Shown: piece after piece, positions 1 to 64,000 of the stretch
Layout: the number at the start of each line of letters is the position of its first letter
Position numbering within the stretch: the first letter of the stretch is position 1
NCBI GenBank assembly: GCA_964036045.1
Contig: OZ038380.1
Span: 63,596,591 to 63,660,590 of the forward strand
Length of the DNA stretch: 64,000 nt
Origin: Eutreptiella sp. 'Long Island Sound 2002'
Lineage: Eukaryota; Euglenozoa; Euglenophyceae; Eutreptiales; Eutreptiaceae
Direction: 5' to 3'
The notes under the pieces: generated by a model
The model's database searches: none
What the model was told of the DNA's origin: nothing
The model's input: the letters and a program-made list of their open reading frames with translations, nothing else
Position numbers and translations under genes: made by a program

Positions 1-1401
1 TCCAGGTCCCAGTGTTTGTGCCCTGGTCGAATAGAAGTCCCAGAGGCTCGACGGTTTCCAAACGTCCTCACTCCACAGATCGGCCCGATTGGTGACCTCG
101 AAGGAGTATCCGTCATGTCGACCAGTAGACCACCGATAGGTTTCCTTCGAACCAGTACCAGCGGCCATGCTGTGGTAGAACTGACCAGTTCGCGTATCGA
201 CTCGCCACCACGGCGTGTCGGCAATGGAAAGTCGTCGTACGACAATGACGGCGCTGATGTCGTCCTTCTCAGGGCCGAGGGCATATCGGTCGACGATCTC
301 AAGCGTGTCGGTTCGAGAACCTTCTTCTTGGAGTCGACCGAGGTGTTGATGGACATAGTGGCCGTCAGCGAGGGAACTCTGCAGAGCGAATCGAACCGCT
401 TCTGCAGTCACAAGGCTCGAAGCCGTGTCGACAATGACCGCTTCGAGGACTTGGTCTCGGCAGCTGACCTTGCGTCGATGTGCAGCCTTAAAGTCTTCGT
501 GGATCGGCGTGAGGTACTTGAAGAACGGCATGTCGAAGTGGTGCTGATAGGCATTCGACTCCATCGACAAGACCCGGTGATCGAGGGGGTCCGGGTGGAA
601 CGGGTCGCTCGCAGGCGAGTCGGTTTTCTCGATCTCCTCCCGTTCGTCAGCATAGACGTCCCTTCGAAACTTGACCGTCCGACGCCAACGTTGTCCATCT
701 TGGTATCCGGCCTCGAAGGGGGACATGAGGTATGTCGAGGTACCCAGGCGTCGAACCAAATCGGAGGCATCCACGAAAGGGAAAAGATTGACATACTCTT
801 CATTCGATGAGTGCAGGGCAGCAACTCGTCGGATTGCCCTATCGAAGTGGTGGTACCCGAGTCGTCCGGGTCCAGTCTGGTAGATCGTCGCCAACTGGAC
901 AAGGTCGATGGGGGCGCCTGGTGCGACGGCGTTGTACGCGTAGGGTTCGATCTGTTCTTCGAGTCGAAAGTATTCCTGGAGCTGGACCGCAAGGTCCTGT
1001 GTTCGATGTGGAGCGCACCCATATCGTTTATACCCAAGTCGAGAGGTGCCTCGAAGGCGGCGCAGTTGGTGTCGGCGAAGAAGCAAATCGACTTTGTACG
1101 CAAGGAAGGGGGCTCCATCTTCGAAGAGCCAGTCGTTCGCCTGGCAAACCTTTTGAAGATCACGGATAACTCCCATAATCGAAACTGCAACGGGAGCTTC
1201 TCGTCTCATCCTTTCTTGGGTCCAGAAGCGTCGATACTTGAAGATCACGTCGATCCCATCCCCAACGTTTATCAGGTCGTCGATACCCGAGATCTCTCGA
1301 TGCATGCGGTTGAGTCGAGCAATTTGACTCGGCAGGGTATGTTCGGTGAGGCCTTGTCGGAATCCATAATCGAGCTCTTCATCATAATGTCGCCATTTCA
1401 T
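1..1401 (-). CDS. Accessory ORF downstream of family A pol, partial
   Basis: An uninterrupted frame opens at an ATG at 1401 and stays open to the window edge, about 467 codons. Its ATG overlaps the stop of the preceding ORF as ATGA (TGA at 1398-1400), the layout used for termination-reinitiation. The product starts MKWRHYDEELDY and is mixed hydrophilic, with no evident signal peptide, membrane segment or zinc knuckle, so nothing suggests an envelope protein. I do not recognise a family. CGA arginine codons and TCGA tetramers are as frequent as in gag and pol of the same element, which supports common ancestry. Lack of stops over 1.4 kb beside a broken pol is notable. Frames on the opposite strand here look like shadows. 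Confidence 0.6.
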   Translation of the reverse strand, partial: MKWRHYDEELDYGFRQGLTEHTLPSQIARLNRMHREISGIDDLINVGDGIDVIFKYRRFWTQERMRREAPVAVSIMGVIRDLQKVCQANDWLFEDGAPFLAYKVDLLLRRHQLRRLRGTSRLGYKRYGCAPHRTQDLAVQLQEYFRLEEQIEPYAYNAVAPGAPIDLVQLATIYQTGPGRLGYHHFDRAIRRVAALHSSNEEYVNLFPFVDASDLVRRLGTSTYLMSPFEAGYQDGQRWRRTVKFRRDVYADEREEIEKTDSPASDPFHPDPLDHRVLSMESNAYQHHFDMPFFKYLTPIHEDFKAAHRRKVSCRDQVLEAVIVDTASSLVTAEAVRFALQSSLADGHYVHQHLGRLQEEGSRTDTLEIVDRYALGPEKDDISAVIVVRRLSIADTPWWRVDTRTGQFYHSMAAGTGSKETYRWSTGRHDGYSFEVTNRADLWSEDVWKPSSLWDFYSTRAQTLGPG

Positions 1402-2525
1402 GAGGGCCGTTCGAAAGTTTGACAAGCCACTTCGATTTTCGTATACCATTGGTATCCTGGCTTACCACCAAGGTTTCCATGCTCATCGAAAGACGTGTCA
1501 GGGGCACTTCGAGCCAATTCGTACGGGAATGGTGCGGTTCGACCCCAACTGTCGATGCAGATGGTCTTGCCCAACTCGACAATGGCGGCATTTGCGTTCG
1601 ACACGACTTCATAGTGTTTCTCGCTCAGGAACGTGTGCGGCTTTCGAAGACCAGCCATGGTACTCGACGCAATAGTGAGTACCGATGGTTCCAGCTTAGT
1701 GTACTCCGTCTTCATCGGATCATCTTCATGTGTCCCAAATCCATAGGGTGGCTTCAATCCGAACGTTCCCAAGTGTCGAAGTTCGTCGATGGTCTCGATT
1801 TCATGATTGTACTGCGGCATGTTGTAGGGCTGCCATTTCGACTCCGGCACCGGCACAGAATCGTAGCTGGGTGGTGCTGTCGACCGCGCGGGTTCGTAAG
1901 GATATTCTGCTTCGTCGTCGGACTCGAGTGGCCAGGTTTCAGCGTCGTAGTTGTAGTCATCGTCGTGGTAATAGGATTCGGCGTCGTGGTAGTAGGAGTC
2001 GGATTGGTTCGTTCGAGTAGAAACTTGTGTTTTCGGGGCATTCGAATGCCAGGATTGGTCGACCCAGTCGTCTTCGACTTTCGGCCCTCCGGTACCCGGA
2101 TCCTCTCTGGATGACCTCGATGTCCAGGTGTTCGGCCTCGATGTCCAAGAACTGTCGACCCATCCGGGCGCTGAACAGAAGAAGGAAGATCAGTCGTCGT
2201 ACCCCGTGTAGCAAGCAAGATCTTCATCATCAGAATCGAACCAGTCAGGGCTTGAGCACCGCTCTCGAAAGTATTCTGCATCGACCGGGCGAGGGGGCCC
2301 GTACAGCTTACAGAGTTCCGGCGGCATGTCGGGTGGAGTCCCTCCCTTCGTCAGTTCCAGAACAGGCAAGCTGGCCAGGGCTATCTCGAGCACTTCCAAG
2401 CTTTCGGCGCCTCCTGTTATGATGGTTCGTCCACTCGGCGCTATTCCCGCAAATTTTCCCGCGAGGGAACACACCTCCCTTGCCTCCTTTCGACGGGCCT
2501 CCTTTTCCTTTCGAGCTCCCAGCAT
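1398..2525 (-). pseudogene. Accessory ORF 1 of family A, one in-frame TGA
   Basis: A frame of about 376 codons from an ATG at 2525 to the stop at 1398, broken only by TGA at 2190-2192. The first part is Lys/Arg/Glu-rich and becomes acidic (DSDDEDLA). After the stop come a Ser/Thr-rich stretch, Tyr/Asp-rich repeats (SYYHDAESYYHDDDYNY) and a mixed C-terminal region. No known domain recognised. It begins about 290 bp after the chromodomain stop and ends in an ATGA overlap with the next ORF, so the two look coupled. The TGA could be a decayed CGA or TGG codon, or a readthrough site. The true start is uncertain: another frame (about 2766-2569) also looks partly coding. Confidence 0.5.
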
Positions 2526-2815
2526 ATGCCGACTGGGTGTAGTGCGGCGGTTCGAATGGATCGAGAGGTCAATTTGGACGAGTTGGCGCTGATGCTACCG
2601 ACAAGCAGCGGCAAGTTGAAGTCGTCCTCGCTGGGGGTTCGATCGCGTCAACATCGATGACGTTCGACGATGTCGCTCGAGAAGGCGGGGGTTGAGAGGA
2701 AGCTCGGGGCGTCCGGCATGTAGTACCATAGGCGGAGGCTCCGGTGTTCGACCCGGAACCTCGCATGAGTTTTTCGAAAAACCACGCTGCAGAGAAGAGT
2801 AAGGGTGTTACTCAG

Positions 2816-3061
2816 TTACTCAGGGTGGACTCCAAGGAACTCAAGGTACACAGGATCCTCCTCTAGAGCCTTGCTCGACTCCCAAGACCATGTGTCGTCA
2901 TCCAATTCACAACGGTACAGGAATGTGCGGCGCTTTGCAGTTCCCACTCGACGTCTAGCCACAATCTTGACAATTCGAGGAGATTCTCCAGTTTTGACAG
3001 GGGGCATCGGAAACTCCCACACCGGCTGTCCCTCTCGATGGACGTAGGGTTTTATGCTGTC
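2816..3061 (-). pseudogene. Chromodomain at C-terminus of family A pol
   Basis: Follows an in-frame stop at 3062-3064 in the same frame as the integrase C-terminus. The text reads DSIKPYVHRE, the usual LKPY-like end of the GPY/F module, then PRIVKIVARRR, FLYRCELDDDTWSWE and EEDPVYLEFL, matching the chromodomain pattern of an initial beta strand, the aromatic W-x-W-E segment and a final helix. In chromoviruses this module binds modified histones and steers integration into heterochromatin. It ends with a stop at 2816. Separation from integrase by a stop is probably a disabling mutation rather than a separate gene. Confidence 0.65.
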
Positions 3062-4376
3062 TCAATTGAAAACTCGCAACCCATCGAAGGGGGCAGGGAT
3101 GTCCAGTTTGACATTCTCGCCCTTGTTCAGTACCTCGAGTATTTTGTAAGGGCCGCACCAGACAACATCGAGTTTCTCTTTATGTCGATATTCAGGCACC
3201 AACACCCACCATCGTTCACCGACTTCAGGCACTCGAACGTGTCGGTCCATTTGCAGGACCACATGCATCTGGCGTCGACGTTCCTCGGCAAGCATTGCAC
3301 GCACAGAATCGAAGGTACGTTCCGCTCGTTGCATGTAATCATTCACGGTCGATGGTTCATGTGCATGAGAAGTCATTTCGGGGAAAATCCAATGGAAAAC
3401 GGGGTGTTCGTCCTTCATCTATCTCGAACGGGGATAGTCGAAGACTATTGGATGTCAGGTTGTTGAACTGGATTTCGGCGAACAGGAGGTCGACATCCCA
3501 CTCGTTGTTGCCGAAGATGCCGTGTGTACGCAGGCGCTGAAGGATGGACTGATTGCTGCGCTCCGCCAGGCCATTGCCTCGAGGGCGGTTGGCCACTGTT
3601 TGATGCATCTCAATCTTGAAGCGCTGGGCCAACTCCTTCCACGCCTGAGACTCGAACAGCTTGTCTCGGTCAGAAACAATTTGTCGAGGGCATCCTTTCA
3701 ATCGAATAACCTCACGTAGGAACACATAGATGAGGTCGTCGGCTGTCATATCCTTGCGACAAGGGATGAACATTCCACGCTTGGAGAATCGGTCGACTAC
3801 AGTCATGATGGCATCATGGCCCCTTGTGGTCGGCGGCAATCCCGAAACCCAATCGATGGGAACACTGTGCCATTTGGTGTCGGGCACCGGCAAGGGTCTT
3901 GGGACTCCGGCGGTGTCGACTCGTCTTGATTTCGCCGCTTGACAGACATCGCAACTTAGTATGTATTGCTCGACATAGTGTCGTAGGTGTGAACATACAT
4001 AGTCGCGCTTAATCAGGGCCATGGTTCGAAGGACTCCTGAGTGGCCATAGAACTCCGACTCGTGATACATAGCCACAATCGACGTAACCAGCGTTCGGGG
4101 GACAGGCACACGTTTGCCCATCATCGACAAATGGAAGAATTTGCCATCATCGAAGGACAACTTGGCATCTCGAAGCTGGTGTCGTGCCGCAGGGCTTCGA
4201 ATTGCGACTTCGTAGATGTGTTTCGTCCGGGGGTCCTCCCGATAGGCTGTCGCCCACACAGCTGTCGAAGTCAAGTCTTTGCACTGATAATGTCGATGTA
4301 CTCGGCGGTGTGTACCCTTAAGACTCGAAGGGTACGGCGTGTTCGACCCAACTTTCGGCAAGGGAACCGATTGCAA
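3062..4376 (-). pseudogene. Integrase of family A (frameshifted)
   Basis: Encodes the integrase that inserts element cDNA into chromosomes. The N-terminal zinc-binding module reads H-x-E-x(5)-H (MYHESEFYGHSG) and CDVCQAAK. The catalytic core has D in PIDWVSGLP, D in IVSDRDKLF and E in GNGLAERSNQ, a complete D,D-35-E set. The C-terminal module contains VWCGPYKILE, the GPY/F motif. The core frame (4376-3357) and the C-terminal frame (3418-3062) differ, so an indel lies near 3385, where the text IDEGRTPRFPLDF can be read into both. Upstream, the same frame continues through a TGA at 4395-4397 into the RNase H tail, showing that one pol polyprotein was broken. Confidence 0.85.
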
Positions 4377-4394
4377 CGTGCCGTCACGGTGACG

Positions 4395-4970
4395 TCAACA
4401 GCGAATCAGTTCCGCCATGGTCGGTGCGTATCGAAGTTCATTGCCAAAGGTGACTCGAAGGGGGCGATCCATGCTTACATCGGGGAGGTCGTCGGCGTCA
4501 GTAGACGTGTCTGGCTCATTGCCAGCCTCATCGAGATGCATGTTTGGTTGGTGTGAATTCTCAGCCATGATCTCGTCCGCTGGTGCTGGATCCAGTCTCA
4601 GGTCCTCCGGCTCCGCAGTTGTCGCGCTCGACGGTCGCGGCTCCAGGTCTTCCGGCTCGACGGCGGGTTCGGTGTCGAATTGGAGGGCTGGTTCCGCAAG
4701 CTCATCTGCGTCAAGTTCGTTCCCCACGGAGCGTCCGCTTCGTAGTGAAACGTACAGGTGGTCGTACGGCTGGGGCCACACCTCGTCATGAGAGAATGTG
4801 TCTTCGAGTACATGTAGGAACTCATCGACAGGTTCTCCTTCCGGTGAAGCCCAGTCTTCGACCAGGGGAATTGCGAAAGCCCGTGTACGTGTAGCATTTT
4901 CGATCTCCATCAACTGCCGCGAAGTTAAACGAGAGCAGGCATCTGCCGCAGGATTCTCGAGGCCCGGCAC
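4395..4970 (-). pseudogene. RNase H C-terminus and linker of family A pol
   Basis: Continues the RT-RNase H frame after a TAG at 4971-4973. It opens with PGLENPAADACSR, the standard Ty3/Gypsy end of RNase H, where the last catalytic Asp sits in AAD. The rest is an acidic Pro/Glu/Asp-rich linker of about 170 residues (for example EPAVEPEDLEPRPSS) before integrase. In intact relatives the stop position is usually an aromatic residue, so TAG is best read as a nonsense mutation. A second stop, TGA at 4395, ends the segment. Confidence 0.7.
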
Positions 4971-6170
4971 CTACCACAACGTCAGGTTGTATTCCTCGAG
5001 GAATTGGGACCATCGTGCTTGCCGTGGTGTTAGCGGTCGAGGACAGGTCTTGAGATATCGGGGACCTTCGTGGTCAGTGTGCACGTGCACCTGCTGCGGT
5101 CCTCGAAGTAGGTGAAACCATTGTTTCAAGGCTAATACGATGGCCAACAACTCCTGTTCTCGAATCGGGTATCGAATTTCGGCAGGCTGCATTTTCCGCG
5201 ACATGAAGGCAATAGGTCGAAGATGTCCCTTGTACTTCCCATGCGCACATCGTTGCGCCAGCGTAGCCCCCACGCAGTCTTTCGAAGCGTCTGTGTACAG
5301 GTGATACGGCGGTCGGGGGTCGATAGCAGTGAGATGTGTCGCGCTGATCATCGCCTGCTTCAGCTTGTCGAAGGAAGCTTGGTGGACGGCTGTCCATTCC
5401 CACTCGAAGTCTGCCTTAAACATTGCAGTCAGAGGGGCTGCGACAGCTTGCAAACCTTCGACAAACTGCTGGTAAAATCCACACAATCCAATGAACTGTC
5501 GAACTTCATGGACCGTAGTTGGTGGAGGCCAACCTCGAATGACCTTGATCTTTTCGGGCTCCATGTGTACTCCATCTTGGTCGATGATGTATCCGCAGAA
5601 GGGTACTCGACTCTGAAAGAATGTGGATTTATCGATGCAGGGGAAGAGCTGGTGCTCACGGAGTAGGTCATGTACCAGGTCGAGGTGTCGTTGGTGTTCG
5701 TCCGCATCCTTCGAGAAGACGAGGATGTCGTCAATGTACACCCATACAAAGATCCCCAAGTGGTCTCGAAGGACATCATTCACGACGCGTTGGAACGTCG
5801 ATGGTGCATTGCAGAGGCCAAAGGGCATAACAACCCACTCGAAGGCGCCAAATTGTGTGTTGAAGGCGGTTTTCTCGATATCTTCGTCTTGAATTCGGAT
5901 CTGGTGGAACCAACTAACAAGGTCAATCTTTGAGAATACGGTGGAACCCCCCAGTGTACTCAAGATGGATTGGATCGATGGCAAAGGATATCGATCTCGT
6001 ACAGTTCGTGTATTCAACGCTCGGTAGTCGACGCACATACGCCATTTACCATTCGCTTTCTTCACCAGTAGGCAACCCGCTCCGTATGGACTCGAGGATG
6101 GTCTGATGCGACCAGATGGATGCAACTTGTCCAATTGTCGTCGAAGTTCATCTAGTTGGCTCGGATCCAT
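4971..6170 (-). pseudogene. Reverse transcriptase-RNase H of family A
   Basis: About 399 codons. The RT fingers read RIRPSSSPYGAGCLLVKK and MCVDYRALN, motif A is FSKIDLVSWFHQI, motif B is MPFGLCNAPSTFQ and motif C is VYIDDILVFS with the two catalytic Asp. RNase H starts at YHLYTDASKDCVG with its first Asp and includes REQELLAIV with the Glu. Together they make element cDNA and remove the RNA strand in the cytoplasmic particle. Just upstream in the same frame are LPPHRPGRDHRI and a TAA at 6174-6176 where relatives have Tyr or Leu. That stop and the TAG at the 3' end indicate a disabled copy. Confidence 0.9.
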
Positions 6171-6173
6171 TTT

Positions 6174-7260
6174 TTAAGGGTGTACCCACGGTGTATTTTC
6201 TTCCGAATCGAGGCGTATTCGATGGTCTCTTCCAGGTCGATGCGGAGGTAGGTCTCCATATTCCGCTTTCTCCCGGTCGTAGAGGTCCGCCCACTTGTGT
6301 AATCGACTCGGTAGTTTGCGTCGAACAGGGTCAAGCCCGTCATCATTGTCATCACTGGCTTGCATCTTATACATTTCATCGACCGGCACTGCTGGTCGAG
6401 GCATGCAACACAGAAATACTTGATCTCCCGTGAGATCAGATCGACGTATCTCTCTTTTGAGTTTCGGCAACGAAATGTACTCAATTTCCATATTCCGCAC
6501 TCCTCATCGGTGATACCATCTTCCGTTTCGGACTCATCGTACGTGTCAGTACTGCGCTGAACGTGTGTCGACGAGTGTAGGTCAGGGTGTTCGTTGGCAT
6601 GTGGGGTAGGATTCCCAACCGGACTCGCTTTCGAGGAACTGGATGAAAGTATCGAAAGAAGGTCCAGCTTTGAAGCTGCTTGAAACTGTAGCTGGGTGGA
6701 ATGTCGTGATTCGCCAAAAGACAACCGGTACGAAATCGAACCATGTTGGATGTCGGCGTATCGCTCCTTCCAGTTGACAGTTGGATTGTAGCTTCGAAGC
6801 CATGGTAGTCCAAGCACTACATCCGGCAAAATCTCCAAGACCTTGAAGTGATGACGAAATACAAGCTCTCCAACTCGAACATAAGCTCGCGTGTAGTACC
6901 GTACTTCGACTTGGACACCTCCTGCTGTCAAGACATGTCCAGGGTTTCTCAGTTTATAGAGGGGAAGTAGCGCCCTCTTTGCTGTTTGCATCGACATAAA
7001 GTCACTAGTCGCTCCACAGTCGACCAACAGTTCCACGCTGGAGTCAAAGGAGTCTTCACGCCATGCGCAAATGCGCCCTCGAACCGTGAACAGAGACGCA
7101 TGCTCAGGTTCGGTTCCTTCGACAGTGACACTTCCAAGCGTCGAATTCTTTTCGGGTTTATTGGTGCTGGTGGTGGTGTTCAGCTCTTCTCGAGGACGTC
7201 CCCCACCAGGTCTTCGAAATTGTTTTCTAGGCCGTTGTAGGCCTTTCTCTGCTCTTGGAG
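6174..7260 (-). pseudogene. Aspartic protease and pol N-terminus of family A
   Basis: The protease frame overlaps the end of gag in another frame and reads VELLVDCGATSDFMS, where DCGAT replaces the usual D-T/S-G-A-T active site. It continues with VLEILPDVVLGLPWL, the conserved ILG-W region. The protease cleaves gag-pol during particle maturation. Near 6500 the frame must change to reach SLPKLKREIR and GDLPPHRPGRDHRI, the typical entry into RT. The gag-to-protease change is +1 (or -2), and no slippery site was identified. DCG instead of DTG/DSG is tolerated in some Gypsy proteases but is worth noting. Confidence 0.7.
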
Positions 7261-8894
7261 CGGGATCGAAACCGTCCCTTGCTGTCTCGACTTTGATCTC
7301 GTTTTGGTGTGTTCGACCGTGATTCCCGGCGTTCTCGTCCTCGGGATGGCGGTCGACCTTTTGGACAGTCGCGGGCCAAGTGTCCTTGTTCGCCACAGTT
7401 GTAGCAACGTCTGCTTTCTCGACCATCTTGGCGTCCGCCATGTTGACGTCCGAACCGTTCACCAATGTAGGCATGTAACTCTTCTCGAAGCTTGGCAATT
7501 GCATCGAAATTTATCGGCTCTGCCACGGTCGAAGCCGTGGGCGCCGCAGCTGGGGTCGGCATCGGTGTGACGTGTGGCGTTGGCATAGGGTTCGATGGAA
7601 ACGTGGAAGTCGAAGTAGGTGGGACCATCATAGGCAGGGGTCTCGACACTGCAGGACCCAGGGTGTGATCTGATGTCGTTCTCGATGCGTTCTGTACTTC
7701 TTCCAGTTGATACCCAGCCGCAATGTAGGCTTCCGCGATGGTCTCTACCAAGGTATCGAATCCAAATGGATTATTAGAACGCCATCTCGAACGGACTTCA
7801 ACGATGTACTGCCGGCGCACAGCGTCATTCGACAACCCTTCAACAAATCGAGAGCTGACGAGGTAACCCATCTGGAGTTCATTCGTGTTGACCTTCGACT
7901 TGATAACGCATGTACGAAATTCTCGAACGTAATCTGCATGTCGGGGAAACTCGCTCTCTTTCAAGCTCAACATTCTCGACAAATACACTGGCTCATGGGA
8001 TATGCAGTCGAAACGCTGGCCTAACACACGCATGAGCTCGAACCAGTCGTCCTGTACAACTTTCGTCAGGCTATGATAGTACTCAGCGGCATCACCATCG
8101 AGGAGGAATGACATCGTTGCTGCCTGATCGACGGGTGAGGTGATGTCCGACAAAGTGAAGGCTCGTAATATATCTTCTTTCCATGTTCGAAATTCTCCAC
8201 ATCCAGGTTTACCCGTGAACCTCTTGACCAATTTGTTCAGGCGCTCGACGCGGCGTCCCAAAATGTCCTGCGAAGGAGCACGTTGAACTACGAACTGGGG
8301 TAGCGGTTCGAAGGTAGGCCGCTGTGGGAGTGGTTGTTGTGGAGGGTGAGGTTGGTTCGAATTCGAAGAAGACGGTGGTTGCGGAAACTGTTGTTGTTGT
8401 GGTTGCGGAAACTGGATGTTGTTCGGAGGTGGTGGACTCGAAGTTCGTACAAATTCGTTGAGAAGAGCGTAACATTGCGACAATTCATGTTCTACGCGTC
8501 GAAGCTCATTTGCAGCAGCTTGAGTTGCATTTTCCGTCGAGGACTGCAAGGTATCGATGCGCTGGCCAGTTGCTGCTGTAGCACTTGCTGCTGTTGCCTG
8601 CAATACATCGACGCGTTGTTCAGTTGCTGCGGTAGCACTTGCTGCTGTTGCCTGCAATACATCGATGCGTTGTTCCAATTCGATAACTTTGGCTTGAGTA
8701 TCCGCAAGCTTCTGCGAACAGCTGTGAAGATCACGAGAGAGACATGGAAACCACTCGCTTTCTCGACTAGCGATGCGCTCTGCGATGAACTTCTCTAACG
8801 AGGTCGAAAATTCGTGATGCAAGGGTGAATCACTTCGAACCAAACTGTCTCTGATGAAATGCAGCATAGCTGCGTCGTCGAAGGGCCGCTCCAT
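7227..8894 (-). CDS. Gag of family A with CCHC zinc knuckle
   Basis: 555 codons from the ATG at 8894, about 90 bp after the 5' LTR. Residues about 60-130 are a coiled coil built of near-identical 18-20-residue repeats (RIDVLQATAASATAAT pattern). A Pro/Gln-rich linker follows. The capsid-like part (about 230-400) contains RLNKLVKRFTGKPG and FRTWKEDILRAF. Near residues 505-520 CYNCGEQGHLARDC is a C-x2-C-x4-H-x4-C nucleic-acid-binding knuckle, followed by an Arg/Ser-rich tail (RGRERRESRSNTPKRD). Gag packages element RNA and builds the particle. The frame is intact although pol is broken. Confidence 0.88.
   Translation of the reverse strand: MERPFDDAAMLHFIRDSLVRSDSPLHHEFSTSLEKFIAERIASRESEWFPCLSRDLHSCSQKLADTQAKVIELEQRIDVLQATAASATAATEQRVDVLQATAASATAATGQRIDTLQSSTENATQAAANELRRVEHELSQCYALLNEFVRTSSPPPPNNIQFPQPQQQQFPQPPSSSNSNQPHPPQQPLPQRPTFEPLPQFVVQRAPSQDILGRRVERLNKLVKRFTGKPGCGEFRTWKEDILRAFTLSDITSPVDQAATMSFLLDGDAAEYYHSLTKVVQDDWFELMRVLGQRFDCISHEPVYLSRMLSLKESEFPRHADYVREFRTCVIKSKVNTNELQMGYLVSSRFVEGLSNDAVRRQYIVEVRSRWRSNNPFGFDTLVETIAEAYIAAGYQLEEVQNASRTTSDHTLGPAVSRPLPMMVPPTSTSTFPSNPMPTPHVTPMPTPAAAPTASTVAEPINFDAIAKLREELHAYIGERFGRQHGGRQDGRESRRCYNCGEQGHLARDCPKGRPPSRGRERRESRSNTPKRDQSRDSKGRFRSRSKSRERPTTA
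8545..8690 (-). repeat. Tandem coiled-coil repeats inside family A gag
   Basis: Two to three copies of a unit of about 55-66 bp, containing CTGCTGTTGCCTGCAATACA on the plus strand, encode the repeated RIDVLQATAAS peptide. The copies are nearly identical, so the expansion is recent. Unit number may vary among copies. Confidence 0.7.
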
Positions 8895-8987
8895 TGTAGA
8901 TCGAAGTCCAAATCAAGTTGACGGCGTTGCGGCGTCGAAGATTGATCTCGAAGATTGATCCTCCCCGCCACCTAGCTGGCTACCACT
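8895..8987 (-). promoter_or_regulatory. Family A leader with putative primer binding site
   Basis: Between LTR and gag. Reading the minus strand, the LTR end AACA is followed by AG and then TGGTAGCCAGC. A primer binding site complementary to a tRNA 3' CCA end begins TGG, so this fits minus-strand priming. I cannot name the tRNA. Confidence 0.45.
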
Positions 8988-9287
8988 TGTTGTGGTTTGT
9001 TTCTTGGGAACTCGACTGCACTCCTGTGCCTCTTTGTTTCTCAAAATCCGAAATCCAAAATCCGAATTGACAAACCTCGCAGGATCTTTAGACGGGGCAC
9101 CAATAATAACACAATCTCGAAGACATAAACCCTGTTCAAAGATCGAAGTATCTTACAGCGCTCATTCACAGTTGGCATTCGATGCTTCTTTATTATTCAC
9201 AGACTGTCAGCGCGATTGCGACTGCGACTTGCGATATGCGCGCTGTTGCGCTGCGCTGTTGCGCTGCTGCTGTTCGAAGCCATAACA
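8988..9287 (-). repeat. 5' LTR of family A (about 300 bp)
   Basis: Bounded on the minus strand by TGTT at 9287 and AACA at 8988, the usual TG...CA ends extended to a 4-bp inverted repeat. It contains AATAAA (plus-strand TTTATT at 9189-9194) as a likely polyadenylation signal and is followed by a plausible primer binding site. The right border coincides with resumption of family B sequence at 9288. Only one LTR lies in the window, so the boundaries are inferred from signals, not from a pair. Confidence 0.6.
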
Positions 9288-9985
9288 CTTATCCCTCTCC
9301 TGCCGAGGATGACCCCAAGAAGTGCCCACAGGGGGATAACGCCTCCGCTGAGGAGACAAACTCCAAGAAGAGGTGACTGGCCTGGATGGCCAAGTCCCTC
9401 ATGGCTGCAGGGGTGGATGTTCAATTCCCTGCTGAGGAGTAGGGGGGCCGCTCTGAAGAGGAGCACTTAGTTTTCTGGATCCTCGTTAAAACGGGGGATC
9501 AAGTTTTTTGAGCAGTGCTTGACACGGGGGAAACACTCACTATAGTGGCCGGGCGCCTGCTAAAGACTTTCAAGAAAACCAAGACAGTGGCCATAAGAGT
9601 AGGGGATGGGCGTACCATCCATTCTTTGGGGGATGTCGATGTGACTAATTGTCCGGGCGAAGAAAGTTTGACCCAACACTGCAGAGTGTTGGACACTGAC
9701 GCCTTTGACATCGTCATTGGCACCGACTTCCTACGAAGAAACACACAGGTAAAAATGTTGTCTCTCCAACGCCCCTATTCTTTGCACTGCAACTTTGGCA
9801 GTGGGCTCTTCTCCGTACCTTTGGAGCTGTCAGGTCGAAAAGAGTCTACGTTGCGCTATGCAGCGAAGACTAACTATCGTACTGAAAACTACCACTTGGC
9901 CTGTCACATTCTTGAAAATGGGCTGGGGGCCCTTCAGGTAACCCTGGATGAGGTCCAGGTGGAACTGTTCGCAAGCCAACAATAG
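9288..9985 (+). pseudogene. Gag end and protease of copy C
   Basis: The gag tail ends with GAG TAG GGG GGC at 9437-9448, the same stop and context as at 50231 in the fuller copy. In that same frame a TGA follows at about 9508-9510 (the fuller copy has a proline codon, CCA). The protease follows, with LDTGETLTIV (usual LDTGAT; Glu replaces Ala), then FDIVIGTDFLRRN. The aspartic protease would mature gag-pol. The extra TGA and the altered active-site loop make this a dead copy. Confidence 0.65.
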
Positions 9986-9991
9986 AACATC

Positions 9992-11269
9992 ATGCAGTTC
10001 TATTGCTCGAAACATTTGAATAACGCTTTCCGTTTCTTCGGGAAAGCAATGGGCCTAGTGCATGCTAACCCTCCCTTCTCCCTGCTCACGAAGGTTCTAA
10101 ACAAAATCGCTCAAGAGGGAGGAAGGGTTGTTACGTGCACCACTGACTGGGGCTGTTCAGGTAAACACGCTTATTGGCGCCGTAGGCTGGACCGAATGAA
10201 TGTGAAAAGAGTGCAACTCCCCGATGGTCCCATTTATGTGCCTGAGGACTCAGACACAGCTATGCAGGCCCCTGAGTGGGCCAGTTTCTTATCCATTGTG
10301 GATGGATCCCTCAACCCTGTACCCCTGTGTGATCTGGCTCAGGTGCTACTGAAAGAGGTCATGGCGAAAATGGTGGCTTGACCCTTTCTGATCCCAAAAA
10401 GCGATCTCCAGAGCACCTATCTGCCACACTTACACGGTGTGAATCCCCCGATGGCTATTTGGAACCTGCTGCTGTAAAGGAGGATGCCGACGAACAACTG
10501 TCTGAGATCGCAAGCACTATCCCTCCTGTTGATCCTACCTGTGTTGAACTCAAACACAGTGCCTTCCTGGCCCAGCTGTTGCTGGAGCAGGTAGACCTAG
10601 AGTCAACCTCAGAACCAACTCCCCCTGTTAGGAAGCCGGTGCTGCACATGCAGCATACTCACTCAGGTGAACCCCTGGCTCAGAGTCCTGATGCTCTAGC
10701 GCGGCCTGCTTCTAATAACATGCCACTGTCTGAGCATGACACTCAGGAACTCCGACGGCTGTTGTACCTAAAGGCCGAAGGTATTGAGCGCCAGGAACGG
10801 CTGCAATACCTCAGACAGACCTGGAAATCCTCCATGTGGTCTGAGGTGGACGATGATTCCTACACGCTGCCTGACCCGGACATACCCCCAGTGTATTCTT
10901 TGCACTATGGGCAACAATGCCCCGCTGAGTGGGATGATGGCTCAGTGCCTGCCGAAACTGCCGTTCGGCAGAAAAAGAAAGAACATGGCAAGAGCAACCT
11001 CCATGCTGAGGAGCATTTCCTGCAGAATCCGAGAGTCTGAACCTTGAACCACGACTGAAGAAACTGCTCCTAACCTATGAGGAGGTGTTCAGCGCCCTGC
11101 CGCCTCCCCTGTCTTGTAAAAAACTGGTCCAGATGGACCTGGAACTCAAACCTGAATTTCAAAAGACGCGAGTGAGGCGTCGTCCCTACCCCGCTCCACA
11201 GGAACAGGTTGAAGAAATCCAGCGCCAGATCCAAGAATGTATTGATGCTGGCCTCGTGCAGGAATATTG
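9992..11269 (+). pseudogene. Protease-RT linker and RT N-terminus of copy C
   Basis: Three overlapping open pieces (9992-10381, 10378-11040, 11085-11269) match the linker between protease and RT in family B, including LNPVPLCDL, EIASTIPPVDP and RPASNNMPLSE. The last piece reads LKPEFQKTRVRRRPYP and IQECIDAGLVQEY, the segment just before the RT fingers. Frame changes near 10380 and 11035 and truncation at 11269 show decay. At the codon where the fuller copy has TAG (51615-51617) this copy has TGG. Confidence 0.6.
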
Positions 11270-12435
11270 ACGCGTATTGGTACCCCCTTGGATCTTGGGT
11301 ACTGAAATCTGCTCCATGTTGAAGAGCTTGAGGTCTTTCAAACCAATTTTTTTACTCTTTTTTGAGGCATATCGAGCACTCATTTTGGAGGCTATGGGAG
11401 CACTCTTTAAGAGACATTAGAAGACCAAGTAGGCACAAGAGATTCCGTAATACCACGCAAATACAAATTGTTCTACGAGCTTTGCTCGCCCCATGACACA
11501 ATCTGGTGTCCTAAAAGAGGAAGAGAGGGCAAACAAGGCAACAACTTAGGTTAATACACATGTAAACATACCTAAGTACCAAACCATGTGCTAAGGTTAG
11601 ATTTTTAGGAAAAATCACAGTAAAGGAGGGCACCACAGGCCCTGTGACCTGAGATTCAGGTCATCGACAACTGTCGTCGACAGGAACTGTGCTGTGGTCA
11701 ACATGTCTAAGTCAGTTCTGGGTCAAACCAAGGTCAAACAAGTCAAACAATGTCATGAACATGTTGAAAACATGGTTAAAACTTGAAACATGGGTCCTCC
11801 CCCATGCGCCAGCCTAGAGGCATTCTCGCGCCATATGATATTTTTTCTGAAAACCTATGGACTTACCCTTAATATCCCCCATAGGGGAGGGAACGGCCGT
11901 CGCAGCAGGTTGTCTGTGAAAAGTTGGCAACCGTTGCACTCAGCACCCTTCAAACCGGGGGGGTGGCACCCGGTATAACCGTCCCGGGTTCCAGAGGTGA
12001 AAAACACATGTTTCGAGAAGGTGGGGGGGGGGGGCTGTCAGAATTCTGTAAGCCAACGGGCTGGATCCCTGATGTCGACCAGGAATCGCGCCAAAAATCC
12101 AAAATGGGTTAAAATTTGGTTCCGTAAATTTCTGGTGACCCTTTGAGACTCCGTTGAAGTAACTAAAAACATTTCAGGTCTGCTGCAACCGTCTGGAAAC
12201 CCCTGTGAGTCTCACAAGATGACCCTGTCGGGCTCTCAAAATTCTGCAGCCCCACCACTTGACTTGCTTGGCAAACAGCACACATGTGACCCCGCGATGC
12301 TGAACAGGTGGATCTCACCACTGCTGCTGCATGTACACCTGCATGTACACCACATGACCAACCTAAATTTTGCTTACCTGACCTGAAATTTTGGCTGGAG
12401 GGGGGGGGCAGGGCTTGAGGGGGAGGGGGGGCTGT
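11270..12435. other. Non-coding stretch, no gene seen
   Basis: AT-rich until about 11900, then mixed, with G runs (12024-12033). No credible ORF. A segment near 11775-11815 (AAAACTTGAAACATGGGTC then a C run) resembles 21300-21335 (AAAACTTGAACACGGGTC then a C run), suggesting two remnants of one repeat family. Confidence 0.5.
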
Positions 12436-13653
12436 CAGGGCCTTATGGGCGGAGACAAACTGTCCACCGTGGCCAGGACTTTATAGGTCGAGGCCCATCC
12501 TCGGGCTCTGTGCCGCCAGGGCCTTATTGGCCGAGGCGGTCCGTCTTTTTGACCAGGACCTTAGTCGTCGAGACCCCGTCCTAAATTACCCTTCCCCTCC
12601 CAAATTACCCTTCCCCTCCAGGGCCTTACGGGCCGAGGTCAGCTGTCGTTTGGGCCAGGACCTTCCGCGGTCGAGGCCTCCGACGCGGCGTCGTGGACGC
12701 GCCGCTTTGCCCGCTGCCGGGCCGCTGCGCCCGTTGCTGTTGGGGGGGCTCCTTCGCCGCTTGTTGGTGCGCCGTTGCGCCGTTGCCGCTCGGAGCTGTT
12801 GCTGCCGCCCCCTGGCGCGCCTCTGTACCGATGCCGCTGCTGGCTCCCTGCACGCAACAGCAACATCTCGACCTCCACCCTTGAACTAACACCTATAGCG
12901 AGAGGGAGAAAAATGCAAATCAAACACACAACACAAAAGAGCGGGATGGGGATGAGGAGGGAAGGATGGGAGATATGGAAGGAAGTGAGGGGTAGAGAGG
13001 GGTGGAGGAGGTTGTCTGGCCGCCTGGATGGTAGCCAGGAATTCTGAAAAAATGTTGAACTTGTTGTGATGTCAGGGTGGTGCCGAGACTGGGGTTGAGT
13101 TGTCAGGGCCGCAGTCGAGACAACGTGCTGAGATTTTACGAGGGATCGGTTGCATGAGAACAACATCCCAAGCAAGACTCACCTAATGCATATGAGGTGG
13201 GGGCGTCGCTGTCAGGGAGTACTCCGAGACAGTGTGCTAAAATTTCACCAGGGATTGATTGGGTATCCGAGGCGAAAATTCAAACCTTGCCTTCATATGA
13301 GGGGGGGTCGCCTTGCTACCAGGGCATAAGCCGAGACAACTTACTTGGCCATTTACCAGGGATGTTTAAAAATCGTCCGAGGCTAAACCAACTAAATGCC
13401 TATATGACAACCTCACCGCACCTGAACCCTTGTAACCATAAACAAAGGAGGGGGGGGTAAGACCAGGGCCTTACTGAGCCGAAGTACTTCCTGAGAAAAG
13501 GAGTGGGGGGGGGTACTACCAGGGCCTTCGGAAGCCGAGGTACTGCCGGTAAGGGAGAGGATGCAAGAGGAGTGACCGTCAGGCATCAGGGCCCATGTTC
13601 GAGCCGAGACCCCATGGACAGGAGTGTGGGATCAGCGTTCCTCGGAACCGAGA
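12436..13653 (+). repeat. Array of CAGG-hairpin-CGAG motifs
   Basis: At least 14 short units share CAGG at the left and CGAG(A/G)C at the right, with a variable but self-complementary middle. Examples start at 12436, 12474, 12517, 12554, 12619, 12656, 13073, 13104, 13213, 13249, 13320, 13357, 13464, 13520, 13587 and 13633. Stems change in a paired way: GGCC with GGCC at 12517 and 12619, GACC with GGTC at 12656, GGAT with ATCC at 13249, GTTCC with GGAAC at 13633. In 12436-12678 two types alternate (GGGCC then GGACC). In 13104-13383 they sit in tandem units of about 105-109 bp. Origin unknown. Confidence 0.65.
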
Positions 13654-13684
13654 TCCACGTACCTAAATTTTCAGATGGCTCTCC

Positions 13685-14458
13685 TCAGTTGACATTCGTA
13701 TCGTGCTGTGGTACCAGGGGCCATCCCCGGTAGTCCTGCCCAGGATACAGGTTATAAATAACCTGCACGATATGGAATGCTCCCCGCATCCATGCAGTGA
13801 GCCGCCCCAGCGACTCCCACACAGACGCAGGAACGGTGATGCAACCGGACACCGTCAGACCAGTATAGGAGAACGAGGGTCCAGCCTGCCATGCCCGGTG
13901 GCTCAATGGTGTGTCGGTGGACTCAGGCAGGGTTTGGGTTCCCAACTCGAACTCCGCGTCCAGGGTCCGCCTCAGGTGGTGCACACGGTGCGAGATCAGC
14001 AGGACCCATCCACCGGCCCAATCAATCATTTGGATGCCATCCTGGGCGAGTTTGGTCTCCTCCACGCATACGGCCTCTCCTTCCATCACCGGCTGCACAA
14101 TCATAGTACCCCTTTCAAAAAACTTTGCGTCCAACCATCCCCGGATGGTGATATCTCCCCTTGTGGCCTGCTTACCTGGTATTCTCCAGATTTGATGTCG
14201 CAAAAATTGGGGGAAGATGGTGATATCACCCTTTCGTTGCGGGATCCCCAACCAAGGAGGCCCCTTGTCATCCCAAATATGGCTATCTTCCCACAACGAG
14301 ATCGAGACCACCACCGGAATCAAACCGTTCCTGCGGATACGCAAGTGTCCCCGCGGGTCGTAAATGTTGAACAGCCGGATATCGTCCACATGTGATCCGA
14401 TCAACTTGGAGTGAGCGTGAGCCATGACGAAAGCAACTTGGAATGGGCTGAGGGCCAT
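13685..14458 (-). CDS. Unrecognised 257-aa ORF
   Basis: Open from an ATG at 14458 (product begins MALSPFQVAFVMAHAH) to a stop at 13685. Composition is protein-like: many Trp and Ile, balanced charge, motifs such as WEDSHIWDDKGPPWLG and IQMIDWAGGWVLLISH. No domain recognised. Upstream extension into the TAGG microsatellite is open but gives a repetitive peptide, so the 14458 start is preferred. It lies between the hairpin array and the microsatellite and could be a gag-like or accessory ORF of a degraded minus-strand element. The plus-strand frame over the same bases (13703-14395) looks like its shadow. Confidence 0.4.
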   Translation of the reverse strand: MALSPFQVAFVMAHAHSKLIGSHVDDIRLFNIYDPRGHLRIRRNGLIPVVVSISLWEDSHIWDDKGPPWLGIPQRKGDITIFPQFLRHQIWRIPGKQATRGDITIRGWLDAKFFERGTMIVQPVMEGEAVCVEETKLAQDGIQMIDWAGGWVLLISHRVHHLRRTLDAEFELGTQTLPESTDTPLSHRAWQAGPSFSYTGLTVSGCITVPASVWESLGRLTAWMRGAFHIVQVIYNLYPGQDYRGWPLVPQHDTNVN

Positions 14459-14532
14459 GTAGGTAGGTAGTATAGGTATAGTATAGTGTAGGTAGGTAAT
14501 TAGGTAGGTAGGTAGTATCCACACATGGCCCT
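14451..14532. repeat. TAGG microsatellite between inverted arms
   Basis: AGGGCCATGT at 14451-14460 and its exact reverse complement ACATGGCCCT at 14523-14532 enclose about 62 bp of (TAGG)n and TATAG-like repeats. Both flanking ORFs start inside these arms. It marks the junction where family E begins without its RT half. Confidence 0.75.
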
Positions 14533-17392
14533 CCCCTCACAAAAGTGTTTTCAGGAGGCACTGTGCGAGAAGTGTGCATTGTATATCCCCAATGACACGG
14601 GTGAATATGCGATTCACACTGATGCCTCGGATTCTGGCATAGGCGGTGTGTTGGAGCAGCAATTGCCTGATGGTAGCTGGGCTCCTTGCGCCTTCTACTC
14701 AAAAAAACTCGAAGGCCAGATCCGGTATGGTCCTGAGGGCGAAGCCCTGGGCTTTACCGGACAAAGGGCCTGGTCTGTGCGAGAAAAGGAGACCTACGCA
14801 CTGGTGTCCTGCCTCCTCAAGTTCAAGAGCTGGATATCAGGGCGTAAGGTCACTGCTTTCACGGACCACAAGTCCCTCGAGTCATGGTACAAGGAGGATC
14901 TCTGTACCATGGCTGGGCCCCTGGGTCGTCGCGGCCGTTGGCATGAATTCCTTTCCCGGTACAACATTGTCGTCGTATACAAGCCGGGTAAGGACAATGA
15001 TGTCGCGGACGGGATGAGCCGGTGGGCCTACCCTGCGGGGCTGGCGGATGACACCAACTTCCATGGTTCGGACGCCGACCTCAAGTGGTATGAGGACTGG
15101 GAAGCCCAAGAAAAGGCCCGAAATGATGCCCTCATTGATCGGCTGTCCATATCTCGCGAAGGGAGTGAGTCTGGACCCCCGTGCAGCCATACGGCCAAGT
15201 GCCATGGTCACTGCAGCAGGTACAGCAATCTGCGCGCGGCCAGCCACTACCCCTGCGTTCATTATGAGTGCGCCAGCCTGGAAACGGCCACTCCGGACAA
15301 GCTGGATGCCCAGAGGGCAGCTGATGCTCTGCTCTTTCCGAAATACAGGGCCCAGGTGACTCCGGACCCCCTTCCTGCTGATCGGCCACTCACTGCGGAC
15401 CCCCCTCGGTGTCCTGATTGCCTGGATCACCATAAGATTAACACGTGTGGTGTCCTGAACCTCCTGCACAGTCATCCTGATGATCCTGACTATGGTTCTG
15501 AGGCTGAAGAGTCCGTGGGTCCTGAGTTCTTTGAGGATCCAGACCTCCATGGTATGGCCCATGTGATGAGGGAGTCTCCTCATGCTCCCCACGCCCTGAT
15601 TGCTTCCGTCACATCGGTCAATGTGCCCCCACCGTGTAGTATCCTGTATGAGGATTGGGAACCATACTACGCTGAGGACCCCAACCTGAAAGTCCTGCTT
15701 GACTGGGGTATCAAGAAAAACATTGAGTATGGCATCTACCGGTGGCATGAACCACAATGGGGACACCCCCATATCAGGGTGGATGGTAGGGCAGTGGTTC
15801 CTGTGGCCATCCTGAGCAAGGTGATAGAAGCAGTGCACTACTTTGCACATCCAGGTACCCCCAAAACCCTGGAACTGTTCAAGCGACAGTTCCATGTCCG
15901 AAATCTGTCCGAGGATAACCTTCGGGACAGAGTGAAGGAGGTTGTGGATGCCTGTGTGGTATGTGCACAGTCCAAGGCACGAAGGGGCCCACATCCTGAC
16001 TCATGTGAGCCCTTCCCCGTGCCCTCCTATCCCTTTGCATCAGTGGCAATGGACTTTGTATCCCTGCCTGAAGTTAAACATCCTGAAACAGGGGTGAAGG
16101 TGGACTATGCGATGGTTATCGTGTGTCGGTTGACAGGTTATATCCTGGCCATTCCATGTAGACAAGAGGGATTGACGAGCCATAAAGCCGCCGCCCTATT
16201 TCTGCACTATTGTGCCTTTTTTACTGGGATGCCCAGGGAGATACATTCTGATAACCAGTCCATCATCTCCTCAGAGTTCTTCGACGCCCTTTGTGGTCTG
16301 GCTGGCATTACCCAGGCCAAGTCTATAGTGTATAGACCAAAGAGTAATGGGCGTGCGGAGCGGGCAGTTCAGTCTATTATCAGTGCTTTGCGGCTATACT
16401 TGGTGTTCCGCAAGCTGGACTCGATCTATGCCCTGCCATTTGCCCTGTGGGGTCTTAATGACCTACCGGGCCCCATCGCACCCTACTCACCGCACCGGCC
16501 GGTTTTCGGCCGGGACCCTATCGGGTTTGGCGAGGTACCCCCCCTGACCGTGGATACCGGGGTGGAGGATGCGACCGAGTACTTCCGCAGGGCTCAGGAC
16601 GAACGCCAGCTCATCCAATCAAAGTTGGTTGACCTTCATGCCCGGGAGTACCAGGTCTTCCTCAAAAAACATCCGTCTCTGCAGTTTAAGGACGGAGACC
16701 GCGTATGGGTGCGAAATAGAACCGACCAGCCTGGCCTACATCCCAAGCTGGACAGGATATGGCAGGGCCCTGCAGAGATCCTCCGTAAGGTTTCCACGAA
16801 TACGTACTTAGTAAACCTGAACGGTAAGGAGGTCATTCTGTCGGTGGGAAGGCTAAAGCCCTATATACCCCGACGGGATGGTGTGAACCCCCCCCTCCAT
16901 CATTACTCTGAGCGTCGGGACCTCCACGACGACTCCTATGTTGTCGAGGACGTCCTGGACCATGAGTATAGGGGTAAGGTTCGAGGGAAAGCGAAGAAGT
17001 CCAAACAGCCCTTCGAAGGCGGCAAACCTTGGTGGAAAGTCAAATACCGGGGTTTTGACAGGCCCGAATGGCATGATGTCACTGCTTTCCTGCATGACAT
17101 CAATAAAGACTGGCTGGACTACAATCAGCGGCTCCACATCACGGTGTCCACTGATTCCCTCAGGGAAATCAAGCTGTGGCTGGACCGACTGATCTGCTGT
17201 CCTGATGCCCAGCCTGAGGGTGTCTATAAACTGTCCTGCCTGGCTTCTAGTTTGGGGCTGAATCAGGCAGATCCTCCACCCCCTGACATCCGCCTGGATG
17301 TCCCTGCAGCCCCTGAGCCGGTCTCTGGCCTACAGTGGGCAGTGAGTCAGGTGGCATCTATGGTGTTTCCCTCTCTCTTTTCTTCCCTCTGA
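14525..17392 (+). CDS. Family E pol fragment: RNase H, integrase, chromodomain
   Basis: 955 codons, fully open. RNase H begins near residue 27 (AIHTDASDSGIGG) and ends with KDNDVADGMSRWAYPAG. A long linker follows. The integrase zinc module (about 432-480) has VHYFAHPG and CVVCAQSK. The catalytic core has D in VAMDFVSLPE (about 507), D in IHSDNQSI (about 574) and E in GRAERAVQS (about 608). GPY/F-like text is IWQGPAEILR. The chromodomain (about 803-866) reads YVVEDVL, WWKVKYRGFDRPEW and DWLDYNQ. The protein lacks gag, protease and RT because the copy starts at the microsatellite junction; the annotated ATG is just the first one. No stop over 2.8 kb suggests a fairly young source element. Confidence 0.85.
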   Translation: MALPSQKCFQEALCEKCALYIPNDTGEYAIHTDASDSGIGGVLEQQLPDGSWAPCAFYSKKLEGQIRYGPEGEALGFTGQRAWSVREKETYALVSCLLKFKSWISGRKVTAFTDHKSLESWYKEDLCTMAGPLGRRGRWHEFLSRYNIVVVYKPGKDNDVADGMSRWAYPAGLADDTNFHGSDADLKWYEDWEAQEKARNDALIDRLSISREGSESGPPCSHTAKCHGHCSRYSNLRAASHYPCVHYECASLETATPDKLDAQRAADALLFPKYRAQVTPDPLPADRPLTADPPRCPDCLDHHKINTCGVLNLLHSHPDDPDYGSEAEESVGPEFFEDPDLHGMAHVMRESPHAPHALIASVTSVNVPPPCSILYEDWEPYYAEDPNLKVLLDWGIKKNIEYGIYRWHEPQWGHPHIRVDGRAVVPVAILSKVIEAVHYFAHPGTPKTLELFKRQFHVRNLSEDNLRDRVKEVVDACVVCAQSKARRGPHPDSCEPFPVPSYPFASVAMDFVSLPEVKHPETGVKVDYAMVIVCRLTGYILAIPCRQEGLTSHKAAALFLHYCAFFTGMPREIHSDNQSIISSEFFDALCGLAGITQAKSIVYRPKSNGRAERAVQSIISALRLYLVFRKLDSIYALPFALWGLNDLPGPIAPYSPHRPVFGRDPIGFGEVPPLTVDTGVEDATEYFRRAQDERQLIQSKLVDLHAREYQVFLKKHPSLQFKDGDRVWVRNRTDQPGLHPKLDRIWQGPAEILRKVSTNTYLVNLNGKEVILSVGRLKPYIPRRDGVNPPLHHYSERRDLHDDSYVVEDVLDHEYRGKVRGKAKKSKQPFEGGKPWWKVKYRGFDRPEWHDVTAFLHDINKDWLDYNQRLHITVSTDSLREIKLWLDRLICCPDAQPEGVYKLSCLASSLGLNQADPPPPDIRLDVPAAPEPVSGLQWAVSQVASMVFPSLFSSL

Positions 17393-18434
17393 GGTATCTC
17401 TGGACCTGCAGGTCTGCAGTACCTCCCTTTCCTTCTCCTCCTGGGATATCTCTGGACTTGACGCCCTGGGGTATCTCAGAGTCCTGAAATGCATCGCGCA
17501 GGGGCGATGCGGGGCAGTAGTTGGGGTCATGTACCTGGATTGGCTTGGAGTGGCTCCGACCTAGAGTGCCAGCCAATGCAGTGAACCGCCAGCGCTCGCC
17601 AGGTCATGGGAATGGCTGTGAAGAGCCGAGTCTGAACGGACATACAGCCCGGAATAAGCAGGGTGTGCGACTTGATTTTTCGGCCTTCGTGTGATTGAAG
17701 GCCAGGCGGTTGCATGGTATAATGTGCAATACGACTGGTGCGCAAGCACTGTCAAGGGGGACTGGCCTATGGGGAACCGCGAACGCCAGCAGGGTACGTT
17801 GGAGTGCTTCGGCATCGAGGTACCTGGGGTATGAGAATACCACCTTCCTGCTGGTACCTCTCCCACCGCCAGCGCACATACGTCCGCACCGGGGTACGTT
17901 AAACAGCTCAGGACCATGACAGGACGAGGCCCCGATCTGTTTCTGTGTTTGGTGCTGAATTTCAGGCAGTTTATAGTATTTTATTGTGTACTATCCCATC
18001 TCTCTTGTCCTGCCCGCCATTGCTGAGAATGGCTACCTTTTTCTATTTTTTCACCCGCTGATGGCAAGCGGGCCCTTTCACTCTTGTACATATGTGGAAG
18101 TGGGAAGCCGTACTGCAGGTAGTCACCTCAGTTCTTGTGTACATAGTTTGCCCACTCGCCAGTTGGCCGTAGCTTTTTCTTTGAGAGTGGTCGCCAACTT
18201 GGTCCCCGGCGTTGAGCTGGGGAGGGGAGTGGAAAGCTGATGCGGCCACCTGTTTTTCATTGAGAGCAGGCGCCAACTCAGATCCTGTGTTGGTCTGGGG
18301 AGGGGAGTGTAAAAAACATTTGGCCGTTTAGGACAATTTTACACCCACCCGTCCCATCCCTTTGTATGTTTTGTGTCTGCCACCACCTGGTGGTTTCTTC
18401 CGCCTCAGTGGGTACACTGAGCTGGGGAGGGGAG
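17393..18434 (+). other. 3' untranslated region of family E with three polypurine tracts
   Basis: No gene seen. The 15-mer CTGGGGAGGGGAGTG occurs three times at 18217-18231, 18295-18309 and 18422-18436, each preceded by related sequence (GCCAACTTGG or GCCAACTCAG upstream of the first two). A purine tract directly before TG is the plus-strand primer of LTR elements, and the third is followed by TGTTTGGTGTCAG. Short repeats of GGTATCTC(T)GGAC lie at 17393-17485. Confidence 0.5.
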
Positions 18435-18600
18435 TGTTTGGTGTCAGACAACCCCCCAAAACCCCCGCCTATGTCCTCCACTACTCATCCTTTACCCCCC
18501 CCTCTTCAGGTCACAAACTGTACTTTGTTTTCCACAACAAGTCCTCATGCCAAGTTCCCCGAAACTTGATTCTTTGGGAAACTTCAGGGGACTAGGCGCA
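18435..18600 (+). repeat. Possible start of family E 3' LTR
   Basis: TGTTTGGTGTCAGAC directly after the third polypurine tract is a plausible LTR 5' end. The partner LTR is absent, so the right boundary cannot be set; the end given here is arbitrary. Confidence 0.3.
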
Positions 18601-21600
18601 GTTTTTTGGTTTTTTTGCGTCAATCGATAGGCAATGAAAATCCCTTCATATTTGTGGGCAAATTTCCGTGAAATTTGCAAAAGTACAGGACCTGGATTTT
18701 GGCTTCGGCGCCTGCGTGAACCGGCGTCGCGCCAGTTCGCGCAACTACCGCCAGTTGGCGCCCGTGCGACCAAAATCGCGAAACCATGGACTGGCCTTTA
18801 CGGAAATTTAACAAAGGCCAGCGACAGTGATTTGACTTCACTGTTGCTTCATTCAATGTCATAATTATACAATGGAATCGAAAAACCCCAAAGCGGTGAG
18901 GTAAAAATCGAAAACTGGGCATCGACATGATGCCCAGGCAAAATAACATGCTGAGTAGGTCAAGGAGCTTCGCCGGCACCTTACGGTGCCTTTCTTTCCC
19001 CTTGCCCCTCATTTGACTAGTCATGGCATGCCATTTTTATGCATTTCATAGGGTCACTTCAGCAGAGGATATCTTTAAGCCACTGCTTCCGTAACCTTTA
19101 AAGTAAAATGCATCGGAAAGCCATAAGTGTCTATTTCAATTGTATATTAAGTAAACTTGTGAGTTGCAAGTAGATTTGAAGTTATGAGTGATTTATTGAC
19201 TTTGAGTCATAAAAATAGGATTCCAAGAATACCATGAATTGCTCCATGAAAAGAAAGGTATGCATCTCTTCCCATGGTGTACACGGACCCAAAACACTTT
19301 GGGTCACTTTATTTTGACGTTTGGAATTCATTTCATAACCATGGTGGGTCAAGACATCCATGGTGGGGCTGCCATCCATTGCCCAAAAGAGCCATTTTTG
19401 GCCCTGGTATGGACCCACTTTGAGAGATTGGTGCGCGGAGCCATTGTGTCGAATTCCGCTAATTTTTCGACATGCATGTTCGTGCATGTCTCGAGTGCAT
19501 GTATGATCTTTATTTATTGATTTTCGAACCGATGATGAAGTGTTAGATCAATTTCAATGACCTCTACTTGAGCACACTTTTTTTCATGTGCTCAAAGTTG
19601 GACATGATATCTCTAACATATCATGGAGCCGGAAGTCAAGTAAAAGCTTGTTTTGTACGTACTTGATGCGTACTTTCGAAATATAGAAGAGTTTGACTCG
19701 CTTCGAGCCTCAAACGTCTTCTTTTTGTGAAATATTTTGAAACATTTTAAGCTTTTTTCACTATGTCATTTTCATGTCAATTTTCACTCAATTTTTTCCA
19801 ATCATGGGCTCACTTTCCGGGCTCGGTTCTCGAAGCCCGTGAGGAGTTTGAACCCAATTAATGTTTGTGCCTGTTTGCGTATGTGTCTACTTTGCATTTC
19901 GCCATTGTTTGCATTATTTGCGGCCATGTACCGAGTTTGAGCATCAAAAAGGTCGACTTCGTTTTCGACCTTTGAATTTCATGTCCTCACTTGTGGTGAC
20001 CATGGAGATCCACTACCATGGAGTTTTTGTTCGAACTTTGGATCCATCGGGGCCTACTCGGTCCCTACTATGCATATATGGTCAAGTGTCCAACCCGTCG
20101 ACGCTTGGCCGCTCGTTCCGGTCAATTTTGTGCAAGCAATTTTGAGTAAATTTCATGCCTAGGAAAAATTGCCCAGCATGCATGTCCAATTTTTCCCTGT
20201 GTATGTGCTCACTTGTGGAGCTCATAACTCCGAGCCATCGTTGAGTTTTGACCTAAGAATTGATTCCTATGAGAGGCCTGACTCTCTACTCACGGAATAT
20301 GATTTGTATAATGGATTTCGAACCGCTGGCGTCTCAGGGCAACCAGATCTCTAAAGCTTTTTAAGAGATCTCAAATTTCATGTGTCCACTTCAGGGACTT
20401 GGTTTGTTGGGTTCTTTGGGTCAAATTCCCTTGTTCTTTGACCCTCATTCAGTCCAAGGTGTCTACCTTGGGGATTGAGACTTGTTTGGGTATGCTTGAT
20501 AATGTACTTGAGTCATTCGAACCCGTTTTGCCAAGCCTATGGCATAGTGGTTTTACATGGCTCCAACTAGGTCTATACAGAGCCTTGAAAACCACCCTGT
20601 CATGAGGTCACTTTACAGGCTAACAGTAAACAACCTATGTGGAGTTAGACCTGGGGGTTTTCTCCTATGTTTCAATGGTGCTCTCTACTTTACGTTGAGC
20701 ATTTACTTGAAGCTTACTGGTACATAGGTTCACTATTTTGAATTTTACCAGGAATTTAGTCAAGAATTCCTAATTTCATGAGGTCACTTCAGGTCCATGG
20801 CAAAGCTAGGCCACAGGTCAGTTTTGGGCCAGCTTTTTGTCCATGGCCTACCAACAGTGTCTATGGGTCATATTTGGGTCATTGGACTCTTGGTCTATCC
20901 TTGTAAGATCGGTCCAAGGCCATATGTCACTTCAATTTTGACTTGGATGTCAGTGACCTCTGATTTCTGGTTTTTCCTGCCTGTGTGCCCTGATGTCTGC
21001 AGTAAATCTCAGGGCCCACGTTGAGTTGTATCCTGCCCCCCTATGTGTGTCAGGGTGAAGGTCCTCTTTTCATTTTTGGAAATGAATGACTTAGAACTTG
21101 TTTTCCTTGAAACTTATCCAAGTTTTCCTTCAAATAACCCAAAAATGTACCCCAAAGGCGACCACACAAGGCGACGGCAACATACTCAACATTCGACGAA
21201 ATCACGGGAGTGATTTCGAAACGGTCCCTTTCATGTCCTAAGAAGATATGAACAAAGGGGGACATATAACAATGAAATATGAGCAAAACAATGCATATTT
21301 AAAACTTGAACACGGGTCTCCCCCCAACGCGTGGTGCCGGTGCACCGACGCGTTTGGAAACCAAATCAGCATATGCATGCAAAGCCCTACTAATGGGCTG
21401 TGATTTGGTGTACTTAACTTCAGGATTCAAGACACCTACAATTTTATAAAAATTCATGAACATGGCATACTTGCGCCAAAAAAACTGGCACGGAACAGCG
21501 TCGCGATAGTGCCGTAACATCCGCTTAAGTCTAAAACTGATATAGAATTAATCTTATCAGTAAAACTGATTGAATTCTCTTGAAAATCGTCAGAAATCGA

Positions 21601-21930
21601 CAATTTCTGAATCGGCGCGCGCGATCTCAGGACTGGCCGTCGCCGACCCAAACTCAGTTTTATTGTACAGAAAATGGTGAAAACACCATCAGTGTAAAAA
21701 TACAGAAATTCCTGATTGACTGATACCAACACTGTCCAAAACAGTGCTGAGATAGCCGATTTCAGTTTGTACACATATATCAGGAAAATACACTGAAAAA
21801 AGCGAAAATATAGGTTGCACGAAAACCTTACAGTTATGAACCAATCAGGAAGGGCTGGTTGGAGAAGGGGAATTGGGACATGAGCAGACTTCACGCAAAA
21901 ACACATCAGGACGGACGTCCCGTAACGTGA
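18601..21930. repeat. AT-rich non-coding region with degenerate ~200-bp periodic motif
   Basis: No gene. A motif close to ATTTCATG-NNN-TCACTT(CAGG) recurs at about 19045, 19977, 20205, 20372, 20601, 20774 and 20930, with spacing of roughly 150-230 bp from 19977 on. The rest between copies is poorly conserved. It may be an old tandem array or the long untranslated/LTR part of a degraded element. All ORFs here are short and low in coding character. Confidence 0.45.
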
Positions 21931-21952
21931 CGTCTATGTCATGTTCTTTGTT

Positions 21953-22135
21953 TTACTCTGCCCATGCATCCGTGACATCATGCATGAAAGCCGACGCAGG
22001 TTGCCACTCCGGCTTATCATACCCCTTATACTTAACATACCGTTCCCGGTGTCACTTTTTCCCAGTGCCCCCCATCTTATCCTTAAGTACACTTTCCACA
22101 ACATACTTATCTTGTTCCACCACGTCCTTGACGGA
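21953..22135 (-). pseudogene. Chromodomain of family D
   Basis: Minus-strand translation gives DKYVVESVLKDKMGG, a TGA, then RYVKYKGYDKPEWQPASAF and MHDVTDAW before TAA at 21953-21955. It parallels the family E chromodomain (YVVEDVL, VKYRGFDRPEW, FLHDINKDW). It follows the integrase stop at 22164 after a C-rich stretch, so it is the separated C-terminus of the same pol. Confidence 0.65.
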
Positions 22136-22163
22136 CCTGTTCCAATGATAGGGGGGGGGGCAA

Positions 22164-23564
22164 CTAGTCTAAAGGATCCAGACAAGGCTTCAAGTCCACT
22201 GTATGCAAGATTTTCTCCCCTTTTTCCGTGGCTACCTTGTAGCGACCTACACCCACACGCGGTAGGATTTCCGCAGGTCTCTTCCAAACTGTGTCGAGCT
22301 TGGTATAGTTCTCGTCCATACCCTTCCTATTGACTTTTATCCAGACTTTGTCTCCTGCCCTAAAGACCTGTCGCGGGTGCTTACGCAAAAATTGCTCACT
22401 GAGCCTGGCGTGTACCTTGGTAAGTGTGTCTTTAACAAACTTCCTTATCGCGGCTAAGTTCAAGAAAAAATTTTCCGCATCTTGACAACTATCCTGGGGA
22501 ATGGTCGGGGAGCAATCGCCAAAGCAAACAGGATACCTACCAAAGACTATCCTATACGGACTATACCCTGATACCGGTCCGGGTGTATCATTCAGTGCCC
22601 ATACTGCTAACGGAAGAAGTTGAACCCAGTTTTTTGTCCCCTTTTGTTCCAAAAGTTTCTGAAGGCTACTGACCACTAGTTGGACCGCGTTTTCTGCCCG
22701 GCCATTAGCCTTTGGTTTGTCGATTGGGGAATTGTGCTGCTCAACCCCCGAGAGCATAAAGACCTCCTTACGAAATTGCGCATTGAGCAAGTGGTCATTA
22801 TCTGAAAAAATGACACTGGGAAGACCCCAGTGGGGGAAAATATGATGAACAAAAATCCTCGCGAGCTCTTTAGAGGTGAGGTTATTATGGCACGGTATAG
22901 CTATGTTATACCCGGACAGGCGACATACAACCACTAACACATAGTTGTACTCTACTTCTCCTTCCGTGACCCGATTCCCTGTGAGGTCCAAGAAATCCAC
23001 CGCGATGCTGTCAAATATGTTGTCAGGGATGGGGTAATGATCAAGGGTATCCGGCTGGACACCCTTGCGGTGTTTGGCCGTTTGGCATACCCTGCAATGA
23101 CGAACCACCTCAGAGACCGTTTCTTTTAACTTACTCTGTGTGAACTTGGGGTCGGGCACAACAAATTTACGATTAAAAAGTTGAACGGTCTTGTCAATAC
23201 CTGGGTGTGCATATGTGTTTATCCCCTTGATTACCTTTTCAAGGATACCTTGTGGTACACACATTTTGGTGTTGTACCGCACCTTACCCTTGTAAAGGAT
23301 AAAAAATGAATTACTATCCCCGTCCCTGGCAACACCATCAGACTCCAGTTCTTGCCAAAACTCCTGGTACAAGGGGTCTTGGACATAATATCCTTGCCAG
23401 TCCTGGTGCAAGATGCTTACGTCCGGTGGCACTTTCACCTTTGACATCATCATTAACTGTTCTAAACCCGACTTGCGCCACTTCAGGTCACGGAAGGTAT
23501 CTACAAGTTGGGTCCACGAAGCAGAGCATGCTGGCAGGGTGTTCTGAAGCGAAGCAACAGACAT
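22164..23564 (-). CDS. Integrase of family D
   Basis: About 466 codons, intact. The zinc module reads INTYAHPGIDKT and HCRVCQTAKH. The catalytic core has D in IAVDFLDLTG, D in VIFSDNDHLL and E in NGRAENAVQL. The C-terminal part has VWIKVNRKG and VWKRPAEILPRV, a GPY/F-like module, ending HTVDLKPCLDPLD. The true polyprotein continues upstream; MSVASLQ at 23564 is only the first ATG left of the family B insertion at 23621. The RNase H and RT of the same element lie beyond that insertion, at 59976 and above, on the same strand. Confidence 0.85.
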   Translation of the reverse strand: MSVASLQNTLPACSASWTQLVDTFRDLKWRKSGLEQLMMMSKVKVPPDVSILHQDWQGYYVQDPLYQEFWQELESDGVARDGDSNSFFILYKGKVRYNTKMCVPQGILEKVIKGINTYAHPGIDKTVQLFNRKFVVPDPKFTQSKLKETVSEVVRHCRVCQTAKHRKGVQPDTLDHYPIPDNIFDSIAVDFLDLTGNRVTEGEVEYNYVLVVVCRLSGYNIAIPCHNNLTSKELARIFVHHIFPHWGLPSVIFSDNDHLLNAQFRKEVFMLSGVEQHNSPIDKPKANGRAENAVQLVVSSLQKLLEQKGTKNWVQLLPLAVWALNDTPGPVSGYSPYRIVFGRYPVCFGDCSPTIPQDSCQDAENFFLNLAAIRKFVKDTLTKVHARLSEQFLRKHPRQVFRAGDKVWIKVNRKGMDENYTKLDTVWKRPAEILPRVGVGRYKVATEKGEKILHTVDLKPCLDPLD

Positions 23565-23620
23565 GTCATGCTCATGCAGTGTGTGTTCGAAAAATTTCGA
23601 AAAGTCCTTCGTAACCAGTA

Positions 23621-24315
23621 GTCACTGTCAAGTCTTTCTTGGAGGGCTTGATCCAGGCCAAGCCCCACTTAAAACCCTTTTGTTGATGCTAAGACTAACT
23701 TAAGTATTTTTATCACTCTTTGGAAGGTTTTAGTACACTTTCTAAAAGTAACTAGGGTTATAACCCTAGCCCCCCATGAAGTTCACCCCTACCACTCAAC
23801 GGAGCGGAGGTATCTTCCTTCATGGAGGATATACCGAAAGAAAATGGGCATTTCATGCTTTAGGCCTTGGAGGTTAAGCCTAGTGGTCTCCCACCCCAAG
23901 GCCCCTGTACTCAATTGTCTCTACCACTTATTGTGGCTCTACGTTTTAATTGTTTCTGAATTCAGTTGCTTGGCCAAGTAATAATCTGTGTCTGGCGTAA
24001 CTCCTTTGCCCCACATTCCTAACCAGCTTCATTACATCCAAAAGAGTGCACATAAAGTGCTTGATGCTAAGTTGGAGGCTAGAGTCAGGCCAGTTTTCAC
24101 ATAAAATCTTTTGTACTATCCATTTGTGATTGAATCTTTGTATTTAAACCTGCTTTGTCTATCTGCAGCCCCTCTGTGTTATACTGGATTTCCAACTATT
24201 CATTGATTCGATCCACATCCTGTTCTTGCTCTACTTGCTCCTTTGGTTTTGAGATTTCACCATCAAAAACCTGCAGGATTTCATCAAAATCTATAGGGCA
24301 CTAATCAAGGACATC
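23621..24315 (+). repeat. 5' LTR of family B
   Basis: About 695 bp matching 57860-58553 with roughly 95% identity by eye. The pair shares a start at GTCACTG and an end at GGACATC. The ends are not a clean TG...CA. The first bases after it (GTTCCGGTAGCAGAGG) occupy the primer binding site position but do not start with TGG. Confidence 0.8.
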
Positions 24316-25717
24316 GTTCCGGTAGCAGAGGCAAACCCTGAGAACCTTTCGAACCGACTCTGAGCAGAAACACAAGAAAAGCACACTGAAAAGCACATTG
24401 AACATGTCTACTCAACTGTCCGCCCGAACCTGGCCCATCAGAAGTGTACAAGTACAACTTGGCAGTGTAGCCCAGCCAAAGAGTGAACCGCCACTCAGAG
24501 CGGCATCTGGGTCTCAGGAAGATCCAGAGCACAGAAAGGCGAAAGTAAATCCGCCCAGAACAACCCCATTAAGCATGGAAACCTTGGCGGCCCATGGTGA
24601 AGACAGCCTGCAAAGGCTCCGCAGGCGTGACGAAGCCTCCATCGCCCGGTCGGCCTGTCCGGCCTCGTCTTCTACCGTACTTGGAGTTGGTCCTGAAGAA
24701 CAAGAGGACCTATGAAGGAGGATGGACGAGTTCATGCTCCACGAAGAGTACCACAAGTCCACCGTAGGAGAAGATGGAGAAATACCTCTTGATGCCCTCG
24801 GGTCGCCGCCCCAAACTGAGATGGGCTCCTTCCTTTATTCTGGGCCATCTACAGACATGGGGGACACAGTATCACTACCAAGACAACGAAGAGCATACGA
24901 GCACCCGAGAGCATGGCATCCAGACCTGCCGATAACTTCAATGGCTCCTGAAAAGAGTCTGGATCCTCTTCCCCCAGAGCCCACCCATGGGGCTCTGGAG
25001 CGTACGGATGACCTTTTGGCCAAACTTCTATCCGGATCGGAAGACCCGGATGTGACAGCTCTGTCAGAGGCTGTCAAGGCCAAATTGGGTATCACTGAAA
25101 TCTTACCGAAGCCAGCGCTACTCTCACCCTCACCCGGATTAAGCATGTTGGCTGATGATATCAAAAGATCTGTGGTGTCCAGGTTGCTACCCAAGGTCAC
25201 TTGCCCCAGCCCTTTTCATCCTCGCGCCAGGACAGTCCCAATTGCTGAACTACTAAACGTGCCAGTGACGGAGACTGAGAAAAGAGGGCTGTCAGCGCTG
25301 GCACCTCTTGCCGGCCTATCTCCTTCTCCTTTTGGCCTAACCCCGGGGGCTGAGAAGATGGGCAGACCTATTGCCCAGGCGAACATCCAGCTAGAACTGC
25401 CAGAGTTCGACCCGAAAAATCTGCCCGAATGGGCAGAAGAATTTGCTGAGTTTCTTTTGCTGACTGGCCAATCCCATGTGGATGTGGCCACCAAATGCTC
25501 ACTGCTGAAACGCTGATGCAAAAACAAATTTTTGCAAAAACAGGTGAAACAGATTGTGAAAACCTGTTCCACCTGGGCAGATGTACTCCAAAGACTGGAG
25601 AAAACATTCCCAGTCTATGAGACTGACCTCAGTGTGCACACACAGATAGAGGAGCTACCTATGCTCCCGGAGTTTCCTTCCGCTGCGCGAGTCTCTGAAT
25701 ACGTGTGCGACCTAGAG
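23859..25717 (+). repeat. Left copy of the 1,859-bp flanking duplication
   Basis: Covers the second two-thirds of the 5' LTR, the leader and most of gag of family B, ending exactly at the left edge of the giant element. It pairs with 47283-49141 at a constant offset of 23,424 bp, so there is no net indel. About 30 substitutions seen by eye. Interpreted as a target-site duplication. Confidence 0.85.
24404..25717 (+). pseudogene. Family B gag N-terminal part (copy A)
   Basis: Starts at ATG 24404 (MSTQLSARTW). Two in-frame TGAs occur: 24713-24715, where copy B has CGA, and 25514-25516, shared with copy B. The text is a Pro/Ser-rich N-terminus, then a capsid-like part with FDPKNLPEWAEEFAEFL and VDVATKCSLLKR. 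It is cut at 25717 by the giant element, losing the knuckle. The private TGA is a C-to-T change at a CG, as expected for methyl-cytosine decay. Confidence 0.75.
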
Positions 25718-27460
25718 GTAGATAGGTAGGTGCACTCGGTCGTGGGGAGGCGCCTCATGGTTCCCCCTGGCGTCGCCCCTGTGACGAACAGGAAGAGGCT
25801 CCGCGCGTGAAGAGGGAAGGCGGCTTACTTCCCGCTAGACCTGACTGTTGGCCCCCAACAAAGCGGCCCCGGGCAACGCCGGGAGGGCTGATCGCCGCCA
25901 GCGTGACATGATTGTCTCGCCGGGAGGGTGTGCCCCCGAGCTTGCGCACATCCCCTCCTTTGGGCGGAACCCTAGGGGCTCACCGGACTTCCTGGCGTAT
26001 CCCGTTCCCAAGGCATGCATGCACGTTCTTGGTACTAGGGTTCCGAGGTGCTTGGGTGACGCACGCTCCGCCTCGAGTCCCAAAGCAGCGCAGGCCTTAG
26101 GATGCAGCCTTACCCCCGGTCTCCGGATCTCGTTTGGCCGGGTCACCTGCATGGCACGGGCTGCCTCAGTGCCCGGGCTGTGGGCACTGGGTTTCCTACT
26201 GTTGTGCGGCGTTTGTGTTTGGGTCCGGTTGGCGGTTGGGTGTGGGTTTTGTTAACCTCGCCAGTCCTGGCTGGGGTCTTGGGTGGGTGTGTTTTGGCAC
26301 GGTTTGTGGCGTTGTCCCTCTAGTGTCGGCTGTTTGTGGTGTTCGTGGTTGGGCTTGGGTTTCGGCCTGCTTTTGGGACGTGTGTGGTTTCGTGGGCGCC
26401 CCGCTTGCCCCCCGCCGTTTCCGGTTCCGGCGTGCGGTGTGGGCGTGTCTGTTGGGCCCGGGTCTCGGCTGTGCCCAGCCCTTCTTGGCTGGGTTGTCGG
26501 GGTGTGTTTTTTGCGCTTTTGTTTTTTCTTTTGTTTTTTTTTTTTTTTCGGGCTTTGTGGTCCCTGTCCCTCCATCCCCTTTCTTTCGGGCTGGGCTGGT
26601 GGTTCTCCTTTTTTTTTTTTTTTTTCCGTTTCGGTGTCCCTTTTCCCCGTGGGCCGCTGTTACTGGCTTGGTGTTGCCGGTTTTGGGTGGGTGGTCCCCC
26701 TGTGCCTCTGTGGGGGTCCTGTCTTCGGTGCCTTCTGGGGGGGGGTTTGGCCGCCTGTGGTGGTGTTGGCGGGCGGTTTGGCGGCTGTGGGCTGTTTTCG
26801 TGCCTTTTCCCCCTCCCCCCTCCTTTTTTTTTTTTTTTTAGGGGGGGGCTTGCCTGTTCCTCCCTCTGCCTTCCCTGGGCTGGCGCACGCACTGGCCTGC
26901 ATTCAGTGTTGTCTTCCGGGCTGTTGTCTGCAGTTGCGTTCTGTGTGGCCGCGTTCCGGCCCCATGGGTCGGGTGGGCTATGTACACGGTGGGCTCAGCG
27001 CCCCTTCTTGCCCGGTTTGGTCCTGGCTCTGCCGGCTGGGCGGCTGCGCCAGGCGGCTGCTTGTGGTTATGGGTTAGGGGGCTGGGGTTGTTCGTGTCTT
27101 TTCCCCTCTGCCGTGCCGGCTGTATTCTTCTTGGTGGTCCGCCACCGTTGTCGCCTGGCGCGCTGTGGCCCCGTGTGTGGCCTGCGGTGCTGGTGTGTGG
27201 CGTGCTGGCGCGGCGCCTTCCAGGGTGTGCGGTGGCTGGCTTCGGTTAGTCCCTCAGGTTAGGGTCAGTTGTGTCCTGCTGTGCCGCTCTGTGCCGCGTC
27301 GCGTCGCGTCGTGCTGTGGTGCGTTGCACTGTGGCGCGCTGTGGTGCGGTGTGCTGTGGTCTCGCGTGGTGCCGCGGTGGGTCAGTGGAGGTCAGCCTGG
27401 CCTGTGTCGTGGTGCGGAGTGCGGGCCGGAGTGTGGCCGGCTGGTGGTTGGGGGGTGCGG
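25718..27460 (-). other. 3' region of giant element with three A-tracts
   Basis: No credible ORF; long open frames on both strands are low-complexity. On the minus strand there are three runs of 15-17 A (plus-strand T runs at 26534-26548, 26609-26625 and 26824-26839). The very end is CACCTACCTATCTAC (minus), a short-repeat tail of the kind that replaces poly(A) in several LINE clades. Confidence 0.5.
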
Positions 27461-28160
27461 TTAGGCGTGGGTGGCTCGCTGGGTCCGTGCTGTGGGGGCT
27501 TGGGCGTGCCGCTCGGGCTGGTGGGTCTGGTAGGTCTTCGGGAAATTCTGCTGAATGATCACGGTGTCCTTGGGGCGTGCACACTGACTCTCACCCATGG
27601 ACTCAATCTTCAGCGGGCCTCGCAGACAGGCAGGCGTACTCGGGGTGTAGGAAAGGCGTTCCTTCTCCAAGGCAGACAAACAGAAATCAGGAGTCGGACG
27701 GTGGAGGTGGCTTCCGAACGCCGTTTGAGTGGCGAAAGGCTTGCACTGCAGCTCGGCTGCGCTGGCAGGGACATGTTGGTCCAGGTCGGTGCCGCCGACA
27801 GGCATGAGGCCATACTTCAGGGTCAGGGGGATGTCCATATCTCCGGTGCTGAACTGCAGGGGTCCGGGGCACCGGTAGTAGTCTTGGCACTTCCAGTCTT
27901 CACGGCGCTCGGAGAAGGCCTTGAAGGGGGCACCGTCCAGCAGCACCAAGGCCTTCGCGATCACAGCCTTTCACTTCCCCTTGCGGCGCTCGAAATTCAT
28001 CATGGACGGGATCGGCGTGCCGCCGCAGTGCCAGTCCTCCACTGGACGCAACAGGTTGGTGACGGACGCCCTCACGGACGTGAGACCAGCTGAGATCAAG
28101 TCCCCGGCCGTCAATCCAAGTGCATAGCAATACTCTGCGTCGCACCGCGACTGTAACGCA
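27461..28160 (-). pseudogene. Unknown C-terminal domain of last ORF
   Basis: One frame, interrupted by TGA at 27971-27973, reads CDAEYCYALGLTAGDL, LLRPVEDWHCGGTPIP, then after the stop AKALVLLDGAPFKAF and MDIPLTLKYGLMPVGG, ending near 27461. Composition is balanced with conserved-looking Cys, Trp and Tyr, unlike the low-complexity sequence upstream, so a folded domain is likely. I do not recognise it. The preceding RS-rich ORF runs in another frame here, so an indel near 28150 is implied; the two were probably one protein. Confidence 0.5.
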
Positions 28161-31100
28161 GCCCGGCCCTCATAGCCAAAAGCGTGGTCGCGTGACGGTC
28201 CGTGGGGTTGCCCTCCATGGGGGCCTGTGCCTTGGTCCCCTGTCCTCTGGGGGTTTCGGTCCCTAGTCGTGGGTGCCGCGGCCGTGCCCTCGTCCTCTTC
28301 CGGTGCCTGTGAGGTGGCCTTTGTGGTGGCCGGGGTCGTCGCCTGGGGGTGAGGGCGTGGTGGTGCGCCGTGCGGCGGCGTTCCCTGCGGCTTCCTCTGT
28401 GCCTGTGGCCCGTTCTCCCCGTGTAGGTGTGCCCTCCGTTCTCCGTGTGGTTTCCGGTGGCCGGTCGTCGTGCGCTGGTGTGATCCGCATGGCGTCCGAT
28501 GTTTGCTTCGGTGATGTGTGTTGGGGTGTTTGGTGGGGCTGGAGCGGCGCTGGTCCCCCCGTCGTGGTTTGCCCTTCCTGGGTGTGGGTCGTGGTGCCTG
28601 CCGTGGTGCCCTTTTCCTCCGTTTCTTGGTTCCCGTTCCCGCCCCTTCCTGGTTCTTGGGTGGTTTCCTGCCCCCATGTGGTGTCGCTTCCGGCGTCCTG
28701 TCCCTGCGTGTGCCTGCCCCCACTTGGGGCCCTTCCGTGCCCTCTTGCCTGAGTGCTCCTTGGTGCCCCTTGCCCTTCCCTTGCCCTTGTCCTGCCCCTT
28801 CCTGGTGTGGTGGTGGCGGGAGGGGCGGGGTGGGGAGGGGGCGCCGGCGGCCCAGGCCTGGGGGTGGGTGGCCTGGAGCCACTGGCGGAGGGCTTGGGGG
28901 GTGTAGGGGGGGCAGAGGCCCTGGACCGCATCGCGGAGGAGGGCCTCCCATGCCGCTTGCGGCATGATGGCTTCCGGGGCGGCCTCGTTGGGGTTTGCGG
29001 GTGTGCGGGTGCGCACCTCCTCGAAGGTATGCACCATGTGCACCCCTTCGTGCCTTCCCGCTCCTCCGGCCCACTTCACCCAGCGGCGGAGCTCCTGCAG
29101 AGCGGGGGGAGACCACCAGGCGAGGTGGGCGGGGGCCCGGGGGGGGGAGGGGTCCGTGACCGTGGTCGTGGTGCGACGGGGGGAGGACGTGGACCCGCAG
29201 TGGTGGCGGGGGTGGCGGTGCCTGGGGGAGCGGGAGCGGCGGCGGCGGGGGCTGGGGGTGGAGGACGGGTACCGGCGGAGGAAGGAGCGGGAGGGGGAGG
29301 TGGACATGGGGCGGCGCTGGCGCGCTCGGTGGCGCCCGGGGGAGCGGGAGTGGTGGTGGCGGGGGCTGGGGGTGGTGGATGGGTACGGGTGGCGGGGGGA
29401 ACGGGGAGCCCGGCGGGGCGTGTGGGGGGAGGGGGAGGTGGACGTGGGGCGGCAGTTGCGTGCCTGGCTGCGTCGGGGGGAGCGGGAGTCGTGGTGGCGG
29501 GGGCTGGGGGTGGGGGTCTTGTTTGGCCGGTGGGGGGAGGGGGAGGGGGACATGGGGCGGCGGTGGCGCTTGTGGTGGTGCCCGGGGGAGCGGGCGCGAC
29601 GGGAGCGGGGTCCCGGGGGGTCGTGGTGGCACCTGGGGGAGCGGGAGCGGCGCGAGTGGGTGGTTGAGGCGCGGTGGGAGTGTGGGTGCCGTGGGCGAGT
29701 GTGCCGTGCGGGGGGGGAGCGGGAGCGCTGCCGTTTGCGGGACCAGGCCTCATCGCTCGAGTTGGGCCAGTCCGGAGGCGTCGGCGGCCCCTGGGGGGCC
29801 TCGCGCGGTGCCGCCTGGTACTGGGGGGGGGGGGGGTCCCCCGTCGTCCATGGATCCGCCACATAGGGGTCTGGTGGCGGCAGTGGCTGGTGGTATGGGT
29901 TGAGTGGCTGTCCTTGGCGGGGTTGGGCCCGGGGGGCCCCTTCGGCCATCGGATGGTGGCCGGGGGGGTACGGATACGGTTCCTGGTACGGGGGTGGTGG
30001 CTGGTACGGGGGGGGTGGCTCCTGGCGGTAGGTGGGGTATGCGGGTGGAGCGCTCGGTGGCTGCCATCCTGTCCGCTGGTGCTGTTCGTGCACGGGGGGT
30101 TGTGGCCCGGTGGGGTAGGGCGGTGGGCAGTGGTAGTGGCGGGGGTGGTGTTGGTAGTGGTGGTGGTGGGGCCGCTGGTGGTGGTGGTGTGGGTAGTGGT
30201 GGGGTTGGTGTTGCGGGTATGGCCCATGGACCCCTTGTGGGTTTTCCGGTCCCCCTTGTGGGGGTGGGGGGTCGGGCATCGTGGGCAGTCCCCGGGGCTG
30301 CACTATGTGGTGGGCATGGGGGAAGGGTTGGGGGCCGGGCTTGACGGTGACGGTGGTCGAGGGGTCCCACGTCCCTGGGTCGGTTTGGCCGGCGGTGGTG
30401 GTGGTTTGTGGGGGATGGATGACGGGGCGCTTGGTGACGGGGATGCGGACGAGGGCTTGGACGGGGTCGTGCTGGGTGGCCGTGTCTGCGGTGGTGGTGG
30501 GTGCCGGCGGGAGGGGGGCGCGGGTTGCGGTGGGTGGAGGGTCCTGGCTTGGGCGAGGGCCCGGGCGGGGGTGGTGTCGGGTGGGTTTGTGTCGTTGCGT
30601 CTGCGGTGTTGCGTGTGCTCGCGTGGGCGCCGGCTTGGGTTTGGGGTCGGGTTTGGGGTTGGGGTCCGGTTTGGGTTTGGGGTCGGGTTTGGGGTTGGGG
30701 TCCGGTTCCAGGTTGAGGAGTACCTCTGTCCGGAGGTGTGAGGGCGCCGATGTCGGGTCGGGGGTCGTCCCGGTGGGTTGCCGGGGTTCCTGAGTCGCCT
30801 GTGTGGGGGTCGGGGGGTCGGTGCGTGCGGCCGCGGCTTTGGCTTTCGCCGTGGCCTTGAAGATGAGTTTGGCGGGGAGGGGGGGGTCGGAGGATGAGGT
30901 GGAGGAGGTGGACGAGGCTGAGGATGAGGAGGAGGTGGTGGACGCGGGTTGGGCTGTGATGCGGGCGGGCTTGTGGGCGGCGGCTTCTGCTGCGGCCACG
31001 GCGGGGAGGATGGAGGGCATGTCCTCGGGCTGTAGGTTGGGGGCGGGCGGCTGGGGGGGCCCGGTCGTGACCTGGCGGCCCGGGGGGCGATCTGGTCGGC

Positions 31101-31650
31101 AGCGGCGGGAGAGGGAGGCGCGGGGCTGCGGCCTTCTCCTTCTGGGCTCGGCTGGGCCTGGGTCCTGCAATGTGCGAGGTCGTGTGGGCTGGTGTCCGCG
31201 GGGGGGAACAGTTCGCGTGGGCTGCATTCAGGGGCCGGGGGGCTGGGCCTGGGTCCTCTGGGGTGTGTGTGGGGGGCGTGGGCGGGCCACTGGGTGGGGT
31301 GGGCGTGCCGCGGGGCGCGGGGCTCCCCTCGGCGGGTGTGTGTGGGTTGTCGAGTGTGGGGGGCGGTGAAGGGTGTCCGGCGGGTGGGTGTGTGGCGGGC
31401 GTGTGCTGGTGCTCGGGCGGGTGGGGGAGGCCCGTGTCGCGGGGCCCGGGGCCGCGCGCGATGGTGGGCGTGTGTGGGTCTCCGGTTGAGCAGCGAGAGG
31501 GGGGGGGGCATGGGCGGGGATTGTGCGGCGGGGTGTGCTGTGTCGGTGTATGTGTCCGCTTGTTGCGCGCTTGCGTGGGCAGTTGTAGGCCGGGCGGTTT
31601 GGAGGAGAAGCTTGCCGTCTTCTGCTGCCGCGGCAATGATTTCGCAGACG
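28111..31650 (-). CDS. Pro-rich, RS-repeat ORF of giant element
   Basis: The main open frame runs 31227-28111 (1038 codons). It contains ILPAVAAAEAAAHKPARI, a poly-Ser block, PDPNPKPDPKPKP repeats, a His/Pro/Tyr-rich stretch and then about 200 residues of RS/SP repeats (RSRSPPARH, RRSRSPR) like those of SR splicing proteins. A short ordered segment follows (LAWWSPPALQELRRWVKW, EEVRTRTPANPNEAAPEA). Upstream, another frame (about 31710-31511) carries VHQIRKLVCEIIAAAAED, so the true start is earlier and a frame change lies near 31250-31500. The role is unknown; RNA binding like a nucleocapsid, or nuclear retention, is an inference from composition. Confidence 0.55.
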
Positions 31651-32842
31651 AGCTTTCGTATCTGGTGGACTTCTTGGTCAGTGGTGGGAAGGGGGCATGC
31701 TAGCTTTGGGCTAAGACCCGCGCGGTTGAGGACCCTGTGGATGGCGTGGTACCCGCAGGTGAGGGACTGCTGCGGTCTGGGGGGGGGGGTTTGGTCATGT
31801 GTCTGGGCCTGCCTCGACTTGTGTGTGGGCGTTGGGGATGGCCCAAACCCAGGGCACGGTCCCCGTGGGTGGCCAGCGGCGCTGGATCCAGTGGGTTAGG
31901 CTGAGCATGGCCAATCCCAGGTGGTAGCCCGCCTTCCCTGAGGTGATTTGGGCCAGGGCGCGGGCTGGGGGCGTGTCCCCTGGCTGGAGGACACCCCTGA
32001 GGATCCTGTGCTTGGTGGTGGGGTCCCCCACTGCCCCTGGTGGGGCGGTCTCCGGGGCGAACATGGTGTCTGTCCCCTGGATGATCCATTGCGGGCCGGG
32101 GGACGTAGCCGTAGCGGCTATCACGTAGTAGTGGCCGCGCTCGAGGACCGTAACCCAGACCTCCGGCGGGGGGTGGTCACTGTCTGTAGGTGGGGGGGGG
32201 AGGTCGTCGTCTGGGGTGCAGAGGCCGGCGGCGCGTGGCCTGTTCCCACTGCTCCGGGTGGTTCGGGTCCGCTGGGTGGTCCGTCTCCGCTGGGGCCCGT
32301 CGTAGGCGTACGGTCCCTTGACGCGTGACGTTGATGCCGGTGTCGTGCGTCAGGGCCTGGCCCCACTCGATGGGGGATATCCAGATGTGCTGGCCCCGGG
32401 TGTGTTTGCGGGCTCGCCAGAGCACGAGGTCTACGATGGTCTCGTGGAGGCCGCTGCCTGGGGTGGTCAGGTCCAGGAGGGCTTTGACGGTGAGCTTGGT
32501 CCAGTCCTCTTGTAGGCGGTACCAGCCCAGGGGGGTGGTCGGGGCCCTGTCTTGGAGGGTTGCTCGGAGGAGGTCGGGGTCGCGGATGGTGGCCGGTGTG
32601 AGGGGGGGGTGCCCCGGGTCCGGGGGGGTTGGGCTGGATGGGCTGCCGGGGTCTTGCGCGTCCACGTCGATGGATGGTTGGCCCTGGTTTGGCTCGGCCG
32701 GACTGGGCGGTGCCGGGTGGCTTCTTGGGTGTGAGACGGGTCTCGGGGCGCTGTGGTGGTGCCTTTGAGACCTGTGGATGGAGACGGGGGTCGCGTGCGG
32801 GGCGCGGAGCGGGTTAGTGGATGTCTGGGTCATGCACGGCAT
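31650..32842 (-). pseudogene. Cysteine-protease-like region (C48/Ulp1-like?)
   Basis: Starts at ATG 32842, overlapping the RNase H ORF by 29 nt. The first frame (to 32177) has a Pro-rich start then TPLGWYRLQEDWTKL, DLVLWRARKHTRGQH and IWISPIEWGQAL. A second frame reads EVWVTVLERGHYYVIAAT (His near 32132) and WIIQGTDTMFAP. A third reads PQQSLTCGYHAIHRVL (Cys codon at 31755-31757). His-Asp-Gln-Cys order with a hydrophobic strand after His and Q-x(4)-C-G resembles the C48 family. The His-Cys gap of about 125 residues is longer than in Ulp1. Frame changes lie near C runs of 9 and 11 nt (32192, 31779), so errors or decay are possible. It would process a polyprotein if active. Confidence 0.4.
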
Positions 32843-34631
32843 GGTAATGGATGAGACGCTGCATGTGTTCCCTGGCGGTGGGGTCGGTGAGTTGCTCCGC
32901 GTGTGTTAGCAGGAGGTGTTTGCGGTGTACCATTTGGGCCGCTGCTCTGCGGACTGCTTCTAGCTGGAGGTGTGCTGCTGCCTCCATGGGGCTTTCCGTG
33001 TGTTTGGTGAGGTGTCGGTGCAGGGCCTGTGTCACTGCCCCTCTCATGGTGGCTTCTTTGATCAGGGGGTCCCGGAAGAGGTGTTCGGTGGCCTGGTGTG
33101 CGTGGCTGTGGGTTGGCCATCCTTCGTGTTGTCGCAGGGTTTCCGCCGGGGACCAGCCCACTAGCGTGTCCCTGTCTGTATGGAGGGGGCATTTCTTGAA
33201 GTGTTCCCAGTCCTCCGGGGTGGTGTGGTCGCATGGGCAACGGGTATGTTCGTCGGGGACGTGGATGTGCTTGCGGGCGAGCCATCTGGCGACCCTGGTG
33301 AGGAATGGCAGTTGCTCCCTGAGGAGCTGGATGCGTCTTTTTTGGAGGTGGGCTGGGACGTTTGCTGGGCGGAGCGCTGAGTGGTAGAGGGGGACTTGCA
33401 GTCTGTCCTGGAGCTCCTGGATGTGCGCCCGGCTGTCTGCGTCGCCGAGCATGCGGGCGAGATGTTGGATGGGGTTGGGGTAGTGGTATGCTCTGTCGTG
33501 GGAGGAATAGGGGGCGTCCTCTGGTACCCAGTCCGGGGTCTGATGGGGCTCGGTTACAGGGGGCACGTGTTGGAGGTGTGTGTGGTTGCGGCCGAGGTCA
33601 GGGATCTGGAGGGCTGGTAGGTGTGTTGTGCGCTGGTGTACTGCCTGGTTGTCGACCTTACCATTTCCGTATTGGTGTATGTGGGATTTTCGTTTCACGA
33701 TGTGGAGTTGGACGTAGGGGGGAAGGCTGCGTAGGGCTTTCCAGAGTACCAGTGCCTGGGTGCCGAGGCTCGTCGCGGTTGCTTTGTGAAGTGGTTGCCT
33801 TGCTATGCGGAGGAGCAGATGTGTGTCGACAGTGGCGTCTACCACGAACCAGACCCGGACGATGTGCGGGGAGTGGGGGGGTAGGTGGGCCGCCACCTCG
33901 GTGATGGCGTCGGCCATGGCCCCTAGCTCCCCGTGGGAAGAGGCCCCATAGGTGGTGTGGCCCGTGTGGTGGTCCATGTGGTAGTGTCCCCCGGTGTGGG
34001 TTAGCTGCAGGGTGGCCCCCCCGGTGATGGGCGTGAGGGCGGATTCGCCTGAGGCGTCGGTGAAGAAGAGCCGGTCCGCCGGTGATGGTTGTGGGAGGCG
34101 GCATGGGTTCATGGGCAGATAGGCGTATATGGCAAGGCCCGTGGCGAGGTGGGCTACTGGGGTCGTGGGCTGCAGGATGGGGGTGGCGTACACCCCTATT
34201 CCTTTGGAGATGATGTGCTTCGCTTGGGGGGACAGGGCTATGAGTCCCTGCTCCGGCTGTCCTTGTGTGAGGTAGGAGTAGATGTAGTGGAGGATGTAGG
34301 CTGTGTCGGGGTTTAGGTCGTGGCATGTGAGGGTTTGTGTTCGGTGCTCCGGTGTGTGGCAGGAGTGGTGGAGCGGATAGTAGGGGTGCTCGTGCTTGCC
34401 CGTTCTGCCTGGCTCGTACATGCTGTAACGGATGGCCACCCCTGCCGGGTCGGGGCGGGGGCATGTGGGTGTAGTGGTGAAGAGCCATTTGGGCGCGTGG
34501 TCGGGGTTCCATGCTACCGTGGGGTTAGTGTCTGTGCGGTGGAACCATGGGGCTATCCATGCGTAGGCCTGTGGTGGTAGGTGGGCAGGGGGTGGGTGTG
34601 GTGGCGTGCTATGAGGTGTAGTACGGGCCAC
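32814..34631 (-). CDS. RNase H and zinc-finger ORF of giant element
   Basis: About 605 codons, in the -1 frame relative to the RT ORF and overlapping its end by 79 nt. No ATG near the start (GTG at 34631), and the frame is open only from a TGA near 34655, so it is probably reached by frameshift or reinitiation. RNase H spans about 185-340: D in RLFFTDASGES, E in SSHGELGAM, D in WFVVDATVD and D in GNGKVDNQAVH, a full DEDD set. At about 462-481 CPCDHTTPEDWEHFKKCPLH is the C-x-C...H...C finger typical of LINE C-termini. RNase H removes template RNA during target-primed reverse transcription. Confidence 0.8.
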   Translation of the reverse strand: MARTTPHSTPPHPPPAHLPPQAYAWIAPWFHRTDTNPTVAWNPDHAPKWLFTTTPTCPRPDPAGVAIRYSMYEPGRTGKHEHPYYPLHHSCHTPEHRTQTLTCHDLNPDTAYILHYIYSYLTQGQPEQGLIALSPQAKHIISKGIGVYATPILQPTTPVAHLATGLAIYAYLPMNPCRLPQPSPADRLFFTDASGESALTPITGGATLQLTHTGGHYHMDHHTGHTTYGASSHGELGAMADAITEVAAHLPPHSPHIVRVWFVVDATVDTHLLLRIARQPLHKATATSLGTQALVLWKALRSLPPYVQLHIVKRKSHIHQYGNGKVDNQAVHQRTTHLPALQIPDLGRNHTHLQHVPPVTEPHQTPDWVPEDAPYSSHDRAYHYPNPIQHLARMLGDADSRAHIQELQDRLQVPLYHSALRPANVPAHLQKRRIQLLREQLPFLTRVARWLARKHIHVPDEHTRCPCDHTTPEDWEHFKKCPLHTDRDTLVGWSPAETLRQHEGWPTHSHAHQATEHLFRDPLIKEATMRGAVTQALHRHLTKHTESPMEAAAHLQLEAVRRAAAQMVHRKHLLLTHAEQLTDPTAREHMQRLIHYHAVHDPDIH

Positions 34632-37600
34632 GGTGTGGTTGGTGCCTCCGGGTCACAGGCCCAACATGTGCGTGGCATGCTCTGGGAATCTTGGGGGACC
34701 TTTGGTAGGTCTGGGGCGGTCATGTGGTGTTTCGGTATGCGCCATTTTGCCCCGTGGTGGATGACGGTGGTCTGCGTGGGTTTGACTTCATTCGGGGCCA
34801 GTAGTAGGGTTAGTGGTGGGACTGGGCCCGTCACCGGGGGGACGGGTTCGTGTTTCGATCCGGTGGGTGCGTAGGGCGGTGTCGCCGGGATGGGTATCGG
34901 GTGTTGCTTTGTGAATTCTCGGTAGGCTGTGCGCATGTCTTTGCTGCCCGGTAGAGTGTGTCCCGCTGCTCGTGCCGTCTGCGTGAGGTACTGGTGGAAG
35001 AGGCGGTATTGTGGCCATTCGGGAAGCTGTAGAAAGGGGGTGTGGTGTGCCCCGCTGTGGTGCAGGACCCGCATTTGGGGGAGGGTGACGTATACTGCGG
35101 TGATGGAGGCCCCGACAAGGTCTATGGTGTGCATGGTGCCCTTGGGGTGATGGTGGAGGTCCCCGCAGAGGAACGCTAGTGGCCCTTCCTCTGGGCACGT
35201 GTGGTTGGTGAGTATGGCGTGGTGTGGGGACGGGAGGAGAAGCTGCAGGTGGTTCCACAGGCGCGTGTTCATGTTGGTGGGCATGCCCGTCTGGTGGAGT
35301 ACCCAGCGCGGGCATGTGTTGCGGGCCCGTTGTGCGGCTTGGAGGTGGATGGCGGTGACCTCGCGGACCTCCGGTGAGTGGTTGTCGGTCATGCGGTGAA
35401 GGAGGAGGGCGGTGTGTCTGGTGTAGGCCGCTTTCACCTCGTCCCCTATGGCGTCTCCATAGTGGGGCCATGCCGCTCGGATGGCGCGGGTGGGTATGGA
35501 GGTGGGCCAGCCCCCGTGTGCTGCCCATGCCTTGGGTCCAGCGCGTGTGGCCGGCTGGAGGGCGGTGGTGGGGTGTGTCAGGTGGAGTGCTTGGAAGCCT
35601 ATGGAGGCGTTCAAGACCCCGGTGAGGTAGTACGCCAGGCTCTGGTGGGACAGGGAGTGGGCCTTGGTGGTCGGGGACGCATATCTGGGGAGATGGGCGA
35701 GGTGTGATTGCAACTTGGGAGGGAGGGTGGCGTCCTCAGGGTTGGCGGCCTGGACTACCCCCAGGTGGTTGGTGGTTGTCACGACCTGCATGGGGGGCCC
35801 TTGTGGCCCTAGGGTGGGAGGTGTGGCAGACCCCTTGATCATGGCCACTGACTTTGTGGGGTTGACGATGAGGTTGTTGTGGGAGAGGTAGGAGACGGTC
35901 ACGTCCAGTAAGTCGTTGGCCTGTTGGGTGACCGTTGGCCCGGGGTCCGGGGCATGGGGGTCGTGTTGGGTGTGCGCGACGGTGAGGTTGGTGTCGTCCG
36001 CGAAGCCGATCAGGGGGAGGAGGAGGGGGTAGGGTGCGTAGGCCGGGTAATCCTGCTCGATTGCGAGGGCCAGGGGGAGCGTCACTAGAAGGTACAGGAA
36101 GGGGCCCTCTGCTCCCCCTTGGGAGACCCCGCTGCCTGGCTCCAGGAAGGGGGTGAGGCCTGCTCCTGTGCGGACCGTGTATTTGCGGGTGCGGATGTAG
36201 TCGGAGGTGAAGTTGTAGAACGGGAGGCCTAGGCGTTTCCACACCGCTTCTAGAAGGAGCCAGGGGGTGTTCGGGAAGGCTCCCTTGACGTCGAGGGATG
36301 CGATGATGAGGTCCACCGGGTCCATGTCCGCGATGGTGTCCTGGAGGATGATGGCCTCGTGTGGGGACCGGCCTGGGATGGCCCCGCAGAGGCTCGCTGG
36401 TATGTGGGGGTCCAGGTGGGGGCGGATGCGGCGCAGGAGGATGGTCCAGACGATTTTGACCTCCGTGACCGCACAGACTATGGGGCGCCAGTTGTCCGGG
36501 TTTGCCCAGTCCCCTTTTTTGTAGAGGGGGCGGACAACATTTGCCCAGTCTGGTGGCAGGGGGGTCCGCCACGTGACGATGTCCCAGAGGCGGTGGGCGA
36601 GGACGCGGAGGAGGTGGGCGGGGAGGTGGTAGTATGCCTCTGCAGGGAGGCCGTCGTAGCCTGGGGTTTTGTGTTGCCGGAGACTGTGGATGGCCTTCCG
36701 GACTTTGTGGATGGTGAAGGGGCGTTTTTCCAGGTGCCTCCTCTGGGCGTGGTTGAAGACCCGAGGGAGGCGGTCGATTTTGGCCTGGGTGTCTGGGTCC
36801 AGTGTGTCTTGGGTGGGGGTGTTTTGCCGGAGGAAGCTGTCTTGGGTGGCTTGGAGCACTGTGGCTGGGTCGTTGGTGAGGGAGCCGTCCTCCTGCCGGA
36901 TCGTGGTGATGGTGCGGTGGCCGGTGTCGGTCATGGCGTCGTTGAGGTGGCGGATGGCCTTGTAGGGGAGTTCATGTTGCGCATACCGTTCGTGTTCCTG
37001 GGCGATGCGCTGTTGCCTGTGGATGTGCCACCGCTGCAGGTCCGCCCTGATGTGGGCTATCCGTGTCCTGCAGTGGTGTATCTGGCGGCGGGTTTGGGGG
37101 GTGTCGGTGTGGAGGAGGGTCGCCAGTTTTTGCTTCGCATGCCAGAGGTCATGGAGCATGTCCCCCAGGGCCGTGGGTGGTTGGTCGTCGTCTGTGTGGG
37201 GGTGTTGTTGGAAGCCGCAGGCGACGGCGGCCGTGCGCATGGCTGTGAGTAGGTCGGTGGGGTCTGGTTGGATGCGCCGGGCGCGGTCTATGGCCCTGTG
37301 ATATTGGGACCAGGCATGCTTGTCATGCAGCGGGGGCATCTTCAGGGGTGGTGGTAGGCCTTGGTCCGCATCCTCTGGGGGGCTGGGGGGAAGGTTGGGG
37401 ATGGTGAGGCGGATGTGCAGGGGGCTATGGCCTGTGGGTCTCAGCGGGAGGGGTCCATATTGGGCCTCCGCTCGGATGATGGTGGTGGGGTCGCCATAGC
37501 ATACGTCGATGCGGGATGGGGCGGCATCTGTTTGGTGGGGGAAATGGGATGGTTGGCCTTCGAGGTTGGCTGTCAGGTCCACGAGCCCCAGCATTTCGAT

Positions 37601-38161
37601 GGTGTCGCGGACTGCTTGGTCCTGGGGTGTGGCCTGTCCCCCTCGGTCTGCTGGGGTGGGGGCGGCGTTCATGTCGCCGATGATGACTGTGGGGGCGAGC
37701 ATGGCCATCTGGCGGTATGCCTCGGCCAGGGCTTGGAGGAAGGGTTCCGTTGCTTCGCCGAAGGGGACGTGGGTGTTGATGACGTTGAGTTGCCATCCGT
37801 CCCCGACGACCTCATAGACACCTAGCCTCCCTGGGACGCTGAGGTGGTGGACGAGGTGGACGTGGATGCCGGTTTGGGCGTATAGGGGGGTCCCCTTGTG
37901 CCAGTAGCATTTGTACGCTTTCTGGTCCGGGGTATATATGGGGGTGGTTTCTGGGGGGTCGTCGCGCTGTAGGCCTTGTTCCTGGAAGGTGAGGAGGTGG
38001 GGAACCCAACCCGGCCCCTGTGCCATCGGGAGCTCTCGGAGGGCGGTTGTGGCGTCCTTGGAGTATGTGACGGCCGGGTGGTTGAGGTCGAGGAGGTTGA
38101 CGGTGGCCTCGGTGGGGGCGGGCCGGGGCTGTGGAGGCTTGTGCCCTCGGCCCTTGCCCCG
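34553..38161 (-). CDS. Endonuclease-reverse transcriptase of giant element
   Basis: Open from just after the TGA at 38162-38164 to 34553, about 1200 codons; the first ATG is at 38026. Sequence before that ATG (VNLLDLNHPAVTYSKDA) already looks like an endonuclease start, favouring readthrough from the ORF upstream. The apurinic-type endonuclease has Glu in LLTFQEQGL, GDMNAAP, SRIDVCYGD and the final His in HSPLHIRL. RT has YKKGDWANPDNWRPI, motif A SLDVKGAFPNTPW, motif B GSGVSQGGAEGPF, motif C IGFADDTNL (about 36.0 kb) and NPTKSVAMIKG. All catalytic residues seem present and the frame is intact. It nicks the target and primes cDNA synthesis there. The end overlaps the RNase H ORF. Confidence 0.9.
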   Translation of the reverse strand, partial: RGKGRGHKPPQPRPAPTEATVNLLDLNHPAVTYSKDATTALRELPMAQGPGWVPHLLTFQEQGLQRDDPPETTPIYTPDQKAYKCYWHKGTPLYAQTGIHVHLVHHLSVPGRLGVYEVVGDGWQLNVINTHVPFGEATEPFLQALAEAYRQMAMLAPTVIIGDMNAAPTPADRGGQATPQDQAVRDTIEMLGLVDLTANLEGQPSHFPHQTDAAPSRIDVCYGDPTTIIRAEAQYGPLPLRPTGHSPLHIRLTIPNLPPSPPEDADQGLPPPLKMPPLHDKHAWSQYHRAIDRARRIQPDPTDLLTAMRTAAVACGFQQHPHTDDDQPPTALGDMLHDLWHAKQKLATLLHTDTPQTRRQIHHCRTRIAHIRADLQRWHIHRQQRIAQEHERYAQHELPYKAIRHLNDAMTDTGHRTITTIRQEDGSLTNDPATVLQATQDSFLRQNTPTQDTLDPDTQAKIDRLPRVFNHAQRRHLEKRPFTIHKVRKAIHSLRQHKTPGYDGLPAEAYYHLPAHLLRVLAHRLWDIVTWRTPLPPDWANVVRPLYKKGDWANPDNWRPIVCAVTEVKIVWTILLRRIRPHLDPHIPASLCGAIPGRSPHEAIILQDTIADMDPVDLIIASLDVKGAFPNTPWLLLEAVWKRLGLPFYNFTSDYIRTRKYTVRTGAGLTPFLEPGSGVSQGGAEGPFLYLLVTLPLALAIEQDYPAYAPYPLLLPLIGFADDTNLTVAHTQHDPHAPDPGPTVTQQANDLLDVTVSYLSHNNLIVNPTKSVAMIKGSATPPTLGPQGPPMQVVTTTNHLGVVQAANPEDATLPPKLQSHLAHLPRYASPTTKAHSLSHQSLAYYLTGVLNASIGFQALHLTHPTTALQPATRAGPKAWAAHGGWPTSIPTRAIRAAWPHYGDAIGDEVKAAYTRHTALLLHRMTDNHSPEVREVTAIHLQAAQRARNTCPRWVLHQTGMPTNMNTRLWNHLQLLLPSPHHAILTNHTCPEEGPLAFLCGDLHHHPKGTMHTIDLVGASITAVYVTLPQMRVLHHSGAHHTPFLQLPEWPQYRLFHQYLTQTARAAGHTLPGSKDMRTAYREFTKQHPIPIPATPPYAPTGSKHEPVPPVTGPVPPLTLLLAPNEVKPTQTTVIHHGAKWRIPKHHMTAPDLPKVPQDSQSMPRTCWACDPEAPTTPWPVLHLIARHHTHPLPTYHHRPTHG

Positions 38162-38164
38162 TCA
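38120..38164 (-). promoter_or_regulatory. Putative UGA-CGG readthrough signal
   Basis: Minus strand: TGA (38164-38162), then CGGGGCAA (38161-38154), then a stem GGGCCG-A-GGG (38153-38144) pairing with CCC-CGGCCC (38128-38120), loop 15 nt. ORFs on both sides share one frame. UGA-CGG followed after about 8 nt by a stem-loop is the type II readthrough layout known from furoviruses and related plant viruses. Confidence 0.5.
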
Positions 38165-41100
38165 GGGAGGGGGACTGGGGCTCGGGGACTTTTTGCCGGT
38201 TGGTGGGCGTTTGGGTAGGCGCGGCGGGGGGAGGCCTTGGCTCCACTCCGGGGGGAGCTCCCCAGTGTATTTGGTGCCTCTGTGGGCCTTGTTCTCTTCG
38301 GTGCGGAGCCGGATGGGGTGGGCGCTGATGAGCTCCAGGGTGTAGCCGACTGGTTTGTCCGGGGCGCTGCTGCCTTGGTCTAGCTCCTTTTGGCGGTGCC
38401 AGATCACCCGGATCTGTGGCCCCCCGTTGTCCCCCGGTTCCTTGAGGCGGTACTGGATCGTGCCCTCACACCAGATCCAGTCGCCTGTGTGGTCGTTGCG
38501 GAAGGGCTGTTGGACCTTCGCACCTTTTTCGAATCCTGGGTACGCTTTGGGCGGGTGCTGTGCTGGTGGCGGGGGGGAGGATGATGAGGATGCCTGGTCC
38601 GGGTGGGGCGGTGGTAGTGGTGGGAGGGAGGATGACGAGGATGCTTGGTCCGGGTGGGGTGGTGGTATTGGTGGGAGGGAGGATGACGAGGATGCTTGGT
38701 CTGGGTTCGCCGGGTGGGTCGGGTGTGATGTGGGGGGTCGGCAGGTCGCTGCTTTTCCGGCTTGGCTGGGGGCGGGTGCGCCCCTTTGTCGTCTCGTTCG
38801 CTTGGGTGGGACTGGAGGTAGCGGGGCTGGGGGGGCTTGGGGTTTGAAGAAGGGGTGCGTTGCTTGCTGGTCTGGATCCCTCAGTGGGGGTTCTGCCGGT
38901 GTTTGCATTTTCGCTTTCGCGTGGCTGCGTATGATGTCGGCGAGCTTGCGCACGGTCTCCGGGGGATCTGTTGGCCATGGCAGTGCGGCGGGGCTGTCGT
39001 CGAAGGGGTGGTGTAGGTGGTAGTTCCTCATGGCCTTGGCCTGCATGACCCAGGCCTCTGTGGGTTCCGGTGTGTCCAGGCCGTTGGGGGAGCCTTGAGC
39101 CCAGTAGAGTGCTGTGTGGAGGGCTTCCCAGGGGGCGCCTTCGCGGCCTGTGAGGGTGGTGGCTTGGAGGAGTCGCTGCTGGCCCCGTGGGGGGTCTTCC
39201 GGGTCTATTTCCGGGGTATAGGCCTGGGCCGCCATGAGGACTCCGTGTGCCCAGTGGAGGACCCACCATTGGGCGTCCGCTTTGAGGATGTGGATGGCGG
39301 GTTGTTGGGGGGGCGTGTCCAGGGTGTCCCACGATGCGATGGCTAGTGGTATCCTGGAGGGCTGGAGGTGTGGGGGGGCCTTGCGGCTTAGGAGTTGATC
39401 GATGTGGAAGGGGGTGACGGGATCTTTGGGGCCTTGGGGTGGTGGGGGCATTGCTGGGATGGTTGTGGGGTCCCAGTGGCGTTCGTGGGCGGCGAGGGTG
39501 TACAGGGCGGCGGTGATGATGTGGTGGGCTTGCCCCTCCAGGACGATGTGGCGCTCCGTGCCGAAGTCCTTTGGTAGGTGGGCTGCGGGGTGGACGGTGA
39601 TGTGGGCTAGGGCGCGTTGGTGGGCCTTTTTTCCCCCGTCTGGCGCCTGTGTCCGTTTGTCCCCCGGGATGTGCTGGTGTTGGTGTTTTGGTGGGGGTGG
39701 TCGCAGGGCGAGGGATTCTACACCGTGGAGGGGGATGGCGTGTTCCCCCGACCTGTTGGGCAGGATGTATATGCCCTGGTCTCCCGGTACAGTGCCCAGG
39801 TACATGTTGCCCGTGATGGTGGGGGCCAGCAGCGGTTGGCGCAGGGGCGAGGTGCATTGGGTGGAGCAGGGCGGGTCATGGTGCTCACACCGGGGGTGGT
39901 CGATGCCGTACGGGGTGACGTGTACGGCGAAGGGTCCAACGGCGCGCTGGAGTTTGTGGGGTTGGATGTTGTGGAGGCGCGCCACCGCCCGTGTCTGGGA
40001 GCGCCCTTCGCTGATCCACACGGCGTCTGCCCGCGACGCCGCTGGGTTCAGGCAGCCCGTGGTGATGCCTGTGATCGTGCGGTTGTGGGTGGTATCTGAT
40101 ACCCTGGCGGGGGGGGCGCCGATGCGGGGGATGGTGTGGTCGTCGTGGAGGGCGCGGGCCTTGCGCCTCGCATCGTGTCGGTGCCGGGCCTCCTGGGTGG
40201 GGGTGTGCACACCCGTGTGTTTGGGCTTCTTGTTGCGGTGGTCTGCCGTGTGGAAGGGGGTGGGCCAGGAGGGGGCGTGGTGGAGGGTGGGGTGTGGAAG
40301 GTCCCCCCGTGTTGCCCATGTGTACAGGGTGGTCGCGGCGGCCCCTTCCGCCTGTATGGTGCATCGCTCGTCGTGTCCGCGACGGGTGACGAGGACGTTG
40401 AGGGCCGTCAGCTCATACACCTGTGTGGTGTGGGGGAGGTGGCGGGTGACGGTGATCTTGGCGGCGTCGTTTTTGCGGGTGTTGGTGTGGGGGATGATGT
40501 AGTGGGTCGCCCATTCGTCTTGGGGGGTGTGTTCCGTCGGGTCTAGCTTGAGTGGGGGGTGGAGCGGCTTCGGTGTTGGGGGCTTGTCTTGGCCATTCGC
40601 GTGGGGCGCCACTTTGGTTTCGACCAGGTATTGTGGGCCCCAGGTTTCCGGGGCCCCTACCTGTGTGGCTGCCGCTGTTGCGGCTTGGAGGAGGGCGGTG
40701 GTGTTGGTGTCTAGAGGGGGGGCCCTCGGTTGGGGGGTTAGGGTGTCATGGTCTTGGTATGCCCACCAAATGGTGTAGCCTCGTTGGGTGTTGCGGTGCG
40801 GGGTTTGGGTCTGGGCTTGCTGGATGGATAGGGGGGTCTTGATGTCCTCTGCTGCTTGTGGGTTTATGGGTGTGGCGTACGCCCATACTCCCGGGGCGTG
40901 TATGCCGTGTGGTGCTTGGCCTACTCCTCGTATCGGGTGTAGGGTGTGGTGGGTGCGTGTGAGCCCTAGATGTTCTTGGAGGAGGTCCCCCCGGATGTCC
41001 TCCCACCGTTGCTGCCAGGTGTGTGTGTGGTCATCGGGGGCGGGGTAGGTGATGACGATGGCTTGCCATGGGGTGGGGCCTGGATGCACCGTCATAGGTG

Positions 41101-41392
41101 CCGACGATGTTTGCGGGGGTATGTGGACGGCGTGGGCGGGGGCTGCTGTTACGGGGTCTCCTTCTGTGGGTGTGATCGTGGCATCGCCTTGGACGGTGAG
41201 GAGGAGGTGGTGGCGGTCCGTCGGTAGTGCCCAGGTGGTGGTGGGCTCTGTGATGGAGTGGAGGCGGATGGCCTGGAGGCCCGGTAGGATTTCGTCCCAT
41301 CGGAGTGTGCCGTTGTGGACCGCCCATTCCCGCGGCAGGTCTCGAAACCCGTTTCGGTCTGGGGTGGTGCGGTGTTGTGGGGGGAGCTGCAT
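38162..41392 (-). CDS. 1076-aa ORF of giant element
   Basis: Intact from ATG 41392 to TGA 38162; an in-frame TAG at about 41430 limits extension upstream. Residues about 45-120 (HHLLLTVQGDATITPTEG, APAHAVHIPPQTSSAPMTV) read like a cupin-type beta barrel with its GD...P...H-x-P pattern; this is weak similarity. The middle is rich in His, Pro and Ala, with CEHHDPPCSTQC near residue 505. Three 17-residue repeats (HPDQASSSSSLPPLPPP) lie near 890-940. A small barrel-like segment follows at about 950-1030 (GAKVQQPFRNDHTGDWIWCE, IRVIWHRQKELD), Tudor/chromo-like by eye. The position before the endonuclease matches ORF1/gag of LINEs. I do not recognise the whole. Confidence 0.6.
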   Translation of the reverse strand: MQLPPQHRTTPDRNGFRDLPREWAVHNGTLRWDEILPGLQAIRLHSITEPTTTWALPTDRHHLLLTVQGDATITPTEGDPVTAAPAHAVHIPPQTSSAPMTVHPGPTPWQAIVITYPAPDDHTHTWQQRWEDIRGDLLQEHLGLTRTHHTLHPIRGVGQAPHGIHAPGVWAYATPINPQAAEDIKTPLSIQQAQTQTPHRNTQRGYTIWWAYQDHDTLTPQPRAPPLDTNTTALLQAATAAATQVGAPETWGPQYLVETKVAPHANGQDKPPTPKPLHPPLKLDPTEHTPQDEWATHYIIPHTNTRKNDAAKITVTRHLPHTTQVYELTALNVLVTRRGHDERCTIQAEGAAATTLYTWATRGDLPHPTLHHAPSWPTPFHTADHRNKKPKHTGVHTPTQEARHRHDARRKARALHDDHTIPRIGAPPARVSDTTHNRTITGITTGCLNPAASRADAVWISEGRSQTRAVARLHNIQPHKLQRAVGPFAVHVTPYGIDHPRCEHHDPPCSTQCTSPLRQPLLAPTITGNMYLGTVPGDQGIYILPNRSGEHAIPLHGVESLALRPPPPKHQHQHIPGDKRTQAPDGGKKAHQRALAHITVHPAAHLPKDFGTERHIVLEGQAHHIITAALYTLAAHERHWDPTTIPAMPPPPQGPKDPVTPFHIDQLLSRKAPPHLQPSRIPLAIASWDTLDTPPQQPAIHILKADAQWWVLHWAHGVLMAAQAYTPEIDPEDPPRGQQRLLQATTLTGREGAPWEALHTALYWAQGSPNGLDTPEPTEAWVMQAKAMRNYHLHHPFDDSPAALPWPTDPPETVRKLADIIRSHAKAKMQTPAEPPLRDPDQQATHPFFKPQAPPAPLPPVPPKRTRRQRGAPAPSQAGKAATCRPPTSHPTHPANPDQASSSSSLPPIPPPHPDQASSSSSLPPLPPPHPDQASSSSSPPPPAQHPPKAYPGFEKGAKVQQPFRNDHTGDWIWCEGTIQYRLKEPGDNGGPQIRVIWHRQKELDQGSSAPDKPVGYTLELISAHPIRLRTEENKAHRGTKYTGELPPEWSQGLPPPRLPKRPPTGKKSPSPSPPP
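38575..38725 (-). repeat. 51-bp tandem repeat encoding poly-Ser/Pro units
   Basis: About three units of 51 bp (17 codons), each with ATGACGAGGATGCTTGGTC-like plus-strand sequence (GAGGATGATGAGG, GAGGATGACGAGG). In frame with the 1076-aa ORF. Confidence 0.75.
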
Positions 41393-41409
41393 TGTGGTGA
41401 TGGGGTGGG

Positions 41410-42008
41410 TGAGGGTAGGCCCGGTATGGGCCTAAAAGTGGACAATGATTGCAAAAAATGGGGTGGGTGAGGGGCTCTGTGCGGGGTTGGTCTTGTGTGG
41501 TTGATGGTGATGGTGCCTGGGGCATCTCTTCGTCCAGTTGCTGTGGGGCTTTTGCCTTCTGGAGCTCTGCACTGATGGTTGCGGAGACATCTGGGAGGGT
41601 GGGGGAGGCGGGGGGGTGGGGTGCCGGATCGTTCCAGGTGATGTGGTATTCCTCCGGGTTCTCGGGGCTTTGCTGTACGGTGATGGCGGCTATGGCGTCG
41701 TCTTCAGGTGTGCATCGGTGTGGATTGTGGTCGAGGGGGTGGAGGGTGACGGTGTGGCGGTGTTTCCAGCTGTGGAACGCTAGGAGGGAGTGGAGGCCGT
41801 GTCTAGTGTCCCCGGGCGGGCTGGGGTAGGTTTCGGCTGCTGCCTCCAGGAAGGCGTCCGCGGTGCCTTTCCAGGTGTCTTCCCAGAGAAGGTCTTCCTC
41901 TGTGCCCCACTCGTTGTCGTTCCCATTCTCCTGCTTCCACCCCTGGAGGGTCGCGTGGTCCTCAGGGATGTCTCGTTGGACGGACTGGTAGTACTGCTCG
42001 GCGTCCAT
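41410..42008 (-). CDS. Acidic ORF1 of giant element
   Basis: From ATG 42008 (MDAEQYYQSVQRDIPEDH) the text is acidic and Trp-rich (NDNEWGTEEDLLWEDTWKG), then HGLHSLLAFHSWKHRHTV, AIAAITVQQSPENPEEYH and a Ser/Pro tail. The formal stop is far downstream (41031), but beyond about 41410 the frame is only a shadow of the next ORF, whose ATG at 41392 lies in the +1 frame. No domain recognised. Upstream of 42008 the same frame is open to 42779 but low-complexity. Shortness and acidity are compatible with a regulatory or assembly protein, which I cannot support further. Confidence 0.45.
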
Positions 42009-42299
42009 GGGGGCTAGGGTGCTGGCCAGCGTGGCGTAGATGTCCTTTGGGGGGGGGGGGCGGTGGGGGCGTGGCGGCGCGGCCGGGGTCGGGCTCCTCT
42101 CGCTGGTGTTCCGCGTTCCGGTCTGCGATGGACGCGGGGGATATGGAGCGTGGTGGCATGGGGTGGTTGGGCTCCTGCGGTTCCGTGGGTTGCTGGTGGG
42201 CTTGTGGGCGCGGGGCCGTGGCTGCCAGTAGGTGTCGGATGGCCGGGAGGATGTTGTAGTCGTCTTCCCAGCAGTGAGCTGGAGCACACGCCCTGTCAG

Positions 42300-45200
42300 G
42301 GGAAGCGGGGGGGGGGGGGGGGTGTTGCGGAGCGGTGTACGACAGGGTGGGCGACGCGTGCGGGTGGTGGCGTGCTCGCTCTGCCGTTCTGTTTCCCGCG
42401 GGCCCTGACCCTGGAGGGGTGGTGGTGATGTTGGTGGTGAGGGTGGTGTGGGCGCCGGAGTGGATGATTGTGTCGGTGGCGGCGCTGTTGGGGAGGGTGG
42501 TATGGGCGTTAGCGTAGATGAAGTTGGTGCTGGGCCATGGTTGATGGTGGTTAGCTGGTGGGTCAGCTGTTGTCGCTGTCGTCGTCGCCGGTGGTGTTGG
42601 TGCCTCTGATGACGAGGTGATGGTTGGTGAGCATGGCGCGGGTGACGTATGGGCGTATGTGGTGTTGTCGGTGGTGTCGATAGTGAGGGTGTTGTTTCTG
42701 GTCGTTGGGGCGTAACGTTTGTGGGCCGGATGTGGCGGTGGTGGCGAGGGTGCTGTAGTTGACGGGTGGTGTGGCCCACGTTGCCTCCGCCGGTGGAGGT
42801 GTGATGGGTGCCGTGCCGGCGTTGGCGATGGTGGGGTGCCGCGGGTGGTGTATTGGTTGTTGGTGGTGGAGATGTTCCTGGATTGTGGGTAGTCCCCGTC
42901 CGGCGGTGGTGGTGTCGGTGCTCGTTGAGGCCGTTGGCGACGCCGGGGGTTCCTGGCCTCGCGCGGGGTGGTGGTGGCGGTGGTGAGTGTAGGCGGTGCC
43001 ATGGGCGGCGGTACCATTGACGGCTCGGCCGGGCGTGCTGGTGCCGGTTTCGGTTGTAAGTGTGGTTCGGGGTGCGGCATTGGTGGGTGGCATCGACGGT
43101 GGGTGGCGTGACTGGTGGGTGGCAGCGGTAGGGGGGTGTCGGTTGTTGGTGAGGCTGTCGTTGTCGGTGTTCCGGTTGGTGCTGGTGATGGTGTCGCTGG
43201 TTGTGCAGATGGTGGGGGGTGGGTAGGGGGACCCGTACCCTGGGGTTGTCGTGGCGTTCGGTCGACGGTGGTGCTTTCGGTGGTGTTCTTGTGAGTTGGC
43301 CGGGAGTGTTGTCGGCGATGCTCTGGCTGGTTCCGTTTGTGCGGGCTGTGTGGTTTTTGCGTCAGGGGTCGGTGGCGTTGGTGACGGTGCTGTGTTGGGG
43401 GTCGGCGCCGGTGGTGGCGGTCCGACGGTGAGGGTGCCGGGGACGTTGGGTGGGTCCGCATTGTTGGGCCTTCTCCTCGCCATTCCTGGCGGAGGGTGCT
43501 GCCGGTGTCGCTGGTGGCGAGGGTGTGGTGGTGTTGCTGTGGTGTTTTGTGCTGCTTGGGTGGGTGGTGGGGACCCCTGGTTGATGTTGACGATGCTCCG
43601 GGTGATTTCGATGCGGTGGGTGTGATGGTGTGTGGCGTTGCTGTTTCTACCCTTGGCTGGGGGCCTGGTGGGTGGCGCTGGTGGCGTTTGTTCGCCAGCC
43701 CTGGTGGCGTCCTTGGTGTTGTCGTCCATGGGGGCGCCGTAGGTGTTACTCTGTGCCGGGGTCGTGGTGGTGGTGATAGGGGTGTTGTGGGTGACGGTAC
43801 CTCGGTTCGTCGTTGGTGGGGTTGGCGGTGGTGTGTCTCGTGGTGGTCTGGTGGCGTGGGTGTTTTTGGTGTTGGTTCTGGGTGGCCTGCGTGTTGGTGT
43901 TCGGTGGTTCCGGGCGTGCCATTCGTGGCTGGTGTTTGGCCGGCTTGTGGTCCTGGTGGTGTCGGTTGTCCCTGGTGTTGGGATATTCCCTTCGGCTGTC
44001 CTTGGGTCTTTAGTGACAGGTGTTGCTTCGATTGCGGTTTAGGGTGGCGCCGTCGCCGTGCTGCCGCTGTCGGTGGTGCCGGTGTTGGTGTTGCTGGGGG
44101 CGCCGCCGGGGGAGCTGTGTGTGTTGGCGTTGTAGGGTGTTGTAGGTGTTGCCCTGGCGGTGTTCTGACGGCGGAGGGGGGACCTCGCCACTCCTGGCGG
44201 AGGTTCCCATGCGCGTCGTTGGCTGGTGGGTTGGCCTTGGCCCCCTCGGTGTCCTTGCTGCCGATGGCGTCCTACCGGGATGCGGGATGCGGGATGCTCC
44301 GGGTTGCTGTCGGTGAGGTCGCACTGCTGGTGGTGCCGTCGGTGATGCCGGTGGTGAGGTCGTTGCGGGCGTTGCTATGGTTCACGGTGTCTCTGATGTT
44401 GTTGATGCTGCTGGTGGTTGGTGTGGGTCTGTGTGTGGGTTGTCAGTGGCTGCTGCTGCTGCTAGTGGTGGTTCTGGGTGCGGGTCGGTGGGTGGCGCGG
44501 TTGGAACGCCTTGGGTGTAACTTGGCCGTTTGGTGGTTTCTTGTGTTGGTCCGTTGTTGGCGAGGGTGTCTCAGGCGTCGTGCTGGGTGTCGGGGTTGCT
44601 GGTGTTGCCGACGGCGTCCCTGTTGGTTCCGGGTACCTCCGCTTCTGAGGGTGTTGTGGTGTTTGGTTTGGGTGTTGGCGGCGGTGCAGGTGTGGGTGTC
44701 GCAGTTCCTGGCCCTGGGTCTGGGCGTGGCCGTTTGGGTGTTGCTGGGTGTGGGCGTTCGCCACTCCTGGCTGAGGGCTCGGTGGCGTTCGTTCGCCAGC
44801 CGTGCTGGCGTCCTTGGTGACGCCGTTGCTGGGGGTGCCCTAGGTGGCGGGGCCGTGGTGGTGGTGGTAGGGGTGGGGGCGCTGTAGGTGACGGCACCTC
44901 GGCCCGTCGTTGGTGGGGTTGGTGGTGGTGTGGATAGTGCCGTGGGTGTTGGTGGCGTTGGTGTTGCCGATGGCGAGGGTGCCATAGGTGTTACTTGGTG
45001 GTTGGCGTGTGTCGTGGTGGTCTGTTGGCGTGGGTGTTGTTGGTGTTGGTGCTGGGCGCGGCCTGCGTTTGGGTGGTCGGCGGTTCCGGGCGTGCCACTC
45101 GTGGCTGGTCGTCGCGGTGTTGGTGACGGTGCTGGCGAGGGCGCCGCCGGCGGAGCTGTGGGCGATGTCGAAGGCGAGGGCGCTGCAGGTGTTGCTCTGG

Positions 45201-46400
45201 TGGATGGTGGTGTTCTGACGGCGGGGGTGGGACCCCGCCACTCCTGGTGGAGGTACCCATGGGTGTCGCTGGCCCGCGTGTTGGCTCGCTTGGTGTCGTT
45301 GATGCCGATGGTGTTGTACCGGGCGGTGTCCCCGTGGCGGTTGCCGTTGACGCTCTGGTTTGTTGTTGCTGAGGCCGGTGTCGGTGTCGGTGAGGTCGTT
45401 GTGGGCGCCGCTATGGTTCACGGCGTCTCGGACGTTGCTGATGCTGCTGGTGGTTGGCGTGGGTCTGTGTGTGGGTGGTCAGCGGCTTGTGTTCAGGGCG
45501 GTGGCCGGTTTCTGTGGCTCTGTCTGGGAGGGTGTGCAGTAGGTGGTGTGGTCTGCTGGTGATGCTGTTGGTGTAGGTGGTGCAGGCGATGCTCCGGGTG
45601 GTGTCCTGGGTGAGGGTGGTGTTGGTGGCGCCGGTGGTGTGGGTGCCGCCGGGGATTGCATGGTGGATGCCGCCCTGCGGTCGCTTTGGTGGCGAGGGTG
45701 TTGCTGTGGATGGTTCCGGGCGTGTGCCCTCGCTTCCCCTGGCCGGGGCTTGGTGGTTTGTTGGCTCACCGGCTGTGGTGGCTTTGGTGTCCTCCGGTCG
45801 CGGAGGTTGCTGGTGGCGACGCTGATGGTGGGGTGTTGCCGGCGATGGTGTGCTTGATGCCGTTAGCTTGGGTGATGTAGGTGCTGGAACCGGCGGTGGT
45901 GTGCGTAGGTTTCCCAGGCGATGGTGCCGGCGCTGACGGTGTTGGTGAGGCTGTTGTGCTGGCTTGATTTTTGGTGGTGTTGGTGTTTCCGATGGCGTGG
46001 ATGCTGGTGGCGGTGGTTCTGGGTGCGGGTCGGTGGGGGACCGGATCGGCTGGGTGCGGTCGTTGGTCAGTGTTGGGTGGCTTTTTGTGTTGGTCTTTTG
46101 TTGGTGAGGGTGTCCTATGTCCTAGTGTTTTGGTGGGTGCTGGGGTCGCTGGTGTTGCCGATGGTGCCTCCGTTGGTTTCGGGTGTGTCCGCTGGTGAGG
46201 GTGTTGTGGCGTCCGGTTGGGGCGTTGGTGGCGGTGCTGGTGTGGGTGTCGCAGTGCCTGATCCTGGTGTTGGGCGTGGCCGTTCGGGTGTTACTGGGTG
46301 TGGCCGTTCGCCACTCCTGGCTGCGGGCTTGGTGGGTCCTCCTTTGTGTCCTAGCGGTTTCTGGCGGCCCTGCAGCCCCCCTGACGGGGGGGGTTGCTGG
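42300..46400 (-). repeat. Diverged tandem repeats in 5' part of giant element
   Basis: Blocks recur at long spacing: 43789 with 44886 (CGTCGTTGGTGGGGTTGG core, 1,097 bp apart), 44158 with 45208 (GGTGTTCTGACGGCG, 1,050 bp), 44394 with 45430 (GATGCTGCTGGTGGTTGG, 1,036 bp), 44670 with about 46218 (about 1,550 bp), 44467 with 46010. GCCACTCCTGGC(T/G)G recurs at least five times. Frames here are Thr/Pro/His-rich on the minus strand and have no protein character. They look like promoter-type monomers or an old satellite carried by the element. Confidence 0.6.
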
Positions 46401-47282
46401 GTTCCTGTTGTTTGGGTTCGTGTGTGTTGCGTGTGTGGTGCGGGCGGCGCCTGCGCTTTGGTGTGTGGTGTGCGTTTGTGGGGCTCGTGTCGGTGGCGGT
46501 TGTGGGGGTGTGTGTTGTGTGCACGCTCGGGCGTGTGTGCGGTGTGTTGGTGGTGCGTTTGGGTGCCTGTCCTCGCCTTTCTGGGCGTGGTTCGGCGGCC
46601 CTGTTTCGTGTGGGGGCTGTGTGTCGTGGCCCCCCCCCTGTCTCGGCTGTGTGGTTCCCCGCCCCCCCTGGCTGGGGTCTGTTGGTGGTGTGTCCCCCTG
46701 CCGTCCCCTTTGCGTGCCCTCCTCCTTCGGTCTCTTTTCCGTGTCGCTTGGGGCGGTGTTTCTCTGGTGTCGTGCCCGGGCCTTCCCGGCTGTGGTGGGT
46801 GGGGGGGGGTCCTTGTCGCCGGCTCGGGTCCCTTCCCCTGGTGTTTCCCCGTGGGGGGGCCGATGCTTGCACTCCCCGTCAGGGTGTAACTCTGCTGTAC
46901 GGGCCGTCCATTTGTACTCGCTCGGTACAAATGGACCTGCTCCGTAGCCAGGTACTCCGGCCGTTCCCCACACCGGGGTTGGGTACACTGTAGGTCGCTG
47001 GGGAGTCCTTGCGGGATAGGTGTGTCTCTTGCCTGCCCCGATGGACGGTGTGCCCTACCCGCAGCCCCTCGCTGGGCCCGAACCGCAGTACGTGCCGTGG
47101 GGAGTGCTCTTGGTCAGGCCCATTGGTCACCCCCCCAGGGCCGGTGCCACCGCGGGCCGCTGACCAACGGTCCCGGGCGTATCCCACCTTATTGCGTGTG
47201 CTCAGGTGGGGCCGATACGGTCACCGGGGGGGCCCCCAAACCCCTGAGGTTGGGTCCCTCGCCTGCGTCTCCCGTCGGCCCT
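46401..47282 (-). other. 5' terminal region of giant element
   Basis: GC-rich, no credible ORF. It contains a perfect 11-bp hairpin, TCCATTTGTAC (46907-46917) with GTACAAATGGA (46925-46935), loop 7 nt. The 5' end abuts the right flanking duplication at 47283. I looked for an HDV-like ribozyme fold at the 5' end and could not support one. Confidence 0.45.
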
Positions 47283-49141
47283 TTTAGGCCTTGGAGGTTA
47301 AGCCTAGTGGTCTCCCACCCCAAGACCCCTGTACTCAATTGTCTCTACCACTTATTGTGGCTCTACGTTTTAATTGTTTCTGAATTCAGTTGCTTGGCCA
47401 AGTAATAATCTGTGTCTGGCGTAACTCCTTTGCCCCACATTCCTAACCAGTTTATATATCTCCAAAAGAGTGCACATAAAGTGCTTGATGCTAACTTGGA
47501 GGCTAGAGTCAGGCCAGTTTTCACATAAAATCTTTTGTACTATCCATTTGTGATTGAATCTTTGTATTCAAACCTGCTTTGTCTATCTGCAGCCCCTCTG
47601 TGTTATACTGGATTTCCAACTATTCATTGATTCAATCCACATCCTGTTCTTGCTCTACTTGCTCCTTTGGTTTTGAGATTTCACCATCAAAAACCTGCAG
47701 GATTTCATCAAAATCTATAGGGCACTAATCAAGGACATCGTTCCGGTAGCAGAGGCAAACCCTGAGAACCTTTCGAACCGACTCTGAGCAGAAACACAAG
47801 AAAAGCACACTGAAAAGCACATTGAACATGTCTACTCAACTGTCCGCCCGAACCTGGCCCATCAGAAGTGTACAAGCACAACTTGGCAGTGTAGCCCAGC
47901 CAAAGAGTGAACCGCCACTCAGAGCAGCATCTGGGTCTCAGGAAAATCCAGAGCACAGAAAGGCGAAAGTAAATCCGCCCAGAACAACCCCATTAACCAT
48001 GGAAACCTTGGCGGCCCATGGTGAAGACAGCCTGCAAAGGCTCCGCAGGCGTGACGAAGCCTCCATCGCCCGGTCGGCCTGTCCGGCCTCGTCTTCTACC
48101 GTACTTGGAGTTGGTCCTGAAGAACAAGAGGACCTACGAAGGAGGATTGACGAGTTCATGCTCCACGAAGAGTACCACAAGTCCACCGTAGGAGAAGATG
48201 GAGAAATACCTCTTGATGCCCTCGGGTCGCCGCCCCAAACTGAGATGGGCTCCTTCCTTTATTCTGGGCCATCTACAGACATGGGGGACACAGTATCACT
48301 ACCGAGACAACCAAGAGCATACGAGCACCCGAGAGCATGGCATCCAGACCTGCCGATAACTTCAATGGCTCCTGAAAAGAGTCTGGATCCTCTTCCCCCA
48401 GAGCCCACCCATGGGGCTCTGGAGCGTACGGCCGAACTTTTGGCCAAACTTCTATCCGGATCGGAAGACCCGGATGTGACAGCTCTGTCAGAGGCTGTCA
48501 AGGCCAAATTGGGTATCACTGAAATCTTACTGGAGCCAGCGCTACTCTCACCTTCACCAGGATTAAGCACGTTGGCTGATGATATCAAAAGATCAAGGGT
48601 GTCCAGGTTGCTTCCCAAGGTCACTTGCCCCAGCCCTTTTCATCCTCGCGCCAGGACAGTCCCAATTGCTGAACTACTAAACGTGCCAGTGACGGAGACT
48701 GAGAAAAGAGGGCTGTCAGCGCTGGCACCTCTTGCCGGCCTATCTCCTTCTCCTTTTGGCCTAACTCCGGGGGCTGAGAAGATGGGCAGACCTATTGCCC
48801 AGGCAAACATCCAGCTAGAACTGCCAGAGTTCGACCCGAAAAATCTGCCCGAATGGGCAGAAGAATTTGCTGAGTTTCTTTTGCTGACTGGCCAATCCCA
48901 TGTGGATGTGGCCACCAAATGCTCACTGCTGAAACGCTGATGCAAAAAGAAATTTTTGCAAAAACAGGTGAAACAGATTGTGAAAACCTGTTCCACCTGG
49001 GCAGATGTACTCCAAAGACTGGAGAAAACATTCCCAGTCTATGAGACTGACCTCAGTGTGCACACACAGATAGAGGAGCTACCTATGCTCCCGGAGTTTC
49101 CTTCCGCTGCGCGAGTCTCTGAATACGTGTGCGACCTAGAG
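47283..49141 (+). repeat. Right copy of the 1,859-bp flanking duplication
   Basis: Begins inside the family B LTR (TTTAGGCCTTGGAGG) exactly at the right edge of the giant element and equals 23859-25717 in length. It contains a partial LTR (47283-47739), the leader and gag. Downstream, family B continues normally. Confidence 0.85.
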
Positions 49142-49701
49142 TATCTGTTTTCACGGATGAACGTGGGCTCCTATGGAGCCACCGAGCCCCTCCTGTGGCT
49201 CATGAGTAAGACCCCCCAGTGTACGTGGGATGACTGCCGCGCTACCTCTGAGAGGAAAAGCCGGACCCACTTTTTTTTTTCTTCTTGAGGCATGGCGGTG
49301 CCCCGCCCAAAGCATTGCATCAAAGCGGCCTAACCATGGGCAAAAAGAAAAGCCGGACCCACTTGTACGACGAACTGGTGGACCTGCTGATTGAGCTAGC
49401 TCTTGAGAGGGAGAATGACTCCCACATGGAGAAATTCCTCAAGAAGCACCTGGGTCGAGGTGGTACCCCTACTCCCAAACGTGGCGAAGGGAAAGGGCCT
49501 AAGAATCCCACTAACGTCGACCAGGGAGGTGGTAAAGGAAAGGGTAACCTACGTGCCATGAATGAGGTCAAACCTGATGCAGGTACACCCCCGCTGGCTC
49601 AGCTAGCACTACACAATCCCCATATATGGGCCAACTCCTTAAAACCGGTTGTAGTGCTATTGCTTCGCCATCTCTTCTTTCCTCCTCACCTATTCGGGTA
49701 A
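47828..49701 (+). pseudogene. Family B gag (copy B), N-terminal and middle part
   Basis: ATG at 47828. The frame is interrupted by TGA at 48938-48940 (also in copy A), then continues with KQIVKTCSTWADVLQRLE, EYVCDLEYLFSRMNVG and LLWLMSKTPQCTWDDC. At 49273 a 92-nt insertion shifts the frame; beyond it the text resumes as THLYDELVDLLIELA and FLKKHLGRGG. Ignoring the insertion the two halves read on without a gap. After about 49600 another frame change is needed to reach the zinc-knuckle part. Structural protein of the particle, disabled in this copy. Confidence 0.75.
49255..49364 (-). mobile_element. Retroposed 92-nt insertion with 18-bp target duplication
   Basis: GAAAAGCCGGACCCACTT occurs at 49255-49272 and 49347-49364. 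Between them, the insert begins with a T run (49271-49280, partly shared with the duplication), i.e. an oligo(A) tail on the minus strand. Long target duplication plus A-tail is the signature of LINE-mediated retroposition of a short RNA. The source RNA is unknown. Confidence 0.7.
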
Positions 49702-50233
49702 ATCCGATCTATTTTACTGTAAGCCTGTCAATGACAAGGGAGGACCTTGTCATGCCCCTGAGTGTGACCACCGCAGTAGCTGTATGCTGCAGATGAAACG
49801 ACAGCAGCATTCAAAGGATGGGAAAACTGTGACCCATCAGGATCATTTCAGGTGTACCATCACCTGTGGCTATTGTGGCAAACATCGTCACTACGAAGAC
49901 GAATGTCACATAAAGAAACGCGAGAGTGATAAAATCAAGCGGCAGGAGGCTGAACGCCAGAAGACCCAAACACCCACCAGAAACCCCCAGAATGGGGATA
50001 AAGGTGGTAAAGGAGGTGGCAAGGGGGGTGGCAAAGGTGTGCCCCCTAACCCCCAGAGGCGCTCATCAGCGCCCGCTGCTACTCCCCCTTCTGCCGCAGG
50101 TGACCCCAAGAAGCGCCCACAGGGGGATAACACTTCCCCTGAGGGGAATAACTCCAAGAAGGGGCGACTGGCCTTGATGGCCAAGTCCCTCATGTCTGCA
50201 GGGGTGGATGTCAAGTTCCCAGATGAGGAGTAG
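49702..50233 (+). pseudogene. Family B gag C-terminus with zinc knuckle
   Basis: The open piece from 49784 reads CGYCGKHRHYEDECH, a C-x2-C-x4-H-x4-C knuckle for RNA binding, preceded in frame by Cys-rich text (CHAPECDHRSSC). A Lys/Gly-rich basic tail (GDKGGKGGGKGGGKG) and NSKKGRLALMAKSL follow. It ends at TAG 50231-50233, which is in frame with the protease. A Pro/Ser-rich part here aligns with copy C at 9290-9440. Confidence 0.7.
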
Positions 50234-50250
50234 GGGGGCGGCTCCGAAGA
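50228..50250 (+). promoter_or_regulatory. Putative UAG readthrough site between gag and protease
   Basis: GAG TAG GGG GGC (50228-50239) separates gag from protease in one frame. Copy C has the same codons at 9437-9448 despite many other differences. UAG followed by GG-purine-GG resembles the gammaretroviral gag-pol readthrough context. Confidence 0.45.
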
Positions 50251-50990
50251 GGAGGACTTGGTTTTCTGGATCCTCGTGAAAATCGGGGATCAAGTTTTTC
50301 CAGCGGTGCTTGACACCGGTGCAACACTTTCCATAGTGGCCTGGCGCCTGCTAAAAACATTCAAGAAAACTAAGACCGTGGCCATAAGAGTAGGCAATGG
50401 GCGTACCATCCTTTCCTTGGGGGGGGGGTCGATGTGACTATATGCCTGGGCGATGAAACTGTGACCCAACACTGCAGAGTGCTGGATACCGACGCCTTTC
50501 ACATCGTCATTGGTACCGACTTCCGACGAAGAAACCCCCAGGTAAAAATGCTGTCTCTCCACCGCCCCTATTCTTTGCACTGCGACTTTGGCAGTGGGCT
50601 CTTCTCCGTACCTTTGGAGCTGTCAGGACGAAAAGAGTCTGGGCTGCGCTACGCATCCAAGACTAACTATCGTACTGAAAACTACCAATTGGCCCGTCAC
50701 GTTCTTGAAAATGGACTGGCGGCCCTTCAGGTAAACCTGGATGAGATCCAGGTGGAATTGTTCGCGAGCCAACAACAGCACATCATGCAGTTGTACTGCT
50801 CGAAACAATTAAATAACGCTTTCCGTTTCTTCTGGAAAGCAATGGGCCTAGCGTATGGTAACCCTCCCTTCTCCCTGCTCGCGAAGGTTCTAACCAAAAT
50901 CGCTCATGAGGGAGGAAGGGTTGTCATGTGCACCCTTGACCGGGGCTGCTCTGGTGAAACGCTTACTGGCGCCGTATGCTAGATCGAATG
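50234..50990 (+). pseudogene. Aspartic protease of family B
   Basis: Continues gag's frame: DLVFWILVKIGDQVFPAV, VLDTGATLSIVAWRLL with a standard D-T-G-A active site near 50310, then a 10-G run at 50419-50428 that shifts the frame relative to copy C. The remainder (50434-50982) includes AFHIVIGTDFRRRN and LFSVPLELSGRKES. The flap and the second conserved region are therefore in different frames. It would process gag-pol; inactive as it stands, unless the G run is a sequencing error. Confidence 0.7.
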
Positions 50991-52409
50991 ACCGTGGGAA
51001 GAGTGCAACTCCCTGACGGTCCCATCTATGTGCCTGAGTATTCAGACACAGCTGTGCAGGCCACTGAGTGGGCGAGTTTCTTATCCATCGTTGATGAATC
51101 TCTCAATCCTGTACCCCTGTGTGACCTAGACCAGGTGCTACTGAAAGAGGTCATGGCCGAAAATCGTGGCCTGACCCTTTCTGATCTCAAAAAACGATCT
51201 CCTGAGCACCTATCTGCCACACTTACAGCGTGTGAATCTCCCGATGGCTATCTGGAACCTGCAAATGTTAAGGAGGATGCTGACGACCAACTGTCTGAGA
51301 TCGCCAGCACTATCCCTCCTGTTGATCCAAGCTGTGTTGACCTAAAACATAGTGCCTTCCTAGCCCAGCTGTTGCTGGCGGAGGTCGATCTAGAGTCAAC
51401 CTCAGAACCTGCTACCCCTGTTGGGAAGCCAGTGGTACACATGCAGCCTATGCACACAGGTGAACCCGTGGCCCGGAGTCTTGATGCCCTAGCGCGGCCT
51501 GCTTCTAATAACATGCCACTGTCTGAGCGTGACACTCAGGAACTCCGACGGCTGTTGTACCTAAAGGCCGAAGCTATTGAGCGCCAAGAGTGGCTACGAT
51601 ACCTCACACAGACCTAGAAATCCTCCATCTGGTCTGAGGAGGACGATGATTCCTATACGCTGCCTGATCCTGAGATACCGCTAGTGTATTCTTTGCACTA
51701 TGGGCAGCAATGTTCCCCTGAGTGGGACGATGGTTCTGTACCTGCTGAAACTGCTGACCGGCAGAAAAAGAAAGAACTTGGAAAGAGCAACCTCCATGCT
51801 GAGGAGGATTTCTTGCAGAAACTTGAGAGTCTTAACCTTGACCCCCGACTGAAGAAACTGCTGCTAACCTCTGAGGAGGCGTTCGGCAACTTGCCGTCCC
51901 CCCTCTCTTGTAAAAAACTGGTCCAGATGGACCTGAAACTGAAACCTGAATTTGAAAAGACGCGAGTGAGGCGTCGTCCCTATCCTGCTCTACAGGAACA
52001 GGTTGAAGAAATCGACCGCCAGATCCTGGAATGTATTGATGCTGGCCTCGTTGAAGAATATAAGAAGGGGGACTACCCCCATCACTGCAGTTTCTGTTTC
52101 CTGGTTGCTAAGCCAGGGTCGACTGCCCTACGACTGGTTGTTGACTATGGTGAGGTCAACAAGAAAACCCAGAACCACTCAGGGAGTATTCCTAACATGG
52201 AAAATACCCTGGAGCGTATTGCCAAATGCAGGTACAAGAGAAAAATGGACAAACGCTTTGGTTTCTGGCAGGTGGACCTAACCGCCGCAGTTCAGGAGCT
52301 GCTGGCTTTTATAACGCCTAAGGGTCCTGTCTTTAAGTGGAAGGTCATGCCTTTCGGGGTGGCTAATGCCCCAGCGCTCTTCCAGGAGCTAATGAACAAA
52401 TCTTTGTAG
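50976..52409 (+). pseudogene. Family B linker and RT first half
   Basis: One frame with TAG at 51615-51617 (copy C has TGG) and TAG at 52407-52409. The linker (VPLCDLDQVLLKEV, EIASTIPPVDPSCVDL) leads into RT fingers: ECIDAGLVEEYKKGDYPHHC, ALRLVVDYGEVNKKT, motif A KRFGFWQVDLTAAVQE (D present) and motif B KVMPFGVANAPALFQELM. RT continues in frame after the second stop. Both stops are G-to-A changes if the originals were TGG. Confidence 0.8.
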
Positions 52410-55037
52410 ATACTGAGGCACAGGCCTGTAGTACAGGAGTTGATTTCTCAGGGTGCAGAAATGGAGGCTCACATCGACGACGTGAGTTTCGGTACTAATA
52501 CCCAAGAGGACCATGTCCTTCTCCTACGTGACTTTTACATTGTTTGTCAAGAAAACCATCTCCGCATCAAACTCGAAAAATGTGAGTTTTTGAAAGAGGA
52601 GATGGAATATTTGGGGTTCGACGTGGCATATGGCTGGTGGAAACCAGCCGCGTCTAAGATGCAGCCCCTACAGGACATGTACATTCGCGATGTCCCTAAG
52701 AATGGTCTACACGACGTGAGGAGTTTTGTGGGCGCCTGTAATTTCTATCGGCGTCACATCCACAATTTTACCTACTCCTCTGCCCCCCTCGGTAGCCTAA
52801 TCAAGAAAACTACTCCCTGGAGGTGGACCGCCAGAGAGGAGGAATGTTTCCAGGAGTTGAAGAAGAAAATTGCCTCCTCCAACTGCCTGGGAGTGCCCCG
52901 CCCTAAAGGCGAGATAGTCCTGATCACTGATGCCAGTGATGTGGGGGGGGCTGGAATCATCTACCAATGGCAGGAGCTTAACCCAGCTGAACTAACCCAC
53001 TGCCATTATCGTACTAGTGGAGTGAACCATGATGGCTCGTTGAAACATGACTATCCTACCAGTGACTGTCGACTGGTGCCACTGGGACACTGGAATTGGA
53101 AATGGAACCAAGCGCGTTCCAATTACAGCACCTATGACCAGGAACTCCTGGCCGGTATGTTGGTGCTTTCGTCACAATCCCGACTCCCCGGATCTAACCC
53201 TATTGTCTGGCTATGTGACCAGGAACCTGTGAAGTCTCTTCAGAAGGGCCCACCACCAGTGAAAGCAAAACTAAAGCGGTGGTGGACTTACCTGAGCCAG
53301 TTCAGGCTGACAGTTCATCATATCCCCGGTATAAAAAATGAACTGTCTGACTATATATCGCGCAAATACTTCGATGCGCTTATAGGTGAGAGCTCTGAGG
53401 CGCTCGCCAACGAGGCTTGCCAGGGTATGGATGTCCAACTTGACCTGTCCATGCGCACTGCTGGAATCCTGGAGGGTGGGAGTCTAACCGACTATCAATC
53501 AGAGTATGAAGAAATTCTCCAAACCCTCAGCACTGGTCTCGAACCTCGTGTCATTGACGGGCACCAGTGGTATAAAAACAATCAGTACCTCTTCTACGAG
53601 GACGGAATTGTTGTGCCTGAGGCACGTCTGGATGGGTGCCCACAGTGGTCCCATCTCAGTTCTGGTCACACTGGCGCTAATCGCTCAGTGGACTTCTTTC
53701 CTGAGTGTTTCTACTCTAGTCTAACCCTGACTGAAGTGAGGTCTCGTATGCAGACCATTGTGGATGCTTGTGGCTGTCATGCCAGCAAGCAGAGCAACAG
53801 TAGTGATAGGGGCCTGATCTGCAGCTTACCCATACCCTATTGTGCTAACTCTCTTCTCTATGTGGATTTCATCCACGGCCTACCACGCTTCTGCGGCTAT
53901 GATAGTTGCCTAGTGGTCACCTGTGGCCTATCTCGCTTCACCCGTGTGTTCCCTTGCAATAAGAAAATCAAAAGTGAGCAGACTGTGAAAAAGTTGGTCG
54001 AACAATGGTTCGAACCTTATGGAGCACCTAAACAGGTGCACTCTGATGAAGATGTACGCATCCGCAGTGACACAGGGTGGTACAAACGAGTGCTAAATGC
54101 CCTCAACGTAGAGGTATCCACAGGTGTGCCCTATACCCACACGTCCAACCCTCTCTTTGAGAGACAGCACCGTGTGGTGGAGCAAAACTTAGGACTCCTG
54201 ATAGAACAGGAACGCACCAAAGACTGGGTACGCCTAGTTCCCTGGGCAGTGCTGACCATGAACTCACAGCGAAGCTCTTCTACTGGTTTCACCCCCCACG
54301 AACTGTTCCATGGAGGACGACCTGCTTGGTTCTTCAAAGCCCCCTTTCCTGAGGACTTCAAGAGCCCTGTGGGAGATTGGTTGGAACACAAGCAGTCTCT
54401 GGCTAACCAGGCTGGGACTAACCTGAGACACATTCGTGACCGTGAAGTGAGCCGACGGAACCGCCTACGGCGACCTGCCAGCTTCAAGGTTGGTGACGTT
54501 GTTTTTGTTCAGCATTCACGCCTACCCTCCTGGCCACGTAAATGCCTACATGACCCTTATTTTGGACCCTATTGTATCATCAGGATAGGGGGATCCAGGA
54601 TCCATGTCAGGTGCAGTCCACGTCTAGGTGGTGAACTGCTGTGTGCACCTAAACAGTTGAGGCACTATCACTCCCCTGACAATTTGTCCTGGGATGAGTG
54701 GCGCCTCAGCGACAGTGAGGTTGGGCGTATAGAGCTAGAGATTGCAGCCAGTCCAGAGGAGGCAGACGAACTCAAAGAGATGACTGCCGATGAGATGGCA
54801 GTTGATGGTTACTACGTGGTTGCAGGTATTGCTCGCGACGAGTATAAACAGGGCTGGAAATTCCTAACCCTGTGGGATGGCTATGGGTTATCTGAGGCGA
54901 CCTGGGAACCTATGTCAACCTTCATACAACCACATGGGAGTATCGACCCCATCTTCCGCTCCTACCTCGTTGAGAACAACGAGGGGCAGCTACTAACCCG
55001 TGCCGAGACTCTGCTTCAGCGCAAAAAGAAAAACTAA
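52410..55037 (+). CDS. Family B RT second half, RNase H, integrase, chromodomain
   Basis: Same frame as the preceding RT, open for about 875 codons (first ATG 52461). RT motif C is AHIDDVSFGT. RNase H begins IVLITDASDVGGAG (about residue 158 counted from 52440) and has YDQELLAGML. The integrase zinc module has HLSSGHTGANR and DACGCHASK. The core has D in LYVDFIHGLP, D in VHSDEDVRI and E in NPLFERQHRVVEQN; the last two are unusually spaced by a longer loop. The chromodomain near 790-835 reads YYVVAGIARDEYKQGWKFLT and GLSEATWEPMSTF. This is the catalytic back half of pol, well preserved although the front half is broken. Confidence 0.85.
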   Translation: MLRHRPVVQELISQGAEMEAHIDDVSFGTNTQEDHVLLLRDFYIVCQENHLRIKLEKCEFLKEEMEYLGFDVAYGWWKPAASKMQPLQDMYIRDVPKNGLHDVRSFVGACNFYRRHIHNFTYSSAPLGSLIKKTTPWRWTAREEECFQELKKKIASSNCLGVPRPKGEIVLITDASDVGGAGIIYQWQELNPAELTHCHYRTSGVNHDGSLKHDYPTSDCRLVPLGHWNWKWNQARSNYSTYDQELLAGMLVLSSQSRLPGSNPIVWLCDQEPVKSLQKGPPPVKAKLKRWWTYLSQFRLTVHHIPGIKNELSDYISRKYFDALIGESSEALANEACQGMDVQLDLSMRTAGILEGGSLTDYQSEYEEILQTLSTGLEPRVIDGHQWYKNNQYLFYEDGIVVPEARLDGCPQWSHLSSGHTGANRSVDFFPECFYSSLTLTEVRSRMQTIVDACGCHASKQSNSSDRGLICSLPIPYCANSLLYVDFIHGLPRFCGYDSCLVVTCGLSRFTRVFPCNKKIKSEQTVKKLVEQWFEPYGAPKQVHSDEDVRIRSDTGWYKRVLNALNVEVSTGVPYTHTSNPLFERQHRVVEQNLGLLIEQERTKDWVRLVPWAVLTMNSQRSSSTGFTPHELFHGGRPAWFFKAPFPEDFKSPVGDWLEHKQSLANQAGTNLRHIRDREVSRRNRLRRPASFKVGDVVFVQHSRLPSWPRKCLHDPYFGPYCIIRIGGSRIHVRCSPRLGGELLCAPKQLRHYHSPDNLSWDEWRLSDSEVGRIELEIAASPEEADELKEMTADEMAVDGYYVVAGIARDEYKQGWKFLTLWDGYGLSEATWEPMSTFIQPHGSIDPIFRSYLVENNEGQLLTRAETLLQRKKKN

Positions 55038-57840
55038 TTTCCCTGTGTCAGTCTACTGACTGTGTTCTAACCTTACAGGTGCAGTGAGCACTCTTGTGCA
55101 GACGTGCCTGTGTATGTGTGTAAGAGCAGTTGTCACAGTTGTCCGGCATTGCATCGCAGGACAGGTTGGTTTTTCACAGACCACTGCTTACTGAGCACTG
55201 CACTGACCCTGTCTGTGCCCTGCAGTCCCATGCCTATGGTTTCCGGCGTGGACCAGGGGGCCGCTTATCAGGTCTGCAGCCACCCAGCGAGTGTATGCCC
55301 TTTTGACCATGTGTTGCATAGGGACTGCCCTGATGTAATGACCCTGGGGAGCCAACAGAGAACGGTGGCTTACTACACCAGGGGGGAATGACAAGCAAGG
55401 TGTTATGAGGTAAGGTGTGCCTTCCCTCCTTGGGGACAAGCGAGCCCACAGTTAGGACCTCTGATTGGTCTAGACCAATGGGGTTCTACCCTTCCTTACA
55501 GGGTTTACCTTACCCCTAAGTGTGCTAGGTATGTCTCTGTGTGTCTCACTTCTCTCCCAGGCGTGGCTCCCGACTGAACGGACTTCGCTGATGTCGGACC
55601 GAAGGTCTTAGTCAGTTACTATTACCACTCCTATGGCGCCCAATTTCTGTGCTGGCGCCTATCCTTGGGGGAAGACGGCAAAAGCCCTACCTACTAGAGG
55701 GGAGGGGTGGCCAAGTGTGCTAAGGGCATACAAAACACCGATTTTTGCTAAAGGCCAAAAGCCTACGCACTCCCCTGCCCACGTGGAAAAGCACGCGGGA
55801 CAGGATACACCACTACACTACACTCACCAACGCCAGCACCGGCCTTCAAAGGCAGGGAGAGCACTCATCACTTGCACTCAACTCCTGCCAGGCCTGCTGA
55901 CCCTAACACCTACACACGCTACTTGGTGTTGCTGTTGAAGGAGTCACGGGTCCTACTGACCCTCCTGCGAGAAAGCAAGAGAACACAGCGCTACTAAGCG
56001 GCTGCAGCCTAACAGGGATGCCACTACGCATTTTCCTGTCAGGGCTTGGAGGGAGGGAGTGCTCAGCGTGCCTGCACAGCGTGGATGGCGATGAAGTCGG
56101 ACTGCACTCACCACTCCTGGTTGAGTTGCAGTTATTTGTTTTTGTGATCCGCGCGGCATATTTCAGCGCTGCCAAAGTGGGACTGCACCAATCACCCTGA
56201 CCCCCCACCTGGAGAACAAAGGCGGATGCAGGAGCAAACAAGACAGACTCCACGTGTTATACGCTTCTCAGTCAGCCTTATAATACGCTGTCCGCAAACG
56301 CCCCTATCAAGCAAGCAAGATTTAGAAGCTCCACCCGTTCTCTTATAGAACGTAGGGTGGAGCCCCTGGGTAACCTAAACAAGGGTCATACCGTGCGCAC
56401 TTCGCGTGACCTACCCTTTGATGCATCATATGCATGCACAGGTATGTACAATTTCTCCATTTGCTGCTGTTCTTACCTAATTTAACCCAACATAACCAAT
56501 TACAAGCGTGACTCAACCAGGAGGTGAGCTTCTTCTGGGCTTACCTACTCTACTCACCACGCATCATGTGAATGCCGAGGAAAACACGAGCGCAAAACAA
56601 CCCTACGCGCTTGAGCAAACCTACGCTGAATTATAAACCGCCCTAAGCGATTAATGCACTGTGTGTCATGCATGCTTCCCTGGTCTTGTTTCCTGGTGAA
56701 AGAGGAGAGAAAGTGGCGCACTGCACAGCGCAAAACAAGCCTAAGCGTCTTAAGCAACCCTACTTTAGCGCTACGGCAACACAAACACGAGCAAGCACTT
56801 TCTTTTCTTACCTGTGAAGAGAGAACAAGGGTGAATTGGGGTACAGGGAAAGCGCCACAGCGTGTGAATACCTCAATTAGGCACATGCATCGCGAGCACA
56901 GCGCATATTCTAACCCTACGTGCGCGCTGCGCCCTCCATTTGCATTGCATACCTTTCATTCCTTCTTTGACCTGTGCAGAGCAAGAGAGAGGAGCACCCC
57001 AACCCCCAGGGAACACAGCGTTGACAACCCTAACGTTTTAACGAAGCAACCAACACGAATGCAATGCATGCGTTTGACATGACACTGGCATACCTGAGAG
57101 GTGGGTTGTCCACCTGCTCTGTGATGTGGGTTGATTTTGGATACTTTTCCCTAAAGTTTGTAAACATTGTGATGCAATTGTGCAAAAATTTCTATTAGAA
57201 CTTTAAAAACTATGGCTCATATCTTCTTTTTCAAGAGCCGTTTACGCTTGCGCAACCCTGTTTTTGAAGTCCGCTTCTGTTGCGCTTGTCTGCGACTTTG
57301 AGTTTTGGTGTAAAAATGGCGATTTCTCGCGTGATTTCGTCAATTTTTAGCGATTTGACTTCTTAAATCGCTACACCTTTTGCCAAACCACAGGATTCAC
57401 TCCCTGTTAGTTTCATTTACTATTTTCTTCAGCTTCTGGAGATTTGTGTCCTCCATTGGGAGTATTGCTCCGCCCTGGCCCTTGGTCAGGACGTTTACTA
57501 AAGTGCTGTTTATGCAGCAATAGCTGTCCGCATTAGAGCGTTCGAGTGTACCCTAGTGGGCAAGCATATGTGCTCTAGGGAGGGAGTCCTGGGTTCAAAC
57601 CCCACTACCCCCAAATTTTTACCAAACGTTTTGGTCGCACGCTGGCAACTTTTGAGGAATGCCCCATCGAAGGGACATCATTCACGGTACATTACACTGT
57701 TTTTCAAGGGTACCTACAGTGTGATAAGCTTCTATGAACTAATGACAATGTTTTTGATAGGTTTAATGCATTTTCTAAGGTAATTTTGGGAATATTTGAG
57801 CCTTTTATCTTGGTCCTACTAGCTTAGCTAACTAGTACTC
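55038..57840 (+). other. Long 3' untranslated region of family B
   Basis: No credible gene in 2.8 kb. Contains related blocks around 56590 (AAAACAACCCTACGCGCTTG) and 56730 (AAAACAAGCCTAAGCGTCTT), about 137 bp apart, with weaker relatives near 56905 and 57020. A tRNA-like segment lies at 57546-57612. Ends at a polypurine tract. Confidence 0.5.
57546..57612 (+). other. tRNA-like segment with pol III box-like sequences
   Basis: GTGTACCCTAGTGGGCAAGC resembles a D-arm/A box, and about 40 nt on GGGTTCAAACCCC (57591-57603) matches a T-arm/B box (GGTTCRANNCC). No convincing acceptor stem. More likely a tRNA-derived SINE head or tRNA relic than a working gene. Confidence 0.35.
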
Positions 57841-57841
57841 C

Positions 57842-57860
57842 AGGGGGGAGTAAGAAAAAG
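57842..57860 (+). promoter_or_regulatory. Polypurine tract of family B
   Basis: AGGGGGGAGTAAGAAAAAG lies directly before the 3' LTR, the position of the plus-strand primer. Confidence 0.75.
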
Positions 57861-58553
57861 TCACTGCCATGTCTTTCTTGGAGGGCTTGATCCAGGCCAA
57901 GCCCCCCTTAAAACCCTTTTGTTGATGCTGAGACTAACTTAAGTATTTTTATTACTCTTTGAAAGCTTTTAGTACACTTTCTCAAAATAACTAGGGTTAT
58001 AACCCTAGCGCCCCCTAAAGTTCACCCCTACCACTCAAGTGAGCGGAGGTATCTTCCTTCACGGAGGATATACCAAAAAAAAATAGGCATTTCATGCTTT
58101 AGGCCTTGGACGTTAAGCCTAGTGGTCTCCCACCCCAAGACCCCTATACTCAATTGTCTCTACCACTTATTGTGGCTCTACGTTTTAATGTTTCTGAATT
58201 CAGTTGCTTGGCCAAGTCATAATCTGTGTCTGGCCTAACTCCTTTGCCCCACATTCCTAACCAGCTCCATTACATCCAAAAGAGTGCACATGAAGTGCTT
58301 GATGCTAACTTGGAGGCTAGAGTCAGGCCAGTTTTCACATAAAATCTTTTCTACTATCCATTTGTGATTGAATCTTTGTATTTAAACCTGCTTTGTCTAT
58401 CTGCAGCCCTTCTGTGTTCTACTGGATTTCCAACTATTCATTGATTCGATCCAAATCCTGTTCTTGCTCTACTTGGTCCTTTGGTTTTGGGATTTCACCA
58501 TCAAAAGCCTGCAGGATTTCATCAAAATCTACGGGGCACTAATCAAGGACATC
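57860..58553 (+). repeat. 3' LTR of family B
   Basis: Pairs with 23621-24315; about 35 differences and a one-base indel by eye. It is followed directly by family D sequence (TTTCTTAACCTGG). Confidence 0.8.
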
Positions 58554-58765
58554 TTTCTTAACCTGGACTGTTTCCGTACCTGATTGTGAAAAACAATACT
58601 CAGGGGGTGAGTCAATTCTGTATAGTGAGGTGGCGGCAATCCTGCATCTATGCAACTCATGCAATGCACGCTCCTGAGACTCCATAGTCAACACCTCACC
58701 TGTAAAAACCCCCTCTCCCCTTTTTGTGTCGTCTCGCAATCGTTCGCCAATAGGACCGAAAGCGT
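58554..58765 (-). pseudogene. Family D pol piece between family B and hAT insertions
   Basis: Minus-strand reading continues the RNase H tail across the hAT element: ...KYHHAF joins GPIGERLRDDTKRGEG when the transposon and one 8-bp duplicate are removed. It then runs to the family B insertion (SGTETVQVKK). This shows D was one element before both insertions. Confidence 0.6.
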
Positions 58766-59975
58766 TAGGGATGCAGATTCGCAGCGAATTCAATTTGAAT
58801 TCGCCGAATTCGCTGCGAATTCGTTTGCAGCGCGAATTCGCTGCGAATTCGGCGTGAAATTCAGAGTACTGCGAATTCGGGGCGAATTCGGCCTGCGAAT
58901 TCTCAGGCGACAGGCGCCGGCGGCAGCGCGCGCCTCCTTTGAATAGAGGTAATTTTCAAAGCGTGATTCTGCTTCGGAAAAAATTGTTTGACATTACAGA
59001 TTGAAAAATATGTTGATTCCGCATCCCATTGTCGATTCTGTTTCTTGAATGGTCCATTGGTACTCCTTTTCAGATCCGAAATTCATTTCAAGATTTCGAG
59101 CATACCGCTGCGTGCAGCACGTGAAGGTGGTTCTATTGGTGTTTGTTTTAGCGTCCAAATCAACGGTAACGCGGAGATAAAGCCGTCGCGAGATTTTAAA
59201 ATCCGAAAAATTTCTGGACTCAATCTGGTGCCTAGACGTGTTTCCTGTGTCCTGCCCTTCACAACGGTGCCTTCCTTGCCTCTAGCAGACGCAAATACAC
59301 GGAGAAATCCTGATTACCAGCGTTGAAATTCGGCAGATTTGACAGTGTCTGATCAAGGTGCCAGCAGGCACCAGGCTATGTCAAGGTACTGTCACAGTGC
59401 ACAGAGGGTATGAACAAAGATAATTACTGAATAGTACACTGTGATTCAAATCTTAGAAGGAGAATGGTCATCAAAGAGATTTACATATGATTTTTTCTGT
59501 GTGGCTTGATGTTTGTGCATGCTAAGTTGAATTTTGTGTCTCTTCTTTTCATTCAAATATGTTGCAAAGTGGTGAGGTGGACCATTTCTTCCGCGGTTTG
59601 AAATTATGACAACAAGCAACAAGTTAGCAAACGAAAGGAAGTAAATGGGGCTGAACGGGATAGGTACATGCAAGCATTTGGAGAAATCTTGAATTTTGAA
59701 TGTGTATTTCAAATTAACGGGGACAATTTTCCTTGATTTCATTGAATCATGTTGACCCAAAGTGATTCAGAATAGGCAAGGTAGTAGCAAGTTAGCAAGA
59801 GACCTGCATGGTGGTCATTCTTTGGTTCAGAACTGGAGAATGGATATGATACAGAAATTTGAAATTTTTGATTTCGAATTTGAATTCAGGGGGGTCCACG
59901 AATTCGAGGGAATTCGGGGCGAATTCGAATTCCAGCGAATTCGTGCGAATTCGAACCTGCATCCCTAGAAAGCGT
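58758..59975. mobile_element. Non-autonomous hAT transposon (58766-59967) with 8-bp target duplication
   Basis: Inverted ends TAGGGATGCAG at 58766 and CTGCATCCCTA ending at 59967 are flanked by GAAAGCGT at 58758-58765 and 59968-59975. 8-bp duplications and TAGGGATG-type ends are hAT hallmarks. Both ends are dense in GAATTCG-type repeats that can pair with each other over more than 100 bp. The 1.2-kb interior has no transposase-like ORF (longest about 112 codons, unrecognised), so it depends on a partner. Confidence 0.9.
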
Positions 59976-60420
59976 GATGGTATTTTTGCTGTAAGACTCT
60001 TTGCCGTTCCCGGCACTCTTGTTGCTCTGCTTCATTCCACCTGTGGAGATCTGCGTCGGACTCATGAAAATTTGTATCTTGGGCTACCCCTGCGGGGTAT
60101 GCCCATCTGGACATTGTGTCCGCCAAAACATTTTTGTCCCCCGGATAATAATGAATGAACAAGTTGAATAGGCTGAAAAATTCGGGCCACCCTCCCCGGT
60201 GTCCAAGCGGACCGGACAAGGTACACAAGTCCTCCATGTACCACTGAACAATACTGGAATGATCAGTGTACACATCCACCTCATTATAGCCGATCCAACT
60301 TTGAAATTTGAGGAGGCAACACACTAAAGCGTATGTTTCCTTCTCTCAGGGGGTCCAACCCAGCTGACCCAATTGTTTATTTCCCTTTGAACTTTTACTC
60401 CCTTGGAGCTTCCTAGAAAA
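59976..60420 (-). pseudogene. RNase H of family D
   Basis: The minus-strand frame reads ETDASDFAIIGALKQQQ, a stop near 60346, then EKETYALVCCLLKFQSWI, VDVYTDHSSIVQWYMEDLCT and VLADTMSRWAYPAG. The catalytic Asp, Glu and final Asp positions are recognisable. The close match to family E (DTMSRWAYPAGVAQDTNFHE against DGMSRWAYPAGLADDTNFHG) shows D and E are sister lineages. Confidence 0.75.
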
Positions 60421-60531
60421 ATATGCCACAATCTGCCAAGTCCCAGCAGATTGTTGTTGTTTCAAAGCCCCAATGATTGCAAAATCACTGGCATCGGTCT
60501 CAGTGGCCCATCAGCCTTCAGGGAAGGGGAT

Positions 60532-61560
60532 TTACAAAACACAATTGTTGACCATAGGCAACTTCAACTGTTCAAAACCCTTTCGCATATCTTCTGTCCA
60601 TTCTATGTTAAGCTCCTTGGGAGTTAATTTCACCTTTTTCTGTTTGATGGGTTTCCCATTTCCATTCAACTTACCCTTCCTGGAGGGGTTGGGGGCTTCA
60701 TACTGGTACTTCCCTTTTGAAACATCCATTAAGGGGGCTGCATGGGTGGCGTAGTCCTTAATGTAAATGCTGTACCAGTTTGCAAGACCCAAAAAGCCTT
60801 TTAGAGCCTTCAGGGTCTTGATGTCAACCGCTTATCAACTGGCCAAGGCGGCTGTCTTCTGGGGGTCGGGGTACCTGCATCCCTTGCTTAAAATATGCCC
60901 AATGTAGTTGTCTTGTTTCACAAAAAGATGAAATTCGGCCGGTTTAACAGTAGGGCCCGCCTTGGCCAGTGCAAGGAACACCTTGCGTGCTTCATGAAAA
61001 TGATGTTCCATTCACGTCTTGCGTTCATCTGGGTCATCCGCCATGTCCAGCAGTCCGGTGTCTGTCGGGATGCCTCTTCGTATGCCTGACTGTCCCTAAC
61101 CTGGCCCTTTTCGGAACTCGGGGGTGAAGGGGGGTTTGCCTGTCCCTGTCAGCACATCATCCATGTACGGAGAGGAGGCTGGACAGCATCCTCGTACGAC
61201 ATGTGCGACCATGCGCTGAAAAACTTGAGGTCCCACTTTGACTCCCATCGGGAGCACTGTCCATTGAAACACACCGAAGGGGGTGATGAAGGCTGTGAGG
61301 GGTTGGGAGGAGGGGGCTAAACGCATCTGGTGGAACCCATCTTCCATGTCCACCAAAGTCCATATAAAATTCCCCTGTTGATTGGCCAATTGGTCCTCGA
61401 TTACGGGTAGCGGAGAATTTTGACCCTTTAACTGGCTGTTTAGCCACCGATAATCAATAACCAATCGCCACTTCCCGTTGGGCTTGGGCACTAAAAATGC
61501 CCGACTAACCCACTCAGTCTCATTGGGGTCAACCTCAATGAGATATCCCCGATTTTGAAA
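60532..61560 (-). pseudogene. Reverse transcriptase of family D
   Basis: Minus strand: YLIEVDPNETEWVSRAFLV, PKPNGKWRLVIDYRWLN, motif A NFIWTLVDMEDGFHQMRL, motif B LPMGVKVGPQVFQRM, motif C SSPYMDDVLTG (about 61.15 kb), and a connection segment with IKDYATHAAPLMDVSKGK and IEWTEDMRKGFEQLK. Gaps and frame changes near 61490, 61090 and 60800 mark decay. It makes cDNA in the element particle. Confidence 0.8.
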
Positions 61561-61623
61561 TTCCTGAATTTTTCCCTGAGGATTTTTTGTCTCAACCCAA
61601 TGGCCCTCACCGCTTTACAGGAC

Positions 61624-62190
61624 TTAGCTTGTTGCACCTGGCTCCAGCTCCAGATGCACCTCTCCGTGATCCACACGTGCCGCCAGTTGCTCCGTGGTTA
61701 CATCCTTGTGCTGTTTTGTTGTAAAAACTGATTGGGAAAATTCTTGAAAAATCTGTTCCCTGTAATGTTCACAATCAGGATACTTCTGATCGTTTTGGAT
61801 GACACTCCGGATACTACAACCAGCACGTTCATTACGGACCTGACATCCGCATTCAGTGGGCCCTTTCAACCCACTACACCTCCCAGAGGCTGGTGTTTTG
61901 CAAGGCTTCTGCGCTCCTTGTCTTTAATGAAGCGAGGGGGCCTTCGCTATCATCCGGCTTGTCTCCGCCCAGAATTTGATCTGGGTCACCATAGGGGTGT
62001 GGGGGCCTGTGGTCATTTTCGTCATCATCGTCATCATGGAGGGAGGATTGAGATGCGTCGAAATAGACCAATCGGAAAGACTGACCCTCTTGTACTGTGA
62101 GGGGTACTCCTTCTGGGCTCTGAAAAAGCTCCTTTGGAGCCTGCGGGAATTTCTACCCAGTCCACCGCAAACCCGCCCATCAGCCACCAT
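61624..62190 (-). pseudogene. Acidic pre-RT segment of family D
   Basis: Reads PKELFQSPEGVPLTVQEGQS, YFDASQSSLHDDDDDENDH and DQILGGDKPDDSEGP, then after a stop a Cys-bearing segment (KYPDCEHYREQIFQEF, VDHGEVHLELEPGATS) that is the usual lead-in to RT (H-x-I-x-L-x-P-G). No protease active site was found here. Confidence 0.45.
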
Positions 62191-63206
62191 CACTTGTGTT
62201 GTTTCAGGGTGGGGAGTACCATAAACCCCTTACAGCCTTCCCATAAAATTTTTGTGACGGTCCTGCGGTACAAATGAGGGGGGGGTGGTCCCCACAAACG
62301 ATCGTCACTCCAATTCCTACTAAGCGCACCACCCCTGCGCTTGCCGAAATGGCGTGACGCCACTGATTGAGAAGTATTTCTGGCAAAAGCATCAACTGTA
62401 ACAGAAATATCATTGCTAGATGACCATTCACGATATCTGCGAAAAAAACTTGCTGTAACGGTAAGATTGCCGTTTTGGTAGACATGATGCCATGAAAAAG
62501 CTGCTTTAGGTGCTCGTCTGCCTTGCTGCTGTATAGATGTGATTGGATTCACAATACGTGTTGATGTGTCCCTGGATTGATAACTAAGGGCGGTGTCGGA
62601 GACCTTAGGCGAGATGGATGTCCAAAACATGGACCCCATACTAAATGTCTCCACTTTAGGTGCTGGGGCATTCAGAGACATATCTTGATGCTCCTCACGG
62701 TTGTATCCCCATCCTCCCATAAAATAGTCTGGCGCAAAAGGGGGGGGATGCTGACTTAGGACTGTCCGTGACGGCGACTCATCGTCGGTATCAGCTTCAG
62801 AGGAAATTTCCTCTGACCCGGCCTGTGAATCAGAATCCCATGAAAGGGATCTCACGAAACCACTGTCACCCTTACCTTTCCCTGGAAGTGGGCTAGGCTC
62901 CGCAGGGGATGATAGTGCTGAATGATGTGTAAATGTGGACAAAATATTGAGGAACTGTTCAATAATTGGATAATTGTCGAATGGGAATTGAGGGGCCACC
63001 TCGGCATATAGCGTGTTGTCCAGCAAACGGTCTGCCATGATCCTGGCACGCACAGACAACTGATAAACAGTTCCTGACGCCTCTACCGGGATTAAGTAGG
63101 GCGATCTCTGCTGCCGGACTGACGTGCCGATAACTAGCGCCATCAGGTCCCACCGCGGGATTAAATGGGAGGGGTATGCGCAATAACGCCACACAACCTG
63201 CTCCAA
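62190..63206 (-). CDS. Unrecognised 338-aa ORF between dUTPase and RT in family D
   Basis: Open from 63206 to 62190. N-terminal third RARIMADRLLDNTLYAEVAP, a Ser/acidic middle (SQAGSEEISSEADTDDESPS), then a basic mixed region (SFFRRYREWSSSNDIS, HFGKRRGGALSRNWSDD) and GCKGFMVLPTLKQHK. After its TGA the same frame continues briefly (WWLMGGFAVDW), so it may run into pol. No DTG/DSG motif and no known domain. It could be a spacer domain of D or part of a further insertion. Confidence 0.4.
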   Translation of the reverse strand: MEQVVWRYCAYPSHLIPRWDLMALVIGTSVRQQRSPYLIPVEASGTVYQLSVRARIMADRLLDNTLYAEVAPQFPFDNYPIIEQFLNILSTFTHHSALSSPAEPSPLPGKGKGDSGFVRSLSWDSDSQAGSEEISSEADTDDESPSRTVLSQHPPPFAPDYFMGGWGYNREEHQDMSLNAPAPKVETFSMGSMFWTSISPKVSDTALSYQSRDTSTRIVNPITSIQQQGRRAPKAAFSWHHVYQNGNLTVTASFFRRYREWSSSNDISVTVDAFARNTSQSVASRHFGKRRGGALSRNWSDDRLWGPPPPHLYRRTVTKILWEGCKGFMVLPTLKQHK

Positions 63207-63525
63207 GCAGCAACTGCTAAAACACCTTGGCTAATGCGTAGTAGAAAAGCAGAAAAACACATGCAACGTTCCATGAAAAAATTGGGATCAATGTTTGTAT
63301 GGGGCGTAAAATTTGGAAAATAATGTTTTCATAAGAGCGAAATACAGTTGCATGATGTTGGTGGAATGTGCGAAGAATATGTGGGCATAGGAAATGGGGT
63401 GTGATTGAATTGATAGGGATGGGATGAATATGATAGACTCTTTTCAACAAAAACAGGGGAAGGGAAAAGAGAATGGATTGAAAATCCCTGTGGTAGGAAT
63501 CTTTGATTTTCTGCCTCATTCTGGA
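63207..63525. other. AT-rich non-coding gap
   Basis: About 320 bp between the dUTPase stop and the next ORF. Open frames exist on the minus strand, but their product is Leu/Ile/His-rich without protein character. Nothing else seen. Confidence 0.4.
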
Positions 63526-64000
63526 CTACAAGAAACACAGCCGATCATGTCTTGTACTCTTGATGTGTAGAGGGGGGCGCGTTGTGAGGCCTGTGCTGCC
63601 GAAACCACTTGCTCCGCGCGCTGTTGTAGGTAGGGAATCCACCTCCACTATGTCTGGTATACAACAGGCCTCCGCTATGAGTTGAGCAATTTGGTCAGCC
63701 CTCCTGGCTATGAAGTCTTGGTTTCCAGAATTTATCAGAATGATACCCACATTCCCTCGGTGATCCAAGTCTACTACCCCTCCGCCCAGGTCAATGCCCC
63801 GTTTTGATAGTCCTGACCTGGGGGCTAATCTAGGATAGTATCCTTCGGGAGCCAAGACGGCTAAATCGGTAGGGACTGTTGCTCTACTCTTGGCTTGGAT
63901 TACCGTGTCGTGTGCAGCAACAAGGTCCGCTCCCACCGAACCATTCGTTTCCCGGCAAGGGAGGTGGGCGTATTCAGAGAGACGTTTGACCTTGCGCTGA
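63526..64000 (-). CDS. dUTPase domain of family D, partial at window edge
   Basis: Trimeric dUTPase, which hydrolyses dUTP to dUMP and pyrophosphate and keeps uracil out of DNA. The frame enters from the right edge (KVKRLSEYAHLPCRETN) and ends at 63526. All five motifs are present: SVGADLVAAHDTV (usual AGYDL; Ala replaces Tyr), EGYYPRLAPRSGL, GVVDLDHRGNVGIILIN, RADQIAQLIAE and RGASGFGSTG. It is followed by a basic tail and stop. Strand and position upstream of an RT suggest a gag-pro-dut-RT order, as in some retroviruses and fungal Gypsy elements. A host dUTPase captured or lying next to the element is less likely, but the window ends too early to exclude it. Confidence 0.8.
   Translation of the reverse strand, partial: QRKVKRLSEYAHLPCRETNGSVGADLVAAHDTVIQAKSRATVPTDLAVLAPEGYYPRLAPRSGLSKRGIDLGGGVVDLDHRGNVGIILINSGNQDFIARRADQIAQLIAEACCIPDIVEVDSLPTTARGASGFGSTGLTTRPPLHIKSTRHDRLCFL

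Follow-up and report, generated by a model that had tools for sequence, protein, structure and literature searches.

A giant LINE of Eutreptiella with three ORFs and a putative readthrough stop between ORF1 and ORF2

Most LINEs described so far measure 4-8 kb, and one or two genes are usual. The stretch of 64,000 nucleotides analysed here (the window; Eutreptiella sp. 'Long Island Sound 2002', contig OZ038380.1, positions 63,596,591 to 63,660,590) raises the question of whether a unit annotated in a first pass as a 21.6-kb polycistronic LINE is a single element, and how its genes might be expressed. The interval 25718-47282 proves to hold, on the minus strand, a single copy of a non-LTR retroelement that is present in multiple copies in this 2.28-Gb genome. 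Its coordinates, strand and unity, as given in the first-pass annotation, are confirmed by a flanking duplication and by a collinear second copy (Table 1).

The window copy is inserted inside an LTR element and flanked by an ungapped duplication of 1,859 bp, which stops exactly at the element borders, in agreement with their earlier description as clean. Copy 2 (on C2), the one family-A copy besides the window copy that was read end to end, is collinear with it over element positions 1-21565, with 87-96% identity and one 113-nt gap. The 3' end is common to 38 of 40 places, a count that includes the window copy, and a (CTAC)n tail lies at the exact 3' end in all 10 copies examined. Because a single exact 5' end is common to 33 of the 38 other copies, we take the full element to be ~25.3 kb; judged by these copies, the right border in the window is a 5' truncation, and 21.6 kb describes the window copy and not the full length. 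The element thus combines a constant, tailed 3' end with variable 5' truncation, as LINEs do. The repeat comparison, within its sensitivity, showed no direct or inverted repeats joining the element's own ends, consistent with the reported absence of LTRs. A 17-bp repeat flanks copy 2, lying 1 nt beyond the 3' end and 99 nt outside the 5' end, and no target duplication was seen within the flanks read of two short truncated copies (L044 and L046). On these grounds, long target duplications were rejected as a rule of the family.

Table 1. Features of the element copy and its flanks, in window coordinates
Feature	Position	Strand	Basis
Target duplication, copy adjoining element 3' end	23859..25717	.	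ungapped match to 47283-49141, 33 mismatches in 1859
Retroelement copy, family A, 5'-truncated, 21,565 bp	25718..47282	-	exact borders from flanking duplication; collinear second copy
3' tail, (CTAC)-type units	25718..25732	-	10/10 copies examined
ORF3, ~1368 codons in copy 2	28720..32842	-	open frame in copy 2
ORF2, APE-type endonuclease, reverse transcriptase, RNase H motifs, CCHC-like finger	32814..38161	-	Pfam RVT_1, Exo_endo_phos; P0009, 1737 aa
CCHC-like zinc finger RCPCDHTTPEDWEHFKKC	33189..33242	-	motif reading
RNase H motifs D-E-D-(H)-D	33645..34067	-	motif reading, kept in family B
RT catalytic motif GFADDTNL	35984..36007	-	motif reading
Presumed endonuclease Asn motif LDLNHPAV	38069..38092	-	motif reading
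Hairpin after UGA, GGGGC-2 nt-GGGCCG ... CGGCCCGCCCC	38115..38160	-	folding; identical arms in family B
In-frame TGA between ORF1 and ORF2, then CGG	38162..38164	-	TGA in 30/30 loci
ORF1, 1262 aa elsewhere	38162..42008	-	P0092, P0093
Repeat-rich 5' leader, remaining part	42009..47282	-	internal repeats; 5' end from other copies
Target duplication, copy adjoining truncated 5' end	47283..49141	.	ungapped match to 23859-25717

ORF2 pairs a LINE-type reverse transcriptase with an APE-type endonuclease. Pfam reports RVT_1 with E 4.3e-16 and Exo_endo_phos with E 2.6e-5, the latter just at the cut-off; among proteins, Exo_endo_phos has no match in P0009 and is above the cut-off in P0029. The Pfam scan of ORF2 gave no match to an RLE, and the best PDB match is LINE-1 ORF2p. 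Of the four features named in the first-pass annotation, endonuclease and RT are supported by Pfam, and RNase H and zinc finger by motif only. RNase H had no Pfam match; its D-E-D-H-D motifs, identified by reading only, are conserved in family A and in a second family (B), which is ~52% identical to A in the RT region. ORF2 in the window contains one frameshift near 34571-34589. In 29 of 39 family-A places its frame has precisely 1782 codons, and in family B it has 1774 codons in 27/27 places, two of which have one internal TGA. Variation in ORF2 across 30 loci is concentrated at the third codon position (1.52%, compared with 0.35% at the first and 0.34% at the second).

The element carries extra coding content, as claimed, which we count as three ORFs; the first two are linked through a stop codon that is putatively read through. 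The acidic ORF (42008-41439) and the 1076-aa ORF (frame 41431-38165), previously listed apart, are separated in the window by a frameshift; elsewhere they are one ORF1 of 1262 aa (P0092, P0093), and we rejected them as separate genes. ORF1 has no Pfam match, and the proteins of families A and B are 33.6% identical (E 9e-77). The ORF1 tail as aligned at the 30 loci shows a weak third-position excess only (2.0, 1.8 and 2.4% variation by codon position). We infer that the G/T-rich part upstream of ORF1 is a repeat-rich leader, which in copy 2, where ORF1 starts at L049:7764, is ~9.3 kb in full. P0008 (27464-27970), which sits in the 3' part of the element without any support, was rejected as a gene.

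The supposedly distinct protease-like region and RS-rich ORF likewise merge: in copy 2 a single open frame (ORF3) covers both, whereas in the window it is broken into five pieces. The ATG of ORF3 overlaps the end of ORF2, and the frame encodes an H-D-C region, a proline-rich linker, an RS-rich part and a C-terminal domain. Families A and B are 29% identical here (E 8e-7). A comparison of copy 2 with the window copy gives a dN/dS of only ~0.84 for ORF3 and 0.79 for its H-D-C part, with control values of 0.96 and 1.45 in wrong frames and 1.16 in the 3' region. Three sequences keep the H-D-C order, which is the sole protease-like feature; ORF3 matched no Pfam or PDB profile, including those of Ulp1/C48 cysteine proteases. 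A protease activity of ORF3 is putative and unproven.

ORF1 and ORF2 lie in one frame, separated solely by a single UGA, which is followed by CGG and a strong hairpin. TGA is present at all 30 family-A loci and CGG follows at 29 of them, although these loci are close kin and a conserved TGA alone says little. In family B a single copy was read; it shows the identical TGA CGG and the same hairpin arms letter for letter, with a loop 18 nt shorter. Folding z-scores are -4.1 and -3.4 for hairpin-length stretches in the two families and -2.9 for 120 nt. The outer stem begins 2 nt past the UGA, and in both families the inner stem lies 8 nt downstream. According to the available part of PMC11166343, type II readthrough involves UGA followed by CGG or CUA, often with a stem-loop ~6-12 nt downstream. 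Family A and the family-B copy show both UGA-CGG and a stem-loop at this distance; only the inner stem fits the published spacing, and the outer stem does not. UGA readthrough appears to be the most economical reading of the junction, because the motif LDLNHPAV, which we take to be the Asn motif of the endonuclease, precedes the first ORF2 AUG (38026).

In other LINEs, neighboring or overlapping ORFs are expressed by termination-reinitiation or from a non-AUG start. ORF2 could be translated in the same way, with the UGA an ordinary stop, and the overlap of ORF2 and ORF3 suggests such coupling elsewhere in the same RNA. We consider this unlikely: a single stop in one continuous frame is found in two families whose ORF2 identity is only about one half, CGG and the hairpin arms are unchanged despite differing loop length, and the first AUG comes after the presumed Asn motif. 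Far less probable still are a selenocysteine encoded by the UGA and the loss of this codon through editing or splicing. Selenocysteine redefinition sites do also have a UGA with a close hairpin. The CGG after the stop, however, fits leaky readthrough as described in the accessible portion of PMC11166343.

Family B also bears on the element as a whole, as its one copy read matches the family-A arrangement of ORF1, ORF2 and ORF3. The lineage includes at least three families in the genome (A, B and D; 53 places were scored for D, P0076) and one more, family C, represented in the protein collection; the RT tree covered families A-D only and had no outgroup. Borders are common among the scored copies, the ORF order is kept in copy 2, and no copy with endonuclease, RT and RNase H only was seen, one further family-A copy having been read end to end. 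These observations support the proposed giant LINE with an expanded gene set. That a 6-kb LINE, of the size the first-pass annotation rightly called usual, lies by chance within unrelated DNA, or that the unit is a misassembly, is scarcely credible and was rejected, as the whole unit recurs collinearly at a second place, copies share 5' and 3' ends, the ORF2 frame is conserved, and family B carries ORF1 and ORF3 relatives beside ORF2.

We therefore favor, as the likely explanation, a giant autonomous non-LTR retrotransposon of ~25.3 kb that uses UGA readthrough, coupled reinitiation of ORF3 and target-primed reverse transcription. A long RNA with the repeat-rich ~9.3-kb leader would encode ORF1, and some ribosomes would pass the UGA-CGG and hairpin into ORF2, producing an ORF1-ORF2 fusion of ~3,045 aa. 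ORF3, starting inside the end of ORF2, would probably rely on coupled reinitiation for its translation. The ORF2 endonuclease may then nick the target and the RT prime on the (CTAC)n tail, which would give rise to 5' truncations and target duplications of varying length. More tentatively, and with considerable doubt, this LINE lineage may have independently evolved a retrovirus-like plan, in which ORF1 is gag-like, the hairpin-driven leaky UGA yields a fixed minor share of ORF1-endonuclease-RT-RNase H fusion, an ORF3 protease may mature this fusion, and all is carried on a ~25-kb RNA with a structured 9-kb leader.

Among known systems, RNase H-bearing APE-type LINEs form the I superclade (I, R1, LOA and Ingi), and Dualen/RandI elements have both APE and restriction-like endonucleases. 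The element shares with the I superclade an APE endonuclease, RT, putative RNase H motifs and a C-terminal CCHC-like finger in the same order, as well as a short-repeat 3' tail and 5' truncation. It differs in its ~25-kb length, three ORFs, ~9-kb repeat leader, in-frame ORF1-UGA-ORF2 arrangement and ORF3. A single LINE RNA is believed to be reverse-transcribed at the target in one pass; with dozens of copies that extend to the 5' end of so long a unit (25 kb), how does the RT manage such length? Terminons of bdelloid rotifers are Penelope-like elements and not LINEs. They are also giant RT elements with several ORFs, and in the part of PMC5718144 at hand they carry GIY-YIG-like ORFs, unlike the LINE here. 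NeSL/Utopia LINEs have an Ulp1-like protease and so resemble a LINE with a possible cysteine protease, but their endonuclease is restriction-like and the protease is at the protein N-terminus, as far as the excerpted text of PMC4640811 goes, whereas here the endonuclease is APE-type and the putative protease is in a separate ORF3. HeT-A and other Drosophila telomeric elements are non-LTR elements whose expression reportedly needs recoding (PMC5009743, in the section available); in HeT-A this is a frameshift within gag, whereas the present case would involve a leaky stop that separates ORF1 from ORF2. Non-LTR elements that use recoding are therefore not in themselves new. Parallels to the junction are gammaretroviral gag-pol and type II readthrough, with a leaky stop before a C-terminal extension and, for type II, UGA-CGG and a stem-loop (PMC11166343, same portion). 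Gammaretroviruses use UAG and a pseudoknot, whereas here UGA and a hairpin are found in a non-LTR element. Stop-codon readthrough is a device better known from viruses, and what seems the surprising part is a possible retrovirus-like ORF1-stop-ORF2 recoding in a LINE; the leaky stop, if true, would offer another solution to the long-standing question of how LINEs adjust the balance between their two proteins.

The RT search of the same genome gave 39 scored places, including the window's own, and the remaining places are 96-97% identical to it. In 29 of these places a frame of exactly 1782 codons is open, and 5 places have an internal stop. A search with the last 783 nt of the element gave at least 40 scored places, the window's own included, and 38 of them begin exactly at border 25718; the count is a lower bound, and the first look yielded 3,169 candidates. 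The further family-A copy on contig C2 (copy 2), read as three pieces, is collinear with element positions 1-21565. Its identity to them is 87-96%; there are indels and one 113-nt gap, and the alignments overlap within the repeat region. The C-rich tandem repeats of the 5′ leader continue in copy 2 upstream of element position 1. When the search was run with DNA further upstream in copy 2, 42 rows were obtained: 38 belong to other copies, and the rest are copy 2 itself, a stretch of contig C507, and two small pieces. A common 5′ start base (L053:3487, in the upstream DNA of copy 2) is shared by 33 of the 38 other copies, and 2 more start within 4 nt of it. We therefore place the full-length copy 2 at C2:158707181-158732453, which is 25,273 bp. 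The window copy is without the part matching the first 4.3 kb of copy 2. Each of three other 5′ ends (C6:84158093, C2:147758813, and C24:30757859) has an RT match 12.3-13.0 kb downstream on the same strand, a pairing made by eye from the search coordinates. The C507 stretch (C507:10880-13380) matches the upstream DNA of copy 2 at 100% identity and is perhaps an unmerged haplotype. Element 3′ ends at C2:157172546, 157318907, and 157470418 are on one strand, ~146 and 152 kb apart, and resemble a segmental duplication.

The window lies at C3:63596591-63660590 (contig OZ038380.1) in an assembly of 2.28 Gb. The unit at 25718-47282 is rich in G+C (60-76% in 1-kb bins, versus 40-58% in bins outside) and interrupts an LTR element, whose window ORFs contain RT, RNase H, and integrase domains. 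Both borders proposed in the first-pass annotation, 25718 and 47282, coincide with the ends of the flanking duplication. We note that 9292-11267 and 50083-52061 are also related to each other, at 88% identity, and likely represent a pair of copies from a single LTR retroelement group.

Coordinates of the leader repeats, the insertion site, and the ORF3 start (window positions unless a locus is given)
Feature	Position	Remark
C-rich tandem repeats, ~353 bp	L049:1-2828 (DNA stretch of copy 2)	5′ leader; recurring motif CAGCCAGGAGTGGCG
LTR-like repeats of host LTR element	23620-24319 and 57859-58557	94.7% identical
Host-sequence duplication flanking the unit	23859-25717 and 47283-49141	1,859 bp; ungapped alignment, 33 mismatches
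ORF3 ATG	32842	inside ORF2 end (ORF2 stop 32814-32816)

The protein tree resolves four groups (families A, B, C, and D), all of them supported at 100/100. The bootstrap is unsettled, and composition differs in the D rows. The tree contains 52 of the 84 proteins tried. The other 32 were dropped for insufficient coverage of the RT core; they include the distant LINEs P0083-P0091 and P0117, and the tree therefore has no outgroup. Families A, B, and D are present in this genome, and one family C member, P0034, comes from a JGI contig.

The separate acidic and 1076-aa ORFs of the first-pass annotation correspond elsewhere to a single ORF1 of 1262 aa (P0092, 509 member sequences). ORF2 (P0009, 758 member sequences) contains EN and RT domains, RNase H motifs, and a CCHC-like finger, and is 1737 aa long from the first AUG or 1782 from the preceding stop. 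Across 30 loci, ORF2 varies by 1.52% at third codon positions versus 0.35% and 0.34% at the others. The ORF1 tail, a poorly aligned stretch, has a weak third-position excess (2.0, 1.8, and 2.4%). We take ORF3 as a gene because it has a long open frame in copy 2 (1368 codons; five alignment pieces in the window copy), a relative of 776 aa with 73% identity over half of ORF3, and a family B homologue (29% identity, E 8e-7). Between the window copy and copy 2, ORF2 has a rough dN/dS of 0.26 and ORF3 one of 0.84, the latter being a weak value. In P0117, a different RT with RNase H is fused to a piece of ORF3, an arrangement that insertion of another LINE into ORF3 would give.

A single TGA parts ORF1 from ORF2, and both ORFs are in one frame. 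The TGA is present in all 30 family-A loci compared, a subset of the 39 RT-search places; the next codon is CGG in 29 and TGG in 1. These loci are close kin (median distance 1.7%), so the kept TGA by itself proves little. The motif LDLNHPAV (38069-38092), which we take to be the endonuclease Asn motif, precedes the first AUG of ORF2 (38026), and a start at that AUG would therefore lose it. Over the 138 nt that follow the UGA, variation at third codon positions (3 of 46 columns) does not exceed that at first and second positions, while elsewhere in ORF2 the 46-codon blocks (32 in the scan of loci L009-L038) mostly have 5-13 variable third-position columns, with one other block at 0. Such low variation is what an RNA-level constraint would give.

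Family B, at ~52% identity to family A in the RT region (P0029), says more about the stop than the family-A loci. A 1774-codon frame is found in 27 of 27 scored family-B places, two of them with one internal TGA. In the one copy whose DNA was read, ORF1, TGA CGG GGC, and ORF2 follow in the same frame. The ORF1 of this copy is also interrupted by a TGA at a more upstream point, and its ORF3 by a TAA, which we take for decay. A predicted hairpin after the UGA is common to both families, with 5 bp, a 2-nt bulge, and 6 bp; family A has four more pairs inside, and the loops differ by 18 nt. The folding z values are -4.1 and -3.4 in stretches cut to the hairpin, and -2.9 for 120 nt. Directly after ORF2, the family-B DNA has an extra open frame of 771 codons with a globular-looking stretch (L052, sense 3-2315), which has no match at E 1 in the window element, L049, or L050.

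CTAC units close the 3′ end in 10 of 10 copies, and the adjoining flank begins with CT. In copy 2, the 17-bp repeat TCAAGGATCTTCTCCAG lies 1 nt past the 3′ end and again 99 nt ahead of the 5′ end, which we read as a target duplication with additional sequence at the 5′ end. No target duplication is seen in the flanks read for two short truncated copies. Such a pattern would be left by target-primed reverse transcription in which the second-strand cuts vary, and we infer this mechanism for the element.

Among the open-licence papers listed in literature searches, titles and abstract starts mention neither a LINE this large nor one with such a putative readthrough stop, which is not proof that the element is undescribed. 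For HeT-A, a non-LTR element, recoding via a frameshift is reported (PMC5009743), so recoding as such is already known in this class. The element described here instead has a putative leaky-stop arrangement between ORF1 and ORF2.
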